Positions 1-64,000 of a stretch of DNA of 64,000 nt are shown in pieces. The notes beneath the pieces were generated by a model that did not search any database, was not told the DNA's origin, and saw only the letters and a list, made by a program, of their open reading frames with translations. The DNA comes from Cytobacillus firmus (GTDB lineage Bacteria; Bacillota; Bacilli; Bacillales; Cytobacillaceae). The position numbers and the translations under genes were made by a program. Every line of letters starts with the position of its first letter. The first letter of the stretch is position 1. The DNA lies in contig NZ_CP086235.1 of the NCBI RefSeq assembly GCF_023612095.1, positions 1,137,001 through 1,201,000 on the forward strand. The letters are read 5' to 3'.

Positions 1-1
1 C

Positions 2-285
2 ATTGCAAGGGCACTGGCTATGAAGCCCGATATCATGCTTTTTGATGAGCCGACATCGGCACTGGATCCGGAGCTGGTGGGGAAGTGCTTTCCACAATGA
101 AGGAACTGGCCCTCGAAGGCATGACAATGGTCGTCGTCACGCATGAAATGGGCTTTGCAAGAGAAGTGGCAGACTGGGCTGTCTATATGCATGACGGAAG
201 AATTGTAGAAGTGGGACACCCGGAGGATTTGTTTAATAATCCAAAAGAGCAGAGAACCAAAAATTTCTTGGATTCGGTTCTCTAA
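2..285 (+). CDS. glnQ: Polar amino-acid ABC transporter ATP-binding protein, 3' end, frameshifted
   Basis: This is the C-terminal third of an ATPase that energises import of a polar amino acid, probably of the glutamine/arginine/cystine class. The 5' end is cut by the window edge. Visible motifs are the Walker B and D-loop ([14 protein letters not shown]) and the H-loop ([14 protein letters not shown]), and the product ends with a normal stop at 283-285. The reading frame changes at the G run 79-82: upstream it reads LDPELVG, and one added G continues it as EVLSTMKEL, as expected for the family. The break is therefore most likely a one-base undercall. The exact substrate cannot be told from this fragment. 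In B. subtilis the gene upstream of hemA is ysxC, so this neighbour is different. Confidence 0.85.
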
Positions 286-299
286 ACAGTTTGAATGGT

Positions 300-340
300 A
301 AAAGACAGGGAAAAGTAAAATATCCCTGTCTTTTATTTTT
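300..340 (+). terminator. Rho-independent terminator after the ABC ATPase gene
   Basis: AAAAGACAGGG and CCCTGTCTTTT form an 11-bp stem around an A-rich loop, followed by ATTTTT. It lies 15 bases after the glnQ-like stop codon. Confidence 0.85.
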
Positions 341-383
341 GGCAAGTTTCGAAAGGTTTGTTGCTTTTTGTATCTTATTTACT

Positions 384-519
384 GAGTTGATTGTAGCGGA
401 AGGTGCGAGACTCCTGCGGGAGTAGCGGGACAGGTGAGACCCCGCAGACGCGCAGCGTCGAGGAGGCTCACCGCCCGCCCCGCGGTTCGCTGAGCATCCT
501 GGAGCGGAAATCAACGGAC
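384..519. repeat. Structured intergenic repeat, family A copy 1
   Basis: A GC-rich block in an AT-rich gap begins GAGTTGATTGTAGCGGA and ends GGAGCGGAAATCAACGGAC. The ends carry GTTGATT/AATCAAC inverted heptamers. Inside are CTCCTGCGGG and a complementary CCCCGCAG, and GAGGAGGCTCACCGCCCG. A second copy with the same ends lies at 40577-40766. No open reading frame of its own is convincing. This looks like a dispersed, hairpin-forming repeat of the kind common in Bacillaceae; its name and mobility mechanism are not known to me. Confidence 0.75.
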
Positions 520-558
520 TACATTAATAGGCAAACAACAATATATACGAAAAGAGCC

Positions 559-1044
559 TTATTTTTTCTTTGATAATAAAAAATATAATCCAATTAGCAT
601 TAACAGGATTGGCCAAAACTGCCAAACATCCGAAACGCCATTGTCAAGAAGTCCCATCCACTCAGCTACTCTGTCATAAAACAGGAGCAATGCGGCAAGA
701 ATTAAGAATAAGATGCCCTGGAATAATCCTGCGCCTGTTTTCTGATGCCGAAGGAGGAAGCCGAGAGCAATTATAAGAATGAATGTACCAATATGATCCG
801 GCCAAATTTCGAGGCGGTTCACCACATGAAAATGCAGGCCAAATCCGGTTAAAATAACCCCTGGCAAAATGGAATCATAATCCCTTGCGCCATATCCCTG
901 AATTAAAAAGGCTGCTCCGACGATAATTAGAAGAGTCGGCCAGGAATAAAAAGACTGTAAGGCAGTAAATCCGCTCTGCTGGAGAAAAAAGTAGGCTCCA
1001 AATCCGAGTAAAATAATTCCGGGGAAAATACGCTGATTTTTCAT
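559..1044 (-). CDS. Small multi-pass membrane protein with LiaI/LiaF-type transmembrane region
   Basis: The product is about 161 residues with four to five hydrophobic segments: one just after the start (FPGIILLGFGAYFF), then near residues 35-50, 65-80, 90-125 and 140-155. It ends in a lysine tail (SKKK). The repeated 'PGIILxGFG' and 'WPxLLIxxG' motifs resemble the LiaI/LiaF N-terminal transmembrane domain found in envelope-stress membrane proteins. The ATG at 1044 is preceded by GGAAGTGG; an upstream start at 1062 is also open. It is divergent from hemA, and no partner gene suggests its role. A function in envelope stress is inference only. Confidence 0.75.
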   Translation of the reverse strand: MKNQRIFPGIILLGFGAYFFLQQSGFTALQSFYSWPTLLIIVGAAFLIQGYGARDYDSILPGVILTGFGLHFHVVNRLEIWPDHIGTFILIIALGFLLRHQKTGAGLFQGILFLILAALLLFYDRVAEWMGLLDNGVSDVWQFWPILLMLIGLYFLLSKKK

Positions 1045-1218
1045 GAAAAACACCACTTCCAATAAGGTTCACTTGAATCCGGCAAGATTTTTTGTTACTG
1101 TACATAAGGGAGTATTTGTCTATTTTAAGATTATCTTATACAAGGCTCCTGTTTAAAATATAGTATCATATGTGTTCATTATCTGTTCACATTTAAGCAT
1201 TAATTGAAAAAATAAAAA

Positions 1219-1235
1219 TGATATAATTAATATTA
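1219..1235 (+). promoter_or_regulatory. Extended -10 promoter for hemA overlapping a candidate PerR box
   Basis: TGATATAAT (1219-1227) is a perfect extended -10 element and lies 45 bases before the hemA start. The overlapping sequence ATATAATTAATATTA (1221-1235) matches the known PerR consensus TTATAATNATTATAA at 11 of 14 defined positions. In B. subtilis hemA is PerR-controlled, so peroxide-responsive control here is plausible. The -35 region is weak. Binding is inferred from sequence only. Confidence 0.5.
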
Positions 1236-1271
1236 ATGAACTAGGCAATAATTCTGGGGGTGTCAATTTCA

Positions 1272-2621
1272 ATGCATATCTTAGTCGTCGGTCTTAACTA
1301 TAAAACTGCCCCTGTTGAAATCCGTGAACGTCTAACCTTTAATCCTTCACATTTGGGCGAGGCAATGAAGACTTTAAATGACAAAAAAAGCATTTTAGAG
1401 AATGTCATTCTGTCTACTTGCAATCGGACCGAAATTTATGCAGTTGTGGACCAGCTTCATACTGGCCGCTATTATATAAAGGAATTTTTGGCAGAACATT
1501 TCAATATGGATCAGAATGAATTTTCGCCATTCCTATTCATTTATGAAGGGGATGGGGCCATAGAGCATCTATTCAAAGTAGCATGCGGCCTAAACTCCAT
1601 GATCCTTGGCGAGACACAGATTTTAGGACAGGTAAGGTCCAGTTTTCTGGGAGCTCAATCGGAAAATTCAACCGGTACCGTCTTTAACCACTTGTTTAAG
1701 CAGGCAGTAACGATTGCTAAGCGTGCACACTCCGAAACGGAAATAGGGGCAAATGCAGTCTCTGTCAGCTATGCAGCTGTGGAACTGGCTAAGAAGATTT
1801 TTGGATCACTTGAAAATAAACATGTTCTAATATTAGGAGCCGGTAAAATGGGTGAGCTGGCAATCCAGAATCTTCATGCCAACGGAGCCAGCAAAGTAAC
1901 GGTTATTAACCGTACATTTGAAAAAGCGCAGAATCTTGCAAGCCGTTATGCGGGCCAGGCAAAAACACTGCATGAGCTTCAATGTGCTCTTGTTGAAGCT
2001 GATATTTTAATCAGTTCTACAGGGGCAAAAGAATTTGTTGTCACAAAAGATATGATGGCTTACGCAGAAAGAATGCGCAAAGGCAAGCCTCTATTTATGG
2101 TTGATATTGCTGTTCCAAGAGACCTGGATCCGAAACTCGCAGACCTGGACAGTGTTTTCCTTTATGATATTGATGATCTTGAAGGCATTGTTGAAGCGAA
2201 CCTTCAGGAGCGTAAAAAGGCAGCCGAAAAGATTCAGCTGATGATTGAAGGAGAGATTGTTGAGTTCAAGCAATGGCTGAACCTGCTTGGTGTTGTTCCG
2301 GTCATTTCCGCCTTGCGTGAGAAAGCACTGGCTATACAGAGTGAAACAATGACAAGCATTGAAAGAAAGCTGCCGCATTTGAGTGATCGTGATAAAAAAG
2401 TGCTGAACAAGCATACAAAGAGCATTATCAATCAGCTATTAAAAGATCCTATTTTACAAGCTAAAGAAATGGCTGGGCAGAAAGATTCCGAACAGGCATT
2501 AGATTTATTTGTAAAAATCTTTAATATAGAAGAACTTGTTTCAGATCAGCAGAACGTGCACGCAGCAGCTAAACCAAAGCACGCATTCGCTCAATCACAG
2601 CAGACTTCCTTTCAATCATAA
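1272..2621 (+). CDS. hemA: Glutamyl-tRNA reductase
   Basis: HemA reduces glutamyl-tRNA to glutamate-1-semialdehyde with NADPH, the first committed step of C5-pathway tetrapyrrole synthesis in the cytoplasm. The 449-residue product starts [14 protein letters not shown]. It has the catalytic cysteine in STCNRTEIY at about residue 50, the [16 protein letters not shown] substrate-binding block, the NADPH fold ([13 protein letters not shown] near 185) and a C-terminal dimerisation helix region. ATG 1272 is chosen over an in-frame GTG at 1260 because the family starts MHILVVG and GGGGGTG sits about 9 bases upstream. It is the first gene of hemAXCDBL. Confidence 0.97.
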
Positions 2622-2634
2622 AGGGGTTCTGTCC

Positions 2635-3468
2635 ATGTTTGACATCTATATGACACGGCTGCATGAATTCACGGTGGTTCTGTACGCCTTATGTGTCTTA
2701 TTATATTTTATTGATTTTCTTCATCATAACCGGAAGGCGAATAGAGTTGCCTTCTGGTTACTTGCATTTGTATGGGTGCTTCAAACGGTGTTCCTAATAC
2801 TTTATATGATTAATACAGGAAGATTTCCCGTATTGACCATTTTTGAGGGCCTGTATTTTTATGCCTGGGTGCTTATCACTCTTTCCTTGGGAATTAACAG
2901 GCTGCTCAGAGTTGATTTTATCGTCTTTTTTACAAATGTTCTTGGCTTTATCATAATGGCGATCCATACATTCGCACCTGTGCAGATTGATTCGGCTGTC
3001 AAAGCGCAGCAGCTCATATCTGAACTGCTGCTCATTCATATAACAGTTGCGATACTTTCATATGGAGCGTTCTCGCTCTCCTTCGTTTTTTCATTGCTGT
3101 ATCTTATTCAATATGATTTGCTGAAAAGGAAAAAGTGGGGAACGAGACTGCTCAGGATAACGGATTTGTCGAAGCTTGAACATATGTCCTATGTATTAAA
3201 TGTAATCGGTGTACCTATGCTGATGATAAGTTTAATTTTAGGCATACAGTGGGCATACATTAAGCTGCCGCATATGGTCTGGTATGACTCCAAGGTAATC
3301 GGTTCATTCATTGTCCTGGCTTTATATAGTATTTATCTCTATATGAAAGTCGGAAAGGGCTTATATGGAAAATCTTTAGCACTCTGGAATTTAGCTTCAT
3401 TTTTAATTGTATTAATTAACTTCTTTTTATTCGGCAAACTTTCATCATTCCATTTTTGGTATTCATAG
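2635..3468 (+). CDS. hemX: HemX, membrane regulator of HemA level (cytochrome c assembly-like)
   Basis: HemX is an integral membrane protein that lowers the cellular amount of HemA in B. subtilis. The product is 277 residues with about eight hydrophobic segments and belongs to the CcsA/CcmC-like cytochrome assembly superfamily. It shows the family histidines and tryptophan-rich loop (GIQWAYIKLPHMVWYDSK). The start at ATG 2635 has AAGGGG about 10 bases upstream; a longer reading frame overlapping hemA is not used. It follows hemA by 13 bases and is probably co-transcribed. A tandem repeat follows the stop codon directly. Confidence 0.93.
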   Translation: MFDIYMTRLHEFTVVLYALCVLLYFIDFLHHNRKANRVAFWLLAFVWVLQTVFLILYMINTGRFPVLTIFEGLYFYAWVLITLSLGINRLLRVDFIVFFTNVLGFIIMAIHTFAPVQIDSAVKAQQLISELLLIHITVAILSYGAFSLSFVFSLLYLIQYDLLKRKKWGTRLLRITDLSKLEHMSYVLNVIGVPMLMISLILGIQWAYIKLPHMVWYDSKVIGSFIVLALYSIYLYMKVGKGLYGKSLALWNLASFLIVLINFFLFGKLSSFHFWYS

Positions 3469-3732
3469 AAAAGCGGAGGCGACTGTCCAGCCCCGACAAG
3501 CATAAGATGGTCTGCGGTGCGGCGCAGTTTGCCGCAGAGCAGAACAGCTTATGACCTCGAGGGGCTAGGAGCCGAAGCTGGACAATAAGAAAAGCGGAGG
3601 CGACTGTCCAACCCCGACAAGCATAAGATGGTCTGCGGCGCGGCGCAGTTTGCCGCAGAGCAGAACAGCTTATGACCTCGAGGGGCTAGGAGCCGAAGCT
3701 GGACAAAGAAAAACGGAGGCGGCTGTTCGCTG
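3469..3732. repeat. Tandem structured repeat between hemX and hemC, family B
   Basis: Two nearly identical units with a 121-base period start at 3468 and 3589. Each begins GAAAAGCGGAGGCGACTGTCC and ends GAAGCTGGACA. A third, truncated and diverged unit start (AAAACGGAGGCGGCTG) occurs at about 3708. Inside each unit, GCCCCGACAAGCATAAG can pair with CTTATGACCTCGAGGGGC, giving a long stem with GCGGCGCAG/TTTGCCGC at its tip. The units occupy almost the whole 289-base hemX-hemC gap inside the operon. Confidence 0.9.
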
Positions 3733-3757
3733 CCAGACATAATTGCAGGAGGCTGTC

Positions 3758-4693
3758 ATGAGAAAAATAATTGTAGGTTCAAGACGAAGCAAGCTGGCAT
3801 TAACTCAGACCAACTGGGTGATCAGCCAATTGAAAAACATTGATCCATCCTTTGAGTTTGAAGTAAAGGAAATTGTCACAAAAGGTGATAAAATTCTTGA
3901 TGTTACCCTTTCAAAGGTCGGAGGAAAAGGTTTATTCGTAAAGGAAATCGAACAGGCCATGCTTGATGAGGAAATTGATATGGCTGTACATAGCATGAAG
4001 GATATGCCTGCTGTTCTTCCTGAAGGTCTGACAATTGGAAGCATTCCGGAAAGAGAAGACCATCGGGATGCACTCATTTCAAAAGGGCATATCAAACTGA
4101 ATGACCTAAAGCCGGGATCTGTAATTGGAACAAGCAGCCTGCGCAGAGGGGCTCAGCTTCTGGCGCAGCGTCCGGATCTCGAGATTAAGTGGATCAGAGG
4201 AAACATAGATACCCGATTATCCAAACTGGAAACGGAAGAATATGATGCGATCATTCTTGCGGCAGCAGGTCTATCCAGGATGGGCTGGGCATCGGATGTT
4301 GTTACGGAATTCCTGGAGCCTGAAATCTGTGTGCCGGCTGTGGGCCAGGGAGCACTTTCCATTGAGTGCCGTGAAAGTGATAAAGAGCTTCGGGCATTGC
4401 TGGATAAATTCACATGCCCTGAGACGAACCAGACTGTGCGTGCAGAGCGTGCTTTCCTGCATAAGATGGAAGGCGGCTGCCAGGTTCCGATTGCAGGGTT
4501 TGCAACAATTAATGAAACAGGGGAATTGGAGTTAACAGGACTTGTAGGCTCCCCTGATGGTAAAGTGATTTATAAGGAGACCCTAAAAGGTTCAAACCCT
4601 GAAGAACTTGGTGATAAGGTGGCTGTTAAGTTAACCGGCCAGGGAGCTAAAGCGCTTATCGACAGGGTAAAAGAGGAGCTTGACGGGCAATGA
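3758..4693 (+). CDS. hemC: Porphobilinogen deaminase (hydroxymethylbilane synthase)
   Basis: HemC condenses four porphobilinogen molecules into hydroxymethylbilane. The 311-residue product has the N-terminal [18 protein letters not shown] block, the VHSMKDMP substrate region, GTSSLRR with RGNIDTR, and the dipyrromethane-cofactor cysteine in EGGCQVP at about residue 241. All are typical and the length is normal. ATG 3758 follows AGGAGG at 7 bases. The stop overlaps the hemD start (ATGA). The upstream gap is filled by a tandem hairpin repeat, so its coupling to hemAX transcription depends on read-through. Confidence 0.97.
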
Positions 4694-5469
4694 AAGGGAC
4701 TTCCCCTTTAGAAGGCATGAATGTTCTGGTGCCAAGAGGGAAAAAACAGGCTCAGTCCTTTTCAGCTCTTATACGAAGCTATGGGGGGATGCCGGTTGAG
4801 ATCCCCCTGATTGCTTTCGAGCCTTTACGGAATAAAGCTTTAGTTCAGGCCCATAAGGAAATTCATACTTATGATTGGGTGATATTCACCAGCAAAACTG
4901 CTGTGGATGCTTTTTTCAATAATTTTAGTCTAAGCAGCCACTTCCCTAAAATAGCGGTTATCGGTGAGAAAACTAAAAAAGTGCTTGTTGACAAGGGATT
5001 AAAGGTGCAGTTTGTGCCCGGAGAATATGTTGCTGAAGTGTTTGCTGAAGATTTTTTGCCATTAGTAGAAAAAGGGATGAAGGTATTGATCCCTAAAGGA
5101 AATCTGGCACGTGGCTATATTGCAGCATCTCTCTCGGAAAAGGGTGCAAGAGTTGATGAAGTTATTGTTTATAAAACTGTTTTTCCACGTGAAAGCATCA
5201 GTCTGTTAAGAGATCAGCTTTCAGGAAAAGGGTTAGACATTCTTCCTTTTACCAGTCCTTCCACAGTGGATCATTTTATGGAGGCTGTTAAGGAGCTTGG
5301 ATTTCTGACTGCTGTAAAAGACAGTGTGGTGGGCTGCATCGGTCCTGTGACTAAAGAACGTGCAGAGGCGTATGGCCTGCAGGTACATGCAGTTCCGGAA
5401 GAATATACAGTACATAGCATGCTTAAGAGCATTATTAGATACTTAGCAGAAACCAGGAGGGGAAATTAA
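4690..5469 (+). CDS. hemD: Uroporphyrinogen-III synthase
   Basis: HemD cyclises hydroxymethylbilane to uroporphyrinogen III with inversion of ring D. The product is 259 residues in the two-domain HemD fold. It begins [18 protein letters not shown] and contains [15 protein letters not shown] near residue 60 and [10 protein letters not shown] near 185, both family hallmarks in an otherwise poorly conserved protein. It overlaps hemC by four bases and its stop codon shares one base with the hemB start, so the three genes are translationally coupled. Confidence 0.92.
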
Positions 5470-6449
5470 TGGATCTTCAATTTAACAGGCATAGACGTCT
5501 TCGTAAAAGTCCGAATATGAGAGCGCTTATCCGTGAAAACTTCTTGCGTACAGAGGATTTAATTTATCCGATTTTTGTGGCTGAAGGAGAAGGCATTAAG
5601 AGAGAAATACCTTCAATGCCGGGCATCTTCAACCTATCGCTGGATCATCTCGAAGAGGAGATGAACGAAGTCGTTTCTCTTGGAATAAAATCCGTTCTCT
5701 TATTTGGAATTCCAAAAGAGAAAGATGCATGCGGGCAGCAGGCTTATCATGATCATGGAATCGTACAGGAAGCTACAAGATTTATTAAAGCTAAATTTCC
5801 GGAAGTCATCATTATTGCTGATACTTGCCTTTGCGAGTATACCGACCATGGCCACTGCGGTTTAATTGAAAATGGGGAAGTGCTGAATGATGCATCTCTG
5901 GAACTGCTTGTGCAGACGGCTGTAAGCCAGGCTAGAGCAGGAGCAGACATTATTGCCCCATCAAATATGATGGATGGGTTTACAGCAGCCATCCGTGCAG
6001 GTCTTGATGAAGCCGGATTTGAAGATATCCCTGTTATGTCCTATGCAGTTAAATATTCATCTGCATTCTACGGTCCTTTCCGTGATGCAGCTGACAGCAC
6101 ACCGCAGTTTGGCGACCGAAAGGCATATCAGATGGATCCTGCCAACCGAATGGAAGCCATGCGCGAAGCTGAATCTGATTTAATGGAAGGGGCAGACTTC
6201 CTGATTGTTAAGCCGGGAATGCCTTATTTGGACATTGTACGGGACGTTAAGAACAACATCAATCTGCCAATTGTGATTTATAATGTAAGCGGTGAATATT
6301 CAATGGTTAAAGCTGCGGCACAAAACGGCTGGATAGATGAACAAAAAATAGTTATGGAAATGCTTACAGGCATGAAGCGTGCAGGAAGTGATTTAATCAT
6401 TACTTACCATGCAAAAGATGCGGCAAGGTGGATTAAAGAACAAGAATAA
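5469..6449 (+). CDS. hemB: Delta-aminolevulinic acid dehydratase (porphobilinogen synthase)
   Basis: HemB joins two 5-aminolevulinate molecules into porphobilinogen. The product is 326 residues. It carries a zinc-type cysteine cluster ([14 protein letters not shown], near residues 117-130), the two active-site lysine regions ([14 protein letters not shown] near 195 and [10 protein letters not shown] near 248) and the C-terminal [12 protein letters not shown]. Length and motifs are normal. It is in the middle of the hem operon, directly after hemD. Confidence 0.97.
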
Positions 6450-6503
6450 AACTGCAGATCATTAGTTAATGAAACTCCTTATTAAATAGAAAAGAGGGAT
6501 GAC

Positions 6504-7790
6504 ATGCGATCTTATGAAAAATCTAACAAGGCTTTTAAAGAGGCAAGCGAATTGATGCCTGGAGGAGTAAACTCTCCTGTACGTGCCTTTAAATCGGTTA
6601 ATATGGATCCCATTTTTATGGAACGCGGAAGCGGCTCAAAAATCTACGATATCGATGGCAATGAATATATCGATTATGTTTTGTCCTGGGGCCCTTTAAT
6701 TCTGGGTCATACAAACGAACGTGTGGTCGAGGGTATTAAGAAAGTTGCTGAAATGGGGACAAGCTTCGGAGCTCCAACTGAAATTGAAAATGAGCTTGCC
6801 AAGCTTGTTATTGAGCGCGTTCCTTCCATCGAAGTGGTTCGGATGGTTTCTTCCGGAACAGAAGCTACCATGAGTGCTTTAAGACTTGCACGAGGATACA
6901 CTGGCCGAAATAAAATCATGAAATTTGAAGGCTGCTATCACGGCCACGGCGATTCCCTTTTAATTAAAGCCGGCTCCGGTGTAGCAACACTGGGGCTGCC
7001 AGACAGTCCGGGAGTGCCTGAAGGTGTAGCTAAAAATACGATTACAGTTCCTTATAATGATCTTGAAAGTGTAAGATATGCTTTCGAGCAATTCGGAGAT
7101 GATATTGCAGGTGTGATTGTGGAGCCGGTAGCTGGAAATATGGGAGTTGTTCCTCCACAGCCGGGCTTCCTTGAAGGCTTAAGAGAAATTACAGAGCAAA
7201 ACGGATCCCTGCTTATCTTTGATGAGGTAATGACCGGATTCCGCGTTGGCTACAATTGTGCGCAGGGCTATTTTGGGGTGACACCGGACATTACATGCCT
7301 TGGCAAAGTTATTGGCGGCGGTCTCCCAGTCGGTGCATATGGCGGAAAAGCTGAAATAATGAAGCAGATTGCACCAAGCGGCCCAATTTACCAGGCAGGA
7401 ACATTATCAGGAAATCCTCTTGCCATGACAGCAGGTTTTGAGACTTTAAGCCAGCTGACACCGGATTCCTACAAAGAATTTGAAAGAAAAGCAGACAGAC
7501 TGGAAGAAGGGCTTAAGGCAGCTGCTGAAAAATATGATATCCCGCACACCATCAACCGTGCCGGATCCATGATCGGCATCTTCTTTACAAATGAAGACGT
7601 TATTAACTATGAAAAAGCTAAAACATCCAACCTTGAATTTTTTGCGGAATATTATAGGGAAATGGCAAACCAGGGAGTCTTCCTGCCGCCATCCCAATTC
7701 GAAGGACTCTTCCTCTCTACTGCACATACAGATGAGGATATCGAAAAAACGATCCTGGCTGCTGAACAGGCATTCTCCAAATTAAAATAA
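6504..7790 (+). CDS. hemL: Glutamate-1-semialdehyde 2,1-aminomutase
   Basis: HemL is the PLP enzyme that converts glutamate-1-semialdehyde, the HemA product, to 5-aminolevulinate. The 428-residue protein has the family start ([23 protein letters not shown]), the [16 protein letters not shown] phosphate-binding region, [10 protein letters not shown] and the PLP lysine in [17 protein letters not shown] near residue 267. An AGAGGGATGAC ribosome site precedes ATG 6504. It closes the operon and is followed by a terminator. Confidence 0.97.
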
Positions 7791-7800
7791 GCAAAACCTG

Positions 7801-7829
7801 ACACTCATCATTTTAGATGAGTGTTTTTT
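7801..7829 (+). terminator. Terminator of the hem operon
   Basis: ACACTCATC pairs with GATGAGTGT around ATTTTA, followed by TTTTT. It lies 11 bases after the hemL stop codon. Confidence 0.88.
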
Positions 7830-7934
7830 GTATTCCCTTAATGCGTGATTTTCTAATCATAAAGTACCCTCATCCCTCATAGGATTGTTAATGACATAGT
7901 GATTAAACGCAAAGATTCGAAGGGAGGAGTCGCT

Positions 7935-9191
7935 TTGTCTCAGGGGAATCCATCGTGCTTACGATTTTCTTTAGAAGAATCAGTATGGTTTCAAAAAGGA
8001 CAGGAAGTATCAGACCTGATTTCCATCTCGTTAGACCCCAATATAACAATTCAGGAAAGCGATCAATATGTAACAATCCAGGGAGCATTGGAACTGGGAG
8101 GTGAGTATAGACGCAGCGAAGAAGAAGCATCTGAGGAAGAACAAGAGGATTTTGCAGTAACCAAGTTCGTTCAGACAATCGAAGAACGGGGAGAAGGAAT
8201 TTGTGAATTCAAACACTATTTTCCTGTCGATATCACCATTCCGAATAATAGAATCGAAAGCATTTACGATATTGACGTTGCGGTAGAGTCCTTCGATTAT
8301 GTTCTGCCGGAAAGAAGCTGTATGAAGCTGACAGCTAATTTAACCATAACAGGATTATATGGTGATCAGCAGCATGTGCCTGTTCAAGTATGGGAGGAAG
8401 AAACTGAACCTGAAACTGAAGAATTAGAGCCTCTGTACAGATCTCCTGAAGCGGTGGAGGAGACAGAGGAAGAAGAGCCGATTCTGCAGGAATGGCCGTC
8501 TTATCAGCAGGAAGAACAGGAGCTGGAGGAAGAAAGGGAGGAACAGGTTTCCGCTGAACAGGTATTCGCTGTTGCCGAGGAAGATATACGGGAAGAGGAA
8601 CAGCAGGAAGAGCAGCTGGAAACAGCTGAGGTATATATTCCATTTGAGGCAGAAGCAAGAAAGCAGCCTGAAGCGGAAGAGCAGGAAGTCATCAAACCTG
8701 CAGTGCCGGCAGCGCTTGAAGTAACTCAAGAGCAGCCACAAGAAGAACAGACGCAGAAAACTGCGCCGGAAGTATCTTTCTCTTCTCAGCGAAGTGAAGA
8801 GGAAAAACCGCCAACTGCACAGGAAATTTATCAAATGACGGAAGCATCCGAATCGGATAGCCCCTCTTTTGAAAAGAAACCTGTCCAGGCAGCTGCACAG
8901 GAAACTGGTGAGGAAACCGAGGAATCATCCTCATCAGAACAGGAAGCTAAGAAAAAGAAACTCTCCAAAAAGAAAAGCATGTCGTTAACTGAGTTTTTTG
9001 CGCGCAAGGAAGAGTCAGAAGAACATGTTAAACTCAAGGTTTGCATTGTGCAGAACGGCGATACAATTGATGCCATTGCTGAAAGGTATGACATACCGTC
9101 CCAGCAGCTTTTAAGGGTGAATCATCTGGAAATTAATCAGGATATTTATGAAGGGCAAGTGCTGTACATTCCTGTTGCGGTAGCCCATTAA
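7935..9191 (+). CDS. spoVID: Spore coat morphogenetic protein SpoVID
   Basis: SpoVID drives encasement of the forespore by coat proteins and recruits SafA. From TTG 7935 the protein is 418 residues. The N-terminal region (LRFSLEESVWFQKGQEVSDL and SISLDPNITIQE) matches SpoVID. A long glutamate/glutamine-rich disordered centre runs about residues 160-350, and a C-terminal LysM (VQNGDTIDAIAERYDIPSQQ) targets the spore. The TTG is chosen because AGGGAGGAG lies 6 bases upstream and family members start at this point; an in-frame upstream ATG has no such site. The central region's low complexity creates several false reverse-strand frames. Confidence 0.93.
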   Translation: MSQGNPSCLRFSLEESVWFQKGQEVSDLISISLDPNITIQESDQYVTIQGALELGGEYRRSEEEASEEEQEDFAVTKFVQTIEERGEGICEFKHYFPVDITIPNNRIESIYDIDVAVESFDYVLPERSCMKLTANLTITGLYGDQQHVPVQVWEEETEPETEELEPLYRSPEAVEETEEEEPILQEWPSYQQEEQELEEEREEQVSAEQVFAVAEEDIREEEQQEEQLETAEVYIPFEAEARKQPEAEEQEVIKPAVPAALEVTQEQPQEEQTQKTAPEVSFSSQRSEEEKPPTAQEIYQMTEASESDSPSFEKKPVQAAAQETGEETEESSSSEQEAKKKKLSKKKSMSLTEFFARKEESEEHVKLKVCIVQNGDTIDAIAERYDIPSQQLLRVNHLEINQDIYEGQVLYIPVAVAH

Positions 9192-9202
9192 ATGGTTATA
9201 AG

Positions 9203-9231
9203 GCTGAGCAGGTATTGATAACCCGCTCAGC
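9203..9231 (+). terminator. Hairpin after spoVID, possible weak terminator
   Basis: GCTGAGC and GCTCAGC form a 7-bp stem, followed by a mixed TATTTTCGTTT tract rather than a clean U run. It lies 11 bases after the spoVID stop codon. Confidence 0.5.
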
Positions 9232-9262
9232 TATTTTCGTTTCACCAATATATCGCAGTCTA

Positions 9263-9392
9263 ACGGGCAGTAAGACCCCCACTTCAAGACTCAGAGGAAT
9301 CAAAGGAGGAAAAGTGGGGGTCAAACTGCCCGTAAAGGCCCGATTGGTTCAACTAACAATCAGCGGGGGATAAGGAAAACCCCCACTGATTG
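9263..9392. repeat. Double-hairpin intergenic repeat, family C copy 1
   Basis: The first hairpin pairs ACGGGCAGT and GACCCCCACTT (from 9263) with AAGTGGGGGTC and ACTGCCCGT (to 9333). The second pairs CAATCAG and GGGGG with CCCCC and CTGATTG (9357-9392). The ACGGGCA/TGCCCGT outer arms and a GATTAG element recur at 56409-56475. This fills most of the 237-base spoVID-ysxE gap. I see no gene in it. Confidence 0.75.
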
Positions 9393-9428
9393 AAGTTTCA
9401 CTTTATATTTTTTCATTCTGGAAAGTGA

Positions 9429-10496
9429 GTGGTTAAGGTGGAAGAAAAAAATCGGCTGCAGAAAGTCTCTCCCATTTTAATACATTATTCATTAGAGCCG
9501 CATTTTGTAGAGGATTTTGGGAGAGTTCAGAAGATTTACAGCAGCAAAGGCGTGTTTGCTTTGAAGAAAATAAAGCCTCAGCGTGGAGCAGATTTTATCA
9601 GGCATGTACAAACACTCTTTCAAAAAGGCTATAACAGAATAGTGCCTATTTACCCAACGGTGGACGGAAGATATGCGGTGCTCCATCAAAATGAATTATT
9701 TTATTTAATGCCCTGGATGTCTAATGAAGAAAAGGAGGACAGATTTGAGCGGCATCAGCAGATGATTAGGGAATTGGCAAGACTCCACACATTGTCCTCA
9801 CGGGAAGTTCCTATAAAAAAAGAAGACCGTACTGAACATTACGAAAACACCCTTCAGGAATGGGGGAAGGAAGAGGAGTTTTTGGAGGGATTCATCGAGG
9901 CCTGCGAAAGAAAAGAGTATATGTCACCTTTTGAGCTAATGTTTTCTCTATACTACCATGATGTCAGCCAGGCACTGAAATTCTCCACAAACAAATTTAA
10001 GGATTGGTATGAAAAAACAAAGGAAAGTGAAAAAGCACGTACGGTCATTATTCATGGAAAAGTTTCCACCGAACATTTTTTATACGATGATAGGGGATAT
10101 GGCTACTTCACAAATTTCGAGAATGCAAGACAGGGATCGCCGCTCCATGATTTACTCCCGTTTTTATCAAGGACACTGAAAACATATCCAAAAAGATCGG
10201 AGGAGTGTGTAGAATGGATTTATACTTATATGAAATACTTTCCCTTCAGGGACGACGAGATGCTGCTGTTTCTAAGCTACTTTGCTCATCCGGGTCCGAT
10301 TATCAAAGCTTGCGAACAATATTATAAAGGGGAAGGAAAGAGAGGAGAAAGAAAGGCGGTTCAGCATCTGCAAAGGCAGTACTGGCTTTTAAAAAATATT
10401 GAATATGCCGTTATGAGAATTGATGAGATTGAGAGGCAAAAGCAGGAAGCAAAAGCGGCAGCAGAAGCTCAGGCACAGGAAGGAGCCCAAAGCTGA
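9429..10496 (+). CDS. ysxE: Spore coat protein YsxE, CotS-family kinase fold with degraded catalytic motif
   Basis: The 355-residue product is an aminoglycoside-phosphotransferase-like protein of the CotS/YutH/YsxE spore-coat family, in the same position as B. subtilis ysxE between spoVID and valS. The catalytic-loop position reads HGKVSTEHFL and the metal-binding position reads NFENARQGSPLHDL. Active members have HGDxxxxN and DFD/DFE, so the catalytic Asp, the Asn and the metal Asp are all replaced. It is probably a structural pseudokinase. The tail is Glu/Ala/Gln-rich and probably helical. The start is uncertain: GTG 9429 or GTG 9438. Confidence 0.88.
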   Translation: MVKVEEKNRLQKVSPILIHYSLEPHFVEDFGRVQKIYSSKGVFALKKIKPQRGADFIRHVQTLFQKGYNRIVPIYPTVDGRYAVLHQNELFYLMPWMSNEEKEDRFERHQQMIRELARLHTLSSREVPIKKEDRTEHYENTLQEWGKEEEFLEGFIEACERKEYMSPFELMFSLYYHDVSQALKFSTNKFKDWYEKTKESEKARTVIIHGKVSTEHFLYDDRGYGYFTNFENARQGSPLHDLLPFLSRTLKTYPKRSEECVEWIYTYMKYFPFRDDEMLLFLSYFAHPGPIIKACEQYYKGEGKRGERKAVQHLQRQYWLLKNIEYAVMRIDEIERQKQEAKAAAEAQAQEGAQS

Positions 10497-10511
10497 AGAA
10501 TGCGGGCTCCT
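10481..10511. terminator. Hairpin shared by the converging ends of ysxE and the 63-residue gene
   Basis: AGGAGCCC and GGGCTCCT form an 8-bp perfect stem that spans the ysxE stop and reaches the end of the minus-strand gene. There is no U tract on either strand, so termination is possible but unproven. Confidence 0.45.
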
Positions 10512-10701
10512 AAACCAATTTTAGATGAAAGGCGATAGCGATCAGGATGAACAGCGAGAGCAGCAGTACGTCGAAGGTAGTAGGCAATAATATGGTTCTT
10601 ATGCCTTGAAAAACACAGAACGGGATAATGAATTGTGCACATATATTCCTGAAAGTTCTTAACCATGGAGGCAGTGTGTATGGATTATATTTTCTTCTCA
10701 T
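10510..10701 (-). CDS. Small membrane protein of unknown function (63 residues)
   Basis: Reading from ATG 10701, with AAAGGGG 9 bases upstream, the product starts MRRKYNPYTLPPWLRTF. It has a hydrophobic segment around residues 22-34 and a stronger one around 42-62, so one or two membrane passes are likely. The basic, Pro/Trp-containing head would stay in the cytoplasm. It is wedged on the opposite strand between ysxE and valS. The good ribosome site and coherent composition argue that it is a real gene. I do not recognise a function. Confidence 0.65.
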   Translation of the reverse strand: MRRKYNPYTLPPWLRTFRNICAQFIIPFCVFQGIRTILLPTTFDVLLLSLFILIAIAFHLKLV

Positions 10702-10878
10702 TTATGCATACCCCTTTTTACAATGTTCTTATATATATCCTATGATTTTCTTTTCCGTAAAGTGCCTATTTTCATTTTTTCCCCTGTAACGTTCACGCAC
10801 CCGGCAATGAATAAGGGCAGATTGATCATCACTTCAATGGAGACAGTGAATAATATATAAAAAACTGGGATATCCTTA

Positions 10879-10908
10879 TTGACTATAACAGTCTTTTTTC
10901 GGTAGTAT
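10879..10908 (+). promoter_or_regulatory. Sigma-A-type promoter of the valS T-box leader
   Basis: TTGACT at 10879-10884 and TAGTAT at 10903-10908 are separated by 18 bases. They lie just before the T-box leader in a long AT-rich gap (10702-10925) that otherwise shows no gene. Confidence 0.6.
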
Positions 10909-10929
10909 ATTTTATATATAACTTTATAT

Positions 10930-11206
10930 CGATGCTAAGACAGGGAAGAGTACAATGGCCATTTGCCTTTTAGAGAGGAAAACCAGCAGCTGAAAGGTTA
11001 TCCAGGCAGAACCGTTGGAAGGTCGCCCCAGAGCATCTTTTGCGAAAGGCTTAAGCCAAGTAGTAAAAGACGGGAAATCCGTTATCTGCATAAGTGTCAA
11101 TCACTATACGAATGTCTTTTGGGCTTTTCTTTAGTGATTGAAAAAAGGTGGTACCGCGAAACAAACTCCATTCGTCCTTTTATGGCGAGTGGAGTTTTTT
11201 ATTTTT
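10930..11206 (+). promoter_or_regulatory. T-box riboswitch leader, valine-specific, with terminator
   Basis: The leader senses uncharged tRNA-Val and controls valS by antitermination. Stem I begins around CGATGCTAAGACAGG and closes near CCAGAGCATC. The specifier position in GGAAGGTCGCC reads GTC (11022-11024), a valine codon followed by a purine. The canonical T-box AGGTGGTACCGCG is at 11146-11158. The terminator follows at 11164-11206, with AACTCCA pairing with TGGAGTT and then TTTTTATTTTT. Stem I boundaries are approximate. Confidence 0.93.
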
Positions 11207-11237
11207 GCTGATTGCTTTTAGAAAGGAAGAATGACAT

Positions 11238-13883
11238 ATGGATAACAATGAATTAACAATGCCGACGAAATATGATCCGCTGGCGATTGAAAAAGGTAGA
11301 TATGACTGGTGGCTGGAAGGGAAATTCTTTGAAGCAAAAGATGACGAAACGAAGCAGCCGTATACAATTGTAATCCCGCCTCCGAACGTAACAGGAAAGC
11401 TTCATCTCGGCCATGCATGGGATACGACCCTGCAGGATATCCTCACCCGTATGAAGCGTATGCAAGGGTACGATGTTTTGTGGCTTCCTGGAATGGACCA
11501 TGCAGGTATCGCCACGCAGGCAAAGGTTGAAGAAAAACTTCGCAATGATGGAAAAAGCCGCTATGATCTGGGCCGTGAAAAATTTGTGGAAGAAACATGG
11601 AAATGGAAAGAGGAATATGCCAGCCATATTCGCCAGCAATGGTCAAAGCTTGGATTAGGGCTTGATTACAGCCGTGAACGCTTTACTCTGGATGAAGGCC
11701 TTTCAAAAGCTGTCAGAGAGGTTTTCGTTTCACTTTATAATAAAGGACTGATTTACCGCGGAGAGTACATCATCAACTGGGATCCGTCTACGAAAACAGC
11801 CCTTTCTGATATAGAAGTTATATATAAGGATGTTCAAGGCGCATTCTACCATATGAGATATCCACTGACAGACGGTTCGGGACATATCGAAATTGCCACC
11901 ACTCGCCCTGAAACGATGCTTGGGGATACTGCTGTTGCAGTACATCCGGAAGACGAGCGCTATAAGCATTTAATCGGCAAGACAGTTAAATTGCCGATCA
12001 CAGGAAGGGAAATTCCGATTGTTGCGGATGATTATGTAGAAATGGATTTCGGATCAGGTGCAGTAAAAATTACACCGGCTCATGACCCAAATGATTTCGA
12101 AATCGGAAACCGCCACAATCTTGAAAGAATCCTTGTCATGAATGAAGACGGCACGATGAACACGAGAGCAGGTATTTACCAGGGTATGGACCGCTTTGAA
12201 TGCCGCAAGCAGATCGTAAAGGATCTTCAGGAAGAAGGAGTTCTTTTCAAAATTGAAGAGCATATGCATTCTGTGGGCCATTCAGAGCGCAGCGGTGCAG
12301 TAGTTGAACCATACCTTTCAACACAATGGTTTGTAAAAATGCAGCCTCTTGCAGATGAAGCCATCGCACTTCAAAATAAAGAAGAAAAAGTGAACTTTGT
12401 TCCGGACCGATTTGAAAAAACTTATCTGCGCTGGATGGAAAATATCCGCGACTGGTGTATTTCACGCCAGCTTTGGTGGGGACACCGGATCCCGGCCTGG
12501 TATCACAAGGAGACTGGTGAGGTTTACGTAGGTCATGAAGCTCCTGAAGATAGTGAAAACTGGGAACAGGATAAAGATGTATTAGACACATGGTTCAGTT
12601 CTGCATTATGGCCGTTTTCAACGATGGGCTGGCCGGATACTGACTCTGCTGACTTTAAGAGATACTATCCGACAGCAGCTCTTGTAACAGGCTATGACAT
12701 CATTTTCTTCTGGGTATCACGAATGATTTTCCAAGGTCTCGAATTTACAGGAGAGCGTCCATTTCAGGATGTATTAATTCATGGTCTTGTTCGTGATTCA
12801 CAGGGACGCAAGATGAGTAAGTCCCTTGGAAATGGCGTTGATCCAATGGATGTTATCGACCAGTATGGTGCCGATTCACTCCGTTATTTCCTTTCTACAG
12901 GAAGTTCGCCGGGACAGGATCTTCGTTTCAGTATGGAAAAAGTAGAGGCAACCTGGAACTTTGCCAATAAAATCTGGAATGCATCCCGCTTTGCCTTAAT
13001 GAATATGGATGGATTAACATTCGAAGAAATTGATTTAAGCGGTGAAAAGTCTGTTGCTGATAAGTGGATATTAACCCGTTTGAATGAAACAATCGAGACT
13101 GTTACAAGATTGTCTGACCGCTATGAGTTTGGAGAGGTTGGCCGGGTGCTGTATAACTTCATCTGGGATGATTTCTGCGACTGGTATATCGAAATGGCGA
13201 AGCTGCCGCTTTATGGAGAAGATGAAGCTGCCAAGAAAACGACGCGCTCCATTCTGGCATATGTTCTGGATAACACAATGCGCCTGCTTCATCCATTTAT
13301 GCCATTCATTACGGAGGAAATCTGGCAGAACCTTCCTCATTCAGGTGAATCGATTACGGTTGCCCAGTGGCCGGCAGTAAAGGATGAATACACAGACAAC
13401 CAGGCTGCAAATGAAATGAAGCTGCTTGTTGAAATCATCCGTTCTGTCCGCAACAGCCGTGCTGAAGTGAACACGCCAATGAGCAAGAAGATTAAAATGA
13501 TGGTTAGGACGAAAGACCAGGAAATTCTTTCTACACTGGAAAATAACCGTGGCTATATTGAACGCTTCTGTAACCCTGAGGAACTGGTGCTGGCTTTAGA
13601 GGTTGAGACACCTGATAAGGCGATGACAGCAGTTGTGAGTGGAGCAGAAATTATCCTGCCGCTTGAGGGTCTGATTAATATTGAAGAAGAAGTGGCCAGA
13701 CTGCAGAAAGAATGGGATAAATTAAATAAAGAAGTAGAACGTGTTCAAAAGAAACTTTCAAACGAAGGCTTTATTAAAAAAGCGCCGGAAAAAGTAATTG
13801 AAGAAGAAAAAGCAAAAGAACAAGACTACAGCGAGAAGAGAGCAGCTGTAGAAGCTCGCATTAGAGAGCTAAAAGGAGAATAA
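11238..13883 (+). CDS. valS: Valyl-tRNA synthetase
   Basis: ValS charges tRNA-Val with valine and edits mischarged threonine. The product is 881 residues, the usual length for Bacillaceae. It has the HIGH-type motif in [14 protein letters not shown] (about residues 48-61), a CP1 editing domain ([19 protein letters not shown] near 220), KMSKS ([14 protein letters not shown] near 525), an anticodon-binding domain and a C-terminal coiled coil ([18 protein letters not shown]). ATG 11238 follows GAAAGGAAG. Expression is set by the upstream T-box. Confidence 0.98.
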
Positions 13884-13891
13884 TTAAAGTT

Positions 13892-13926
13892 TGGGAAGGC
13901 GGGTCCATATCAAGGATTCGTCTTCC
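13892..13926 (+). terminator. Possible terminator hairpin after valS
   Basis: GGAAGGCG can pair with CGTCTTCC around a 17-base loop. There is no clear U tract after it, so the call is weak. Confidence 0.3.
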
Positions 13927-13952
13927 TTCCTGTATAACGGAGGTGCATATAT

Positions 13953-15266
13953 ATGTTTACTGCTTATGAGGAAGCCCTGGAGTGGATTCATTCAAGGCTG
14001 AGGCTGGGAATGAAGCCTGGACTGCAGAGAATGGAATGGATGATGGAAAAACTCGGCCATCCTGAGAGAAGAATTAAGTCTGTTCATATTGGCGGAACGA
14101 ACGGAAAAGGCTCAACAGTTACGTTTTTAAGATCCATTCTTCAAGAGGCGGGTTATTCAGTCGGGACCTTTACATCGCCCTATTTTGAGAATTTTAATGA
14201 ACGTATTTCTCTCAACGGAACCCCAATTGGGGATAAGGATCTCATTCAGCTTGCCAATGATATATATCCGCTGGCTGTTGAATTGGAACAGACCGAACTT
14301 GGCGGTCCAACTGAGTTTGAAATCATTACCGCCATGGCTTTTCAATATTTTGGTCATATAAAACCAGTGGATCTTGTATTGTTTGAAGTGGGGCTTGGCG
14401 GCAGATATGACTCCACTAATATCATTTATCCCGTGTTATCAATCATAACAAGCATCGGGCTCGATCATACAGCCATACTTGGGGATACTTATGAGAAAAT
14501 CGCTTATGAAAAAGCGGGAATCATTAAACCTGGGATCAGTGTTATTACAGCTGTCAAACAGGAAGAAGCACTCGCAGTTATCCATGATAAAGCTTCAGGC
14601 TTAAAGTCCCCGGTTTATCAGCTGGGGAAGGAATTTGCTATTTTGGATCATAAACCCCTGGTTCAGGGTGAGTTTTTCTCCCTTGAGACAGTCTTTCAGG
14701 AGTTCTGTGATCTTGAGACAGGAATGAGCGGGAAACACCAGACTGAAAATGCCTCCCTGGCTGTAATGGCAGCAGAGCTATTAAATAAGTTTTATTCTTT
14801 CATTATTGAGGAGAAACACATTAGAGCCGGATTGAAAACAGCCTTCTGGCCCGGCCGATTTGAAATTGTGTCTCATGACCCGCTGGTGGTAATAGATGGG
14901 GCACATAATGAAGAAGGGATATCTGCTTTAACTGCTGAGCTGGAGAAGCGTTTTGGAGATCGAAGCAAAAAGATTATATTTGCTGCGCTGGCTGATAAAA
15001 AGCTTGATAAAATGATCAATAAGCTTGACTCTGCAGCAGACTCCATCATTTTTACAGAATTTCACTTTCCGAGAGCAGCATCAGCTGAAGATTTATATAA
15101 TCTCAGTGAAAACAGCAGGAAACTATTTAATAAAGATTGGAAAGAGCTATTGAAGACAGAAGTGTGCGAATCAGGAAAAAATAGCGTCCTTGTCATAACC
15201 GGATCCCTTTACTTCCTATCAGAAGTGAAGCCAGCTCTTTTGAAACTTTTGGAAAACAGACAATGA
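13953..15266 (+). CDS. folC: Bifunctional folylpolyglutamate/dihydrofolate synthase
   Basis: FolC adds glutamates to folates and, in many bacteria, makes dihydrofolate from dihydropteroate. The 437-residue product shows the Mur-ligase-type P-loop (IGGTNGKGSTVTFL near residue 47), TSPYFENFNERISLNG, the EVGLGGRYDSTN region and GLDHTAILGDT. The C-terminal ligase domain has WPGRFEIV and VIDGAHNEEG. ATG 13953 follows CGGAGGTG. In B. subtilis comC follows; here the pilus locus begins downstream. Confidence 0.96.
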   Translation: MFTAYEEALEWIHSRLRLGMKPGLQRMEWMMEKLGHPERRIKSVHIGGTNGKGSTVTFLRSILQEAGYSVGTFTSPYFENFNERISLNGTPIGDKDLIQLANDIYPLAVELEQTELGGPTEFEIITAMAFQYFGHIKPVDLVLFEVGLGGRYDSTNIIYPVLSIITSIGLDHTAILGDTYEKIAYEKAGIIKPGISVITAVKQEEALAVIHDKASGLKSPVYQLGKEFAILDHKPLVQGEFFSLETVFQEFCDLETGMSGKHQTENASLAVMAAELLNKFYSFIIEEKHIRAGLKTAFWPGRFEIVSHDPLVVIDGAHNEEGISALTAELEKRFGDRSKKIIFAALADKKLDKMINKLDSAADSIIFTEFHFPRAASAEDLYNLSENSRKLFNKDWKELLKTEVCESGKNSVLVITGSLYFLSEVKPALLKLLENRQ

Positions 15267-15350
15267 AAAAATGACAAAAGTTAGAAAATTTGATAAAATA
15301 TTTTTATTATCAGACTATTTTCCTGAATAAATTGGAGGAGGGGAAAAAAG

Positions 15351-17069
15351 ATAGTTAGTTCACGAGCCAAAAATTCAATATGGTTATTATGGATACTGTT
15401 ATTTCCCGCAGGTTTCATGCTAACCTATCATTTTTACCCTCCCGATCTTTCAGGACAGGGAATCAGTTTATTTGCCTTTTTTATTTTAATGTTTCTCGTT
15501 TCTTCCATGCCGATGGTTGTCAATAATACACCAATTTTTTTGATACAATGGGTTTCCATGGCAGTCTTCTTAACTTTTGGTCTTCTTGCTGAAATTATTA
15601 TGGTTCAGGTGGGTGTCCTGGTACTTCTCATAAGACTTAAAGTACAAAAAGACCAGCTGTTCCGTCTGCCGCTTAACTCACTTTTATTCTTTACGGTCTC
15701 TTTATTGAGCGGGCTGGCTTATTTTGCAATGGGAGGCAAAACAGGAATAGATTTGATTGCTGAACCCCAGTATTTCTGGGTTGCTGCCGCCTATCCGGTC
15801 ATTCATTTTACACTAAATCAGATATTAATCAGTGTAATTCAGGCTGCATTGTACGGCAGGAGAATCTCCTTTCTGGAAAAAGACCTGATTTGGGAAACAG
15901 TCACTTCACTCATAACATTCCCGATTGGCCTTATCCTTTACATTCTTTATGCTGAAGTGGGAATTCTTGCACTCCTGATTGTAGGTGTGCCATTTGTAAG
16001 TCTTTCAATCATACTTCATCTTTATTACTCCAGTGAGAAGGTGATTGATTACCTTCAAAAAGCCTCAGAAATTAGTCATAAAATGGCTGAGCACCTTGAT
16101 GTTAATGAGGTTATGGAGCTTTTTATTTTGAAATTGAGCGAAATGGTTCCTGTTGATTATGCCTATATCCTTGATATCAAAGACAATGATGAACTTCACT
16201 CCCTTTTCCGGAAAGAGCATGAACTAATTAAGCCGAATGATCTTATGCCAACAAATAAAAATGAGGGAATCAGCGGATTGGTTTTAGAGACCAGAAAATC
16301 GGTCCTTTTTCATTCGAAAAGGAAATGGAAAAACATTGCTAAGGAATTTTTGCCGGAAGATGCGGAGAGCATCATTTGTGTTCCAATAGTCCGAAGTAAT
16401 GAAATATTGGGGATTCTGCTGCTTTCATCCACGAAAAAGAGGGCATATGAAAAGTCGCAGCTCATGATTGTCGATATATTATGTTCGCATTTTGCAATAG
16501 CCATTGAGAATGCCAGGCACTATGAAGAAACAAAAGCCAAAAGCGAGCGCTGTGCGCTAACGAAACTATATAATTACCGCTATATAGAAGAGAAACTAAA
16601 TGAAGAATTCAGCAGATTGCAAAATGGTTCAAGGCATCTCCTCTCCCTCATCATACTCGATATCGATCATTTTAAAAAAGTGAACGATACGTATGGACAT
16701 CAGAGCGGAAATGAAATCCTCTGCGAACTGGCTGATCGGCTGACAAATCTGATTGATACGGCTGGAATTGCTGCCCGATATGGCGGCGAGGAATTTATTG
16801 TCCTAATGCCTGATACCAGCAAAGAAGATGCAATAGGCTGGGCCGAGCTTATCAGACAGACCATTGCCAATCGGCCTTTCATACTCAAACAGACCATCGA
16901 TGGAAGAAGCAGCAGCAGTACAAAAGTTTATATTACCGCTTCTATTGGGGTAGCTGCTGCACCAGAAGATGCCGATGATTCTCTGGCCCTCATACGCCAT
17001 GCTGACAGAGCTTTATATGTTGGAGCTAAGCAGGCTGGGAGGAATAGGGTTGCGGAATATGTGAAGTGA
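15351..17069 (+). CDS. Membrane diguanylate cyclase with GAF and GGDEF domains
   Basis: The predicted role is making cyclic di-GMP from two GTP. Hydrophobic segments fill roughly residues 10-215, a GAF-like domain spans about 240-390, and a C-terminal GGDEF domain follows. The active site is intact: IILDIDHFKKVNDTYGH, then ARYGGEEF near residue 478, with no RxxD inhibitory site just before it. No ATG, GTG or TTG is in frame between the stop at 15324 and ATG 15417. However, GGAGGAGGGG lies 7 bases before ATA 15351, and the codons from there encode a further membrane segment (IWLLWILLFPAGF). I use ATA 15351 (572 residues); ATG 15417 (550 residues) is the fallback. It directly precedes the pilus genes. 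Confidence 0.87.
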   Translation: MVSSRAKNSIWLLWILLFPAGFMLTYHFYPPDLSGQGISLFAFFILMFLVSSMPMVVNNTPIFLIQWVSMAVFLTFGLLAEIIMVQVGVLVLLIRLKVQKDQLFRLPLNSLLFFTVSLLSGLAYFAMGGKTGIDLIAEPQYFWVAAAYPVIHFTLNQILISVIQAALYGRRISFLEKDLIWETVTSLITFPIGLILYILYAEVGILALLIVGVPFVSLSIILHLYYSSEKVIDYLQKASEISHKMAEHLDVNEVMELFILKLSEMVPVDYAYILDIKDNDELHSLFRKEHELIKPNDLMPTNKNEGISGLVLETRKSVLFHSKRKWKNIAKEFLPEDAESIICVPIVRSNEILGILLLSSTKKRAYEKSQLMIVDILCSHFAIAIENARHYEETKAKSERCALTKLYNYRYIEEKLNEEFSRLQNGSRHLLSLIILDIDHFKKVNDTYGHQSGNEILCELADRLTNLIDTAGIAARYGGEEFIVLMPDTSKEDAIGWAELIRQTIANRPFILKQTIDGRSSSSTKVYITASIGVAAAPEDADDSLALIRHADRALYVGAKQAGRNRVAEYVK

Positions 17070-17099
17070 AATCCTTTTGCCTGTCAAAAGGATTTTTTT
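17070..17099 (+). terminator. Terminator after the diguanylate cyclase gene
   Basis: AATCCTTTTG pairs with CAAAAGGATT around CCTGT, followed by TTTTT. It starts directly after the stop codon. Confidence 0.88.
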
Positions 17100-17151
17100 A
17101 TGAAAAAACAAATCTTTGGACCTATAAAATATATAGTTTTTATAGGTAAAT

Positions 17152-17160
17152 TGGTATAAT
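17152..17160 (+). promoter_or_regulatory. Extended -10 promoter for the vWA gene
   Basis: TGGTATAAT is a perfect extended -10 element, 42 bases before the start codon. The -35 region is weak. TTTTATAGGTAAATT lies just upstream and resembles sequences before other pilus transcription units. Confidence 0.5.
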
Positions 17161-17201
17161 GGGAGTAATGCATAATACTGGTAAAGGAGGGATTTAACTA
17201 T

Positions 17202-20069
17202 ATGGCAAAGAAAATACTGCTTAGTTTACTAACCGCTCTTATTATATGCTCCCTATCTATTCAACCTTCAATGGCATCTAAATTGAATGATGCCAAGTTA
17301 AACTTCACCGTGCAGCCTTCCCAGAATATAATCGTTAAACCAGCCGGCAAGCCGGCAGCAGCCAATCTGGATTTCAGAGTAAAGCAGAGCGGAACTGCGT
17401 CTGATAGTAATAGAGAACCAATGGATGTTGTCTTTATTATGGATATTTCCGGTTCAATGAATGATGCCGGTAAACTTGACAGCGCTAAAGCCGCAATGAA
17501 AAATGCTCTCGACCATTTTTTAGAGACTGCAAATTCCAAAGACCGATACTATTTAATCCCCTTCAATAAAAAAATCAGCGAGCAAGAGGGATTCTTTTAC
17601 CCAACTGGAAATGCACTAAATGATCTTGGAATGATAAAAGAAAAAGTCAGGACTCTGTCAGCAATCAATGGAACAAATTATAAGGATCCGATAAAAAAAG
17701 CGGAAGAGCTTTTAAAAGGCGGGAATACGAATAATAATATTATCTTCCTGACTGATGGTGTGCCTACATATTCTGAGAATAAAGAAATAAGAACTTTTAA
17801 TAAAAAATCCTGTTTTTTAATATTTTGCGACACAAATAAAGTAACAGAAGAGGTAACTTATATCGAAGAACTTCTAACGAAAGGCTATACAAAAAATGGG
17901 ACTTTTTATCCTTATATCCCTTATCAATACTTGGCCGATGAATATTTTCTAGATAATAATAATCGGAGTTATACTCTGAAAGATAATAGTGAAAACTATG
18001 CATCGACTCAAACCTCTATTAGAAAAGCTATTATTGATGAAGTAAAAAAACTTACTGTTAGTAATATAAAGCTATATTCGATCGGATTTGGCAGTGATAA
18101 AGATATCGATATGAACTTCCTAAACGAGATGTCCAACTATACTGGAGAAACAGCCATTCAGGCAGGCACAGGAAATATTGGGGATATACTCGAACGAATT
18201 TCAAGCAGTGTCCTGAAACCTTCAATTACTGCAGAGATACAAATTGACTTAAATCCTTTTAATGGAAAGGTTACTTTGGCAGAAGGCTCGAATGCCATCC
18301 AAACTGAAAATAACATTATAACCAAACAGGTCAATTTCAAATATGATATTGGCAAAGAAACAATAAGCGAACTGGATTTCAGTATTCCACTAAATTTTGC
18401 GCAAGAGGGAAAGTATCTTTTTAATGATAATATAAAGTTAAAATACAAGGATTTGAATAATAAAGAACAAGTATTAGTCCATCCTGAACTGCAGATTGAA
18501 GTGAAAGATGATGCACCTGCATCATTTAAAGGAACCATGCTGCTGGAAAAAGTGCAAAATGATTTACGTGACTTAGTCAAGGAAATGAATTCAAATACAA
18601 AATCAAACCATTTTAATATTAAATATAATTTGGAGCCAACAGGTATTCCAGATAGCAGAGTGGAAGGCAGCCTCAGGAATGTGGTGATTAAACAGCCGCT
18701 TCCAGATGGGATTCTCATTGCGGACTCTTCTGTTAATGAAGAGATGATTAATGGACAAAGGCATGCAGTTCTTATTCTGGCAAATAGGCAAACCAGCTAT
18801 AAAAATGGTGCTTTCACACCGGATCTTCTTTCTGCAAAAATAGCTTTAAAAGCAGATAGAGCCTACTATGGATTAACAATGCCGCGTGCACAAGTGTTTT
18901 ATACTGACAGCAGATTCCCGGACAAGCCTCAATCAACCAGCATAGCTGCTTCCAGCCAAGTAATTGATGCAAAGGTGAGATTAATTGGTTTTAACAACAT
19001 TGCTTATGATGGAGATGCGTCAGGCATCATCTCAAAAATTGATTTAAATAATAACGGTAAAAAACTGACGCAGACGGAGTTTCCGAATAATTATGGTCTG
19101 AAGAATAAACCTGTAAAGAACTTATATTTTCTTACAGAAACTCAAGTATCAGGCCTTAAAGTTGAATATAGCGATGATAGTATTGCAATGCTATATTTTG
19201 AACCGGATTTTGAGATGAAAGGCCAGGTTACAGGAAAGGTCCTGTCCCATAGGGATGTTGTATTCGAACCGATTTCTTTCAACTTAAGTAAACTGGTTGC
19301 AGGTAAAGATGTAGGTTATTACTACGAAGTTGAGAAAGACGGGGAGAAAGAAGAATGGAGGTCTTTTTCCGCTAATGACAGTGTGCTTTTAGATGCTCCA
19401 GGAACTTATATAATTAAGGTTAAAGCAACTGGAGGATTCGCGTTTGGAAATGAAATCTCAAAGACAATTACAGTTAATAAAAGAATTGAAAGCATATCAG
19501 TAGCTCCAGATCCAATTGAAGTGGATGTCGAAAAGTCAATATCTTTTAGCGTGGAAATTTCACCAGCTGATGCATCCAATAAAGAACTCGAGGTGCTCAT
19601 TGAAGATACCTCTATAGCTGCATTAACCGATGGTTATTCAATTTTTGGGAAATCTGCGGGTGAAACGTATTTAACTGTCAGAACAAAGGACGGCTCCAAC
19701 ATTGAAAAGAAAATAAAAGTGATTGTCACCGATCCTTACATTGCTTTAGAAGAAATAAAGTTTAATAAAGGTGTATATAAGATTGCCAGTGGAGAGAGTA
19801 TCGCGTTAGAAGGAATACTGATATTCAATCCTTTTAATGCCACTGATCAGGAAATTGTTGAATTACTCTCTGAGATGCCTGATAAAGTCCAAGCAGTTCA
19901 AAAGGGTTCTGATTGGTACATTGAGGGTGTGGAAATAGGATACTCCAGGGTAACTGCAGCTGCTGAAAAACAAAAAGACGGAAAGCAGCCGAAAGCTTCA
20001 GCTCTATTTGAAGTAGTGAATAAGGATGAACAAACTGATGATGGTCCTTCTGGAGAGGGTAAATGGTAA
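17202..20069 (+). CDS. Secreted von Willebrand factor A domain protein with Ig-like C-terminal domain, pilus-associated
   Basis: The product is 955 residues. A Sec signal peptide (KKILLSLLTALIICSLSI, cleavage near PSMASK) is followed by a vWA domain at about residues 75-330. It has a metal-site motif DISGSMND (Asp at about 81), and FLTDGVPTYS supplies a later metal ligand. Beta-rich sequence and a bacterial Ig-like (BIG2-type) domain follow at about 765-850. There is no LPXTG motif and no C-terminal membrane anchor, so it is released or held by partners. It converges with three minor pilin genes. By analogy with PilY1-type vWA proteins it may be a pilus-tip adhesin; that role is inference. 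It is unlike a pilin, having no class III leader. ATG 17202 follows AAGGAGGGA. Confidence 0.82.
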   Translation: MAKKILLSLLTALIICSLSIQPSMASKLNDAKLNFTVQPSQNIIVKPAGKPAAANLDFRVKQSGTASDSNREPMDVVFIMDISGSMNDAGKLDSAKAAMKNALDHFLETANSKDRYYLIPFNKKISEQEGFFYPTGNALNDLGMIKEKVRTLSAINGTNYKDPIKKAEELLKGGNTNNNIIFLTDGVPTYSENKEIRTFNKKSCFLIFCDTNKVTEEVTYIEELLTKGYTKNGTFYPYIPYQYLADEYFLDNNNRSYTLKDNSENYASTQTSIRKAIIDEVKKLTVSNIKLYSIGFGSDKDIDMNFLNEMSNYTGETAIQAGTGNIGDILERISSSVLKPSITAEIQIDLNPFNGKVTLAEGSNAIQTENNIITKQVNFKYDIGKETISELDFSIPLNFAQEGKYLFNDNIKLKYKDLNNKEQVLVHPELQIEVKDDAPASFKGTMLLEKVQNDLRDLVKEMNSNTKSNHFNIKYNLEPTGIPDSRVEGSLRNVVIKQPLPDGILIADSSVNEEMINGQRHAVLILANRQTSYKNGAFTPDLLSAKIALKADRAYYGLTMPRAQVFYTDSRFPDKPQSTSIAASSQVIDAKVRLIGFNNIAYDGDASGIISKIDLNNNGKKLTQTEFPNNYGLKNKPVKNLYFLTETQVSGLKVEYSDDSIAMLYFEPDFEMKGQVTGKVLSHRDVVFEPISFNLSKLVAGKDVGYYYEVEKDGEKEEWRSFSANDSVLLDAPGTYIIKVKATGGFAFGNEISKTITVNKRIESISVAPDPIEVDVEKSISFSVEISPADASNKELEVLIEDTSIAALTDGYSIFGKSAGETYLTVRTKDGSNIEKKIKVIVTDPYIALEEIKFNKGVYKIASGESIALEGILIFNPFNATDQEIVELLSEMPDKVQAVQKGSDWYIEGVEIGYSRVTAAAEKQKDGKQPKASALFEVVNKDEQTDDGPSGEGKW

Positions 20070-20070
20070 A

Positions 20071-20097
20071 AGAAAAAGGTGCTCAGCACCTTTTTCT
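20071..20097. terminator. Bidirectional terminator between vWA and minor pilin genes
   Basis: AGAAAAAGGTGCT and AGCACCTTTTTCT form a near-perfect palindrome with U-rich runs on both strands. It serves two converging transcription units. Confidence 0.9.
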
Positions 20098-22091
20098 CAT
20101 TCTATTAATAGTTCATCAGAAAATATTTGAAGATGTTGTACAATTGGAAGGGTATCTATTCGCTGCAGAAGTACATTTTGATCGTAGTTCACGATAAAAC
20201 GGGAATACTTATCCAGCTGTGAAGATTTCGATGGAAGATTTTCGATGGAGTCTGTTTCACCGCGAATAGCGTTAATTATCAGCTTTTCTTTGGCAAAAAT
20301 GCCTCCATTGATATAAAACAGCGAACCTACCCCATATAATTCTGCCTCTTTTTCTGTATAGAAAAATCCTTTTAAAGGTTTTATTCTTTCATCTTCAGGG
20401 ATATATGGCATTCCCTCTTCATCATCAGGATCGAAATTGCCGAATTCATTTATGCGTGTGAGCAGCAAATTATCTTTAGCCATCAGAACAAGCTGTTTTG
20501 TGTTGTTTTCCGATCCTAAAACATTTACATTCGATATATTTGCACGCTTGCCTGCGTACACAACAGAATCAAAGATTACCTGATCATTTTCTGAAGGCTC
20601 TCCGGTTTCATCCCCATTTATTGTAAAAGATTCGTTGGAGATTATGGTTCCTGTCATTTCAATCGAAGTATTTAGAGCATTAATAGCTGTGTTTTTGCCT
20701 GACAATATATCACCGTTGACCTTAATGCCTTTACTGGAAAGTGCGCCACTATTATGAACATAGGATTCTATAATTATATCCTTTGCCGAAATAATATTTT
20801 CATTGACCTCAAGCTTGCCATTAAAATTGACAAGGTGAGTTCTCCCGGTTACTAATATATCTTCATTTATTGTTAAATCTTCAAAATTCACGAGATAAAG
20901 GTCACCATCAACAATCAGTTTTTCATTCAACTCAAGAGAAGTATCCTCTGCCATGATCACCACATCCCCCTGAATAAGACCGTTTAGCAGGGAAGCATCT
21001 TCTAGTGTGTTTATAAGGTAACTTTTAAAATCATCTTCATTATTATTGCCTATTTCCTGCAAAATCTCTGGAAGCCCGGCTTGCTTTTTTACTTGTTCCG
21101 CAATCACAGTATTTATAGCGAAAGAAGAAAGAATTCCGGATTTTATTTCTTCAGAAAAAGTACTGCCATTTCCGGTTCTGAAGGCAGGAATCCCATTCGA
21201 TGATAGGAATTCATTGGCTGCTTCATTCATCGTTCTTTCAAAATCGATATTAATAAATTGGCTGTCATGCTTAAGCTCTGGTACATGGTCTTTATAAAAA
21301 TTCTTTTCTTCTAGCAACGGAAGAAGGTTCGCAGTTGAACTATATAAATCCCCATTAATTGAGGACATATTCGTATCCTGTTTCTTCTTGGTTCCATCAC
21401 GCAAATCATATTCAGCATCATCGTTTAATGTTAATCGGTTAGCATACACATTCCCGGAAAAGTTTGCTGAACCATTTAAAAATAGACCGGAGCCATTATC
21501 ATCAGAAAAAGAGCCGGCAGCATATTTCAAAAAACTAGGAAGGGGAGACAGGATGAGCCTCTTCCTGAGAGTCCGTGTAATCTTACCTTCTGTTTCGACA
21601 GGATTTTTAGTAACTATAATGATGTCTAATACTCTTGTGAAATCATTTTCCAGTTCAATATTAAATGTATCATAATCAGATATGTCATCCATGCAAGGTG
21701 CGGAAGAATCGATAAAGCTTGCACTGCTTCCTGACAGGTCAATAATATTCAAACAGCTTATATTTTCCTTTGTCCTATAAGGAGCGATTAAATCATCTTT
21801 CAGCTTATTCTTCAGGTCTATATCAAAGTTACTCCGTACATAAAGTTTTCCTTCAGTGTTCTTTCTCCGGTAATCTTCAAGAGGAAGGTTCGGCAGTATT
21901 CCTGCCAATTCGGAGGTCATTTGATCGATTAGCTTTACAGAATCATATGTTATGGAAATATCACGTTCCCTCGTTTCCGTTCTTTTGGCCCCTCCCAGAG
22001 AAGCTGCCAGAATACTCATTCCCAAAACAGTAAATATAAGCGACATTAATAAAACAGTAATAAGGGTATTGCCCCGCTCATTTTTCAGCAA
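20097..22091 (-). CDS. Large minor-pilin-like protein (PilX/GspK-like N-terminus, repetitive body)
   Basis: The product is 664 residues. The N-terminus (NERGNTLITVLLMSLIFTVLG) has a prepilin-type basic head, a Gly at the likely cleavage point and a long hydrophobic helix. Residue +5 of the mature form is Thr rather than Glu, as in tip-located GspK/PilX proteins. The centre (about residues 380-520) has regularly spaced short hydrophobic strands such as VDGDLYLVNFEDLTINEDILV and LEVNENIISAKDIIIES, suggesting a beta-solenoid. It is the last of three minus-strand prepilin genes. Its size is far above usual minor pilins. The role as a tip pilin is inferred. Confidence 0.75.
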   Translation of the reverse strand: MLKNERGNTLITVLLMSLIFTVLGMSILAASLGGAKRTETRERDISITYDSVKLIDQMTSELAGILPNLPLEDYRRKNTEGKLYVRSNFDIDLKNKLKDDLIAPYRTKENISCLNIIDLSGSSASFIDSSAPCMDDISDYDTFNIELENDFTRVLDIIIVTKNPVETEGKITRTLRKRLILSPLPSFLKYAAGSFSDDNGSGLFLNGSANFSGNVYANRLTLNDDAEYDLRDGTKKKQDTNMSSINGDLYSSTANLLPLLEEKNFYKDHVPELKHDSQFINIDFERTMNEAANEFLSSNGIPAFRTGNGSTFSEEIKSGILSSFAINTVIAEQVKKQAGLPEILQEIGNNNEDDFKSYLINTLEDASLLNGLIQGDVVIMAEDTSLELNEKLIVDGDLYLVNFEDLTINEDILVTGRTHLVNFNGKLEVNENIISAKDIIIESYVHNSGALSSKGIKVNGDILSGKNTAINALNTSIEMTGTIISNESFTINGDETGEPSENDQVIFDSVVYAGKRANISNVNVLGSENNTKQLVLMAKDNLLLTRINEFGNFDPDDEEGMPYIPEDERIKPLKGFFYTEKEAELYGVGSLFYINGGIFAKEKLIINAIRGETDSIENLPSKSSQLDKYSRFIVNYDQNVLLQRIDTLPIVQHLQIFSDELLIE

Positions 22092-22102
22092 ATGATCACC
22101 TC

Positions 22103-22681
22103 TTAAAATCCAAACTTACTATTAAGCTCTAATTTTTCTTCAAGCCTTTCATGATCGAGCTTTAGCATTAAATCAATCATCCCCTGTGTACATTCTTCCT
22201 CATTTTTATTAGTAGACTCAGAACAAGAGATTTCTAATGCGGATTCGCTGAAATCAGCTGCAGAAGTAATCTCTGCGCTATCAATTGAGATTGATTTCCG
22301 GCTGCTGTCATTTTCAGAATCAGTTATTTCAATCCTGATTACCTGCTCATCTTCATTCGCAGTGTTTTGATTTATGGTATAAAAAGTCTGCTGTTCTTTC
22401 TCTTGTTTAGTTAAAGATGTACTTGATGAATTTACCAGCTCAATGCAATTTTTTTCGCCGCATTCTCTGACATAGTCAAAAGGAAAAGAATAAAATGTGT
22501 TCATGATCATTGTTGCTGTATAATCGGCATCATCCCTAAGCTGCCCTTCAATGCCTATCTTATTGTATAGCTTGTACCCAGAAGTAAATACTCCATAAAT
22601 AATCGGAAGGATAATGCTGCTTATAACCAAAACGGCAAGCAATTCATAAAGAGTGGCACCGCGCTCATCGAAGATCTTCAC
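22103..22681 (-). CDS. Minor prepilin, PilW/GspJ-like
   Basis: The product is 192 residues from GTG 22681. It has a class III leader: FDERG, then ATLYELLAVLVISSIILPII, with Glu at position +5 after the predicted G/A cleavage. The body is hydrophilic with several cysteines (CGEKNC, SCSES, EECTQ). It overlaps the 3' end of the PilV-like gene by 17 bases once that gene's frame is restored, and ends 12 bases before the large pilin-like gene, so the three form one operon. The peptidase encoded at 31207 is the likely processing enzyme. Confidence 0.83.
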   Translation of the reverse strand: MKIFDERGATLYELLAVLVISSIILPIIYGVFTSGYKLYNKIGIEGQLRDDADYTATMIMNTFYSFPFDYVRECGEKNCIELVNSSSTSLTKQEKEQQTFYTINQNTANEDEQVIRIEITDSENDSSRKSISIDSAEITSAADFSESALEISCSESTNKNEEECTQGMIDLMLKLDHERLEEKLELNSKFGF

Positions 22682-23176
22682 TTTTTATTTCTCCTTCTAT
22701 ATCTGTAGATTCTTCATTTCCGTTGATCTCCCAGGTCACTGTCGCTTCCAGAGGCACAAAAAGGAAGAGTGTTCCTCTTTGGCGGGATTTGTATTCTCAA
22801 CTTCGGTTTTTGGTAAATTAATAGTTACATTGTACTCAATATTATTAACTATAATTGGACTGCAGGTTTGTTCAGGAGTTTCCCCATTCCAAAATATTTT
22901 ATAAGCACGATCACAAATCAGAAGATTAAGGTAAGCATCTTCATCATTTCTAAACTCTTCTCTTACGTCTATAAAATTTTCTTTCTCAATATGCATTAAA
23001 GCATTTCTTGCAACATTGACAGCTGCCGTTTTCTTTTCATTCATATTAGTATAAGTGTAAGCCTGAGAAAAAAACTTCATGGTTCCCATTAAAACTATCC
23101 CTAATATTGTTAGTGAAACAAGTACTTCCACAAGAGTTAAGCCTTTTGAACTAGTAAGCAATTTTTTAAATTTCAT
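22665..23176 (-). CDS. Minor prepilin, PilV/GspI-like, frameshifted
   Basis: The class III leader reads KFKKLLTSSKG, then LTLVEVLVSLTILGIVLMG, with Glu at +5. The uncorrected frame stops at 22736 after HSSFLCLWKRQ. One added base in the plus-strand A run 22758-22762 gives a continuing FFVPLEATVTWEINGNEES tail. 'VTWxxxG' is a typical C-terminal element of PilV-like proteins, and the stop then falls at 22665-22667. The restored length is 170 residues. Ribosome site GAAGGAG precedes ATG 23176. It is the first gene of the minus-strand prepilin operon. Confidence 0.82.
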
Positions 23177-23208
23177 AGCCCACTCCTTCTTTCAAAATAC
23201 CTATTTGT

Positions 23209-23214
23209 ATTATA
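23209..23214 (-). promoter_or_regulatory. Candidate -10 element for the minor pilin operon
   Basis: Read on the minus strand this is a perfect TATAAT, 33 bases upstream of the PilV-like start. No good -35 match is seen. The divergent 23308 gene starts 94 bases away on the other strand. Confidence 0.4.
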
Positions 23215-23307
23215 CAATATTTAATAGCAAGATTTGTATTTATAGGTCGAATTATGCATTTTTTGAAAAGTTTATCTGTTAAGTCTTAAAAAGAAAGGAG
23301 AGATGGA

Positions 23308-24588
23308 ATGGTCACCCTTGGTTTTGCATTGGCATCTTTAGTTTTCATTATTCCTGCTGTTTATTTCATTCCTTCGGGCTTAACTAAAAAAGGAAAAATG
23401 TATGTCATTGTGGTTTCCATTTTGCTGGGCATGTTTGGGCTGACAGCAAAAGAATTGTTTTCTGAATGGCAGGCAGCACTTATTCTTTTGCTGCTTTTAT
23501 TGACAGGTACCTATCTGGCCAATAATAAAATCACAGGATTATTTCATACAGGTGAAGAAACAGGTGCTTTTTCTACAGTCATAATGGAAACAGGAATTGG
23601 GAATGAGAATTTGAATAAAAAAAATGCATCTGACCAGGAGGTTGATAAACCAGCTTTGCCTATACTGGTTCAGCAGGAATCAGAAGAAGGTCCTGCGGAA
23701 TTAGACTTAATAGATTTTAGCAGCGAAGAGGATACGAATAGTCATATTGACTTAGTTATAGAAAGTATTATTGCAGATCCTTCAGAAGAAGAAAGTAATC
23801 ACGATGATCTAAATTTGGATGAAATTGAAATTATGCTGTTAGAAGGAGCAAATGAGGATCATGCTCCGCAAATAGATGAAAAAGATACAGAGGAAGACAC
23901 ATTGGATTCAGCCATGCCGGAGATCGATTATCTGGCAGAACTGGAAGATATGATGAATGAAGAAATGGGAAGTTCTGTTCATTCTGTTGTGGTAATTTAT
24001 GGAACAGAAGATCTGGCTGTTCAAGATGAGATAAAGGTTTCCGATAATGTACTTGAAGAATACTTTGAAAGTCTTAATCCGATGGACGATTCAGATGATT
24101 CCAGATCTGTAAATCCGGCTGGAGTGCATGAATTCGATTCGGAGGATTCAGGTGAATATGACTCTTCCTTATATATTGATGAAGCAGCGTCTGCTGCTGA
24201 AACCGAAATCGGAATAGACGATGAACATAAGCGGGAAACGGCATTGGAAGAGAAAGCGCAGGCTGCTGATCAGGAAAACAGAGCAGGATTCCAGAATCAG
24301 ATGTTCCAGCTGATTGCACCACAGCTTGAGCTGGCCCGGAATAACCTGGATAAAGATAATTACGAAATGTTAGTGATTGGCTGCCTTAATCCTAATATGC
24401 AGCCATCTGATTATTACACATTTGCGAGATTACTATTTGATCACTATATCATTCATAAAGAGTTTGATAAATTATTGGAATTTACCGAAGGTCTTGAAGC
24501 CAGATTTTCTGCTTATCCTGTCCTTGTTGAGGAAATCAGATTTATCCAGAAGTCCTATGCTGCAGCCAAGATAAAAAACTATAAATAA
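23308..24588 (+). CDS. Membrane protein with long acidic domain, pilus locus, unknown function
   Basis: The product is 426 residues. Three hydrophobic helices occupy about residues 3-21, 30-47 and 56-75. A very acidic, probably disordered linker rich in Asp/Glu/Ser follows (about 85-320), then a short helical domain (MFQLIAPQLELARNNLDKDNYEMLV onward, near 330-426) resembling a helical-repeat module. I do not recognise a family. It heads the plus-strand gene series leading into pilB, 12 bases before the PRC-barrel gene, so a pilus-related cytoplasmic scaffold role is a guess. ATG 23308 follows GAAAGGAGAG. Confidence 0.7.
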   Translation: MVTLGFALASLVFIIPAVYFIPSGLTKKGKMYVIVVSILLGMFGLTAKELFSEWQAALILLLLLLTGTYLANNKITGLFHTGEETGAFSTVIMETGIGNENLNKKNASDQEVDKPALPILVQQESEEGPAELDLIDFSSEEDTNSHIDLVIESIIADPSEEESNHDDLNLDEIEIMLLEGANEDHAPQIDEKDTEEDTLDSAMPEIDYLAELEDMMNEEMGSSVHSVVVIYGTEDLAVQDEIKVSDNVLEEYFESLNPMDDSDDSRSVNPAGVHEFDSEDSGEYDSSLYIDEAASAAETEIGIDDEHKRETALEEKAQAADQENRAGFQNQMFQLIAPQLELARNNLDKDNYEMLVIGCLNPNMQPSDYYTFARLLFDHYIIHKEFDKLLEFTEGLEARFSAYPVLVEEIRFIQKSYAAAKIKNYK

Positions 24589-24600
24589 GGTGATGTTAAG

Positions 24601-25335
24601 ATGAAAAAAAGCACAGAAATTACAGGTCTGCCTATTATCTCTATTCAGGAAGGCCAGGAAATTGGGACAGTGAAAACATTAGTCATAAATCCTGAAAAAG
24701 GTTCAATCGATTTCTTAACAATCGAGCACGAAGATTGGCAAGTCAGTGTAAAGGCCATTCCATTCAAAAAAATTATTGGTATTGGAGAATACGCGGTAAC
24801 TGTAGAAAGTGACCGTGCGGTAATTGATTTAAATGAAATCCCAATTGCAAATCAGCTGGTAAACAAAAAGATTCGTATTACCCAAACTAAGGTGATGACA
24901 CGAAAAGGCCAATTATTGGGGGAAACAGCGGAGTTTTACACAGATGAAGATACAGGAAATATACTGGGTGTTGAAATTCAGCTTTCAGATGATTCCGCAG
25001 TATTAGCTGCTGAAGAAATCTTAACATACGGTAAGGATATTCTTATTGTAAAAGAAGACGCATCTGAAAGATTTCTAAACAGTGTATCATTGCTGGACCC
25101 TGTAATGAGCAATGAAGCTCTTCCAAGTGAAGGCGAAAACATGGATCAGCTCCAATCATTGAAAAACAAACAAATGGAATTATTAGTAGGCAAAGAATTA
25201 GAAGCAGATATCTATGACTTAAATGGAAATATACTATTTCCGTCCGGCCGGGTTTTATCCGAGCAGGATGTACAAAAGGCACAAGAAGCAGGCCCTAATG
25301 TGTTTGTAAACCTGTCAATGAATGTGAACGCATAA
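24601..25335 (+). CDS. PRC-barrel domain protein
   Basis: The product is 244 residues with no signal or membrane segment. Residues 1-75 (TEITGLPIISIQEGQEIGTVKTLVINPEKGSI) and about 88-160 (NKKIRITQTKVMTRKGQLLGETAEFY) are two PRC-barrel-like units, as in the YrrD-type proteins of Bacillus. The C-terminal segment (LVGKELEADIYDLNGNILFPSGRVLSE) forms a third short beta unit. PRC barrels bind RNA or protein partners. A role in pilus assembly or regulation is suggested only by position between two envelope genes. AAGGTGATG precedes ATG 24601. Confidence 0.75.
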   Translation: MKKSTEITGLPIISIQEGQEIGTVKTLVINPEKGSIDFLTIEHEDWQVSVKAIPFKKIIGIGEYAVTVESDRAVIDLNEIPIANQLVNKKIRITQTKVMTRKGQLLGETAEFYTDEDTGNILGVEIQLSDDSAVLAAEEILTYGKDILIVKEDASERFLNSVSLLDPVMSNEALPSEGENMDQLQSLKNKQMELLVGKELEADIYDLNGNILFPSGRVLSEQDVQKAQEAGPNVFVNLSMNVNA

Positions 25336-25354
25336 TTGAAGGAGGAAGCTCAAT

Positions 25355-26728
25355 GTGAGGAATCCTCAGATTATTAAGCTGTTTTTGATTACGGCACTCT
25401 GTACCTCGTTTATATTTAGCTTTTCATATTTTGGAACTGCAGCATACGGAAAGATTTTTTCTGATCAAAGCGAATTTGATTCCGGAACTTTTATCGGAAA
25501 CGAAGATGTAACAGGTATGGACAAGTCCCGGGCGTTATCCTATATATCTGAAAAACAGGCCCAATGGGTTAATGAAACGGCTTTGTCAATGCAATTTCAG
25601 GAAGTAACAAAAGAAGTCAAGGACATCCCGTCTTTTTATCAATTTGATGTAGAACAAAGTATCTCTCTGGCATTGTCAGGCAAAAAAAATCAGCTTATCG
25701 CAAAAATAGATGAAGAAAAGCTTAATGCTATTCTGTTAGAAATACTCCCGGAGTTTTTTGCAGAGGGCCTCGACCGCGAGACACTTATAGCTGACCTTCT
25801 GATGTATGCGTCCCTGCTTGAAAGCGGCAATCATACGATAAAACTGCAAAACTATTTACCCGGAGACCTTATTGAGGATGAGGTGATTGCTGAATCATCA
25901 ACTAAAATCTCCGGAAAAGAAAGTGTTATCAATATGTGGGCTGGCAATGAGGCCAGCATCGAAGTTGCTCCGCATTCGCAGATTTCTTTTCTTGATCTGG
26001 CTGAAGAAAGAGGAGGTCTGCAGTTTGAGGCAGACGAAATGAGCATCATCTCATCTGCTCTATACAAAGCTCTTCTGAACACTAACTTTATGATTACAGA
26101 AAGGCATATTGGAAGGCTGCTTCCGGGGTATATTGAACCGGGTTTTGAGGCCAGAGTGGACTCTGAGAAACAAATGGATTTCATTTTTACTAATCCAAAT
26201 GATCATAAGTATGTGATTAATTTTCAGCAGCTTGATAAGCTTTTGTATGTTTCTGTTAAGGGGCCGAAGACGATTTACACGTATCAGCCTTCTCTTAAAG
26301 ATAAGCAGACTTTTAAGCCGAAAACGATTATTCAAATAGATGCCAAGCTGCCATTTGGACAAAAACGAATCGGAGCTGAAGGCAAAGAGGGCATCCTGAT
26401 AAATGTATTTCGCGATCAGTTGGACGGGGCTGGAAAAATAATAAGCACCGAGAAAATTGCGGAAGACTTCTATCCACCAGTACATGAGGTTCTCATATAC
26501 AGTCTGGCTATTAAAAAAGATAAGGCGGACGCTGATCCGGCGGAAATTGAGCCTGAAAACAGTGTAAGCATTGAGGATGAGAAATCAGAATCGGATGATG
26601 AAAAATCGTCAGCTGAACAGAAACCTGACAATAAGCAAAATGAAACAGACAGCAATAAAAAAACCGGTAAGAATGCAAATGAAAATGATGAAGATCTTTG
26701 GGGACTGGATAATGAAGCCGTCAAATAA
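25355..26728 (+). CDS. VanW-like / peptidoglycan-binding extracytoplasmic protein
   Basis: The product is 457 residues from GTG 25355, with GGAGGAAG upstream. An N-terminal signal-anchor (IKLFLITALCTSFIFSFSYFG) is followed by a YoaR-type putative peptidoglycan-binding unit (GTFIGNEDVTGMDKSRALSYI onward) and a VanW-like domain around residues 225-320 (LYKALLNTNFMITERHIGRL and PGFEARVD). The C-terminal 80 residues are acidic, Ser/Asn/Lys-rich and low complexity. It may help the pilus pass or anchor in the thick wall. That is inference from location just before pilB. Confidence 0.72.
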   Translation: MRNPQIIKLFLITALCTSFIFSFSYFGTAAYGKIFSDQSEFDSGTFIGNEDVTGMDKSRALSYISEKQAQWVNETALSMQFQEVTKEVKDIPSFYQFDVEQSISLALSGKKNQLIAKIDEEKLNAILLEILPEFFAEGLDRETLIADLLMYASLLESGNHTIKLQNYLPGDLIEDEVIAESSTKISGKESVINMWAGNEASIEVAPHSQISFLDLAEERGGLQFEADEMSIISSALYKALLNTNFMITERHIGRLLPGYIEPGFEARVDSEKQMDFIFTNPNDHKYVINFQQLDKLLYVSVKGPKTIYTYQPSLKDKQTFKPKTIIQIDAKLPFGQKRIGAEGKEGILINVFRDQLDGAGKIISTEKIAEDFYPPVHEVLIYSLAIKKDKADADPAEIEPENSVSIEDEKSESDDEKSSAEQKPDNKQNETDSNKKTGKNANENDEDLWGLDNEAVK

Positions 26729-26749
26729 AAAGGTAAGGCAGTGGTGGGT

Positions 26750-28410
26750 ATGAAGCAGATGCGCAAGAGACTGGGAGATTTGCTGGTTGACACCGGCCTT
26801 ATCACCGGGGAACAGCTTCAAACATCTTTAAGAGAAAAGGATTCCAATCAAAAGCTCGGTGATGTATTGCTTCAAAAAGGATTTATTACAGAACAGCAGC
26901 TGATTGAGGTTCTTGAATTTCAGCTTGGAATTCCCCATGTCAGTTTATATCGCTATCCCTTTGATACAAAGCTTTTCAGCATTGTGCCAAAAGATGTGGC
27001 AAAGCGGAATCTCCTCATTCCATTAAAGAAAGACGGAGAGAAGCTATTTGTAGCAATGGCAGATCCTATGGACTTTTACACAATTGATGATTTGCGGTTA
27101 TCAACAGGCTTTCAAATTGAAGCAGCCATTGCCACAAAAGATGACATTCTCAGGGCAATCAATAAATATTACGATATGAATGAAGGGTTTGAGGAACTGC
27201 TGGGAACAGCGGGGAATCTGGATGCAGCAGAAGATAATCAGATGGCTGATGAAGATTCGCCTGTCGTCCGGCTTGTCAATCAGATCATTGCCAGTGCAGC
27301 TGCTTTAAAGGCAAGTGATATCCATCTTGATCCCCAGGAAACAAAGATGCTGATCAGATACCGGATCGATGGCGTTTTAAGAACGGAGCGTGTTCTTCCT
27401 AAACATATGCAGAGTGTGCTTTCAGCCCGCATTAAAATCATGTCCAATCTGGATATTACTGAACACAGAATTCCCCAGGATGGAAGAATAAAGATTAATA
27501 TTGATTTTCATCCGGTAGACTTGAGGGTTTCCACATTGCCCACGGTGTACGGCGAAAAAATTGTGCTGCGTTTGCTGGATTTAAGCAGTGCTTTAAATGA
27601 TATCCATAAACTTGGCTTCAATAAATTAAATCTTCAGAGATTCATAGAAATGATTGAAAAGCCTACAGGCATTGTTTTAATAACCGGTCCTACCGGTTCC
27701 GGGAAATCTTCTACTTTATATGCGGCCTTAAATCGCCTGAACAGTGAAGAAGTAAATATTATAACGGTTGAAGATCCCGTTGAGTATCAGCTTGAAGGAA
27801 TTAATCAAATTCAAGTAAATTCCAATGTCGGGATGACGTTTGCAAAAGGTTTGCGGGCCATTCTGCGTCAGGATCCCAATATCATTATGGTAGGGGAAAT
27901 CCGGGATAGGGAAACGGCGGAAGTTTCCATTAGAGCATCACTGACTGGACATCTTGTGCTAAGTACACTTCATACAAATGATTCATTAGGCTCCATCACC
28001 CGTCTTCTGGATATGGGTGTTGAACCGTTCCTTGTTGCATCGTCTTTGAGCGGAATTGTGGCACAGCGGCTCGTAAGGAAAGTCTGCCGGGATTGTTCCG
28101 AGGAGCAGCAGCCGGCTAAGCGGGAAATCGAGATTTTTGCAAAAAGAGGCATAAAACTGGAGAAGGTTGTGCGGGGAAAGGCTGTTCCTCCTGCAATATG
28201 ACTGGTTATAAAGGAAGAATTGCCATTCATGAAGTGCTGGTTATTAATGATGAGATGCGAAAAATCATTATGAATGGTGAATCATTTACAAAACTCCGGG
28301 ATTACGCAATAAGAAATAAAACAGTTTTTCTTATTGATGATGGATTGCTAAAAGTAAAACAGGGCATTACAACTACCGAAGAAGTATTACGGGTAGCTAT
28401 ACCTGATTAG
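26750..28410 (+). CDS. pilB: Type IV pilus extension ATPase PilB, frameshifted near the 3' end
   Basis: PilB/GspE-family hexameric ATPase that powers pilus polymerisation. A GspEII N-terminal domain (RKRLGDLLVDTGLITGEQL, then a second copy near residue 40) precedes the motor. Motor motifs are Walker A GPTGSGKSST near 315, Asp box, Walker B with LRQDPNIIMVGEIRD near 377, and His box TGHLVLSTLHTNDS. The zinc tetracysteine is CRDC plus CSSC; the second half appears only after adding one base in the GGGG/AAA stretch 28173-28179, which joins the 28198-28410 frame (TGYKGRIAIHEVL). The restored length is about 553 residues. The start is uncertain among 26741, 26750 and 26759. Confidence 0.92.
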
Positions 28411-28419
28411 GAGTAATGT

Positions 28420-29475
28420 ATGAAGACAAAAATAGATTATCTGTTGAGGGCAGCGTATGAGCTGAAGGCTTCGGATCTGCATTTGACCGTTGGGGTTCCT
28501 CCTGTCATACGGATTAATGGTGATTTAAAAAAGTATGGGAAAGATAGTTTGCGTCCGGAAGATACCGAGGGTATGGCTAAAGCCATCATTCCTGCGAACA
28601 TATGGAAGAAGTTTGAGGAGAACGGCGAGCTGGATTTTTCTTATGGAATACCCGGGTTATCCCGTTTCAGAGTCAACGCTTATTTTCAGCGGTCATGCAT
28701 CTCACTGGCCATCCGTGTTGTTCCTACACGAATTCCTGCTTTAGAAGAGCTTGGGCTTCCTCCTGTCTTAAAGAAAGTGGCGGAAAAGCCTCAGGGACTG
28801 GTCCTGGTGACAGGACCGACGGGAAGCGGAAAATCAACGACATTGGCTTCAATGATTCATTACATGAACCAGACGATGAGAAAGCACATTATTACGCTCG
28901 AGGACCCGATAGAATATCTTCATAAGCATGGAAATTGTATTATTGACCAGCGGGAAGTTGGGTTTGATACAAAGCATTTTGCAAATGGATTAAGAGCTGC
29001 TTTGCGCCAGGACCCGGATGTGATTCTTGTAGGGGAAATGCGTGACCTGGAAACCATCCAGACAGCCATAACAGCGGCCGAAACTGGCCATTTGGTGCTT
29101 GGCACACTGCATACCTCAAGTGCTCCAGCTACGATTAACCGAATTATCGATGTATTTCCGCCCTCCCAGCAGGCGCAAATCAGAATACAGCTTGCTTCTG
29201 TATTAGTGTCGATTATATCGCAGCGGCTTTTTCTCACAGCAGACAGGAAGGGCCGTCACGCAGCTACAGAAGTGCTTATGAATAATTCTGCTGTGGCAAA
29301 CCTGATCAGAAATGAAAAGATCTACCAGATCATCAATGTGATGCAAACGTCACGTGCCCAGGGAATGCATACACTCGAGACAAGTATTACTTCTCTATTG
29401 GAGAGCGGAAAAATCGCCAAAGAATCAGCATTGCCGTATATACAGGAAAAGGTGACTGATCATGCCCCGCTATAA
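28420..29475 (+). CDS. pilT: Type IV pilus retraction ATPase PilT
   Basis: PilT powers pilus depolymerisation and twitching. The 351-residue length is typical. It has an N-terminal PAS-like domain (ASDLHLTVGVPPVIRINGDL), Walker A GPTGSGKSTTLASM near residue 136, the Asp box, Walker B RQDPDVILVGEMRD, His box TGHLVLGTLHT, and the PilT-specific AIRNLIR-like motif (AVANLIRNEKIYQI near 292). No zinc cysteines are present, which separates it from PilB. ATG 28420 follows TTAGGAGT, 9 bases after the pilB stop. It overlaps pilC by 14 bases. Its presence indicates a dynamic pilus rather than a competence pseudopilus. Confidence 0.95.
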   Translation: MKTKIDYLLRAAYELKASDLHLTVGVPPVIRINGDLKKYGKDSLRPEDTEGMAKAIIPANIWKKFEENGELDFSYGIPGLSRFRVNAYFQRSCISLAIRVVPTRIPALEELGLPPVLKKVAEKPQGLVLVTGPTGSGKSTTLASMIHYMNQTMRKHIITLEDPIEYLHKHGNCIIDQREVGFDTKHFANGLRAALRQDPDVILVGEMRDLETIQTAITAAETGHLVLGTLHTSSAPATINRIIDVFPPSQQAQIRIQLASVLVSIISQRLFLTADRKGRHAATEVLMNNSAVANLIRNEKIYQIINVMQTSRAQGMHTLETSITSLLESGKIAKESALPYIQEKVTDHAPL

Positions 29476-30667
29476 ATACAGCGGGCGTGACCGCAAAGGG
29501 AAGAAAACTGGAATCGTGACAGCTGTTTCTAAAAGGGAAGCCATGCTTCAGCTGAAGGAAAGCGGTATAAGGATTCAGGATGTTCAGGAAGTACCGGAGA
29601 CGTTTTTAACAAAAGAAATAACTATTGGCAATCCGGTCAAGCTCCAGGACTTTGTCATCTATCTGCGCCAGTTTGCCACCTTGCTGAAAGCGGGGGTCAC
29701 AGTGGTAGAATCAACCGCTATACTTGCGAAGCAAACTGAAAGCAAAGCACTTAAGAGGGCATTAATAGCTGTCGAACAGGATTTGCGTGATGGACTTCCT
29801 CTTTCAGATGCTGCATCAAGGCATAAAAAAATCTTCAGCGGAATGTTCGTCAATATGATCAAAGCAGGGGAAGCAGGCGGAAACATGGACGAAACGCTTG
29901 AAAGGCTTGCAGTCCATTTTGAAAAGCAGCACTACACAAAGCAGAAAATCATATCAGCGCTTGCCTATCCGATAACTGTCGGCATAATAGCTGTTGCAGT
30001 AGTTATCTTTCTGCTCGTTTCTGTTGTGCCTACTTTTGTGGAAATGTTTAAGGATTTCGGAGGAGAACTCCCTGCCATTACACAATTTGTTCTCAGCTCC
30101 AGTGAGTTTATGCAGCAATACTGGTGGTTTGTCATCATCTTATTTTTGGCTTTCTTTATGAGCATTGTGTTTATTCGCAACAATAAAGCTAGTAAATATT
30201 ATCTGGATTATTTCCTGCTGAGGATGCCGATCTTCGGGAAGATTCTTCAGAAAGCAGCCATAGCAAGAATGACAAGAACCTTAAGCTCGTTATTTTCAAG
30301 CTCTGTGCCGATACTGCAGGCCCTAAGCATTGTCGAAAGCATTGTAGAAAATGAAGTAATGGCAAAGGTGATTGCAAAATCAAGAGATTCACTTGAGCAG
30401 GGGAAGTCTCTGACGGAACCAATGAAGAAACACTGGGTCTTCCCGCCGCTGGTATCGCAAATGATTGCGATCGGGGAAGAGTCCGGATCACTGGATGCGA
30501 TGCTCGGGAAGGTAGCTGACTTTTACGAAAAAGAAGTAGAAAGCGCCACAGACAGATTAAAATCACTCATTGAACCGCTCATGATTGTCTTTCTGGCCAG
30601 CATCGTCGGGACTATAGTCACCTCTATTATGGTGCCGATGTTTGAAATCTTCCAGCATGTTGGATAA
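29462..30667 (+). CDS. pilC: Type IV pilus inner-membrane platform protein PilC
   Basis: PilC/GspF is the polytopic platform that couples the ATPases to pilin insertion. The product is 401 residues with two homologous cytoplasmic GspF domains (FVIYLRQFATLLKAGVTVVES near 67 and ARMTRTLSSLFSSSVPILQAL near 268). Membrane helices lie near residues 170-195, 220-240 and 375-395. MIKAGEAGGNMDETLERLA and AIGEESGSLDAMLGKVA are the paired family signatures. The N-terminus (PRYKYSGRDRKGKKTG) is typical. Translation is coupled to pilT by the overlap. Confidence 0.96.
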   Translation: MPRYKYSGRDRKGKKTGIVTAVSKREAMLQLKESGIRIQDVQEVPETFLTKEITIGNPVKLQDFVIYLRQFATLLKAGVTVVESTAILAKQTESKALKRALIAVEQDLRDGLPLSDAASRHKKIFSGMFVNMIKAGEAGGNMDETLERLAVHFEKQHYTKQKIISALAYPITVGIIAVAVVIFLLVSVVPTFVEMFKDFGGELPAITQFVLSSSEFMQQYWWFVIILFLAFFMSIVFIRNNKASKYYLDYFLLRMPIFGKILQKAAIARMTRTLSSLFSSSVPILQALSIVESIVENEVMAKVIAKSRDSLEQGKSLTEPMKKHWVFPPLVSQMIAIGEESGSLDAMLGKVADFYEKEVESATDRLKSLIEPLMIVFLASIVGTIVTSIMVPMFEIFQHVG

Positions 30668-30717
30668 AAATTTACAAAATATTAAAAAATTCGACTGTTC
30701 ATAGTTATAGTATTTAG

Positions 30718-30723
30718 TATAAT
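30718..30723 (+). promoter_or_regulatory. -10 element likely driving the major pilin gene
   Basis: A perfect TATAAT sits 50 bases before the pilin ATG in an AT-rich 105-base gap after pilC; no good -35 element is seen. A separate pilin promoter would suit a highly expressed subunit. I see no c-di-GMP-I (GEMM) riboswitch in this gap. Confidence 0.45.
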
Positions 30724-30772
30724 AGTACCATAATAGGTAAAATAAACTACTAGTTTGAGAGGGAGAGTAAAA

Positions 30773-31192
30773 ATGATTAAGAATTTAAGAAAACGACTTA
30801 AAGATCAAAAAGGTTTAACGTTAATTGAATTGCTTGCGGTTATTGTTATTTTGGGGATTATTGCGGCGATAGCGATTCCTAGTATTGGAGGATTAATTAA
30901 TAAAACGGAGGATGATGCAAAGGTTGCTGAGGGTATTCAAATTATTAATGCAGCTAAGCTTTACACCACTTCAAATGCTCCGAAGGGCGGGGAAGAGTTA
31001 ACGAAAACTGAGCTTTCTGACTATCTAGACAACATTAATGATGATAGTTATAAAGTAACAATTACTAAGCATGATACAACTGGTAAATACTCTTATTCCT
31101 TAAGCAACCACAATTCAGTAAAATTGGTAGGTGGCAAAGATGCTACATCAGTTTCTGAAGATGAACTATTATCTAAAGACACTGACGAATAA
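30773..31192 (+). CDS. Major type IV pilin
   Basis: The product is 139 residues. The class III leader MIKNLRKRLKDQKG is followed by LTLIELLAVIVILGIIAAIA, with Glu at +5 of the mature form, and a small C-terminal domain (TTSNAPKGGEELTKTELSDY onward) without cysteines. Its position between pilC and pilD, its own -10 element and a GAGAGGGAGAG ribosome site point to the major subunit. ATG 30773 is chosen over an in-frame upstream GTG/TTG because the spacing and leader length fit. Codon use favours A/T-ending codons more than its neighbours, compatible with high expression or divergent origin. Confidence 0.92.
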   Translation: MIKNLRKRLKDQKGLTLIELLAVIVILGIIAAIAIPSIGGLINKTEDDAKVAEGIQIINAAKLYTTSNAPKGGEELTKTELSDYLDNINDDSYKVTITKHDTTGKYSYSLSNHNSVKLVGGKDATSVSEDELLSKDTDE

Positions 31193-31206
31193 CTAGTTAA
31201 TAAATC

Positions 31207-31950
31207 ATGAACTTAATATTGCTCTTAATCGGACTTCTTTTAGGCTCCTTCTACAACGTAGCAGGCCTAAGAATCCCGCAGAACCAGTCTATCGCAGTAC
31301 CGCGGTCCCATTGCCCGCACTGTAAGCATACTCTAACACCTTTGGAACTTGTTCCGGTCTTATCGTATATATTTCTAGGAGGAAAGTGCCGGCGCTGCAA
31401 AGCGCCGGTTTCAGCCTTATATCCGGCTGTTGAGCTTTCAACAGGAATCCTGTTTGCTGCTGCACCGCTGGTTATGGGATGGACTGCTGAATTGTTTGTT
31501 GCCTGGACGGTAATTTCGCTTGTAATCATTGTGTTTGTATCAGATTTCAAATATATGATTATTCCAGATAAGGTTTTGCTGTTTTTTGCTGCTGTCTTAA
31601 TAGCAGAACGCATTTTCATACCGCTCTCTCCGTGGTGGGACAGCTTAGCAGGTGCAGGACTTGGTTTCTTCCTTCTTATGCTGATAGCTATCATCAGCAA
31701 AGGCGGCATGGGCGGAGGAGATATCAAGCTGTATGCCGTCATTGGCATTGCTTTAGGTGTAAAGCTTGTTTTGCTTTCATTCTTCCTTGCTACATTATTC
31801 GGTGCCGCCATTGGCGGCCTTGGCATGATTCTGGGAATTGTTCAAAAAGGCAAGCCTATCCCCTTTGGCCCATTCATTGGGATTGGGACTTTACTGGCTT
31901 ATTTTTATGGCAGAGAAATAATTGAGTGGTACTTTCATTCATTCTTATAA
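31207..31950 (+). CDS. pilD: Prepilin leader peptidase/N-methyltransferase
   Basis: This membrane aspartyl protease cleaves prepilins after the leader Gly and methylates the new N-terminus. The product is 247 residues with about seven membrane segments. The N-terminal zinc cysteines are CPHC and CRRC (near residues 36-62). The catalytic Asp residues are in VSDFKYMIIPD and GGGDIKLY. It is the positional counterpart of B. subtilis comC (folC-comC-spoIIB), so it may also process ComG pseudopilins. ATG 31207 is 14 bases after the pilin stop and its ribosome site is weak (AGTTAATAAATC). Confidence 0.95.
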   Translation: MNLILLLIGLLLGSFYNVAGLRIPQNQSIAVPRSHCPHCKHTLTPLELVPVLSYIFLGGKCRRCKAPVSALYPAVELSTGILFAAAPLVMGWTAELFVAWTVISLVIIVFVSDFKYMIIPDKVLLFFAAVLIAERIFIPLSPWWDSLAGAGLGFFLLMLIAIISKGGMGGGDIKLYAVIGIALGVKLVLLSFFLATLFGAAIGGLGMILGIVQKGKPIPFGPFIGIGTLLAYFYGREIIEWYFHSFL

Positions 31951-31967
31951 AGGGGATGGCATTTTGA

Positions 31968-32000
31968 AATAAGAGCTGGACTATTCCGGCTCTTATTTTT
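31968..32000 (+). terminator. Terminator after pilD
   Basis: AAATAAGAGC pairs with GCTCTTATTT around TGGACTATTCCG, followed by TT. It lies 17 bases after the pilD stop and separates it from pilMNO. Confidence 0.82.
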
Positions 32001-32038
32001 CCCTAGGCAAATCTAACATAATTAAGGAGTTTTTCATC

Positions 32039-33034
32039 ATGGCAATGCGATTTCTTCCCGGAAAAAAGAAGCATGTAAATTTAATTATCAAAGACCATGT
32101 TATTCGGTATGCAGAACTTAAAAGTCAGCGTGATTTGGATCTGGCAAGATGGGATGAACGGTTTCTGCCGCCGGGGATTATTAAGGATGGGAAGATCCTG
32201 GATTATGATACACTTGCTCTTATCCTTGAAGAATGCGTCAATGAGTGGAAAATAAAAAACAGGCAGGTATATTATACTGTACCTGATCCTTTTATTGTAT
32301 TGAGAAAGCTGACCATACCGGGGGATGTCCAGGAGGATGAGATTAAAGGCTATTTATATATGGAACTTGGCACCAGCATACATCTGCCTTTTGAAGAGCC
32401 TGTTTTTGATTATCATGTTCTCAGTTCAGATCGGAAGGATTCATCCGAAATCCTGCTGTTCGCTGCTCCTGAAGAGATTGTCATGGAATATACCGAACTA
32501 TTCGAGGATGCAAAACTCCGTCCCGCAGCTGCAGATATCTCTTCTCTCGCACTGTTTCGTCTTTATTGCAGCTATTTTGAAGAACAGCAATCAGAAGCTA
32601 TTATGCTCATTCAGATTGACCTGAATTCTGCAGTGTGCAGCATTTTTGAATCAGAAATCCCGGTATTTATGAGAAACATTGCGATTGAGACAGACTTAAC
32701 CAAGTGGGTAACAGCAGCAATGCCTAATGGAGAAAAGAAGCTGGAATACAGCGGCAAAGAAGCAGAAGTGCTGCATCCCCTATTGGATATTTACAATGAT
32801 ATTGAAAAAGTAATGAATTTTTACCGGTATTCATTAAATCAGGGACAGCGCCAAATTAGCAGGATCATTGTAACCGGCGATCACCCATGGCTTGAAAACA
32901 TTCATAGGGATATAAAAAACAGAATGGAAGTGCCAGTTGTTTCTTTCCGGGACTGCCTGAACAGCGGACAGTATGAGCTGCTGAAGCAATCAGCTTTCCA
33001 TGTGAATATTGGACTTGGCTTAAAAGAGGGATAG
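32039..33034 (+). CDS. pilM: Pilus assembly protein PilM
   Basis: PilM is an actin-like cytoplasmic protein that binds the PilN N-terminus and forms the alignment subcomplex. The product is 331 residues with the actin-like ATPase fold (VNLIIKDHVIRYAELK at the start, IQIDLNSAVCSIFE near residue 198, IIVTGDHPWL near 280). The ATPase motifs are weaker than in Proteobacteria, as is usual in Firmicutes. ATG 32039 follows TAAGGAG. The order pilM-pilN-pilO with small gaps is the family standard. Confidence 0.9.
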   Translation: MAMRFLPGKKKHVNLIIKDHVIRYAELKSQRDLDLARWDERFLPPGIIKDGKILDYDTLALILEECVNEWKIKNRQVYYTVPDPFIVLRKLTIPGDVQEDEIKGYLYMELGTSIHLPFEEPVFDYHVLSSDRKDSSEILLFAAPEEIVMEYTELFEDAKLRPAAADISSLALFRLYCSYFEEQQSEAIMLIQIDLNSAVCSIFESEIPVFMRNIAIETDLTKWVTAAMPNGEKKLEYSGKEAEVLHPLLDIYNDIEKVMNFYRYSLNQGQRQISRIIVTGDHPWLENIHRDIKNRMEVPVVSFRDCLNSGQYELLKQSAFHVNIGLGLKEG

Positions 33035-33037
33035 CGC

Positions 33038-33697
33038 ATGCAGGTTGACATTAATCTTCTTCCTCAAAGGGAAAAAAGAACCAAAAACATCTATATTATT
33101 GTGGGTATTATTGTTGTCTTGCTTATTGCTGCATTCTTGTTTGTGTATTTAACAGTTGAAAAGAAAAACACTGAGATTCTTCAAATTGACAAGAGAATAA
33201 CCCAAACAAATGAAATTCTTGAAGCTCAGCAGGCAAAGCTTGCAGACTACCAATCTTCCAATGCGGCAGAAGAGCTGAAAATTGCCATTGAATGGGCAGA
33301 AAAGCAGCCATTCGAATTGGTCTTCCTTATGAAACAGTTCACCAGGCTTCTTCCTGAACGAGGATTCGTGATTGAGTTTGAGCTGGATGAAGAAAATAAG
33401 GTCAATCAGATTGTTCAATTTGACGCGAAAAGCGAGGCTGCCTATTATTTGCATAGTCTGACAGAATTGCCGTGGGTTGATGAAGCGATTATAAGCGAAG
33501 CTAAAACTGCAGACATCTTAAAAGACGAAGCAGCTGAACTTAGAAAACAGGCAAACATACAGCCGAGGTATTATGCAGAATTTGAATTAAGAATTAACCC
33601 GGCAGTGCTTAATGAGACCGCCGATATGGATGAAACCAAAGGTACAGAGGAGAAGGATTCCTCCGCTCAGCAAGAGGAAGGGGCTGATTCTCCGTGA
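33038..33697 (+). CDS. pilN: Pilus assembly protein PilN
   Basis: PilN is a bitopic membrane protein linking PilM to PilO. The product is 219 residues. The N-terminal DINLLPQREKR is the conserved PilM-binding motif. A single membrane helix follows (IYIIVGIIVVLLIAAFLFVYL, residues about 20-40), then a coiled coil (about 45-90) and a small alpha/beta domain. The tail is acidic (DMDETKGTEEKDSS). It ends in a GTGA overlap with pilO. Confidence 0.93.
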   Translation: MQVDINLLPQREKRTKNIYIIVGIIVVLLIAAFLFVYLTVEKKNTEILQIDKRITQTNEILEAQQAKLADYQSSNAAEELKIAIEWAEKQPFELVFLMKQFTRLLPERGFVIEFELDEENKVNQIVQFDAKSEAAYYLHSLTELPWVDEAIISEAKTADILKDEAAELRKQANIQPRYYAEFELRINPAVLNETADMDETKGTEEKDSSAQQEEGADSP

Positions 33698-34473
33698 ACC
33701 GGGAAATTTCCAAGAAACAGCTTGTATATGTTTTGCTTGCATTGATTTTTATATCGGGAATAGGATTTGGAAGTTATTATCTCTTTATAAAGCCGGTGAA
33801 CGAAAAAATGGACAGGAAGCAGTCTGAGCTGCAAATGGCCACTCAGCAATTAACCATTATCGAGAATAATCTTCAGCAGCTGAATGAGCAGACCGTATTG
33901 AGTACGGTAGAGCTTCAAAAGCAGGTTCCTGTCAAAAGGCTTCTGGATCAGCTTCTTTTGGATATCGAAAAATCTGAAATTATTTCAGATGTTAATATCA
34001 TAGAAATGAAGATGAATGGTACTGAAAGTGATGAAGAAATCGACCTTTCTGAAGAAGAAGAACATCAGCCTCAAGAAGAAAATTCTGAAACGGAGGATTC
34101 GAAAGAAATCTCAGAAACAGATCCATTGATAGAAGAGAAGCTGCCAAATGGCATTAAAAAGGTTTCGATTGTCCTAAACGGGCAGGCAGATACTTATTTT
34201 GAAATGGAAAGTTTTATTAAGAATTTATTGGATTTAAAAAGGGTCCTAAAGGTAGAAAGCTTGAAATATACGGGCTTTGATGAAATTGTGAGTGTTATGC
34301 AGGAGGACCAGATGGTTGAATTTGAATTGGCGATAGCGGCCTATTACTACCCTGAACTGGCAGAGCTGCAGAAAGAGCTCCCTCCTTTGGATACTCCGAG
34401 AATATCCAATAAAAAAAATCCATTAAGCAGCTTCTCTGAACTGGAAGCTGAGGAGGATAATCAAACACCTTAA
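33694..34473 (+). CDS. pilO: Pilus assembly protein PilO
   Basis: PilO is a bitopic protein that heterodimerises with PilN in the alignment complex. The product is 259 residues from GTG 33694, overlapping pilN by four bases. A membrane helix lies at about residues 9-31 (QLVYVLLALIFISGIGFGSYYLF), then a coiled coil (40-75), an acidic insertion (EEIDLSEEEEHQPQEE near 110-145) and a ferredoxin-like domain (VSIVLNGQADTYFEMESFI). The acidic insertion is larger than in classical PilO. Confidence 0.88.
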   Translation: MNREISKKQLVYVLLALIFISGIGFGSYYLFIKPVNEKMDRKQSELQMATQQLTIIENNLQQLNEQTVLSTVELQKQVPVKRLLDQLLLDIEKSEIISDVNIIEMKMNGTESDEEIDLSEEEEHQPQEENSETEDSKEISETDPLIEEKLPNGIKKVSIVLNGQADTYFEMESFIKNLLDLKRVLKVESLKYTGFDEIVSVMQEDQMVEFELAIAAYYYPELAELQKELPPLDTPRISNKKNPLSSFSELEAEEDNQTP

Positions 34474-34499
34474 CCAAAAAACGAAGAGAGGTCTAGTAT

Positions 34500-34946
34500 A
34501 TGATAACTGCTGCTAGACTAAACAATAAGGGGTTTACATTGATTGAAGTGCTGGCCGTCATAGTCATATTGGGCATCATTTCTTTAATTGCCGTCATTTC
34601 AGTTAATAATGTCGTTCAAAGAGTGAAAGATCAGGCATTTGTGGGAAATGCTCTTGCATTAAAGGAATCAGCGGAGCTTTATATAAGAAATGAAATCATC
34701 AGCGGAAGTATGCTGCCGGAAAAAGTAACATATTCAATGCTCGCTGATGCTGACTTCATTGAACCAATCAGGGACCCTGATACAAAAAATCTGCTGCAGC
34801 CTTCTGAGAGTACCTATGTTGTTGTCAGCGGGAAATCGATAGCCGCTGTTTGCTTTAGAGGAGAAAAGCGGAGTTTATGCTACTCAAATGGCAATGAAGG
34901 TATTCCCATAAATAAATTGGATCCCGAATTCATTACTGAGAATTAG
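34500..34946 (+). CDS. Type IV prepilin (PilE/GspH-like)
   Basis: The product is 148 residues. The leader MITAARLNNKG is followed by FTLIEVLAVIVILGIISLIA, with Glu at +5 of the mature form. The C-terminal domain has two cysteines (AVCFRGEKRSLCYSN), possibly a disulfide. It follows pilO by 26 bases with AGAGAGG upstream of ATG 34500, and is followed by a terminator, so it closes the pilus operon. It could be a second pilin or a minor pilin; the sequence does not decide. Confidence 0.88.
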   Translation: MITAARLNNKGFTLIEVLAVIVILGIISLIAVISVNNVVQRVKDQAFVGNALALKESAELYIRNEIISGSMLPEKVTYSMLADADFIEPIRDPDTKNLLQPSESTYVVVSGKSIAAVCFRGEKRSLCYSNGNEGIPINKLDPEFITEN

Positions 34947-34985
34947 CCGAAAATCCGAATGAAAAATTTGACGAAATCCTTACGT

Positions 34986-35018
34986 AACAAGACGACAAAA
35001 GTCTTGTTATTTTTTTTT
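34986..35018 (+). terminator. Terminator at the end of the pilus operon
   Basis: AACAAGAC and GTCTTGTT form an 8-bp stem around GACAAAA, followed by a run of nine T bases. It marks the boundary between the pilus genes and spoIIB. Confidence 0.92.
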
Positions 35019-35073
35019 CCATTATGTTAGGATGGAAACAATTCAGGAAACGGTGCGGAAGGGAGGATGAGAT

Positions 35074-36156
35074 GTGGACAAGTCTAAAAGCGAAAAAACA
35101 ATCACGATAAAGATTAATGGCAAGGACCGTCCGTTTCAGGAGAAAAAGGAAGAAATGAAGGAAAAATCATGGGATCCGAGACAGCTGGATAGACAGAAAA
35201 AGCAGGATCAAACTGAATTTTTTGCTTCCATACAGACAGCTGCCGGCAAAGAGGCGGATGACAGCTTTGACTGGATTCTGCCTGAGGAAACGGAAGATGC
35301 GGATATAAAGGAATATAAAATAGCAGCTCCTCCTAAATCACCAGCTAAAAATAGTCTGAGTACACTTGCCAGGAAATTCCGGGGAAGAAATAAGCAAGGA
35401 TTCTTAACTTCCATTTTTCTCGCTGTCTTTTTTGCGGTCCTTCTTGGGACAAGCTTCGGATTCATCATGCTGAAGCTGGTATTTACAGATCAGGCTGCTG
35501 AAACTGTGGCGGCGCCTCCAATCAATGAAAAGCCGGCAGAAGCAAGTCAGCAGACTCCTGCAGGATCGGCGGGTTTAGAAACGATTGCAACATATGTAGT
35601 TCAAGGTGGCGTTTTTTCAAACAGCGAAGCAGCACAGCAAATCAAGGATGCCAACTCTCAAAAGGGGGTTTATAGCCAATCCATAACAATGGGGGAGCAG
35701 ACTTATCTTTTCTTAGGGGTATCAGACAGCCTTGATGAGGCGAAGGAAATAGGAGCGGATCTTAAAAGCAAGGGCATTGAGGTATTTGCTAAAGAAGTAA
35801 CCTTTGAAGGCAAAGCAATTGAAGGAGTAAATGCCGAAGAGAAAAAACTGGCTGAAATTGCTCCTGCTTTATATCAAAGCCTGTCAGAAGGTGCAGCCAG
35901 TGCCACTCTCGGCAGTTCCATAACTCCTGAAACGGCTGAAAAAATAGAAAGCTACAGAAAGACAGTGAATGAACTGGAAGCGGATCAAATTAAAAATAAA
36001 AGCCTGATTTCGGTTAGAGAAGAACTATTGAATGCCTCAAAGCAACTGGAAACTTACCAGCAGTCAGGTGATGCTGCATCAGCCGGTAAAATTCAGGGGC
36101 ACCTGCTTGGGTTTCTTGCCGCTTATCAGTCACTGCTTCAGTCAGGCGGGCAGTAA
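35074..36156 (+). CDS. spoIIB: Stage II sporulation protein B (SPOR domain)
   Basis: SpoIIB localises to the sporulation septum and helps septal wall thinning and engulfment. The product is 360 residues. A basic/acidic cytoplasmic head (MDKSKSEKTITIKINGKDRPF) precedes one membrane helix (SIFLAVFFAVLLGTSFGFIML, about residues 112-132). The extracytoplasmic SPOR domain (TYVVQGGVFSNSEAAQQIKD to FAKEVTFEG, about 170-248) binds denuded peptidoglycan glycans, and a helical tail follows. GTG 35074 follows GGGAGG at 7 bases. Position before maf matches B. subtilis. Confidence 0.88.
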   Translation: MDKSKSEKTITIKINGKDRPFQEKKEEMKEKSWDPRQLDRQKKQDQTEFFASIQTAAGKEADDSFDWILPEETEDADIKEYKIAAPPKSPAKNSLSTLARKFRGRNKQGFLTSIFLAVFFAVLLGTSFGFIMLKLVFTDQAAETVAAPPINEKPAEASQQTPAGSAGLETIATYVVQGGVFSNSEAAQQIKDANSQKGVYSQSITMGEQTYLFLGVSDSLDEAKEIGADLKSKGIEVFAKEVTFEGKAIEGVNAEEKKLAEIAPALYQSLSEGAASATLGSSITPETAEKIESYRKTVNELEADQIKNKSLISVREELLNASKQLETYQQSGDAASAGKIQGHLLGFLAAYQSLLQSGGQ

Positions 36157-36225
36157 GGACCCGGCATATTGTGCCATAAGGTTATAAGATTCGAATATTT
36201 TCTGGGAAATATCACATATTAAGCG

Positions 36226-36264
36226 GAGTCTGTTCGGGAAATTTAGACAGACTCTTTCTTTTTG
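36226..36264 (+). terminator. Terminator after spoIIB
   Basis: GAGTCTGT pairs with ACAGACTC, followed by TTTCTTTTT. It lies 70 bases after the spoIIB stop. Confidence 0.85.
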
Positions 36265-36378
36265 TCATTTTTTGATATGAAAATACCGAAATATCTTCTT
36301 TAAAATTGTTTGTCTGGCAATTTTTTGATACGATTAACCTGTATCTCCCAATATGATACATAAAGGTAAGGTGATTAC

Positions 36379-36951
36379 ATGCAAAACCTCATTTTAGCCT
36401 CTTCTTCCCCGCGGCGAAAAGAACTTCTTGAAAATCTTCATTTGCAATTTGAAGTCTCCAGCAGTGATGTCGATGAAAGCTTTGATCCAGTGCTGACACC
36501 AGGAGAGATCGTGAAGGAGCTTGCCCATAGAAAGGCAAATGCTGTATTTAATAAGCACCCTGATTCATATGTTATTGGGTCAGATACAGTGGTTGTTAAG
36601 GACGGCGCTGTTTTAGGAAAGCCAGGCAGCAGCAAGGAAGCCTTCACTATGCTGAAAAGTCTGTCTGGAACCATTCATTCTGTTTACACAGGTGTATCAA
36701 TCTTGACGCCTGAAAAAAATGCCATTACATTTTACGAAAAAACTGATGTGGTGTTCTGGGGGTTAACAGATGAAGAAATTAACTCTTATATTGGCACCGG
36801 TGAACCCTTTGACAAGGCAGGAGCATATGGGATACAAGGCATTGGCAGCATGCTTGTAAAAAGTATAAGCGGAGATTATTTCTCTGTTGTCGGTCTTCCT
36901 GTCTCAAGAACGGTTCGTGAACTGAGGAAAGCGGGTTATTCGCTTCCTTAA
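36379..36951 (+). CDS. maf: Maf nucleotide pyrophosphatase
   Basis: Maf is a nucleoside triphosphate pyrophosphatase for dTTP, UTP and modified bases, linked to septum inhibition in B. subtilis. The product is 190 residues with all Maf motifs: SSSPRRKELLENL near the start, SDVDE, GSDTVV near 68, GKPGSSKEA, SGTIHSVYTGV, and EPFDKAGAYGIQG near 140. ATG 36379 has GGTAAGGTGATTAC upstream. The order spoIIB-maf-radC-mreB is as in B. subtilis. Confidence 0.96.
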   Translation: MQNLILASSSPRRKELLENLHLQFEVSSSDVDESFDPVLTPGEIVKELAHRKANAVFNKHPDSYVIGSDTVVVKDGAVLGKPGSSKEAFTMLKSLSGTIHSVYTGVSILTPEKNAITFYEKTDVVFWGLTDEEINSYIGTGEPFDKAGAYGIQGIGSMLVKSISGDYFSVVGLPVSRTVRELRKAGYSLP

Positions 36952-36971
36952 TATACTTCATTCATCTTCAG

Positions 36972-36996
36972 CTCCCTGAGCCCAGAGTTTAGGGAG
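36972..36996 (+). promoter_or_regulatory. Hairpin that pairs with the radC ribosome site
   Basis: CTCCCT (36972-36977) can pair with AGGGAG (36991-36996), which is the Shine-Dalgarno sequence 6 bases before radC. The short stem could damp translation or be a weak maf terminator. There is no U tract. Confidence 0.3.
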
Positions 36997-37002
36997 GACA
37001 AT

Positions 37003-37692
37003 ATGCAAACAGATTCTCTTTTAATTAAAGATTTTCCACAGGATGAGCGCCCTCGTGAGCGCTTTGTCCAAAATGGTCCAGAGAGCTTGTCCAATCACGA
37101 ACTGATAGCAATATTACTCAGAACAGGCACGAAAGATGAATCAGTTCTGCAATTAGCCAATAGGCTTCTTACCCATTTTGAAGGACTTCGGCTGTTAAAG
37201 GATGCATCCCTGGATGAAATAACGTCCATTAAAGGAATAGGATCGGCTAAAGCAATTCAGGTGCTGGCAGCAGTTGAAATTGGCCGGAGAATTTCAAAGC
37301 TCACATATGATGACAGATATAGTATCCGTTCGCCTGAGGATGGGGCAAATTATGTCATGCATGAAATGCGATTTTTGTCTCAGGAGCATTTTGTATGCCT
37401 TTATTTAAATACAAAAAATCAGGTGCTTCATAAGCAGACCATTTTTATTGGGAGCTTGAATGCTTCAATCGTTCATCCCAGAGAGGTCTTTAAGGAGGCA
37501 TTTCGCAGGTCGGCTGCGTCCATCATATGTATTCATAATCATCCGAGCGGCGATCCGACTCCAAGCAGGGAAGACATTGAAGTAACCAAAAGACTTGCAG
37601 AGTCCGGAAAAATAATCGGCATCGATGTGCTGGACCATCTGATCATCGGTGAAAATAAATTTGTCAGTTTAAAGGAAAAAGGGTATTTATAA
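37003..37692 (+). CDS. radC: RadC family JAMM-domain protein
   Basis: The product is 229 residues, the usual length. A helix-hairpin-helix region (ITSIKGIGSAKAIQVLAAVE near 70-90) precedes the JAMM metalloprotease-like domain, with HNHPSGDPTPSREDI near 177 and VLDHLIIGENKFVSLKEKG at the end. The molecular role is unsettled; a strict role in DNA repair has been questioned. It lies between maf and mreB. Confidence 0.95.
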   Translation: MQTDSLLIKDFPQDERPRERFVQNGPESLSNHELIAILLRTGTKDESVLQLANRLLTHFEGLRLLKDASLDEITSIKGIGSAKAIQVLAAVEIGRRISKLTYDDRYSIRSPEDGANYVMHEMRFLSQEHFVCLYLNTKNQVLHKQTIFIGSLNASIVHPREVFKEAFRRSAASIICIHNHPSGDPTPSREDIEVTKRLAESGKIIGIDVLDHLIIGENKFVSLKEKGYL

Positions 37693-37814
37693 CACTATGT
37701 TTTTGTTTGACGTTAAGATATAATATTGGTTATGATTTTTGAGATGCCTTGCATTTTTGGAGGCGGATTGTACTAGAAAAATAAAAGAAAATTCCATTAA
37801 AAAACCTTACTTAG

Positions 37815-38875
<1,061 letters not shown>

Positions 38876-38902
38876 CAGAGTTCTGAATAAGTAAAATAAC
38901 AA

Positions 38903-38950
38903 AGCCCATTCACTTCTCTCAAGTGTATGGGCTCAAGTTTGGTTTTTTAT
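38903..38950 (+). terminator. Terminator-like hairpin between mreB and mreC
   Basis: AGCCCATTCACTT pairs with AAGTGTATGGGCT (one bulge), followed after CAAGTTTGG by a TTTTTT run. It may reduce rather than block transcription into mreC. Confidence 0.65.
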
Positions 38951-39051
38951 TGAGCATAAAATGATATCTTTGCAGATATATGTTATATTTTGTTGAGCAG
39001 TGCCTAAATGGCGCAGGATTTCCTGAAAAAATACTATTCGAGGTGTAAAGA

Positions 39052-39936
39052 ATGCCACAGTTCTTTCTGAACAAACGCCTGATTATTTTGCTTGTCAGCA
39101 TTATTATTCTCGTGGCATTGATTGGATTTTCTTTAAAGGATAGAGAAAATTTGACCTGGCCTGAACAATTTTTAAAAGATACTACTGGGTTTATACAAAA
39201 TGCTGTTTCCAGCCCTGTGAATTATGTGGCGGGATTCTTTGAAAATGTCGAAGACTTGCAAAATACATACAAAGAAAATAAAGATCTGAAAAAAAGGCTG
39301 GATGAACTTGCAAGACTTGAGTCTGAGGTTCAGAGGCTGAAAAAGGATAATACGGAACTGCGGGAGATTTTGGATAAGAAAGATTCTTTAAGTGAATTTG
39401 AGCCAAAGCAGGCAACAGTAATAGGAAGAAATCCCGACAGGTGGCATGAATTGCTTATTATAAATAAGGGGAAAAATGCCGGAATAGAACCGAACATGGC
39501 GGTCATTACCTCAAAAGGCCTGATTGGCAAAGTAAAAAGCAGCAATACATTTACTTCAACCGTCCAGCTTCTTAGTTCAATGGATCCGACCAATCGCATC
39601 TCAGCTAAGATTCAGGCAGGCGAGAATAACTTTTTCGGTCTGATTGAAGGCTATGATGATGATAAAGGTCTTCTTTTGCTTAAGAAGATTCCTTATGATG
39701 CGAAGGTTGAAAAGGATCAAAACGTTATTACATCAGGTCTGGGCGGTGTTTTCCCTGAGAGCCTTCCGATTGGGAAGGTTGTAGATGTTGTTCCGGATGA
39801 ATTTGGTCTGACTCAAACCGCATATATTAAGCCAGGAGCAGACTTCTATGATATCGGACATGTAATGGTCGTTAAAAGAGGGGCATCCCAGCCTGAACTA
39901 ATGGAAATGATTGATGAGAAGGAGGAGGAACTGTGA
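39052..39936 (+). CDS. mreC: Rod shape-determining protein MreC
   Basis: MreC is a bitopic elongasome scaffold that activates the PBP2/RodA synthase. The product is 294 residues. A membrane helix lies at about residues 9-26 (LIILLVSIIILVALIGFSL), then a coiled coil at about 65-105 (KRLDELARLESEVQRLKKDN) and the double beta-barrel domain (ATVIGRNPDRWHELLIINKG to FYDIGHVMVVK). The tail is acidic. ATG 39052 follows GAGGTGTAAAG. Confidence 0.95.
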   Translation: MPQFFLNKRLIILLVSIIILVALIGFSLKDRENLTWPEQFLKDTTGFIQNAVSSPVNYVAGFFENVEDLQNTYKENKDLKKRLDELARLESEVQRLKKDNTELREILDKKDSLSEFEPKQATVIGRNPDRWHELLIINKGKNAGIEPNMAVITSKGLIGKVKSSNTFTSTVQLLSSMDPTNRISAKIQAGENNFFGLIEGYDDDKGLLLLKKIPYDAKVEKDQNVITSGLGGVFPESLPIGKVVDVVPDEFGLTQTAYIKPGADFYDIGHVMVVKRGASQPELMEMIDEKEEEL

Positions 39937-40448
39937 GAAGATTCCTTCTTCCTCTCATTCTCCTGGCCTTATTTATTGGTGAAAGCATATTTGTTCAAGT
40001 AACTCCGCATGATTTATTAGGCAGTGGAAAAATAGCCGTTCCCCGTTTTTTAATGGCTGCCTTGCTTTTTTTGACTATTTTTGGCTCAAAAAAGCACGGA
40101 ATTCTTTACGGCCTATTATTCGGGCTGCTTTTTGATATTGTATATGTTGAAATTATCGGCATTTATTTGTTTCTATTTCCGGTCATTGCTTTTATTACAA
40201 CCAAACTTATGAGAATTCTTCAGACGAATATAGCGATGGCTTCCATAATTGTGCTTTTGGGCATCACCCTCCTTGAGGCCGGTGTTTACCAGATGAACTT
40301 ATTAATTCACCATACAGATATGGAATTTGCAGTCTTTCTTTCGGCCCGTCTCCTGCCTACTCTTATATTGAATGCCATTTTTATTATTATAGCTGTCTAC
40401 CCATTTAAAAGACTTTCTGAAAAATTTGCAGACAGCTTAAACGATTAA
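39933..40448 (+). CDS. mreD: Rod shape-determining protein MreD
   Basis: MreD is the polytopic partner of MreC in the elongasome. The product is 171 residues with five to six hydrophobic segments. It starts at GTG 39933 within the mreC stop (GTGA overlap), so the two are translationally coupled. FGLLFDIVYVEIIGIYLFLFP near the middle is typical of Bacillus MreD. A terminator follows. Confidence 0.93.
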   Translation: MRRFLLPLILLALFIGESIFVQVTPHDLLGSGKIAVPRFLMAALLFLTIFGSKKHGILYGLLFGLLFDIVYVEIIGIYLFLFPVIAFITTKLMRILQTNIAMASIIVLLGITLLEAGVYQMNLLIHHTDMEFAVFLSARLLPTLILNAIFIIIAVYPFKRLSEKFADSLND

Positions 40449-40480
40449 TTGTTTGAAGTGTTATAATTTCACAATGAGAG

Positions 40481-40509
40481 AAAGAAACCGGATTAATCCG
40501 GTTTCTTTT
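40481..40509 (+). terminator. Terminator after mreD
   Basis: AAAGAAACCGGAT pairs with ATCCGGTTTCTTT around TA, followed by T. A strong symmetric hairpin, 33 bases after the stop. Confidence 0.88.
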
Positions 40510-40576
40510 AAATGAATAATTTTCAGTACGTTGTTTTTGTGAATTTTGTTGCTTTTTCATAACTTAGCTTATTGCC

Positions 40577-40766
40577 GAGTTGATTGGAGCGGAGGGCACT
40601 TGATCCTCGAAAATGCTGACACATTTCCTTCGTGCGGTGTTCATTCGAGGAAGCTTATTCAATGTCCTGCGGGAAGAGAGGGAAGTGTGAGACCCCGCAG
40701 GCGAAGCCGAGGAGGCTCGCATTCCTCCCCGCGGAAAGCAAGTGCCTGGAGCGGAAATCAACGGAC
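40577..40766. repeat. Structured intergenic repeat, family A copy 2, with extra internal arm
   Basis: The ends match copy 1 at 384-519 (GAGTTGATTGGAGCGGA and GGAGCGGAAATCAACGGAC), as does the core (TCCTGCGGGA, GTGAGACCCCGCAGGC, GAGGAGGCTCGC). It differs by about 60 extra bases after GAGGGCACT, containing ATCCTCGAA and TTCGAGGAA that can pair as an additional hairpin. It fills much of the 544-base mreD-minC gap; the rest (40767-40992) shows no gene or clear promoter. Confidence 0.75.
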
Positions 40767-40992
40767 AGAATTCATAAACAAAAACAAAAAGTTGTGAAAA
40801 AAGAGCCTTTAAGTAAAAAAGGGATTTAGAAGGTTTCTGTCGAATTCTACCTTTATGGGCAAATAAGGATAAGGAAAATCGACATATTTTTTATAAAATC
40901 TCTCCTCGGGCTGTAATTGAAGTAAATGCCTGCTTAAAAATAGAGTGCATCAGCACGAATGTGTTTCTTATCATTGAGGTGAACATCTTGAA

Positions 40993-41670
40993 ATGAAAAA
41001 AAACCAAAACGTTACTATAAAAGGCACGAAAGATGGACTGACTTTGCATCTTGATGATTCCTGCTCTTATGGAGAGCTGAAGAAAGAGCTTGACAGAAAG
41101 CTTTCAGAAAACTCCAGATCTGTTGAAGACCGGCTTCTTTCCGTTAGGGTGCAAGTCGGCAACCGTTATCTCACAGAAGAGCAGCAGGAAGAATTGAAGG
41201 AGTTAATCAGGCAAAAGAAGAACCTGATCGTTGAGTCTATAAGCTCCAATGTCATTACCAAAGAAGAAGCTGAAAAACAGAAGGAAGAAAACGAAATTGT
41301 ATCTGTTGCGAAGGTAATTCGTTCGGGACAGGTTCTCGAAACTCCTGGAGATTTGCTTCTCATCGGAGACGTAAATCCAGGAGGCACTGTTATGGCAGGA
41401 GGAAACATCTTTGTAATGGGGGCTCTAAGGGGCATTGCACATGCCGGATGCCATGGAAATAATGAAGCCGTGGTGGTAGCTTCGCTTATGAAGCCGTCCC
41501 AGTTAAGAATCAGCAATTGTATTAACCGTGCCCCTGACAATGATCAGGAGGAAGAAAAACGGGAAATGGAATGTGCTTACATTGATGAAAATGATCAAAT
41601 TACAGTAGATAGATTACAAGTTTTGATGCATCTGAGACCTAATATAACTAGATTGCAAGGGGGAAGCTAG
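40993..41670 (+). CDS. minC: Septum site-determining protein MinC
   Basis: MinC inhibits FtsZ polymerisation near the poles, with MinD. The product is 225 residues. The N-terminal FtsZ-binding domain ([21 protein letters not shown]) is followed by the C-terminal beta-helix domain ([23 protein letters not shown], then [21 protein letters not shown]) that binds MinD. ATG 40993 follows GAGGTGAA at 11 bases, a long spacing. minD starts one base after its stop. Confidence 0.96.
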
Positions 41671-41671
41671 G

Positions 41672-42475
41672 ATGGGAGAAGCGATTGTCATTACGTCCGG
41701 AAAAGGCGGAGTCGGAAAAACGACTACTTCCGCAAATGTAGGTACTGCTCTGGCCCTTCAGGGAAAACGAGTGTGCCTGGTGGATACAGACATTGGCCTT
41801 CGAAATCTTGACGTGGTAATGGGGCTAGAAAACCGCATTATTTATGATCTGGTCGATGTCGTGGAAGGCCGGTGTAAAATACATCAGGCTGTGGTTAAAG
41901 ACAAACGGTTTGAAGATCTGCTGTATTTGCTTCCTGCTGCTCAAACAAGTGATAAGACGGCTGTTACACCCGAACAGATGAAAAAGCTGGTCGATGAATT
42001 GAAGCAGGATTATGATTATATTGTCATTGACTGCCCTGCCGGAATAGAGCAGGGGTACAAAAATGCGGTTGCCGGTGCAAATAAAGCAATTGTTGTAACC
42101 ACTCCGGAAGTTTCAGCTGTGCGTGATGCCGACCGGATTATCGGCTTGCTTGAGAAAGAAGAAAATGTAGAGGCTCCTAAACTGATAATAAATAGAATTA
42201 GAAGCCATATGATGAAAAATGGCGACATGCTTGATGTTGATGAAATAACTGCGCATTTGTCGATTGATTTAATCGGAATTGTGGCAGATGATGATGAAGT
42301 AATCAAGGCATCGAATCATGGTGAGCCTATTGCTTTAAACCCTAACAGCAAAGCTTCGGTTTCCTACCGTAATATCGCCCGCAGAATCCTTGGTGAAGCT
42401 GTACCCCTTCAGCCTCTTGAAGAAGAGAATAAAGGTGTATTTTCAAAACTGAAAAAGTTTTTTGGAGTAAAATAA
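41672..42475 (+). CDS. minD: Septum site-determining ATPase MinD
   Basis: MinD is a membrane-binding deviant-Walker ATPase that recruits MinC. The product is 267 residues with Walker A' TSGKGGVGKTTTSANVG near residue 8, switch I DTDIGLRNLDVVMG, switch II IVIDCPAGIEQGY and the C-terminal amphipathic membrane-targeting helix (VFSKLKKFFGVK). ATG 41672 follows AAGGGGGAAGC. minCD is followed by a terminator. Confidence 0.98.
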   Translation: MGEAIVITSGKGGVGKTTTSANVGTALALQGKRVCLVDTDIGLRNLDVVMGLENRIIYDLVDVVEGRCKIHQAVVKDKRFEDLLYLLPAAQTSDKTAVTPEQMKKLVDELKQDYDYIVIDCPAGIEQGYKNAVAGANKAIVVTTPEVSAVRDADRIIGLLEKEENVEAPKLIINRIRSHMMKNGDMLDVDEITAHLSIDLIGIVADDDEVIKASNHGEPIALNPNSKASVSYRNIARRILGEAVPLQPLEEENKGVFSKLKKFFGVK

Positions 42476-42488
42476 TAATATCTATTGA

Positions 42489-42525
42489 ACCAAAGCCGGG
42501 GAGCCATCTCCGGTTTATTTTTTTA
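42489..42525 (+). terminator. Terminator after minCD
   Basis: CCGGGGAG and CTCCGG with flanking AACC/GGTT pair around CCAT, followed by TATTTTTTT. It lies 14 bases after the minD stop. Confidence 0.83.
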
Positions 42526-42610
42526 TTCGGGACACCACTTCAAGTCATACTCTATTTGGACAACTCATAAACTTGTACAAATAGAGTTATATAGAAATGG
42601 TGGGGATATC

Positions 42611-43387
42611 ATGAATTCAAGAGCGGATGAAATACGAAAGAGAATCGAGCGGAGAAAAAAGGACAAAGAGAGATTCTCGAAAAAGAAAGATTCAACGGTT
42701 CTTTGGACAGAAGATGAAGAGCGGTACGGGTTTAATAAGCTGCCCTCATACGAGAGCAAGCTTGATGAGGGAAACCACCCTTTATTTCGCAAGGAACTAT
42801 TTCTTTTCAAATTGCTTGCTTCTGCCTGTATTTTTTTATTCGCTGCCATTCTCTTTAAAAACCAGGCAGCTACTTTGGATCCTGCAAGAGATTTTGTAAA
42901 GACAGCCATGGAGAAGGATTTTCAATTCGCCGCAGTTTCCGGCTGGTATGAAGAACAATTTGGTAAACCGCTTGCTCTGCTGCCATTTTCAAATGGCAAA
43001 AGTGATGAGAAGAACGTTGAAGAAAACAGCGAATATGCCTTGCCTGCTTCTGCAAAGATCCTGGAAGAATTTGATGATAATGGACAGAGAATAACAATCG
43101 AAACAGGAAAGGAAGCTTCCATTGAGGCAATGAGTGAAGGGCTTGTCCGGTTTGCCGGAAAGAAAGATGGTTTTGGAAATACCGTCATTATTCAGCATGG
43201 TGATAAAAGTGAGTCCTGGTATGGCAATTTAGCTGAAATTAATGTGAATTTATATCAATACGTCGAAAAAGGTACAGGTATTGGTACGGCGGGTGACGCC
43301 GGCGATTCTGAAAAAGGCTCTTTTTATTTCGCGATTAAAAAAGATGATGATTTTATAGATCCGATCCAGGTGATCCCATTTGAATAA
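42611..43387 (+). CDS. spoIVFA: Stage IV sporulation protein FA
   Basis: SpoIVFA scaffolds and inhibits the SpoIVFB protease in the outer forespore membrane until SpoIVB cleaves it. The product is 258 residues from ATG 42611, with GGTGGGG upstream. A basic cytoplasmic head is followed by one membrane helix (ELFLFKLLASACIFLFAAILF, about 60-80) and a C-terminal LytM/M23-like domain (VRFAGKKDGFGNTVIIQHGD). The M23 zinc residues are mostly lost: SWYGNL replaces the usual YxHL, and SFYFAIK replaces LHFEI. It is therefore not a peptidase. It overlaps spoIVFB. Confidence 0.92.
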   Translation: MNSRADEIRKRIERRKKDKERFSKKKDSTVLWTEDEERYGFNKLPSYESKLDEGNHPLFRKELFLFKLLASACIFLFAAILFKNQAATLDPARDFVKTAMEKDFQFAAVSGWYEEQFGKPLALLPFSNGKSDEKNVEENSEYALPASAKILEEFDDNGQRITIETGKEASIEAMSEGLVRFAGKKDGFGNTVIIQHGDKSESWYGNLAEINVNLYQYVEKGTGIGTAGDAGDSEKGSFYFAIKKDDDFIDPIQVIPFE

Positions 43388-44246
43388 AATAACAGGGTTA
43401 ATCACACATATTCATATTCATCCTTTGTTATGGGCGATTATCGGACTGTCTGTTGTGACAGCTCATTTTGTGGAATTATGCATGCTGCTCCTGATTATAT
43501 TTGTTCATGAAATGGGGCATGCCGCTGCTGCATCCCTTTATTCCTGGAGAATAAAAAAGATTGCCCTCCTGCCATTTGGCGGTGTAGCGGAAATGGATGA
43601 ACACGGGAACCGGCCGCTGAAAGAGGAGATTATAGTCATTATAGCAGGGCCGCTTCAGCATATATGGATGATGGGGGCGGCGCTGTTATTTTATGAGTTT
43701 TCCTGGCTGTCTGCTGATATGTTTCATCTGTTTATTCAATTTAATTTAATGATATTAATTTTTAACCTGCTCCCAGTCTGGCCATTGGATGGAGGAAAGC
43801 TTGTTTTCTTATGGCTTTCTCTTAATCAGGCATTTCCGGAAGCGCACAGAAAAACACTTTTCATTTCGGCTGCGGGTCTAATCAGTTTCATTATACTAAC
43901 TTTGCTGACCTCTCCGGTTAACTTGAATATTTGGGTAATCCTCGCTTTTTTAGTGTTTTCGCTATATCATGAATGGAAGCAGAGCCGATTCGTGTTTATC
44001 CGTTTTCTTCTCGAAAGGTATTATGGGAAGCACAGCGACTTTCGGACATTGAAGCCAATCGTTGTCCGGGAAGAAGAATTGGTTATTGACGTGCTGGAAA
44101 GATTTCAGCGGGGATGCAAGCACCCCATCATTGTTGAAAAGGATGGGAAAGAAAAAGGTGCATTAGATGAAAATGAACTGCTGCATGCATGCTTTGCGGA
44201 AAAAGTGCTGACAGCTAAAATAGGTGATTTGCTTTATGTTTACTGA
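43380..44246 (+). CDS. spoIVFB: Sigma-K processing intramembrane metalloprotease SpoIVFB
   Basis: SpoIVFB is the site-2-type protease that cleaves pro-sigma-K in the mother cell. The product is 288 residues. The zinc motif HEMGH lies near residue 43, with the NLLPVWPLDGGK metal/Asp motif near 131 and about six membrane segments. A C-terminal cytoplasmic CBS-like domain (RFQRGCKHPIIVEKDGKEKG) senses ATP in B. subtilis. TTG 43380 has AGGTGA 6 bases upstream and overlaps spoIVFA by 8 bases, so translation is coupled. Confidence 0.95.
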   Translation: MNKITGLITHIHIHPLLWAIIGLSVVTAHFVELCMLLLIIFVHEMGHAAAASLYSWRIKKIALLPFGGVAEMDEHGNRPLKEEIIVIIAGPLQHIWMMGAALLFYEFSWLSADMFHLFIQFNLMILIFNLLPVWPLDGGKLVFLWLSLNQAFPEAHRKTLFISAAGLISFIILTLLTSPVNLNIWVILAFLVFSLYHEWKQSRFVFIRFLLERYYGKHSDFRTLKPIVVREEELVIDVLERFQRGCKHPIIVEKDGKEKGALDENELLHACFAEKVLTAKIGDLLYVY

Positions 44247-44300
44247 AGACCAAATTTTGATTAACATGAATAAATAATGTTTTAAAGTGAGGAAATCGTT

Positions 44301-45755
44301 TTGAATAAGTTAGTTGTAAATTATGCATCAAGAGAGCGACGGTTTGTGCTTTTAAAAGATAATAGGGTCGAAAAGCTATTTATTGACCAGCCGAAGCATC
44401 GTTCATCAGTTGGGGATATATACTTAGGCACCGTTGCAAAAGTAATGCCTGGGTTGAATGCAGCATTTGTAGAGATAGGTGAAAATCAAAGCGGATTCCT
44501 TCACAGGGACAAACTGGCATCTTATGTATGTTCTGCCGAGGATTTGTATGTAAAGGAAAAGCGGAGCATCTCTTCTTTTGTCCATCAGGGAGAGAGAATA
44601 CTTGTTCAAGTTGAAAAGGATGCTGCGGGCACGAAAGGACCAAGATTGTCTGGTTTAATTGAATTTCCAGGAGAATCACTGATCTATATGCCAAACGGCC
44701 GATATGTTGCTGTTTCCAAGAAAATTGAGGATAGTAAAGCAAGAGAAAGCTGGCGTCAATTTGGATATCGCGCTAAAGAAGAGAATGAAGGTCTGATTTT
44801 CAGAACATCCTGCGTCAGCAGGAAAGAGAATGAGCTTATGGATGAACTGGAAAAGCTCAGGGTTGAGTACAGGGACCTTTTAAGGGAAGCGGAAATGAAA
44901 AAGAAGCCGGGAAAAGTGTATGAAGCGGATTCTTTTATTAAGGAAATAATCGAAGAGGCGAAGAAATTGGCTGACGGTGAAATCGACGTGGACGATTTAT
45001 CACTGAAGAATGTGCTCGTGAAAAACACAGGCCTGCCAATTCAGCTGTACACGGGCAAGGAAAATATCCTCGCTGCTTTTAATGCTGAAGCTGAAATTGA
45101 TAAAGCGCTGAAACGAATTGTCTGGCTTGAAAATGGCGCATATCTTATTTTTGATGAAGCAGAAGCTTTAACGGTCATCGATGTCAATACCGGGAAGTTC
45201 GCCGGTAAACAGGACCGCAGGGACACTGTGCTAAAAACCAATGAAATGGCGGCCGAAGAAGCTGCAAGACAGATCAGGCTCCGGGATATTGGCGGCATGA
45301 TCCTAATCGATTTTATTGATATGAAAGAAGCATCCGACAGGAAACATATTCTTGCCAAAATGGAAAACGCGCTGAAAAAAGATGAAAGACGCACGAATCT
45401 TGTTGGATTCTCCCCTCTTGGGATCCTTCAGATGACCCGCAAAAAAACAAGACCGGCCATTTCTGAATCACTTACTGAAAGGTGCCAAGTATGCGAGGGA
45501 ACCGGAAGAGTGCTGAGTGCTGAGACCATTGCCTTCAGGCTGGAAAGAGAACTGTGGGAACATCGGGGCAAAGACCATGAAGCTGTCCTGATCGAAACCA
45601 CTACAGACACAGCAGCGGTATTCTCAGGGGAAAATGATGACCATAAAAAGAGAATCGAAGACAGCATTGGCTTGAAAATTATTTTTTCCATTAAGGAAAA
45701 TAGCAAGCCGTTTTATGAAATCCGAAAGTTTGGCAGTACTAATGAGCTCGGATAG
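44301..45755 (+). CDS. rng: Ribonuclease G/E family protein
   Basis: Endoribonuclease of the RNase E/G family, acting in rRNA or mRNA processing. The product is 484 residues from TTG 44301, with GTGAGGAAA upstream. An S1 domain near residues 35-110 (GDIYLGTVAKVMPGLNAAFVEIGENQ) precedes the catalytic DNase-I-like domain with TVIDVNTGKFAG near residue 293 and GGMILIDFIDM near 333. The zinc-link CQVCEGTGRV lies near 394. B. subtilis lacks RNase G at this position, so this gene between spoIVFB and rplU is a lineage difference. Confidence 0.93.
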   Translation: MNKLVVNYASRERRFVLLKDNRVEKLFIDQPKHRSSVGDIYLGTVAKVMPGLNAAFVEIGENQSGFLHRDKLASYVCSAEDLYVKEKRSISSFVHQGERILVQVEKDAAGTKGPRLSGLIEFPGESLIYMPNGRYVAVSKKIEDSKARESWRQFGYRAKEENEGLIFRTSCVSRKENELMDELEKLRVEYRDLLREAEMKKKPGKVYEADSFIKEIIEEAKKLADGEIDVDDLSLKNVLVKNTGLPIQLYTGKENILAAFNAEAEIDKALKRIVWLENGAYLIFDEAEALTVIDVNTGKFAGKQDRRDTVLKTNEMAAEEAARQIRLRDIGGMILIDFIDMKEASDRKHILAKMENALKKDERRTNLVGFSPLGILQMTRKKTRPAISESLTERCQVCEGTGRVLSAETIAFRLERELWEHRGKDHEAVLIETTTDTAAVFSGENDDHKKRIEDSIGLKIIFSIKENSKPFYEIRKFGSTNELG

Positions 45756-45898
45756 TTCAAAGCAAGCTGACCAAGGCGCTTTCGCTTTTCTTAGTGCAGT
45801 ATTTCCCACTTCCCTAATTGCCCCATAAGCATTATAATTGTAAAGGCACGCAAAAGAGTTACTTTCAGGTGCAAACAAAGAGAATCATATAATTCTTA

Positions 45899-45928
45899 TT
45901 GACATGATTAATCATTATATGATAGTAT
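45899..45928 (+). promoter_or_regulatory. Sigma-A-type promoter of the rplU operon
   Basis: A perfect TTGACA at 45899-45904 and TAGTAT at 45923-45928 are separated by 18 bases, the same layout as the valS promoter. They lie just before the L21 leader. Confidence 0.65.
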
Positions 45929-45944
45929 TTTCATGTTATGTTTG

Positions 45945-46035
45945 TAGCGCACCCGTGCTACAACCGCACAGAACAGGTACATAAGCCCGCATTTCGTGTC
46001 GGCGCCTGGGATGGCGAGTCTTAGTCTAAGAGGAG
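45945..46035 (+). ncRNA. Ribosomal protein L21 leader RNA
   Basis: This structured 5' leader upstream of rplU contains GTAGCGCACCCGTGCTAC (hairpin), CCGCACAGAACAGGTAC, GGCGCCTGGGATGGCG and the AGTCTTAGTCTAAGAGGAGGT region. These correspond to the known L21 leader of Firmicutes, thought to mediate autogenous control by L21. Boundaries are approximate. Confidence 0.72.
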
Positions 46036-46044
46036 GTGCAGTTC

Positions 46045-46353
46045 ATGTACGCGATTATCGAAACTGGCGGAAAGCAATTACGTGTAGAAGAAGGTCAAGC
46101 TATCTACATCGAAAAGCTTAACGCTGAAGCAGGCGAAACAGTTACTTTTGGAAAGGTTCTTTTCGTTGGCGGAGACAGCGTAAAAGTAGGAAGCCCTGTA
46201 GTTGAAGGTGCTACTGTTACAGCTAAAGTTGAAAAACAAGGCCGTCAAAAGAAAATCACTGTATTCAAATACAAAGCGAAGAAAAACTATCGTAAGAAGC
46301 AAGGTCATCGTCAGCCTTACACTAAAGTTGTGATTGAAAAAATCAACGCTTAA
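46045..46353 (+). CDS. rplU: 50S ribosomal protein L21
   Basis: L21 binds 23S rRNA in the large subunit. The product is 102 residues ([18 protein letters not shown] start, [14 protein letters not shown] end), the standard length. ATG 46045 follows AGGAGGTG at 6 bases; a slightly longer frame at 46036 lacks homology. It is first in rplU-prp-rpmA. Confidence 0.98.
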
Positions 46354-46367
46354 TCAGGCGATTTAAG

Positions 46368-46706
46368 ATGATTGAAGTAATGATTATTCGTAAAGATTCC
46401 GGAAATATTCATTCGTTTGAAATAAGCGGTCATGCATTCTTTGCAAACAGAGGCAAGGATATTGTCTGTGCAGGCGTATCTGCCGTTTCCATCGGGGCCA
46501 TTAATGCTGTCCATGCCCTAACCGGCGTGACACCAGAGATCAGCCATGGAGAAGGTTTTCTCCGCTGTGTTCTTCCTGATCTTCAGGATGACATGAATGA
46601 GAAAGTGCAGCTTCTGCTTGAAGGCATGGTTGTTTCATTGCAGACGATTGAAGAAGACTACGGAAAGTATATACAAATTACCTTCAAAAAGCAGGAGGTG
46701 GAATAA
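46368..46706 (+). CDS. prp: Ribosomal-processing cysteine protease Prp
   Basis: Prp removes the N-terminal extension of Firmicutes L27. The product is 112 residues. The catalytic pair is visible as His22 in ISGHAFF and Cys34 in IVCAGVSAVS, followed by a glycine-rich ALTGV loop. It sits directly between rplU and rpmA, its substrate gene, and its stop codon abuts the rpmA start. Confidence 0.95.
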   Translation: MIEVMIIRKDSGNIHSFEISGHAFFANRGKDIVCAGVSAVSIGAINAVHALTGVTPEISHGEGFLRCVLPDLQDDMNEKVQLLLEGMVVSLQTIEEDYGKYIQITFKKQEVE

Positions 46707-47000
46707 ATGCTATTAAAATTAGATCTTCAGTTGTTCGCTTCTAAAAAGGGAGTAGGTTCTACAAAGAACGGCCGTGATTCAATCTCTAAGCGTCTTGGCG
46801 CTAAGCGTGCGGACGGACAATTCGTTACTGGCGGCTCAATCCTGTACCGTCAGCGCGGTACTAAGATCTACCCAGGTGTAAACGTGGGTAAAGGCGGCGA
46901 TGACACACTATTCGCGAAAGTTGACGGTGTTGTTAAATTCGAGCGTCTTGGACGTGACCGCAAGCAAGTGAGCGTATATCCTGCAGCTCAAGAGGCGTAA
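46707..47000 (+). CDS. rpmA: 50S ribosomal protein L27 precursor
   Basis: The product is 97 residues. The extension [10 protein letters not shown] precedes [15 protein letters not shown]. This is the Prp-type cleavable head, and the mature protein should begin at ASKKG near the peptidyl transferase centre. AGCAGGAGGTGG before ATG 46707 is inside the prp gene. A terminator follows. Confidence 0.98.
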
Positions 47001-47010
47001 GCCTTTTCGA

Positions 47011-47048
47011 GAAAACCCTAGCCCCACAAGGTTAGGGTTTTCTTTTTT
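47011..47048 (+). terminator. Terminator of the rplU-prp-rpmA operon
   Basis: GAAAACCCTAGCC pairs with GGTTAGGGTTTTC around CCACAA, followed by TTTTTT. Confidence 0.92.
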
Positions 47049-47237
47049 GGCAAAAAAACCGCTGGTGCACTTCAAATAGTATCTGATGAATTTTTTGCAG
47101 CTGAAGACTGCAGTTCTTCATCACATAAGCAATATTTTCTTATTTATCATAAATTTGCTTACTGTACTTATGTTTTTTGATATACTTACAGCAAGCACAG
47201 TCTTCTGACAGCCTAATAACCATACAGGAGTGCATAT

Positions 47238-47789
47238 ATGGAAAAAGACTGGAATATGATTGAAGTGCTGCGTCATGCCCGGCATGACTGGCTGAATAAA
47301 ATACAATTAATTAAAGGTAACCTTTCTCTTAATAAGATAGACAGGGCTAAGGAAATCATAGATGAAATTGTGGTGGAAGCACAGCAGGAGGCAAGACTTT
47401 CGAATTTGAATCTTCCTGGTTTTGCTTCGCTTTTATTAACTTATAATTGGGAGAACCACTACCTTCAGCTTGAATATGAGGTGCTCGATGATCCCATTGC
47501 CGGACGGTTGGATGACTCTGTCCTTTCTGGGTGGACAGGCTCTTTTTTGGCCATTTTGGACTCATCAGTAAAGCCTTACCATGATAATCATTTATCTGTA
47601 TCCATCAGGCATGAAAAAGAAGGGGCTCGTTTCTTTTTTGATTTTAGCGGAATACTAACAGATATGGATCAATTGGAGAAGTTCTTTAAAAAGAAGAACA
47701 CAGACATAACGGCTGCTGTTCAGGAATTAGCTGAAGAGGAGCTTGCACTGGAATTATTTGTGCCATTCATTGCGAATGGAAGAGAGTGA
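47238..47789 (+). CDS. spo0B: Sporulation initiation phosphotransferase Spo0B
   Basis: Spo0B passes phosphate from Spo0F to Spo0A in the sporulation phosphorelay. The product is 183 residues. The four-helix-bundle phosphoacceptor region (VLRHARHDWLNKIQLIKGNL) has the active His as the second one, His16. It corresponds to His30 of the B. subtilis protein, which has a longer head. The C-terminal half is a degenerate histidine-kinase ATPase-like domain. ATG 47238 follows AGGAGTGCAT. Confidence 0.93.
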   Translation: MEKDWNMIEVLRHARHDWLNKIQLIKGNLSLNKIDRAKEIIDEIVVEAQQEARLSNLNLPGFASLLLTYNWENHYLQLEYEVLDDPIAGRLDDSVLSGWTGSFLAILDSSVKPYHDNHLSVSIRHEKEGARFFFDFSGILTDMDQLEKFFKKKNTDITAAVQELAEEELALELFVPFIANGRE

Positions 47790-47931
47790 TTTCCGCCAAA
47801 AAAAGCAATACTAAGTGTGAAACTCTGCAGGCTGGGCACTTCTTAAGTGTAAGAAGCGGATCCGGTCAGTGCCGGTAATCTGGCGGAATGCCAAACAATC
47901 GGGACATACTGCAGACGGGAGGAATTTATAT

Positions 47932-49224
47932 ATGTTTGTCGATCAAGTCAAAGTTTATGTTAAAGGCGGGGACGGTGGCAACGGAATGGTTGCTTTCCGC
48001 CGAGAAAAATATGTGCCGAACGGAGGCCCGGCCGGCGGAGATGGCGGCAAGGGTGCCAATGTTATTTTTGAAGTGAATGAAGGATTGCGCACGTTAATGG
48101 ATTTCCGTTATCAGCGCCATTTTAAAGCTCCCCGCGGTGAGCATGGCATGTCCAAGAACCAGCATGGAAGAAATTCAAAGGACATGATTGTTAAAGTACC
48201 ACCGGGAACAGTCGTAACAGATGCTGAATCAGGGGAAGTAATCGCAGATCTGACTGAGCACGGGCAAAGAGCCGTTATAGCAAAAGGGGGCCGTGGAGGC
48301 AGAGGAAACACCCGATTTGCAACTCCTGCTAATCCTGCTCCTGAATTGTCCGAACATGGCGAACCGGGCCAGGAAAGAGATGTTGTGCTTGAGCTCAAGC
48401 TTTTAGCTGATGTTGGTTTAGTTGGTTTCCCGAGTGTGGGAAAATCGACTTTGCTGTCAGTTGTATCATCAGCAAGACCGAAGATTGCGGAATACCACTT
48501 TACGACAATTGCTCCCAATCTGGGAATGGTTGAGACTGAAGATGGACGAAGCTTTGTTATGGCAGACTTGCCTGGATTAATTGAAGGCGCCCATTCGGGA
48601 GTAGGACTTGGCCATCAGTTTTTGCGGCATATTGAAAGAACAAGGGTTATTGTTCATGTTATCGATATGGCTGCTGTTGAGGGCAGAGATCCTTTTGAAG
48701 ACTATCTAACGATCAATAAAGAATTAAAAGAATATAATCTGCGTCTCACAGAAAGGCCGCAAATTATTGTGGCTAACAAAATGGACATGCCTGATGCAGA
48801 GGAAAATCTAAAAAAATTCAAGGAACAGCTTAATGAAGATTATCCGATTTTCCCGATATCCGCAATAACGAGACAAGGATTAAGGGATTTATTGTTTACC
48901 GTTGCAGATAAGGTTGAAGAAACCCCTGAATTCCCGCTGTCACATGAAGAAGAGGAAGATACAGGTGTCCACCGCGTTCTTTACAAGCATGAAGCTGAGC
49001 AGACTGAATTTGTCATCACGAGAGACCCTGCAGGAGTATTCGTGGTATCAGGCGATGCTATTGAGAAACTCTTTAAGATGACAGACTTCTCAAGAGATGA
49101 ATCTGTCCGCAGGTTTGCCAGACAGCTGCGCGGCATGGGTGTGGATGATGCTCTTCGTGAAAAAGGAGCAAAAGACGGTGATATCGTTAAGCTGCTTGAT
49201 TATGAATTCGAGTTTATTGACTAA
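47932..49224 (+). CDS. obgE: Obg/CgtA GTPase
   Basis: Obg is an essential ribosome-associated GTPase that links translation and stress to sporulation. The product is 430 residues. A glycine-rich Obg fold ([19 protein letters not shown]) precedes the G domain ([15 protein letters not shown] near 165, [21 protein letters not shown]) and the C-terminal OCT domain ([16 protein letters not shown]). ATG 47932 follows GGGAGG at 8 bases; an earlier in-frame start at 47869 lacks homology. Confidence 0.97.
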
Positions 49225-49249
49225 CCTTCTCGATTGACGGGGTGGAGAA

Positions 49250-49705
49250 ATGAGAAAAGATAGATTCGATAAGAAATTTTATTTGGTTCGTGAAGATGTT
49301 TTGCCTGAAGCCATGAAGAAAACATTGGATGCGAAGGAAATGATCGAAAGGGGAAAAGCCGAATCGGTTTGGGATGCTGTCCAAAAAGTAGATTTGAGCA
49401 GAAGTGCTTTTTATAAATATAGAGACACTGTGTTCCCTTTCCATACTGTTGTCAAAGAACGGCTGATTACTTTATTCTTTCACCTGGAAGACAGGTCGGG
49501 GACTTTATCACATTTGTTGGGCGTTGTGGCTTCGTCGGGGTGCAACGTCTTAACAATACACCAGACTATTCCCCTTCAGGGAAGGGCAAATGTCACGCTT
49601 TCCCTGAATGTAACTGAAATGGGCATCGAGATTGAGGAACTATTGGCAAGGCTTAGAAAATTGGAGTTTGTAGAAAAAGTAGAGGTGCTGGGAACGGGTG
49701 CATGA
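49250..49705 (+). CDS. pheB: ACT domain protein PheB
   Basis: The product is 151 residues. An N-terminal helical segment ([21 protein letters not shown]) with a DNA-binding-like helix ([15 protein letters not shown]) is followed by an ACT domain ([23 protein letters not shown]). In B. subtilis it lies before pheA and is thought to influence phenylalanine metabolism, though its role is unproven. ATG 49250 follows GGGGTGGAG. Confidence 0.92.
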
Positions 49706-49838
49706 GAAAATGTGCTCTGTACCCTGCCCTTTTTTCATTTTTTATTTTGTAAACCACATACATGTGTTAAAGTAATAAAGTATAAGGGGAATTTTCAGTG
49801 ATTTAAAATAAGTCTGAATAAAGAAGGAGGTAATTACC

Positions 49839-50717
49839 GTGAAGTTAGGATTTTTAGGACCTAAAGCCACTTTTACAGATATTGCAGCCAGGAGCTTGTT
49901 CCCTAATGAGACAGCCGTTGCCTACCCAACGATACCTGCCTGTTTTGATGCTTTAAATGAGAATGAAATAGAGCTGGCGGTAGTTCCTCTTGAGAACGCA
50001 TTGGAAGGCTCAGTGAACATTACACTGGACTATTTAATCCATGAAGTGGAATTTCCGATTATCGGCGAACTGACAGCTCCGATTCGCCAGCATTTTATGG
50101 TTCATCCAGTTCATGTTAAGGAGTGGGATAAAACCGATGTGGTTTATAGTCATTCCCATGCTATTGCTCAATGCCATAAATTTCTGCATAAAGAGCTGAA
50201 AGGTATCCCTTGTGAGAGTACTACTTCCACAGCAGCCGCAGCTCAATTTGTAAAAGAAAATCCAGACATGCGGGCAGGCGCCATAGCTAATGAATTAGCT
50301 GCAGAAGTATATGGATTGGCGATCGTCAGAGAAGATATCCATGATTTTGATTATAACCATACAAAGTTCATTGTTTTAGCCAATAAAGAACTGTCAATCA
50401 GCGAAGACCGCAAGGAATTTGCAGGGCACAAGACGACTGTTATGGTGACGCTGCCGGCTGACAGGTCAGGGGCTCTTCATCAGGTACTTTCGGCATTTGC
50501 CTGGAGGAAGCTCAACTTGACTAAGATTGAATCAAGACCGATGAAAACGGGATTGGGAAATTATTTCTTTATCATTGACGTGGATATGAAACTGGATGAC
50601 GTCCTGATCCCTGGAGCAGCTGCTGAACTGGAGGCATTGGGCTGCAGTGTTAAGGTTTTGGGCAGCTATCCGTATTTTCAGCTTCGGAATAAGAACAGCA
50701 GAGTTCTGCAGGAATAA
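49839..50717 (+). CDS. pheA: Prephenate dehydratase
   Basis: PheA converts prephenate to phenylpyruvate for phenylalanine synthesis. The product is 292 residues: an N-terminal catalytic domain (KLGFLGPKATFTDIAARSLF, VPLENALEGSVN, CESTTSTAAAA, DYNHTKFIVL) and a C-terminal ACT domain with SGALHQVLSAFAW and ESRP, which bind phenylalanine for feedback control. GTG 49839 follows AGAAGGAGGT. Confidence 0.96.
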   Translation: MKLGFLGPKATFTDIAARSLFPNETAVAYPTIPACFDALNENEIELAVVPLENALEGSVNITLDYLIHEVEFPIIGELTAPIRQHFMVHPVHVKEWDKTDVVYSHSHAIAQCHKFLHKELKGIPCESTTSTAAAAQFVKENPDMRAGAIANELAAEVYGLAIVREDIHDFDYNHTKFIVLANKELSISEDRKEFAGHKTTVMVTLPADRSGALHQVLSAFAWRKLNLTKIESRPMKTGLGNYFFIIDVDMKLDDVLIPGAAAELEALGCSVKVLGSYPYFQLRNKNSRVLQE

Positions 50718-50718
50718 A

Positions 50719-50758
50719 CAAAAAGGATCCGGCAAATACATTTCCGGGTCCTTTTTGT
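50719..50758. terminator. Bidirectional terminator between pheA and niaR
   Basis: ACAAAAAGGATCCGG pairs with CCGGGTCCTTTTTGT (one mismatch), with A and T runs on both sides. It can serve both converging genes. Confidence 0.88.
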
Positions 50759-50766
50759 ATTTAAAG

Positions 50767-51309
50767 CTATTCCAGGTTAATAAGAAATCCCGCTTCTTTT
50801 AATATTTTCTCAGCTTCATCGAGTTTCCGTTCGGAGGCTGCGGATAGAGTATGGAGGTGGATGCCGTCTGTTAATTCTGATAAGAAAGAAGCCTTTGTGA
50901 AAGTGATTTTATCCATAAATTGCTTGACTTCCTGGCGGGTAGATACCATAACCGATGCAGTTAAGTCACCATAGACGGGATGTTCAATTCTTACATCTTT
51001 TACAGTAACTCCATGATCGACAAGCAGATTCAATTCCTCTTCAGTCCTCGCGGGGTCATGATGACAGGCAATGACCCGCTCCGCTGCTGATGCGGGAGAG
51101 GCCTGATGAAGATACATATACCCCTGACTTGTGGCAATGATTGGCTCTTTTCTTGCTTTTAGAAGGGTGATATCCCCAACAATTACCTGTCTGCTTACAT
51201 TTGTTTTTGCTGCAAGGTCGCCACCTGTAATGGGCTGTCCGCTTTCTTTCAGCAACTGAAGCAGAAAGGTCCTCCGCTCTTCTCCGAGCACCTTTTTTTG
51301 TTCATTCAT
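50767..51309 (-). CDS. niaR: NAD biosynthesis repressor NiaR (YrxA)
   Basis: NiaR is a nicotinic-acid-responsive repressor of de novo NAD synthesis genes. The product is 180 residues. An N-terminal winged helix (RRTFLLQLLKESGQPITGGDL, NVSRQVIVGDITLLKAR) precedes a 3H domain with the metal-binding histidines (ACHHDPARTEEEL, HGVTVKDVRIEHPVYGDL, DGIHLHTLSA). It lies 35-60 bases after nifS and is probably co-transcribed with it, so it may be under its own control at the operator near 52.6 kb. Confidence 0.94.
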   Translation of the reverse strand: MNEQKKVLGEERRTFLLQLLKESGQPITGGDLAAKTNVSRQVIVGDITLLKARKEPIIATSQGYMYLHQASPASAAERVIACHHDPARTEEELNLLVDHGVTVKDVRIEHPVYGDLTASVMVSTRQEVKQFMDKITFTKASFLSELTDGIHLHTLSAASERKLDEAEKILKEAGFLINLE

Positions 51310-51372
51310 ATTTTCTCACCCTTATAATCCGATAATGTCTCATTCTAACATAAGGAACGGCAGAAGAAAAAA

Positions 51373-52523
51373 TTAGAGCGGTACGAGTTCCCTGGCCATG
51401 ATAGCAAGTTTTTCCCCAATGCCTTTGCATCCTCAAGCGATGTATTCCATCCGAAAGAGATCCTGATAAATTCTTTGCCTTTTTTATCTGTAACTCCCAG
51501 TGCCTCCATCGTTTTTGAGACAGTTTGCAGGCCAGTACTGCATGCACTTCCTGTAGATATGGCAAATCCAAGTCTATTGCATTCTAGCATGATGTATTGA
51601 CCTTCCACCCCTTTTAGCCGAAGTCCCAAAGTAGATGGAAGCTGGTAAGAGCCTGTAAAATCGTATATTACGAATTTCTCCTGTGCAGGTTCAATTTCCT
51701 TCAGCAGAACTTCCCGCAGCATTTGGAAATGGCTGTTATGCTTGCTTATATTTACATAAGCTTTCTGTGCAGCCACTGTCATACCAACAACCCCCGGAAG
51801 ATTTACGGTGCCAGGCCTGAATCCCTTTTCATGTGAAACTCCGGGTATGAAGGAGCTCCACCGCATACCTGGTTTTAAGTAAACCCCTCCGACCCCTTTT
51901 GGCCCGTAAAATTTATGTGCAGAAAAGGACAGGCTATCTGCAAAGCGGGCGACTTCTTTTAAATCTGATTTGCCAAACGTATGGACACAATCACTATGCA
52001 GCAATATTTGCCTATCCCTGCAAATCCCGCTGATCTCAAGGAGAGGCTGCAATGTGCCGATTTCAGAATTGCCATGCTGTATGGTAACTAAGACGGTATC
52101 ATCCCTGACGGCGGAACTTAATTTTTTCAGGTCTATACGGCCATCTGAGCCAAAAGGGATTTTTGTGATTTCATAGCCTTTCTCAAGACGCAATTTCTCT
52201 AAAACGCTATGAATGGATGAATGTTCAGCGATTCCCGTTATGATATGTTTACCTGATTTTTCAGAAGCAGACAGCAACGCAGCTATTGCAAGAAAATTGC
52301 TTTCCGTACCTCCGCTGGTAAAATAGATTCCTTCACTCTTAACGCCTAAAATTCCAGCCAATTCCCTCCTGCAATTTTCAAGGAGCCCTTCTGCTGCGCT
52401 TCCGGTATCATGAAGGCTGCGGGAATTGCCAAAGTATTCAGTTGAGGCTTTTATATAGGCATCTGCCGCTTCCCGGTCGAGCGGACATGACGCTGCGTAA
52501 TCGAAATATTTAATGTTCCCCAC
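51373..52523 (-). CDS. nifS: Cysteine desulfurase NifS (NadA-maturation type), frameshifted at the end
   Basis: This PLP cysteine desulfurase is dedicated in Bacillus to the NadA iron-sulfur cluster. The product is about 383 residues with the PLP lysine in SFSAHKFYGPKGVGG near 200 and the catalytic Cys loop STGSACSTGL near 325. The raw frame ends in an odd NLLSWPGNSYRSN tail. Adding one base in the T run 51409-51413 restores GKKLAIMARELVPL and a stop at 51373-51375. It is divergent from nadB across a palindromic operator. Confidence 0.93.
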
Positions 52524-52589
52524 CTGCTTTCTCTTCTTAATAAAAATCGTTCAAAAAGTCAGAAGTTCCTCTTAAACTATGAAAACCAC

Positions 52590-52617
52590 TTGTCATAATT
52601 CTAAATCTGTGTAAATA
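52590..52617 (+). promoter_or_regulatory. Candidate nadB promoter
   Basis: TTGTCA at 52590-52595 and TAAATA at 52612-52617 are 16 bases apart. The -10 element abuts the palindrome at 52619-52634, so a repressor bound there would block initiation. Confidence 0.45.
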
Positions 52618-52618
52618 T

Positions 52619-52634
52619 AGGTGTCAAGACACCT
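52619..52634. promoter_or_regulatory. Palindromic operator, likely NiaR site
   Basis: AGGTGTC-AA-GACACCT is a perfect 7-bp inverted repeat with a 2-base centre. It lies between divergent nifS-niaR and nadBCA and just downstream of the candidate nadB -10. Location, symmetry and the adjacent niaR gene make NiaR the likely ligand-responsive binder. This is inferred, not shown. Confidence 0.75.
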
Positions 52635-52656
52635 GTAAAAACAGGAGGTAAAAAAC

Positions 52657-54238
52657 ATGAATGCCGACGTTTTAATTATTGGAAGCGGGGTAGCCGCTCT
52701 GCAGTTGGCAAAGAAGCTGCGCCAGGACTTAAATGTGATTATTCTCACAAAGTCGACTGTGAAAAATGGAAACTCATATATGGCACAGGGCGGCATTGCA
52801 GCTGCCCTGGAAAAAATGATCACCCATCAAAGCACTACATGGATACACTCGAAGCAGGAAGGTTTCATAATGATTCTGATGCAGTGCTGTCCCTGACCAG
52901 TGAGGCGCCATCCCTTATAAAAGAGCTGAATCAGGAGGGATGCCTGTTTGATATGGATTCTGAAGGATCCATTGCGTTAGGAAGGGAAGGGGCTCATTCA
53001 GAAAATAGAATTGTCCATGGAGGCGGAGACAGCACAGGAAAAACGGTCATTGATTTTATGCTGTTGAAGCAAAATCCCAACGTTCGAATCTTAGAAGATA
53101 TCCTTGTTTTCCAATTGCTCATAAATGAAAAAGATGGCAGGTGTATAGGGCTAAAAGGAAAAGATTCTGCTGGTGTCATTCATCGATTCTTTTCCTCTCA
53201 TGTTGTGCTCGCTACGGGGGGCTGCGGCCAGCTGTATGAATATACCTCCAATGCCGACACCGTAACTGGAGATGGGATTGCCTTAGCATACAGGGCCGGG
53301 GCAAAGATAACTGATATGGAGTTCATACAGTTTCACCCCACACTTCTCTATAAAAGCGGCAAAGCACTGGGGCTGATCTCTGAAGCTGTAAGGGGAGAGG
53401 GCGGCCGTCTTATTACAGAAGACGGGAGCCTTGTAATGGAAGGTGTTCACCCACAGGGGGATTTAGCTCCTAGACATATAGTGTCACAGGCCATTTATCA
53501 TTCGCTGGAGGAAGGGAAAACCGTGTTCCTGGATATCTCTTCAATCGAAAACTTTAAATCCCGATTTCCGACTATAACAAAAATATGTGAAGAAAACGGC
53601 GTAGATTTAGGTTCTGGGAAAATTCCGGTTTCTCCCGGAAGCCATTTTTTAATGGGGGAATAAAAACTGATTTATTGGGCCGCACCAGCATTCCTGGTCT
53701 GTATGCGATTGGTGAAGCTGCCTGCACAGGCATACATGGCGCTAACCGGCTTGCAAGCAATTCCCTGCTGGAAGGGCTGTACTGCGGCAAGCGGCTTGCG
53801 GTATGGCTTAATGAACAGCCTTATAGTGATCCTGTTGAAAAACAGCAAATTCATAACCCGGAATTAAGGTGGCCATATAAAGAAAATCTACCTTCAATTG
53901 AAGAAGTTAAAATGAACATGATGAAAAATGCCGGGATTATCAAAACAAAGGAAGGGCTCTTCGCTCAGATGGCCTGGCTTGAAGGCTGCAAAATTGAAGA
54001 ATGGATAAAAGCAGATCTTGAACATTTATCAATAGAGGAAATAACACGGGCTTTTATGCTGATTGCAGCCTATCTGATCACAGATTCTGCATTAAGGCGA
54101 ACAGAGAGCCGGGGTGGTCATTTTCGGCAGGATTATCCTTTAGAAAGCCCTGAATGGCTTGGAAAAAGGATTATACACTGCCGAAAAGCTGAAAGGAATG
54201 GTGAAAATGAACAAATTAAAGCTGCGGTTGCAACTTGA
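52657..54238 (+). CDS. nadB: L-aspartate oxidase, two frameshifts
   Basis: NadB is the FAD enzyme that oxidises L-aspartate to iminoaspartate for quinolinate synthesis. The N-terminal FAD motif (IIGSGVAALQLAKKL) and MAQGGIAAAL are present. Adding one A to the run 52811-52816 restores KNDHPSKHYMDTLEAG. Adding one G to the run 53654-53658 restores FLMGGIKTDLLGRTSIPGLY. After both corrections the product is 527 residues, the normal length, with HPTLL, RGEGG and GANRLASNSLLEGL. Ribosome site AGGAGGT lies 8 bases before ATG 52657. Real inactivation cannot be excluded because two lesions are in one gene, but both are homopolymer losses. Confidence 0.93.
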
Positions 54239-55042
54239 ACAATATTTTCTTGAGGACATTGGTGACCGCGACCTGACTAGTGAACTTATTTTTGGAGATG
54301 GCCAGACAGGAAAAGTCATTTTTCTGGCAAAAGACAATGGGATTTTTTGCGGTGAAGAAATAGTCAGGTCAGGATTTAAGGTGCTGAACCCGGCGGCTGA
54401 AGTCAATATAAAAGTAAAGGATGGAGAATGGATTGAGAAAGGTCAAATCCTTGCTGAAGCCCGAGGGCCAGTATCGGATTTATTAAAAGGAGAAAGAGTT
54501 ATTTTGAATCTGCTCCAAAGAATGAGCGGAATAGCAACAAAAACAAGTGAGGCTGTCCGGGTTCTGGACAGTTCACATACAAAAATCTGTGATACAAGAA
54601 AAACTACTCCAGGCCTGAGAATGCTTGAAAAATATGCAGTCAGATCCGGAGGGGATTTAATCATCGATATGGCCTCTATGATGCAGTCATGATTAAAGAC
54701 AACCATATTTCTTTTGCCGGCTCAATTGCGAAAGCTGTGGAAGAAGTGCGTTCAAAAATTGGGCATATGGTAAAAGTCGAAGTCGAAACGGAAACAAAAG
54801 AACAAGTCCTGGAAGCAGTTGAAGCAGGTGCAGATGTAATCATGTTTGACAACAGGAGTCCGGAAGAGATAAAAGAGTGGATCAGTAGCGTGCCGAATGG
54901 AATAGTGACTGAAGCATCCGGAGGAATTACCTTGGATAACCTTCAAGCTTACAGCGATACAGGGGTTGATTTCATTTCCCTCGGCTTTCTTACCCATTCT
55001 GTAAAATCGCTTGATATAAGCGTGAAGGTTATTGTGGAATAA
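54207..55042 (+). CDS. nadC: Nicotinate-nucleotide pyrophosphorylase (quinolinate phosphoribosyltransferase), frameshifted
   Basis: NadC makes nicotinate mononucleotide from quinolinate and PRPP. The frame from ATG 54207 (GAAAGGA 9 bases upstream) reads LEQYFLEDIGDRDLTSELIF, NLLQRMSGIAT and DTRKTTPGLRMLEKYAV. It then goes wrong after RSGG. Adding one G to the run 54652-54655 restores GGFNHRYGLYDAVMIKDNH and gives 278 residues, ending SVKSLDISVKVIVE. It overlaps nadB by 32 bases. Confidence 0.94.
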
Positions 55043-55068
55043 ATTGTTGAAAAAGGGGTTTGGAGCAA

Positions 55069-56175
55069 ATGAATATTTTTCAGACAGCAGAAAAACAAGC
55101 AAATATTCTCCCGGAAAAATATCGGTTGATGACTGTAAAGGAACTGGAGGATCGGGTAAGAGAGATAAAAAATAGATTTGGGAGTAAGCTGTTCATTCCG
55201 GGTCATCATTATCAGAAGGATGAGGTCATACAATTTGCGGATGCTACAGGTGATTCACTCAAGCTTGCCCAGCTTTCACAGGAGAATACAGAGGCAGAAT
55301 ATATTGTATTTTGTGGAGTCCACTTTATGGCTGAAACGGCGGATATATTAACATCTCCACGTCAAAAGGTAATTTTGCCTGATATGCGTGCAGGCTGTTC
55401 CATGGCTGATATGGCTGATATCAGCCAAACAGAAAGAGCCTGGAAGAAGCTGCAGAGTATGTTTGGCGATACTATGCTTCCTCTAACATATGTAAACTCT
55501 ACTGCGGCCATAAAGGCTTTTGTTGGCCGTTATGGGGGAGCGACAGTTACTTCTTCGAATGCTGAAAAAATGGTGAGCTGGGCGTTTGAACAGAAGCCGA
55601 GAATTCTTTTTCTGCCTGATCAGCATCTTGGAAGAAATACGGCTTATAACCTGGGAATAGCTCTTGAGGAAATGGCTGTATGGAACCCCATTACAGATCA
55701 GCTGGAATATGAAGGGGAGCTCGAGGACATAAAAGTGATTCTTTGGAAAGGCCATTGTTCTGTTCATGAAAACTTTACTATTGAAAATGTCCAAGAAGTC
55801 CGAGAACAATATCCCGATATGAAAATCATTGTCCATCCCGAATGCAGGAGAGAAGTGGTGGAGCTTTCCGATATGGCAGGATCAACCAATTTTATAATTA
55901 ATGCTATTGAACAATCAGAGCCTGGATCTTCCTGGGCAATCGGTACAGAGATGAATTTAGTTAAAAGGATTATCGCTCAGCATCAGGATAAAAAAATTAT
56001 CTCACTTAACCCGCATATGTGTCCTTGCCTGACCATGAACAGAATCGATTTGCCTCACCTGGTTTGGTCTCTTGAAGCAATCGGAGAGGGTGAAAGCCAA
56101 AATCTGATTCAGGTTGAAGAGCCAACGGCGGCGTATGCTAAACTGGCACTTGACAGGATGCTTGAACGTCCATAA
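55069..56175 (+). CDS. nadA: Quinolinate synthase
   Basis: NadA is the [4Fe-4S] enzyme that condenses iminoaspartate with dihydroxyacetone phosphate. The product is 368 residues, the usual Bacillus length. [16 protein letters not shown], the cysteine positions [28 protein letters not shown] and the C-terminal CPC in HMCPCLTMN are present. It is intact, unlike nadB and nadC. ATG 55069 is preceded by AAAGGGG and GGAG. Confidence 0.96.
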
Positions 56176-56238
56176 ATGTGGCGCAAAGTCTGCAGGCCAC
56201 TAAAATTGAATACTGACGGCAGCTATGCCAAAATAAAA

Positions 56239-56268
56239 AAAATTCTCCACTGCAGGAGGATTTTTTTA
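56239..56268 (+). terminator. Terminator of the nadBCA operon
   Basis: AATTCTCC pairs with GGAGGATT (one G-U) around ACTGCA, followed by TTTTT, with an A run in front. Confidence 0.87.
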
Positions 56269-56408
56269 TTGCCTTACTGCTCATTGCCTTTGACGGGTAC
56301 CTGCATGAAACGATGAATCATAATTCCCGGAAAAAAAGCATATCTTTTTGTGTAGATTGTTAGCAATTTGCCCAATCCTTCATACACTATATGGACTCAT
56401 CGAGATTA

Positions 56409-56475
56409 ACGGGCACTAATCTGCACCTTTCACATAAATGGATGAAATGCCCGTAAATGCTGATTAGGGCACAGA
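56409..56475. repeat. Hairpin intergenic repeat related to family C
   Basis: ACGGGCA at 56409 pairs with TGCCCGT ending at 56454. CTAATC and GATTAG arms are also present. The outer arm and the following TAAA match the element at 9263-9392. The rest of the 407-base nadA-safA gap has small GC-rich inverted segments (CCGCGCCTGCGG; CACAGA with TCTGTGTG) but no gene. CATACACT at 56381-56388 resembles the -10 of sigma-E promoters, without a clear -35. Confidence 0.55.
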
Positions 56476-56582
56476 CTGAGAAAGCCGCGCCTGCGGCAAA
56501 TTCTGTGTGACCCACATCATGTGGACCTAAGGACAGCCATCACAGATGGAAGCATCACCTTAAGCATAGGAGGGAATTCAGA

Positions 56583-58535
56583 GTGAAAATCCATATCGTA
56601 CAGAAAGGGGATACTCTTTGGAAGATTGCCAAAAAGTACGGCGTGAATTTTGAAGAGCTGAAAAAGATGAATACACAGCTCAGCAACCCTGATATGATTA
56701 TGCCCGGTATGAAAATAAAAGTTCCTGCAAGTGGAGGCTCTATTAAAAAAGAAGCTCCTATTGGAGGAAAACCGGAAGCAAAAATAAATTTGGGTGCCAA
56801 AAAGGAAATGCCAAAATCAGAACAGCCTATTACCAAAGAGAAGCCTATTACCATGCCGAAAGCTGAAGCACCAAAAAAGGAAATGCCAAAAGTAACGGCA
56901 CCGAAGGTTGAAATTCCGAAAGAAGTGCCTAAGACTGCACCAAAAGCAGAGGCGCCTAAGGAAGTTCCAAAAAAACCTTATAAGCCCAAAATGCCAACAC
57001 CTATTATGCCGGAAATTGATATAAATAATTATTACATGATGAATATCCAGCAGCCGGCGCCGCAGCAAAAGCCGCTGCCTGCAAAAGAAGTTAAACCGCA
57101 GCAGCAAAAGCCGCTGCCTGCAAAAGAGGTTAAACCGCAGCAGCAGAAACCGTTGCCAGCAAAAGAGGTTAAAGCAAAGGAAAAACCAGTAAAGCCTGCA
57201 GAAACTAAACCACAGCAAAAACCATTGCCAATTTCAGAATCTAAGCCGCAGCCCCAGCTCCCGCCTAAACCAGTTAATATCCTTCCGCAGGTGAAGCCGT
57301 CTTCAAATCAAGAAAGCCCTGAATCGCCGGAAAGCGAATCATCTCTTTATACAAATACACATCAAGGAGGTCAATATCAGCCGATGTTTCCTTATAATCC
57401 ATGTTACCCGCAAATGCCGTTCCCTCAGGTGCAGGGAGCGATGATGCCGCAGATGCCGCACCAGATGCCACAGGTGCAGGGAGCGATGATGCCGCAGATG
57501 CCGCACCAGATGCCACAGGTGCAGGGAGCGATGATGCCGCAGATGCCGCACCAGATGCCACAGGTACAGGGAGCAATGATGCCGCAGATGCCGCACCAGA
57601 TGCCACAGGTGCAGGGAGCGATGATGCCGCAGATGCCGCATCAGATGCCACAGGTGCAGGGAGCGATGATGCCGCAGATGCCTCATATGGGTATGATGGC
57701 CGGAGTAGAAAGTCCGGATTATGATGAATCTTCTCCGTTTATGCCAATGGCTCAAATGCCATCGGATGTGATGGGCGCAGAAGATATGGGACAGCAGATG
57801 CCGCATCAAATGCCGCAGGTACAGGGAGCAATGATGCCACAGATGCCGCACCAAATGCCGCAGATGCCGCATCAAATGCCGCAGGTACAGGGAGCGATGA
57901 TGCCGCAGATGCCGCACCAGATGCCACAGGTGCAGGGAGCAATGATGCCGCAGATGCCGCATCAGATGCCACAGGTACAGGGAGCGATGATGCCGCAGAT
58001 GCCGCACCAAATGCCACAGGTACAGGGAGCAATGATGCCGCAGATGCCGCACCAGATGCCACAGGTACAGGGAGCAATGATGCAGCAAATGCCGCATCAA
58101 ATGCCACAGGTGCAGGGAGCAATGATGCAGCAAATGCCGCATCAAATGCCACAGGTGCAGGGAGCAATGATGCCGCAGATGCCGCACCAGATGCCACACC
58201 AGATGCCACAGGGTGTGATGGGGGCAGAAGACATGGGAATGCAAATGCCGCATCAGATGCCACAGGTGCAGGGAATGGAAGAATCCCCAGGCATGTCTCA
58301 AAAGCCATTGATGCCCGGCTCGGTGATGGGCGCTTCGGATGATTGCGGCTGTGGAGGACCTCAATTTTCTCCTGGGGGCTACGGACCAGGACCAGGATTT
58401 GGTCCAGGGCAGGGGTATGGTCCGGGATTCGGCTATGGTCCGGGACCAGGTTTCGGTCAGGGTTTTGGCCCAATGGGCGGAGCGGCTTTTGGAATGCCAA
58501 GAAACATAGACGAAAGCAGTGAATACGACGGTTAA
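56583..58535 (+). CDS. safA: Spore coat/cortex-interface protein SafA with long Met-Pro-Gln repeats
   Basis: SafA is an inner-coat morphogenetic protein recruited by SpoVID. The product is 650 residues. An N-terminal LysM (KIHIVQKGDTLWKIAKKYG to MKIKVPASG, residues 1-50) binds peptidoglycan. Then come Pro/Lys-rich repeats (QQKPLPAKEVKP, about 155-205) and two blocks of a 15-residue repeat with core MPQVQGAMMPQMPHQ (about 278-365 and 402-560). The tail has DDCGCGG and is Gly/Pro/Phe-rich (GPGPGFGPGQGYGPG). GTG 56583 follows AGGAGGGAA. The repeat-rich body suits cross-linked coat scaffolds. B. subtilis SafA is shorter. Confidence 0.92.
   Translation: MKIHIVQKGDTLWKIAKKYGVNFEELKKMNTQLSNPDMIMPGMKIKVPASGGSIKKEAPIGGKPEAKINLGAKKEMPKSEQPITKEKPITMPKAEAPKKEMPKVTAPKVEIPKEVPKTAPKAEAPKEVPKKPYKPKMPTPIMPEIDINNYYMMNIQQPAPQQKPLPAKEVKPQQQKPLPAKEVKPQQQKPLPAKEVKAKEKPVKPAETKPQQKPLPISESKPQPQLPPKPVNILPQVKPSSNQESPESPESESSLYTNTHQGGQYQPMFPYNPCYPQMPFPQVQGAMMPQMPHQMPQVQGAMMPQMPHQMPQVQGAMMPQMPHQMPQVQGAMMPQMPHQMPQVQGAMMPQMPHQMPQVQGAMMPQMPHMGMMAGVESPDYDESSPFMPMAQMPSDVMGAEDMGQQMPHQMPQVQGAMMPQMPHQMPQMPHQMPQVQGAMMPQMPHQMPQVQGAMMPQMPHQMPQVQGAMMPQMPHQMPQVQGAMMPQMPHQMPQVQGAMMQQMPHQMPQVQGAMMQQMPHQMPQVQGAMMPQMPHQMPHQMPQGVMGAEDMGMQMPHQMPQVQGMEESPGMSQKPLMPGSVMGASDDCGCGGPQFSPGGYGPGPGFGPGQGYGPGFGYGPGPGFGQGFGPMGGAAFGMPRNIDESSEYDG
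57415..58275 (+). repeat. In-frame 45-base tandem repeats within safA
   Basis: I count 14 copies of VQGAMM-type units: six in the first block (to about 57690) and eight in the second (from about 57815). They are separated by a unique Asp/Met/Ser-rich stretch. Units differ by single silent or near-silent changes (GTG/GTA, CAC/CAT, MMPQ/MMQQ). This suggests recent expansion by slippage or unequal exchange. Confidence 0.9.
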
Positions 58536-59511
58536 TAATGGAGGAGACGATTTAGTTCAAAATCGTCTCTTCTCCTATTTGCAGGATCAGCTGCCATTTA
58601 AAATTGAAGAATTAAAGCCAATTCGAAAGAAGGTTTATTTGCTTAGGACACAGGAAAGGTCCTTTATACTAAAAGGGTTTTCATCCTATCACCGTTTAAA
58701 GCTTCAGGAAGCATTCACCTCTTCATTAATGAAAGAAGGATTTTCAAAAACATATATCTTTTACGAAGTTGCCAAAGATCCGCCTTTGTTTTTTGACAGG
58801 ACTTATTATGGCTGCTTGGAGTATTTACCGCCTTCGAAAGAAGTTTTTACTTATTACCTGAAGACAGATCGTTTAGAAGGGCTGGAGCTGCTGAAGAAAT
58901 TTCATGTTACTACAGAGAAGCTGGTCAGCCGCTATCAAACAGTTGTGCCGGCTTACAGGCAGGCGGACAAGTGGAGAGAAAGAGCAACCCTTTTCCTTAA
59001 TAATCTCCCTGTAGTAAGATATTTTGTCCAAAAAGAAATTATTAATGAGCTATTAGCCTGGGCAGATTGGTCCTTAAAAGGCATGGAAGACGAAGCCTGG
59101 CTTATTCAGCCGGGGAAGCAGGTAATTCTGCACGGTGATGTAGCACATCATAATTTTCTCAGAGCAAAAGATCAATCTTTATATTTGCTCGATTTTGACC
59201 TGATAGCAATAGGGGCTCCCCATTCCGATTATCTGCAGTATGCAAATCGCATCCTTCCTTATATGAATTGGTCCTTTGAAGATTTGAGAAAATATCCAAT
59301 CTTAAAATCCAATCTTGAAGAAAAGGGCTTTCTTCATGCTTTGGCATTTCCAACTGACATATTCAGGGAATGGAATCGTGTAATAAGGGACAGAACGTAT
59401 CTTGATTCCGTGAAAATTCGTCCTGTTCTGGACTTAACTGTAGGACAATTTGCTGAAAGACAGCGTTTTATTAAAGCTCTTAGATATGCTGCTGATGACA
59501 AAAACAAATAA
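58519..59511 (+). CDS. CotS-family spore coat kinase-like protein (phosphotransferase)
   Basis: The product is up to 330 residues with an aminoglycoside-phosphotransferase/CotS fold. It keeps the catalytic loop HGDVAHHNFL (about residue 202) and the metal site LLDFDLIAIGAPHSDY, unlike its paralogue at 9429. It is therefore potentially active, on an unknown substrate, in the spore coat or mother cell. The start is uncertain: GTG 58519 lies inside safA without a good ribosome site. A strong GGAGGAG at 58541-58546 points to an unusual in-frame codon near 58552-58557, where no ATG, GTG or TTG exists. It overlaps or abuts safA, so translation is probably coupled. Confidence 0.85.
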   Translation: MNTTVNNGGDDLVQNRLFSYLQDQLPFKIEELKPIRKKVYLLRTQERSFILKGFSSYHRLKLQEAFTSSLMKEGFSKTYIFYEVAKDPPLFFDRTYYGCLEYLPPSKEVFTYYLKTDRLEGLELLKKFHVTTEKLVSRYQTVVPAYRQADKWRERATLFLNNLPVVRYFVQKEIINELLAWADWSLKGMEDEAWLIQPGKQVILHGDVAHHNFLRAKDQSLYLLDFDLIAIGAPHSDYLQYANRILPYMNWSFEDLRKYPILKSNLEEKGFLHALAFPTDIFREWNRVIRDRTYLDSVKIRPVLDLTVGQFAERQRFIKALRYAADDKNK

Positions 59512-59550
59512 TGCTAATAAAAAATTGGACGTAAATGGACAGAATGAAAG

Positions 59551-59622
59551 CCCCTCTTCGCTCACAAGCTAAATAAGAGCAGAAATGCTCAGGGCTTGTA
59601 ATATTAGCGAGGGGGGTTTTTC
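59551..59622 (+). promoter_or_regulatory. Long hairpin with U tract covering the next gene's ribosome site
   Basis: CCCCTCTTCGCTCACAAGC can pair with GCTTGTAATATTAGCGAGGGG, ending in GG then TTTTT. It looks like a terminator for the CotS-like gene. However, its 3' arm GCGAGGGGGG is also the Shine-Dalgarno of the lipoprotein gene that starts at 59625, so folding would hide that site. Confidence 0.65.
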
Positions 59623-59624
59623 GC

Positions 59625-60368
59625 TTGCACAAGAAACTGCTTGCAGTGCCGATGGCTGCTATTTTATCAATGGGATTGACAGGATGCGGAACGAACGAAG
59701 ATGCAGGTGTTGAACGGAGCAACGAAATTGGTCAGCCAATGGGATATTACTCGAATGAGAATCACGGAAGCCGCGGCGGCAATGCCCGGGTGGAAGATGG
59801 AACCGATAATGATGGACCTCTGACAGAAATGATGGATCATACGCTTGGAGGCGAGGGAGAAAACACCCGCCATAACCAGGCAGACAATAATGCCAGAAGA
59901 GTCCGGAACGAAAATACCGGAAACCCTACTATTCCTATTGCAGACAGAGATCGCAGTTTTTTCATGAAAGATAATCGCTTTAGCCATAGTGATGCAAATT
60001 ATCACGGGCATCTCGATGATAATACGCGACAAGCTAAAAATTCCTATTATCAGGCTTATGAAGGTGAGCTTGCTGAAAAAATCGGCGACGTTGCAGCATC
60101 TGTTCCAAATGTTGAAGACGTCAGGTCCGTTACCTATGGAAGCAATGTTTTGATTGCTGTAGATCTGACTGATTACGATATGGAAGAAGAAACGAAAAAA
60201 GCGATTCATGAAGCTGTCGAGCCATATCTTAGGGGAAGATCTGCAAAGGTTGTAACAGACGAAGGGACCTTCAGCCGTTTAAGAAACATTGATAATAATC
60301 TTCGTGATGGCGGTCCAAGAGAGCAAATTGACTGGGATTTAAAAAACTTATTCCGCAGGGAAAAATAA
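59625..60368 (+). CDS. coxA: YhcN/YlaJ-family sporulation lipoprotein, CoxA-like
   Basis: The product is 247 residues from TTG 59625. The lipoprotein signal peptide KKLLAVPMAAILSMGLTGCG has lipobox LTGC. The mid-region is low-complexity Asn/Gly/Asp/Arg-rich. The C-terminal YhcN/YlaJ domain (AEKIGDVAASVPNVEDVRSV, VTYGSNVLIAVDL) is intact. In B. subtilis the spore cortex protein gene coxA (yrbB), of the same family, follows safA, so the position supports the symbol. The protein-level assignment as a one-to-one orthologue is not certain. Confidence 0.75.
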   Translation: MHKKLLAVPMAAILSMGLTGCGTNEDAGVERSNEIGQPMGYYSNENHGSRGGNARVEDGTDNDGPLTEMMDHTLGGEGENTRHNQADNNARRVRNENTGNPTIPIADRDRSFFMKDNRFSHSDANYHGHLDDNTRQAKNSYYQAYEGELAEKIGDVAASVPNVEDVRSVTYGSNVLIAVDLTDYDMEEETKKAIHEAVEPYLRGRSAKVVTDEGTFSRLRNIDNNLRDGGPREQIDWDLKNLFRREK

Positions 60369-60380
60369 CGGATTAGAATT

Positions 60381-60414
60381 AGGGGTAAAAGCAGCTGAGC
60401 TTTGCCCCTTTTTT
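60381..60414 (+). terminator. Terminator after the CoxA-like gene
   Basis: GGGGTAAAAGC pairs with GCTTTGCCCC (one bulge/mismatch) around AGCTGA, followed by TTTTTT. Confidence 0.87.
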
Positions 60415-60532
60415 CATATAAAATTATTTCAGGATAAACATGAAAATTTTGGCCACACTAATCATAAAGATCTGGGAAAAACAGGCTCAGGCAGATAGTG
60501 AAGAAGTTACTATTTAATCGAGGTGATCGTTC

Positions 60533-61081
60533 ATGAGAACCATATGGGGCTTGCTGGCAGTAGGAGCTGCTTCCTTTTATCTCTTCTTCCAGATGGACGC
60601 ATTCAATTTTTTATCTAACGGCACTTCTTTATATGCTAAGGCAGCAGAGGAACAAATTGAAGGTCCGCTTAAGATGGAGGTCATTTTGGAAAGGGAGTAT
60701 CTGGATGGGGAAGTGAGCCAGGAAACGATAGAGGAAACCATATGGACCCTTGAAGATTTCTGGGCTAAATATGATCAATGGCAGCTTGTTGATATGGATA
60801 TAGATTATATAATATTCCGAAGAAAAGTGGATGATATATCACCATTACTAAAAGCAAATGGGTACTTCGGTGTAACAGAGGATGGAACCCTGACCATTTT
60901 CAATGGGAAGCCGGAAAAAACGAATATTATTCATTCATTCTTTCAAATTGATTTAGGAAAATTAGAAAGCACAAAATGTGAAGAATTAAAAAAAGGCATA
61001 CCAATTGTTTCAAAAGATCGATATGTGGAAGTCCTGGAAACCTTTAAAAGCTATACTGCCGGTGAAAAGCAGGCGAATTGA
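60533..61081 (+). CDS. bofC: Intercompartmental sigma-K checkpoint protein BofC
   Basis: BofC is a forespore-produced inhibitor of SpoIVB autoproteolysis, which controls SpoIVFA/FB and pro-sigma-K processing. The product is 182 residues. An N-terminal signal-type helix (TIWGLLAVGAASFYLFFQM) is followed by the conserved central part (VILEREYLDGEVSQETIEET, DDISPLLKANGYFGVTEDGTL) and a C-terminal domain. ATG 60533 follows GAGGTGATC. In B. subtilis ruvA lies next; here it does not. Confidence 0.92.
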   Translation: MRTIWGLLAVGAASFYLFFQMDAFNFLSNGTSLYAKAAEEQIEGPLKMEVILEREYLDGEVSQETIEETIWTLEDFWAKYDQWQLVDMDIDYIIFRRKVDDISPLLKANGYFGVTEDGTLTIFNGKPEKTNIIHSFFQIDLGKLESTKCEELKKGIPIVSKDRYVEVLETFKSYTAGEKQAN

Positions 61082-61090
61082 AATAGCAGT

Positions 61091-61127
61091 GAAACATGCA
61101 AGGGAACATACTTCTCTTGCATGTTTC
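61091..61127 (+). terminator. Hairpin after bofC
   Basis: GAAACATGCAAG and CTTGCATGTTTC form a perfect 12-bp stem with a 13-base loop, then TGTTGT. The stem is strong but the U tract is poor. Confidence 0.6.
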
Positions 61128-61157
61128 TGTTGTCAACAAAGGAATATGTATTGTTTG

Positions 61158-61200
61158 TAATGTTACTTAGTTTCTGTTAGCATGTAATTAAGTAACATTA
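61158..61200. promoter_or_regulatory. 12-bp inverted repeat upstream of the recombinase gene
   Basis: TAATGTTACTTA (61158-61169) and TAAGTAACATTA (61189-61200) are perfect inverted copies separated by 19 bases. They end 18 bases before the recombinase start. The arm length is that of a tyrosine-recombinase arm, but the spacer is longer than the usual 6-8 bases. A regulatory operator or accessory site is equally possible. Confidence 0.6.
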
Positions 61201-61218
61201 GATGCAGGAGGGAATCTA

Positions 61219-61803
61219 GTGGAATATGTTGATCCTATCAAGGACATCAAAAGCATAAATAATATCAAAGAGATTTTAAAGAGACAATCGCAGCGGGATC
61301 TGTTGCTGTTTGTATTGGGAATAAATACAGGCATTAGAGTCAGTGATCTGCTTTCTTTAAAAATCAGTGATGTTTCAGATGGGAAAGAAATAAAGGAATT
61401 TATTTATATTGATGATTTAACCATTGATGCTGAATCTAAAAAAAACAATGAACAGAAAGCGTATTTTTTAAATAACAGTGTGAAAAAAGAATTAAGAAAA
61501 TATTTTTCCCAGCATGATTTTACTGAGTGCGATTTTCTTTTTAAATCCAAAAAGAATAATCAGCCAATAACCCGCCAGCAGGCTTACCGGATCATAAATA
61601 GTGCTGCAAAGGAAGCGGGAATAGAGGGGAAAATCGGTACACACACACTCCGTAAAACCTTTGGTTACCATGCTTACAGAAAAGGGATTGCCATATCGAT
61701 CATTATGTCCATATATAATCACCATTCTTCAGCAGAAACATTGCGTTATTTAGGAATTGAGAGAGGTCAAAAGCAATTAATAAAGGTGGATGTTAATCTC
61801 TAG
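61219..61803 (+). CDS. Solo catalytic-domain tyrosine recombinase
   Basis: The product is 194 residues from GTG 61219, with AGGAGGGAA upstream. Only the C-terminal catalytic domain is present. It has the first Arg in NTGIRVSDLLSL, a Lys-containing beta turn (SKKNNEQKAYF), HTLRKTFGYH with His and the second Arg, the second His in YNHHSSAETLRYL and the nucleophile Tyr in RYLGI. The N-terminal core-binding (SAM-like) domain is missing. No phage or transposon genes are adjacent. It could be a Xer-like domesticated enzyme or the remnant of an integrated element. The low-GC, Lys/Ile/Asn-rich composition suggests transfer. Confidence 0.88.
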   Translation: MEYVDPIKDIKSINNIKEILKRQSQRDLLLFVLGINTGIRVSDLLSLKISDVSDGKEIKEFIYIDDLTIDAESKKNNEQKAYFLNNSVKKELRKYFSQHDFTECDFLFKSKKNNQPITRQQAYRIINSAAKEAGIEGKIGTHTLRKTFGYHAYRKGIAISIIMSIYNHHSSAETLRYLGIERGQKQLIKVDVNL

Positions 61804-61819
61804 TCTGATTTGAAGGCAT

Positions 61820-61851
61820 AAAAAAACCCCCCCTGCATTCAGCAGAGGAGG
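61820..61851 (-). terminator. Terminator of the universal stress gene (minus strand)
   Basis: On the minus strand CCTCCTCTGC pairs with GCAGGGGGG (one mismatch) around TGAAT, followed by TTTTTT. It follows the stop of the 61861 gene. Confidence 0.8.
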
Positions 61852-61860
61852 TATTATTCA

Positions 61861-62550
61861 TTATTCGTCATCATCATCATTTAGGGAATCATCTAAATCT
61901 ACATTTGTTAAGTCAGATATAATGTCTTCAGTTACGATAACTTGAAGAGTCTCCTGGTCTTGCATAAATTTAAAAACCCCATTATTAAAGTCAGTACCTT
62001 GATCCTTAAAGAAGATTCCTTCATACTCAGCATCCTTCGTATGTTTGAAAGTCACACGATAGTTGCTTCCATCCTTAACGAGGTATGCACGGACGCCTTT
62101 TTCAAATTGTCCCTCCTGATCTTTCAGGTAGCGGGACACAGAAATAATATGAAGATCCACAAATGGCACTTCACGGAGAAGTGTATTGATGATGGATCCC
62201 TTAGCAATTTGTTCCCAGCGGCTTTGAGCTGTTTGGCCAAGGATAATTTGTGTAATGCCTTTTTCTCTGGCCACTTCGGTGATTACTTTGGATACTGGCC
62301 GCTTATCATTATCCTTCAGAATGAAAGCATCAGCACTAAAGTGATCGGCTAATTGTTTCCACCTTGTAATGTAATGTGATTTCTCCGCATCCATTTCATC
62401 AAAAGGTTTTGGATCAATGGTCAAAATATATAAAGGGCAATCAAGCATACTTGCTATTTGGCATCCGCGGCGAATTAACTTTTCACCATTTGGGCCGTAA
62501 TAAACGCAGACAAGAATGCTTTCGTCCATTCGTCCTTTTAGTTTCTTCAC
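61861..62550 (-). CDS. Universal stress protein A / KdpD-type USP domain protein
   Basis: The product is 229 residues from GTG 62550, with GAGGTGAG upstream. The USP domain (ILVCVYYGPNGEKLIRRGCQIA, then IILGQTAQSRWEQIAKGSIIN with the nucleotide-binding loop) covers about residues 10-145. A beta-rich C-terminal part (VRAYLVKDGSNYRVTFKHTKD) and a very acidic tail (DLDDSLNDDDDE) follow. It resembles the stand-alone cytosolic form of the KdpD USP domain. It is divergent from mrpA, hinting at a link to ion homeostasis. Confidence 0.85.
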   Translation of the reverse strand: MKKLKGRMDESILVCVYYGPNGEKLIRRGCQIASMLDCPLYILTIDPKPFDEMDAEKSHYITRWKQLADHFSADAFILKDNDKRPVSKVITEVAREKGITQIILGQTAQSRWEQIAKGSIINTLLREVPFVDLHIISVSRYLKDQEGQFEKGVRAYLVKDGSNYRVTFKHTKDAEYEGIFFKDQGTDFNNGVFKFMQDQETLQVIVTEDIISDLTNVDLDDSLNDDDDE

Positions 62551-62779
62551 TGTAAACTCACCTCGAATAGATGTGAAAAATAGTAGTGTTCTTAATTTAA
62601 ACTATGTATGACTATAGCTTATGCAACCTGAACAGTCAATGTCATTCAAGAAATTTAATCAAGTTCTCCAGTAATGGTTTTATGATTAAGGGAGCATACT
62701 CTAAAAGACCAATTAAAATACCCTGAAATTTTAGAGCAGCAGAGTGGCCTGGAATTCTTAAAAAAGGGAGGGGACCTAT

Positions 62780-64000
62780 TTGTCTTGGCTGCACATAATG
62801 GTTTTAATTCCATTTTTATTTGCAATAATTGTTCCGTTTATTTATAGAGTGTTTACACCCCGCATACATACGGGCTGGTTTGTGCTTAGTGTGCCTTCAG
62901 TCATTTTTCTGTATTTACTAAGATATATTCCAATTATTTCAAAGGGTGAAACGATTCTTATTTATGTACCCTGGATACCAACTTATGGAATAAATTACAC
63001 AACATATATTGATGGATTAAGCTTAGTTTTTGGCTTGGTTATTACAGGAATCGGCGCATTGGTTGTGCTGTATTCCATTTATTACATGTCGAAGCTGAAA
63101 GAATCACTGCATAATTTTTATGTTTATTTACTATTATTTATGGGAGCCATGCTTGGCTTGGTTTTCTCTGATAACATTCTTGTTCTATATGTTTTTTGGG
63201 AATTGACAAGCATTTCATCTTTCTTATTGATTGCTTATTGGTATCAAAGGGAAAAATCGCGGTATGGGGCACAAAAATCAATGAATATTACGATTTTTGG
63301 CGGACTGGCCATGCTTGCCGGATTTATTATGCTGTCAATGATGACAGAAACATACAGCATTCGTGAAATGATCAATCAGACTGACACTATATATGAGCAT
63401 TCCTTATTTTTGCCTGCAATGATGCTTCTTCTTCTTGGGGCGTTCACAAAATCCGCACAATTCCCATTCAGCATTTGGCTTCCGGATGCAATGGAAGCTC
63501 CAACGCCAATTAGTGCTTATCTGCACTCAGCAACAATGGTTAAGGCGGGAATATACTTAGTGGCGCGTATGACGCCAATCTTTGGAGGTACCCCAGAGTG
63601 GTTTTGGCTTGTAACCAGTGCCGGGCTTATAACATTGCTGTATGGTTCTCTTAACGCGGTAAAACAAACAGACTTAAAGGCTTTATTAGCCTACTCAACC
63701 ATCAGCCAGCTCGGGCTGATCATGAGTCTGCTTGGCATGGGATCAGCGTCCCTGTATTACGGTACGGGTGATGAAGCTTCAATGTATGCAGCAGCTGTGC
63801 TTGCTGCAATCTTTCATTTAATCAATCACTCTACGTTTAAGGGAAGTTTGTTCATGGTTGTGGGGATTATTGACCATGAAACCGGAACAAGGGATATTAG
63901 AAGGCTGGGCGGTTTGATGCACCTGATGCCTATTTCTTTTACACTGGCTATAATTGGCGGGTTTTCAATGGCAGGCCTTCCTCCGTTTAATGGATTTCTA
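62780..64000 (+). CDS. mrpA: Na+/H+ antiporter subunit MrpA, 5' part
   Basis: MrpA is the largest subunit of the Mrp Na+/H+ antiporter complex, needed for alkali and sodium resistance. The gene runs off the window; 407 codons are present from TTG 62780, with GGGAGGGG 6 bases upstream. The product has many membrane helices and the NuoL/MrpA proton-channel motifs: the VFWELTSISSFLLIAYWY region with a membrane Glu, LHSATMVKAGIYL with a Lys, and YSTISQLGLI, HLINHSTFKGSLF with the conserved His and Lys. It could also be an NuoL-like subunit, but the HTGWFVL and LSLVFGLVITGIGALV segments favour MrpA. Confidence 0.9.
   Translation, partial: MSWLHIMVLIPFLFAIIVPFIYRVFTPRIHTGWFVLSVPSVIFLYLLRYIPIISKGETILIYVPWIPTYGINYTTYIDGLSLVFGLVITGIGALVVLYSIYYMSKLKESLHNFYVYLLLFMGAMLGLVFSDNILVLYVFWELTSISSFLLIAYWYQREKSRYGAQKSMNITIFGGLAMLAGFIMLSMMTETYSIREMINQTDTIYEHSLFLPAMMLLLLGAFTKSAQFPFSIWLPDAMEAPTPISAYLHSATMVKAGIYLVARMTPIFGGTPEWFWLVTSAGLITLLYGSLNAVKQTDLKALLAYSTISQLGLIMSLLGMGSASLYYGTGDEASMYAAAVLAAIFHLINHSTFKGSLFMVVGIIDHETGTRDIRRLGGLMHLMPISFTLAIIGGFSMAGLPPFNGFL

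Follow-up and report, generated by a model that had tools for sequence, protein, structure and literature searches.

Type IVa pilus loci of Gram-positive bacteria

Closest to the locus described here are type IVa pilus loci known from other Gram-positive bacteria, namely Bacillus sp. NRRL B-14911, Geobacillus, Exiguobacterium, Clostridium perfringens and Streptococcus sanguinis, in which PilB, PilC, PilD, PilM, PilN, PilO, PilT and several prepilins are likewise encoded in one cluster. For the first three of these, pil operons are listed by Imam et al. (2011), who also note pilT in Gram-positive pil operons (PMC3244431). The present locus differs from these (NRRL B-14911 by description only) in its position at the folC-spoIIB site of comC, in encoding a vWA protein that is secreted and a prepilin of the solenoid type, and in the adjoining PRC, VanW and diguanylate cyclase genes.

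The Com (ComG) pilus of B. subtilis belongs to the same filament superfamily, and its prepilin peptidase is probably shared with such a system. It differs in that ComGA falls in a separate tree group and in that the comG operon stands apart, about 200 kb from pilB in the genome analysed here. A first, sequence-only reading of this DNA set a retractable pilus against a ComG 'pseudopilus'. A retractable pilus is still predicted, with a PilT and PilMNO set of its own; the contrast is dated, since the B. subtilis Com pilus is presented as a true, retractile pilus in the part of the source consulted (PMC10564135).

Gene content of the locus

The window is a stretch of 64,000 nucleotides from a Cytobacillus firmus-like genome, that of a soil relative of Bacillus. 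In it, folC and spoIIB-maf-radC enclose a set of type IVa pilus genes. After folC (13953-15266) come a diguanylate cyclase, a vWA protein, a minus-strand group of three prepilins, a transmembrane protein, a PRC-barrel protein and a VanW/G5 protein. These are followed by PilB, PilT, PilC, a prepilin, PilD, PilM, PilN, PilO, a second prepilin, spoIIB (35074), maf and radC. Pfam matches and open reading frames confirm both the order and the identities, and with them the earlier placing of pil genes at the comC position (folC-spoIIB-maf). The features are as follows.

15417..17069, plus strand: dgc, membrane GAF-GGDEF diguanylate cyclase (Pfam GGDEF 2.2e-41; GGEEF motif)
17202..20069, plus strand: secreted protein with vWA and Big_2 domains, candidate adhesin of the pilus tip; Trp conserved at the C-terminus
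20097..22091, minus strand: 664-aa prepilin-like protein with beta-solenoid-like domain, in the PilX position; candidate tip minor pilin
22103..22681, minus strand: PilW-like prepilin (prepilin-like N-terminus by eye, and position; no Pfam or NCBIfam match)
22736..23176, minus strand: PilV-like prepilin (Pfam N_methyl); frame shifted near the 3' end as sequenced
23177..23307, no strand: divergent intergenic region between minor pilins and core operon, equal in length in 5 genomes including the window
23308..24588, plus strand: membrane protein with acidic region (open reading frame without Pfam or NCBIfam match; present in near relatives)
24601..25335, plus strand: PRC-barrel protein (Pfam PRC 8.1e-12)
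25355..26728, plus strand: VanW protein, probably exported (Pfam VanW 7.7e-9; G5 match below cut-off)
26741..28201, plus strand: pilB extension ATPase, open part, with MshEN c-di-GMP-type domain (T2SSE 8e-120, MshEN 3.3e-22)
28162..28410, plus strand: C-terminal part of pilB, in a different frame as sequenced (T2SSE 295-370; frame comparison; intact copies in relatives)
28420..29475, plus strand: pilT retraction ATPase (TIGR01420 above cut-off; PilT tree group)
29462..30667, plus strand: pilC platform protein (Pfam T2SSF 3.3e-62, 2 stretches)
30755..31192, plus strand: pilA1, likely major pilin (Pfam N_methyl; TTG start)
31207..31950, plus strand: pilD prepilin peptidase, positional equivalent of comC (A24_N_bact, Peptidase_A24)
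32039..33034, plus strand: pilM (Pfam PilM_2 2.8e-21)
33038..33697, plus strand: pilN (position; INLLP near the start; Pfam PilN matches in relatives)
33694..34473, plus strand: pilO (Pfam PilO matches in relatives; own match only T2SSM, below cut-off)
34500..34946, plus strand: pilA2, second pilin (Pfam N_methyl 9.9e-9)
34984..35010, plus strand: terminator-like stem (10 pairs) and T run in the pilA2-spoIIB gap (pattern scan)

By number, terminator-like sites in the region provide no evidence (7 in the pattern scan, 11.2 expected from shuffles). Promoter-like sites are no commoner than in shuffles (29 versus 30.0), and no secretin family was matched by Pfam among the locus proteins scanned.

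Pilus machinery

Pfam domains were detected in PilB (T2SSE and MshEN), PilT (T2SSE), PilC (T2SSF), PilD (A24) and PilM (PilM_2). Against the more specific NCBIfam models, PilT scores 483.6 bits with TIGR01420, above the cut-off of 319.1. The scores of PilB with TIGR02538 (551.2 bits, cut-off 675.65, for a sequence scored without its C-terminus), of PilC (385 at best, cut-off 424, a GspF model) and of PilM (111.4, cut-off 133) are all below threshold, and these count against the explanation preferred here. No family match above cut-off was obtained for the window's own PilN and PilO. Pfam PilN is matched at E<=0.01 by 7 of 13 aligned PilN sequences, the window's not among them, and INLLP near the start is invariant in all 13; Pfam PilO is matched at the same threshold by 8 of 14 PilO sequences.

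In a tree of the ATPases, 30 PilB, 30 PilT and 5 ComGA sequences form one group each, with support of 86, 100 and 99. PilB scores 265.8 bits against the ComGA model, below its cut-off of 300. These comparisons support a type IVa pilus that has PilB, PilT, PilC and PilMNO proteins to itself and falls outside the ComG clade, and the earlier claim that the system is distinct from ComG is borne out by the tree.

Prepilins and candidate tip proteins

The five prepilins counted earlier can be upheld. Three have a Pfam N_methyl match; the other two (22103-22681 and 20097-22091) show prepilin-like N-termini by eye, without a Pfam match. The true start of pilA1 may be an internal ATG rather than the annotated TTG. 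Its product has a mean identity of 64% in five near relatives, versus 88-98% for 17 other products compared, and in such alignments pilA1 is fast evolving past its N-terminus.

The structure model of the 664-aa pilin has a helix and a strand-rich, solenoid-like part. A PDB sequence search gave no match at E<=0.1, and Foldseek gave a weak match (prob 0.20). ComZ of Thermus thermophilus combines a prepilin-like N-terminus with a beta-solenoid domain (PMC6561018), a build that the 664-aa pilin may share. The structural match between the two is only weak, and the organism in which ComZ takes part in DNA uptake has an outer membrane. If the ComZ-like pilin is taken as a guide, the pilus could be mainly a device for DNA uptake rather than for adhesion and motility, which we regard as unlikely.

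Tip proteins of the PilY1/PilC1 type occur in two-membrane bacteria. Members of the PilY1 family consist of a vWA domain and a PilC beta-propeller C-terminal domain, and the minor pilins of such systems are ordered PilV-PilW-PilX. The present locus is similar in having a secreted vWA protein beside minor pilins in a PilV-PilW-PilX-like order. It differs in that Pfam at E<=0.001 finds VWA and Big_2 only in the vWA protein, with no match to the PilY1-type C-terminal domain. The N-terminus of this protein is signal-peptide-like, the only two matches in a PDB sequence search both lie in the Big_2 region, and relatives are carried by Geobacillus and Parageobacillus. In PilB of Streptococcus sanguinis the vWA domain is inside a pilin, whereas here it is a separate protein. 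Such late-stage, PilY1-type components are stated to be missing in monoderms in the section consulted of a review (PMC6916266). Both the solenoid pilin and the vWA protein of the present locus are candidate tip components.

Cyclic di-GMP

PilB matches the c-di-GMP motif model NF053729 with 61 bits, above the cut-off of 38. The first MshEN motif of PilB has K at a position where the standard motif has Q, a point against the preferred explanation. PilB is probably gated by c-di-GMP through its MshEN domain. The adjoining dgc also occurs in 9 of 14 pilus-less congeners, and of the remaining 5, 2 are not assessable. It is therefore probably not pilus-only, and the idea of a diguanylate cyclase dedicated to the pilus is weakened. 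No c-di-GMP riboswitch was found in the window at the Rfam gathering score, only T-box, L21 leader and Bacillaceae-1 elements.

Frame breaks in pilB and pilV

As sequenced, pilB stops at 28201 and its C-terminal part continues in another frame. An intact pilB frame of 548-575 codons is found in the loci of 25 of 27 relatives, the other two having a short contig and a shorter frame. Programmed recoding of pilB is disfavoured by the single open frame in these 25 loci. The pilV frame is also shifted near its 3' end, as seen by comparison with genome G019. The locus had been called complete, which holds in that all the named pil genes are recognisable but not for pilB and pilV, which are out of frame in this sequence.

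With pilB out of frame, the pilus of this strain could therefore be dead and the locus a non-functional remnant. A short pilB does occur only in the window among the 22 genomes of the genus with pilT, and the pilV shift would fit as well. A remnant is nevertheless quite unlikely. Shifted frames also affect mreB, nadB and nadC elsewhere in the window, and because of this, sequencing error is the likely cause of the pilB and pilV shifts. The other core genes are open, with mean identities of 91-97% in five near relatives, pilA1 apart.

Distribution and probable loss of the pilus genes

Of 250 genomes sampled from the class to which the window belongs, 145 have PilT, as do 74 of the 106 genera represented. 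With these counts, and with the Bacillales operons published by Imam et al. (cited above), the earlier view that such pili are unusual in Bacillaceae-type bacteria is not supported. Within the genus, pilT is present in 22 of 36 genomes. The folC-spoIIB interval is 11.3-21.8 kb in all 22 of these. Of the 14 genomes that lack pilT, 12 have an interval of 2.8-7.1 kb, and 2 are not measurable. Fragments of pil genes lie beside pilD in 7 of the 14 pilus-less congeners (E<=1e-5). Outside the genus, 16 of 20 fetched pilT loci are at the folC-radC site, with folC 34-65% identical to that of the window, and 8 of 9 fetched pilT-less genomes have pilD at the site without pil genes. The other 4 of the 20 loci lie elsewhere, which counts against the preferred explanation.

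Distances for PilB, PilT and PilC follow those for folC and radC, with a Mantel r of 0.57 in 21 genomes (10 of 5000 permutations as high), or 0.80 in 19 genomes (0 of 5000) when two displaced loci are left out. The pil genes of G009 are nearest to those of G250, from another family, and those of G029 are unlike its congeners'. The pil loci have thus been swapped for other types within the genus, and the shared site is therefore not always due to vertical descent. These swaps, and the exchange through flanks that was observed, would be expected if horizontal transfer had recently brought the locus to the comC site, with the B. subtilis arrangement ancestral. We consider such a gain very unlikely: most of the fetched loci outside the genus share the site despite their diverged folC, pil distances track flank distances, and pil fragments adjoin pilD in half of the pilus-less congeners.

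The sequence-only reading had left gain or loss undecided; with the folC-spoIIB comparison run, the evidence now points to loss. Since the site is mostly shared, pilD is present in all genomes of the genus and pil fragments lie beside it in half of the pilus-less ones, the lone comC looks like a retained pilD, which suggests that it is what remained after repeated loss of the pilus genes.

Probable exchange of a pilus-less pilD allele

In G001 and G010, folC is 94% identical to that of the C. firmus group, whereas PilD is 75% identical to that group and 91% to a pilus-less group, X. The conflict between the PilD and flank trees is marked, with AU p values of 2.6e-43 (PilD) and 6.8e-6 (flanks), the groups in these tests having been named after the identities were seen. 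Synonymous divergence (dS) of the two genomes from X is 0.19 for pilD versus 0.45 for folC, 0.50 for dgc, 0.41 for spoIIB, 0.34 for radC and 0.16 for maf, the last of which fails to separate the cases. From the C. firmus pilus group it is 1.74 for pilD, a value near saturation as are all pilD values >1, and 0.09-0.25 for the flanks. DNA identity switches sharply at the end of dgc and the start of spoIIB. Because the trees conflict and the switches are sharp, it seems that species have exchanged one pilD allele of the pilus-less type. That PilD of pilus-less species merely evolved faster once the pilins were gone, without interspecies transfer, is extremely unlikely and disfavoured as sole cause: pilD dN/dS is indeed higher within the lone-pilD group (0.25) than within the pilus group (0.13), but dS shows the same split, toward X (flanks 0.16-0.50) as well as from the C. 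firmus group.

Proposed origin of comC and model of the locus

PilD is the only Peptidase_A24 match (E<=0.001) in the whole genome. As the sole prepilin peptidase detected, it probably processes the ComG prepilins as well. Within the genus pilD is present in 36 of 36 genomes, and ComGA also in 36 of 36 (E<=1e-70, some in pieces).

The model that we favour, and hold to be very probable, is a retractable type IVa pilus encoded at an ancestral folC-spoIIB locus, with loss of pil genes, retention of pilD and some import of alleles. Its gene content is that listed above; from it we infer assembly, gating, tip make-up and function. PilB would extend and PilT retract a PilA1 filament, built on PilC-PilM-PilN-PilO from prepilins cleaved by PilD, which would also serve the separate ComG pilus. 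At the tip, PilV, PilW and the solenoid pilin would be joined by the secreted vWA protein in a structure that probably binds surfaces or polymers. The ancestor of many Bacilli families would already have had the pil locus at this site. Many lineages would then have dropped the pilus genes and retained pilD for ComG, giving the lone comC of B. subtilis-type chromosomes, and some pilus-less states would be imported alleles, acquired by homologous recombination in the flanks.

It is probable that the lone comC is a pilD that outlived an ancestral pilus locus, retained for its use by the competence pilus, and that the pilus-less state spreads as an allele. In separate Cytobacillus species, a short pilus-less allele of diverged origin would have taken the place of about 18 kb of pilus genes. 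Recombination in neighbouring genes would make piliation a swappable allele, perhaps selected by pilus-targeting phages or by cost. The pilus itself is of a known kind; comC as a pilus relic, or allele exchange at this site, was not found in the open-access literature searched, where the relic was looked for among the titles listed. The same literature gave no paper on type IV pili of Cytobacillus firmus and, by title, none on topic for folC, comC and type IV pili together and none on this locus for twitching, Bacillaceae and type IV pili.

If true, this would account for the solitary comC, distant from comG, in the best-studied Gram-positive: the competence pilus would depend on a leftover part of another machine. 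At a single site, some sister species have the pilus and others do not, a natural set for direct comparison of adhesion, twitching, sensitivity to phages and transformation. Tip complexes would gain a simple model in a monoderm pilus that combines a solenoid pilin with a tip candidate in the form of a separate vWA protein. On this reading, the absence of a surface organelle may also pass across species as an exchanged allele once the organelle has been lost.

Organization of the locus

The window is part of a single contig of 4,383,751 bases, which the nearest named loci, one of them labelled Paenibacillus, place close to Cytobacillus firmus. The window's genes for a type IV pilus lie between folC and spoIIB-maf-radC and are distributed over both strands:

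13953-15266: folC, directly followed by a gene (dgc) for a GAF-GGDEF diguanylate cyclase
plus strand: core run PRC-VanW-PilB-PilT-PilC-PilA1-PilD-PilM-PilN-PilO-PilA2
30755-31192: pilA1 of that run, the likely major pilin gene
minus strand, opposite to the core run: three prepilins, PilV, PilW and a 664-residue protein
35074 onward: spoIIB-maf-radC

Adjoining the three opposite-facing prepilins is the gene (17202-20069) for a vWA protein of 955 residues with a signal-peptide-like start. The first gene of the plus-strand operon, at 23308-24588, encodes a membrane protein that has an acidic region and matches no known family. A T-box leader (10928-11182) lies upstream of an 881-residue ORF at 11238-13883.

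The sequence-only reading called this locus complete. The gene set is indeed present, but as sequenced the locus is not complete, since pilB stops prematurely and its final portion continues in a different frame. Among the 22 genus genomes with pilT the short pilB occurs only in the window, and intact copies are present in relatives. With the near relative G019 as reference, 7 of its 71 ORFs that match the window are split over more than one frame there: pilB, pilV, an ORF antisense to mreB, one near 2525-3465, and three named from Pfam:

37815-38872: mreB
about 52651-54235: nadB
about 54096-55039: nadC

In B. subtilis mreB is essential under standard conditions. Because it is shifted too, a set of sequencing errors is a likelier cause of the pilB and pilV shifts than decay, the shifted mreB, nadB and nadC apparently pointing to indel errors in the assembly.

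Motors, major pilin and putative tip

PilT scores above the curated NCBIfam cut-off for PilT/PilU, and the MshEN c-di-GMP motif is found in PilB with a score over its cut-off. Against the models for the proteins themselves, PilB, PilC and PilM pass Pfam cut-offs and fall below those of NCBIfam, and the identity of PilN and PilO rests on matches of their relatives. From their families, PilB would extend the filament and PilT would retract it.

Of 18 products compared, a set without pilV and the TM protein, the major pilin varies most: its mean identity across five near relatives is 64%, with 89% over the first 60 columns and 45% beyond. For the remaining 17, from the locus and its flanks, the full-length averages are 88-98%; against the four nearest loci, pilV shows 74-92% and the TM protein 83-88% identity to the window. 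Diversifying pressure, for example from phages, is a possible cause that we infer for the pilin.

In the predicted structure of the 664-residue prepilin a long N-terminal helix is combined with a strand-rich part that resembles a solenoid. Its best Foldseek hit is a weak one to ComZ of Thermus; similar or higher scores are reached by other beta-helix proteins, among them haemopexin-binding and ice-binding ones. For the vWA protein Foldseek places the sortase-pilus adhesins SpaC and PitA at the top, with whole-chain TM-scores that are low. The vWA part of this protein aligns with Mfa5 and S. sanguinis PilB, and equally with unrelated vWA domains such as that of TFIIH. The genes for the vWA protein (vwa), the 664-residue prepilin (pilX664) and the PRC-barrel protein (prc) co-occur in the same 10 of 22 pilus-bearing genus genomes, the vwa match being partial in G006. 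Outside the genus the link is looser, with prc lacking vwa in three loci (L022, L025, L034) and vwa plus pilX664 lacking prc in L023, L024 and G143. A C-terminal Trp, often as Gly-Lys/Arg-Trp, ends 15 of the 19 vWA proteins returned (query included) and perhaps has a docking role; the four without it are the most distant, and a weak match (L078) does not end in Trp. Together these observations suggest a putative tip complex, with the vWA protein and the 664-residue pilin as candidate parts.

Relation to ComG and occurrence

A tree built from 67 ATPase rows by a quick method, which carried a long-branch warning, places PilB (30), PilT (30) and ComGA (5, those found of nine tried, from 12 ComGA loci) in separate groups with support of 86, 100 and 99. 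This bears out the sequence-only distinction of the pilus from ComG. A separate comG operon, comGA to comGG as read by eye, lies about 200 kb off, and pilD is the sole Peptidase_A24 gene of the genome; PilD thus probably serves both the type IV pilus and the ComG pilus. In two genus genomes (G024, G032) comGA is matched in two separate pieces, some 36 and 38 kb from each other, as though a large element interrupted the gene, and in G002, G008, G011, G028 and G035 the comGA matches are likewise partial or split.

In an even sample of 250 genomes from the window's class, 145 have PilT at E<=1e-60; this threshold separates PilT, since the window's own PilB and ComGA fall short of it. Pil operons in Bacillales have already been reported by Imam et al. 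2011 (PMC3244431). The pilus is therefore of an already known kind, and the supposition that twitching-type pili are unusual in Bacillaceae-type bacteria is not supported.

History of the site

Whether the locus was gained here or lost elsewhere had been left undecided. The order in B. subtilis, which we take to be folC-comC-spoIIB-maf, has comC at the position of pilD. Outside the genus, folC and maf and/or radC flank the pil genes in 16 of 20 pilT loci picked for family spread; the other four (G050, G063, G068, G196) have pil genes without these flanks. Sixteen genomes without pilT were searched for PilD; 14 of them lie outside the genus, and the class has 105 genomes in which PilT had no match. 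PilD matches occur in 13, and in 8 of the 9 non-genus genomes with a near-full-length match (the exception is G064) PilD occupies the folC-maf/radC site and no further pil genes accompany it. Within the genus pilT is present in 22 of 36 genomes and pilD in all 36. The folC-spoIIB interval spans 11.3-21.8 kb with pilT (22/22) and 2.8-7.1 kb without it (12/14; G003 and G008 are not measurable).

The flank tree needs at least eight changes of pilus state and the PilD tree seven, at least five of them forced by starred branches. Such counts alone do not discriminate gain from loss, but pil fragments do, and they point to loss. At E<=1e-5, recognisable fragments or genes occur in 7 of the 14 pilus-less genus genomes (G004, G005, G008, G015, G022, G027, G031), and E<=1e-3 adds G010. 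For example, G008 has a pilC piece at 96% identity, and pilM-pilN-pilO is still present in G031.

PilB/T/C distances agree with folC+radC distances (r 0.57, 21 genomes; 0.80 without G009 and G029), which argues for largely vertical descent of the locus. The exceptions, with pil loci of other type at the same site, are G009 and G029, to which gene order and identity add G030. Diverged pil loci in a different order are seen at the folC-spoIIB site in L116-L117 (G029) and L118-L119 (G030). Judged by length, some contigs occur both among the named loci and among the numbered genomes, which makes these sets partly dependent on each other.

A lone-pilD allele that probably moved

Two pilus-less genomes, G001 and G010, group with C. 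firmus by folC (94%), dgc (95%) and spoIIB (91%) identity, whereas in PilD they share 75% identity with the C. firmus group and 91% with five relatives that lack the pilus (group X: G004, G005, G011, G024, G035). The pilus-bearing G032 is the mirror case by identity, with PilD 86% to C. firmus and 77% to X, and folC 85% and 93%. On the PilD tree a constraint that keeps the C. firmus group together is rejected (AU p 2.6e-43), and on the flank tree so is one that unites the seven genomes with a lone pilD (p 6.8e-6); both groups had been named after the identities had been seen. In 150-base windows G001 matches G000 and G019 at 94-99% through dgc; the next 1.35 kb or so, with the lone pilD, is closer to X than to C. 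firmus, and the C. firmus match is back at 99% from the start of spoIIB.

Between G001/G010 and X, dS is 0.19 for pilD, lower than for folC, dgc, spoIIB and radC (0.34-0.50), though maf, at 0.16, is lower still. The comparison of C. firmus with X gives 1.65 for pilD, a value close to saturation but greatly in excess of the flanks (0.19-0.56). For G032, dS against C. firmus (pilD 0.60, folC 0.43, dgc 0.71) fits a pilus locus that was inherited vertically; the values against X are 1.34 for pilD and 0.10-0.28 for the flanks. Given the identities, the tree conflict and dS, it seems that the lone-pilD allele originated in a diverged source and then spread. Fragments of pilA2 in G004, G005 and G010 show that pilus genes were formerly part of this allele as well.
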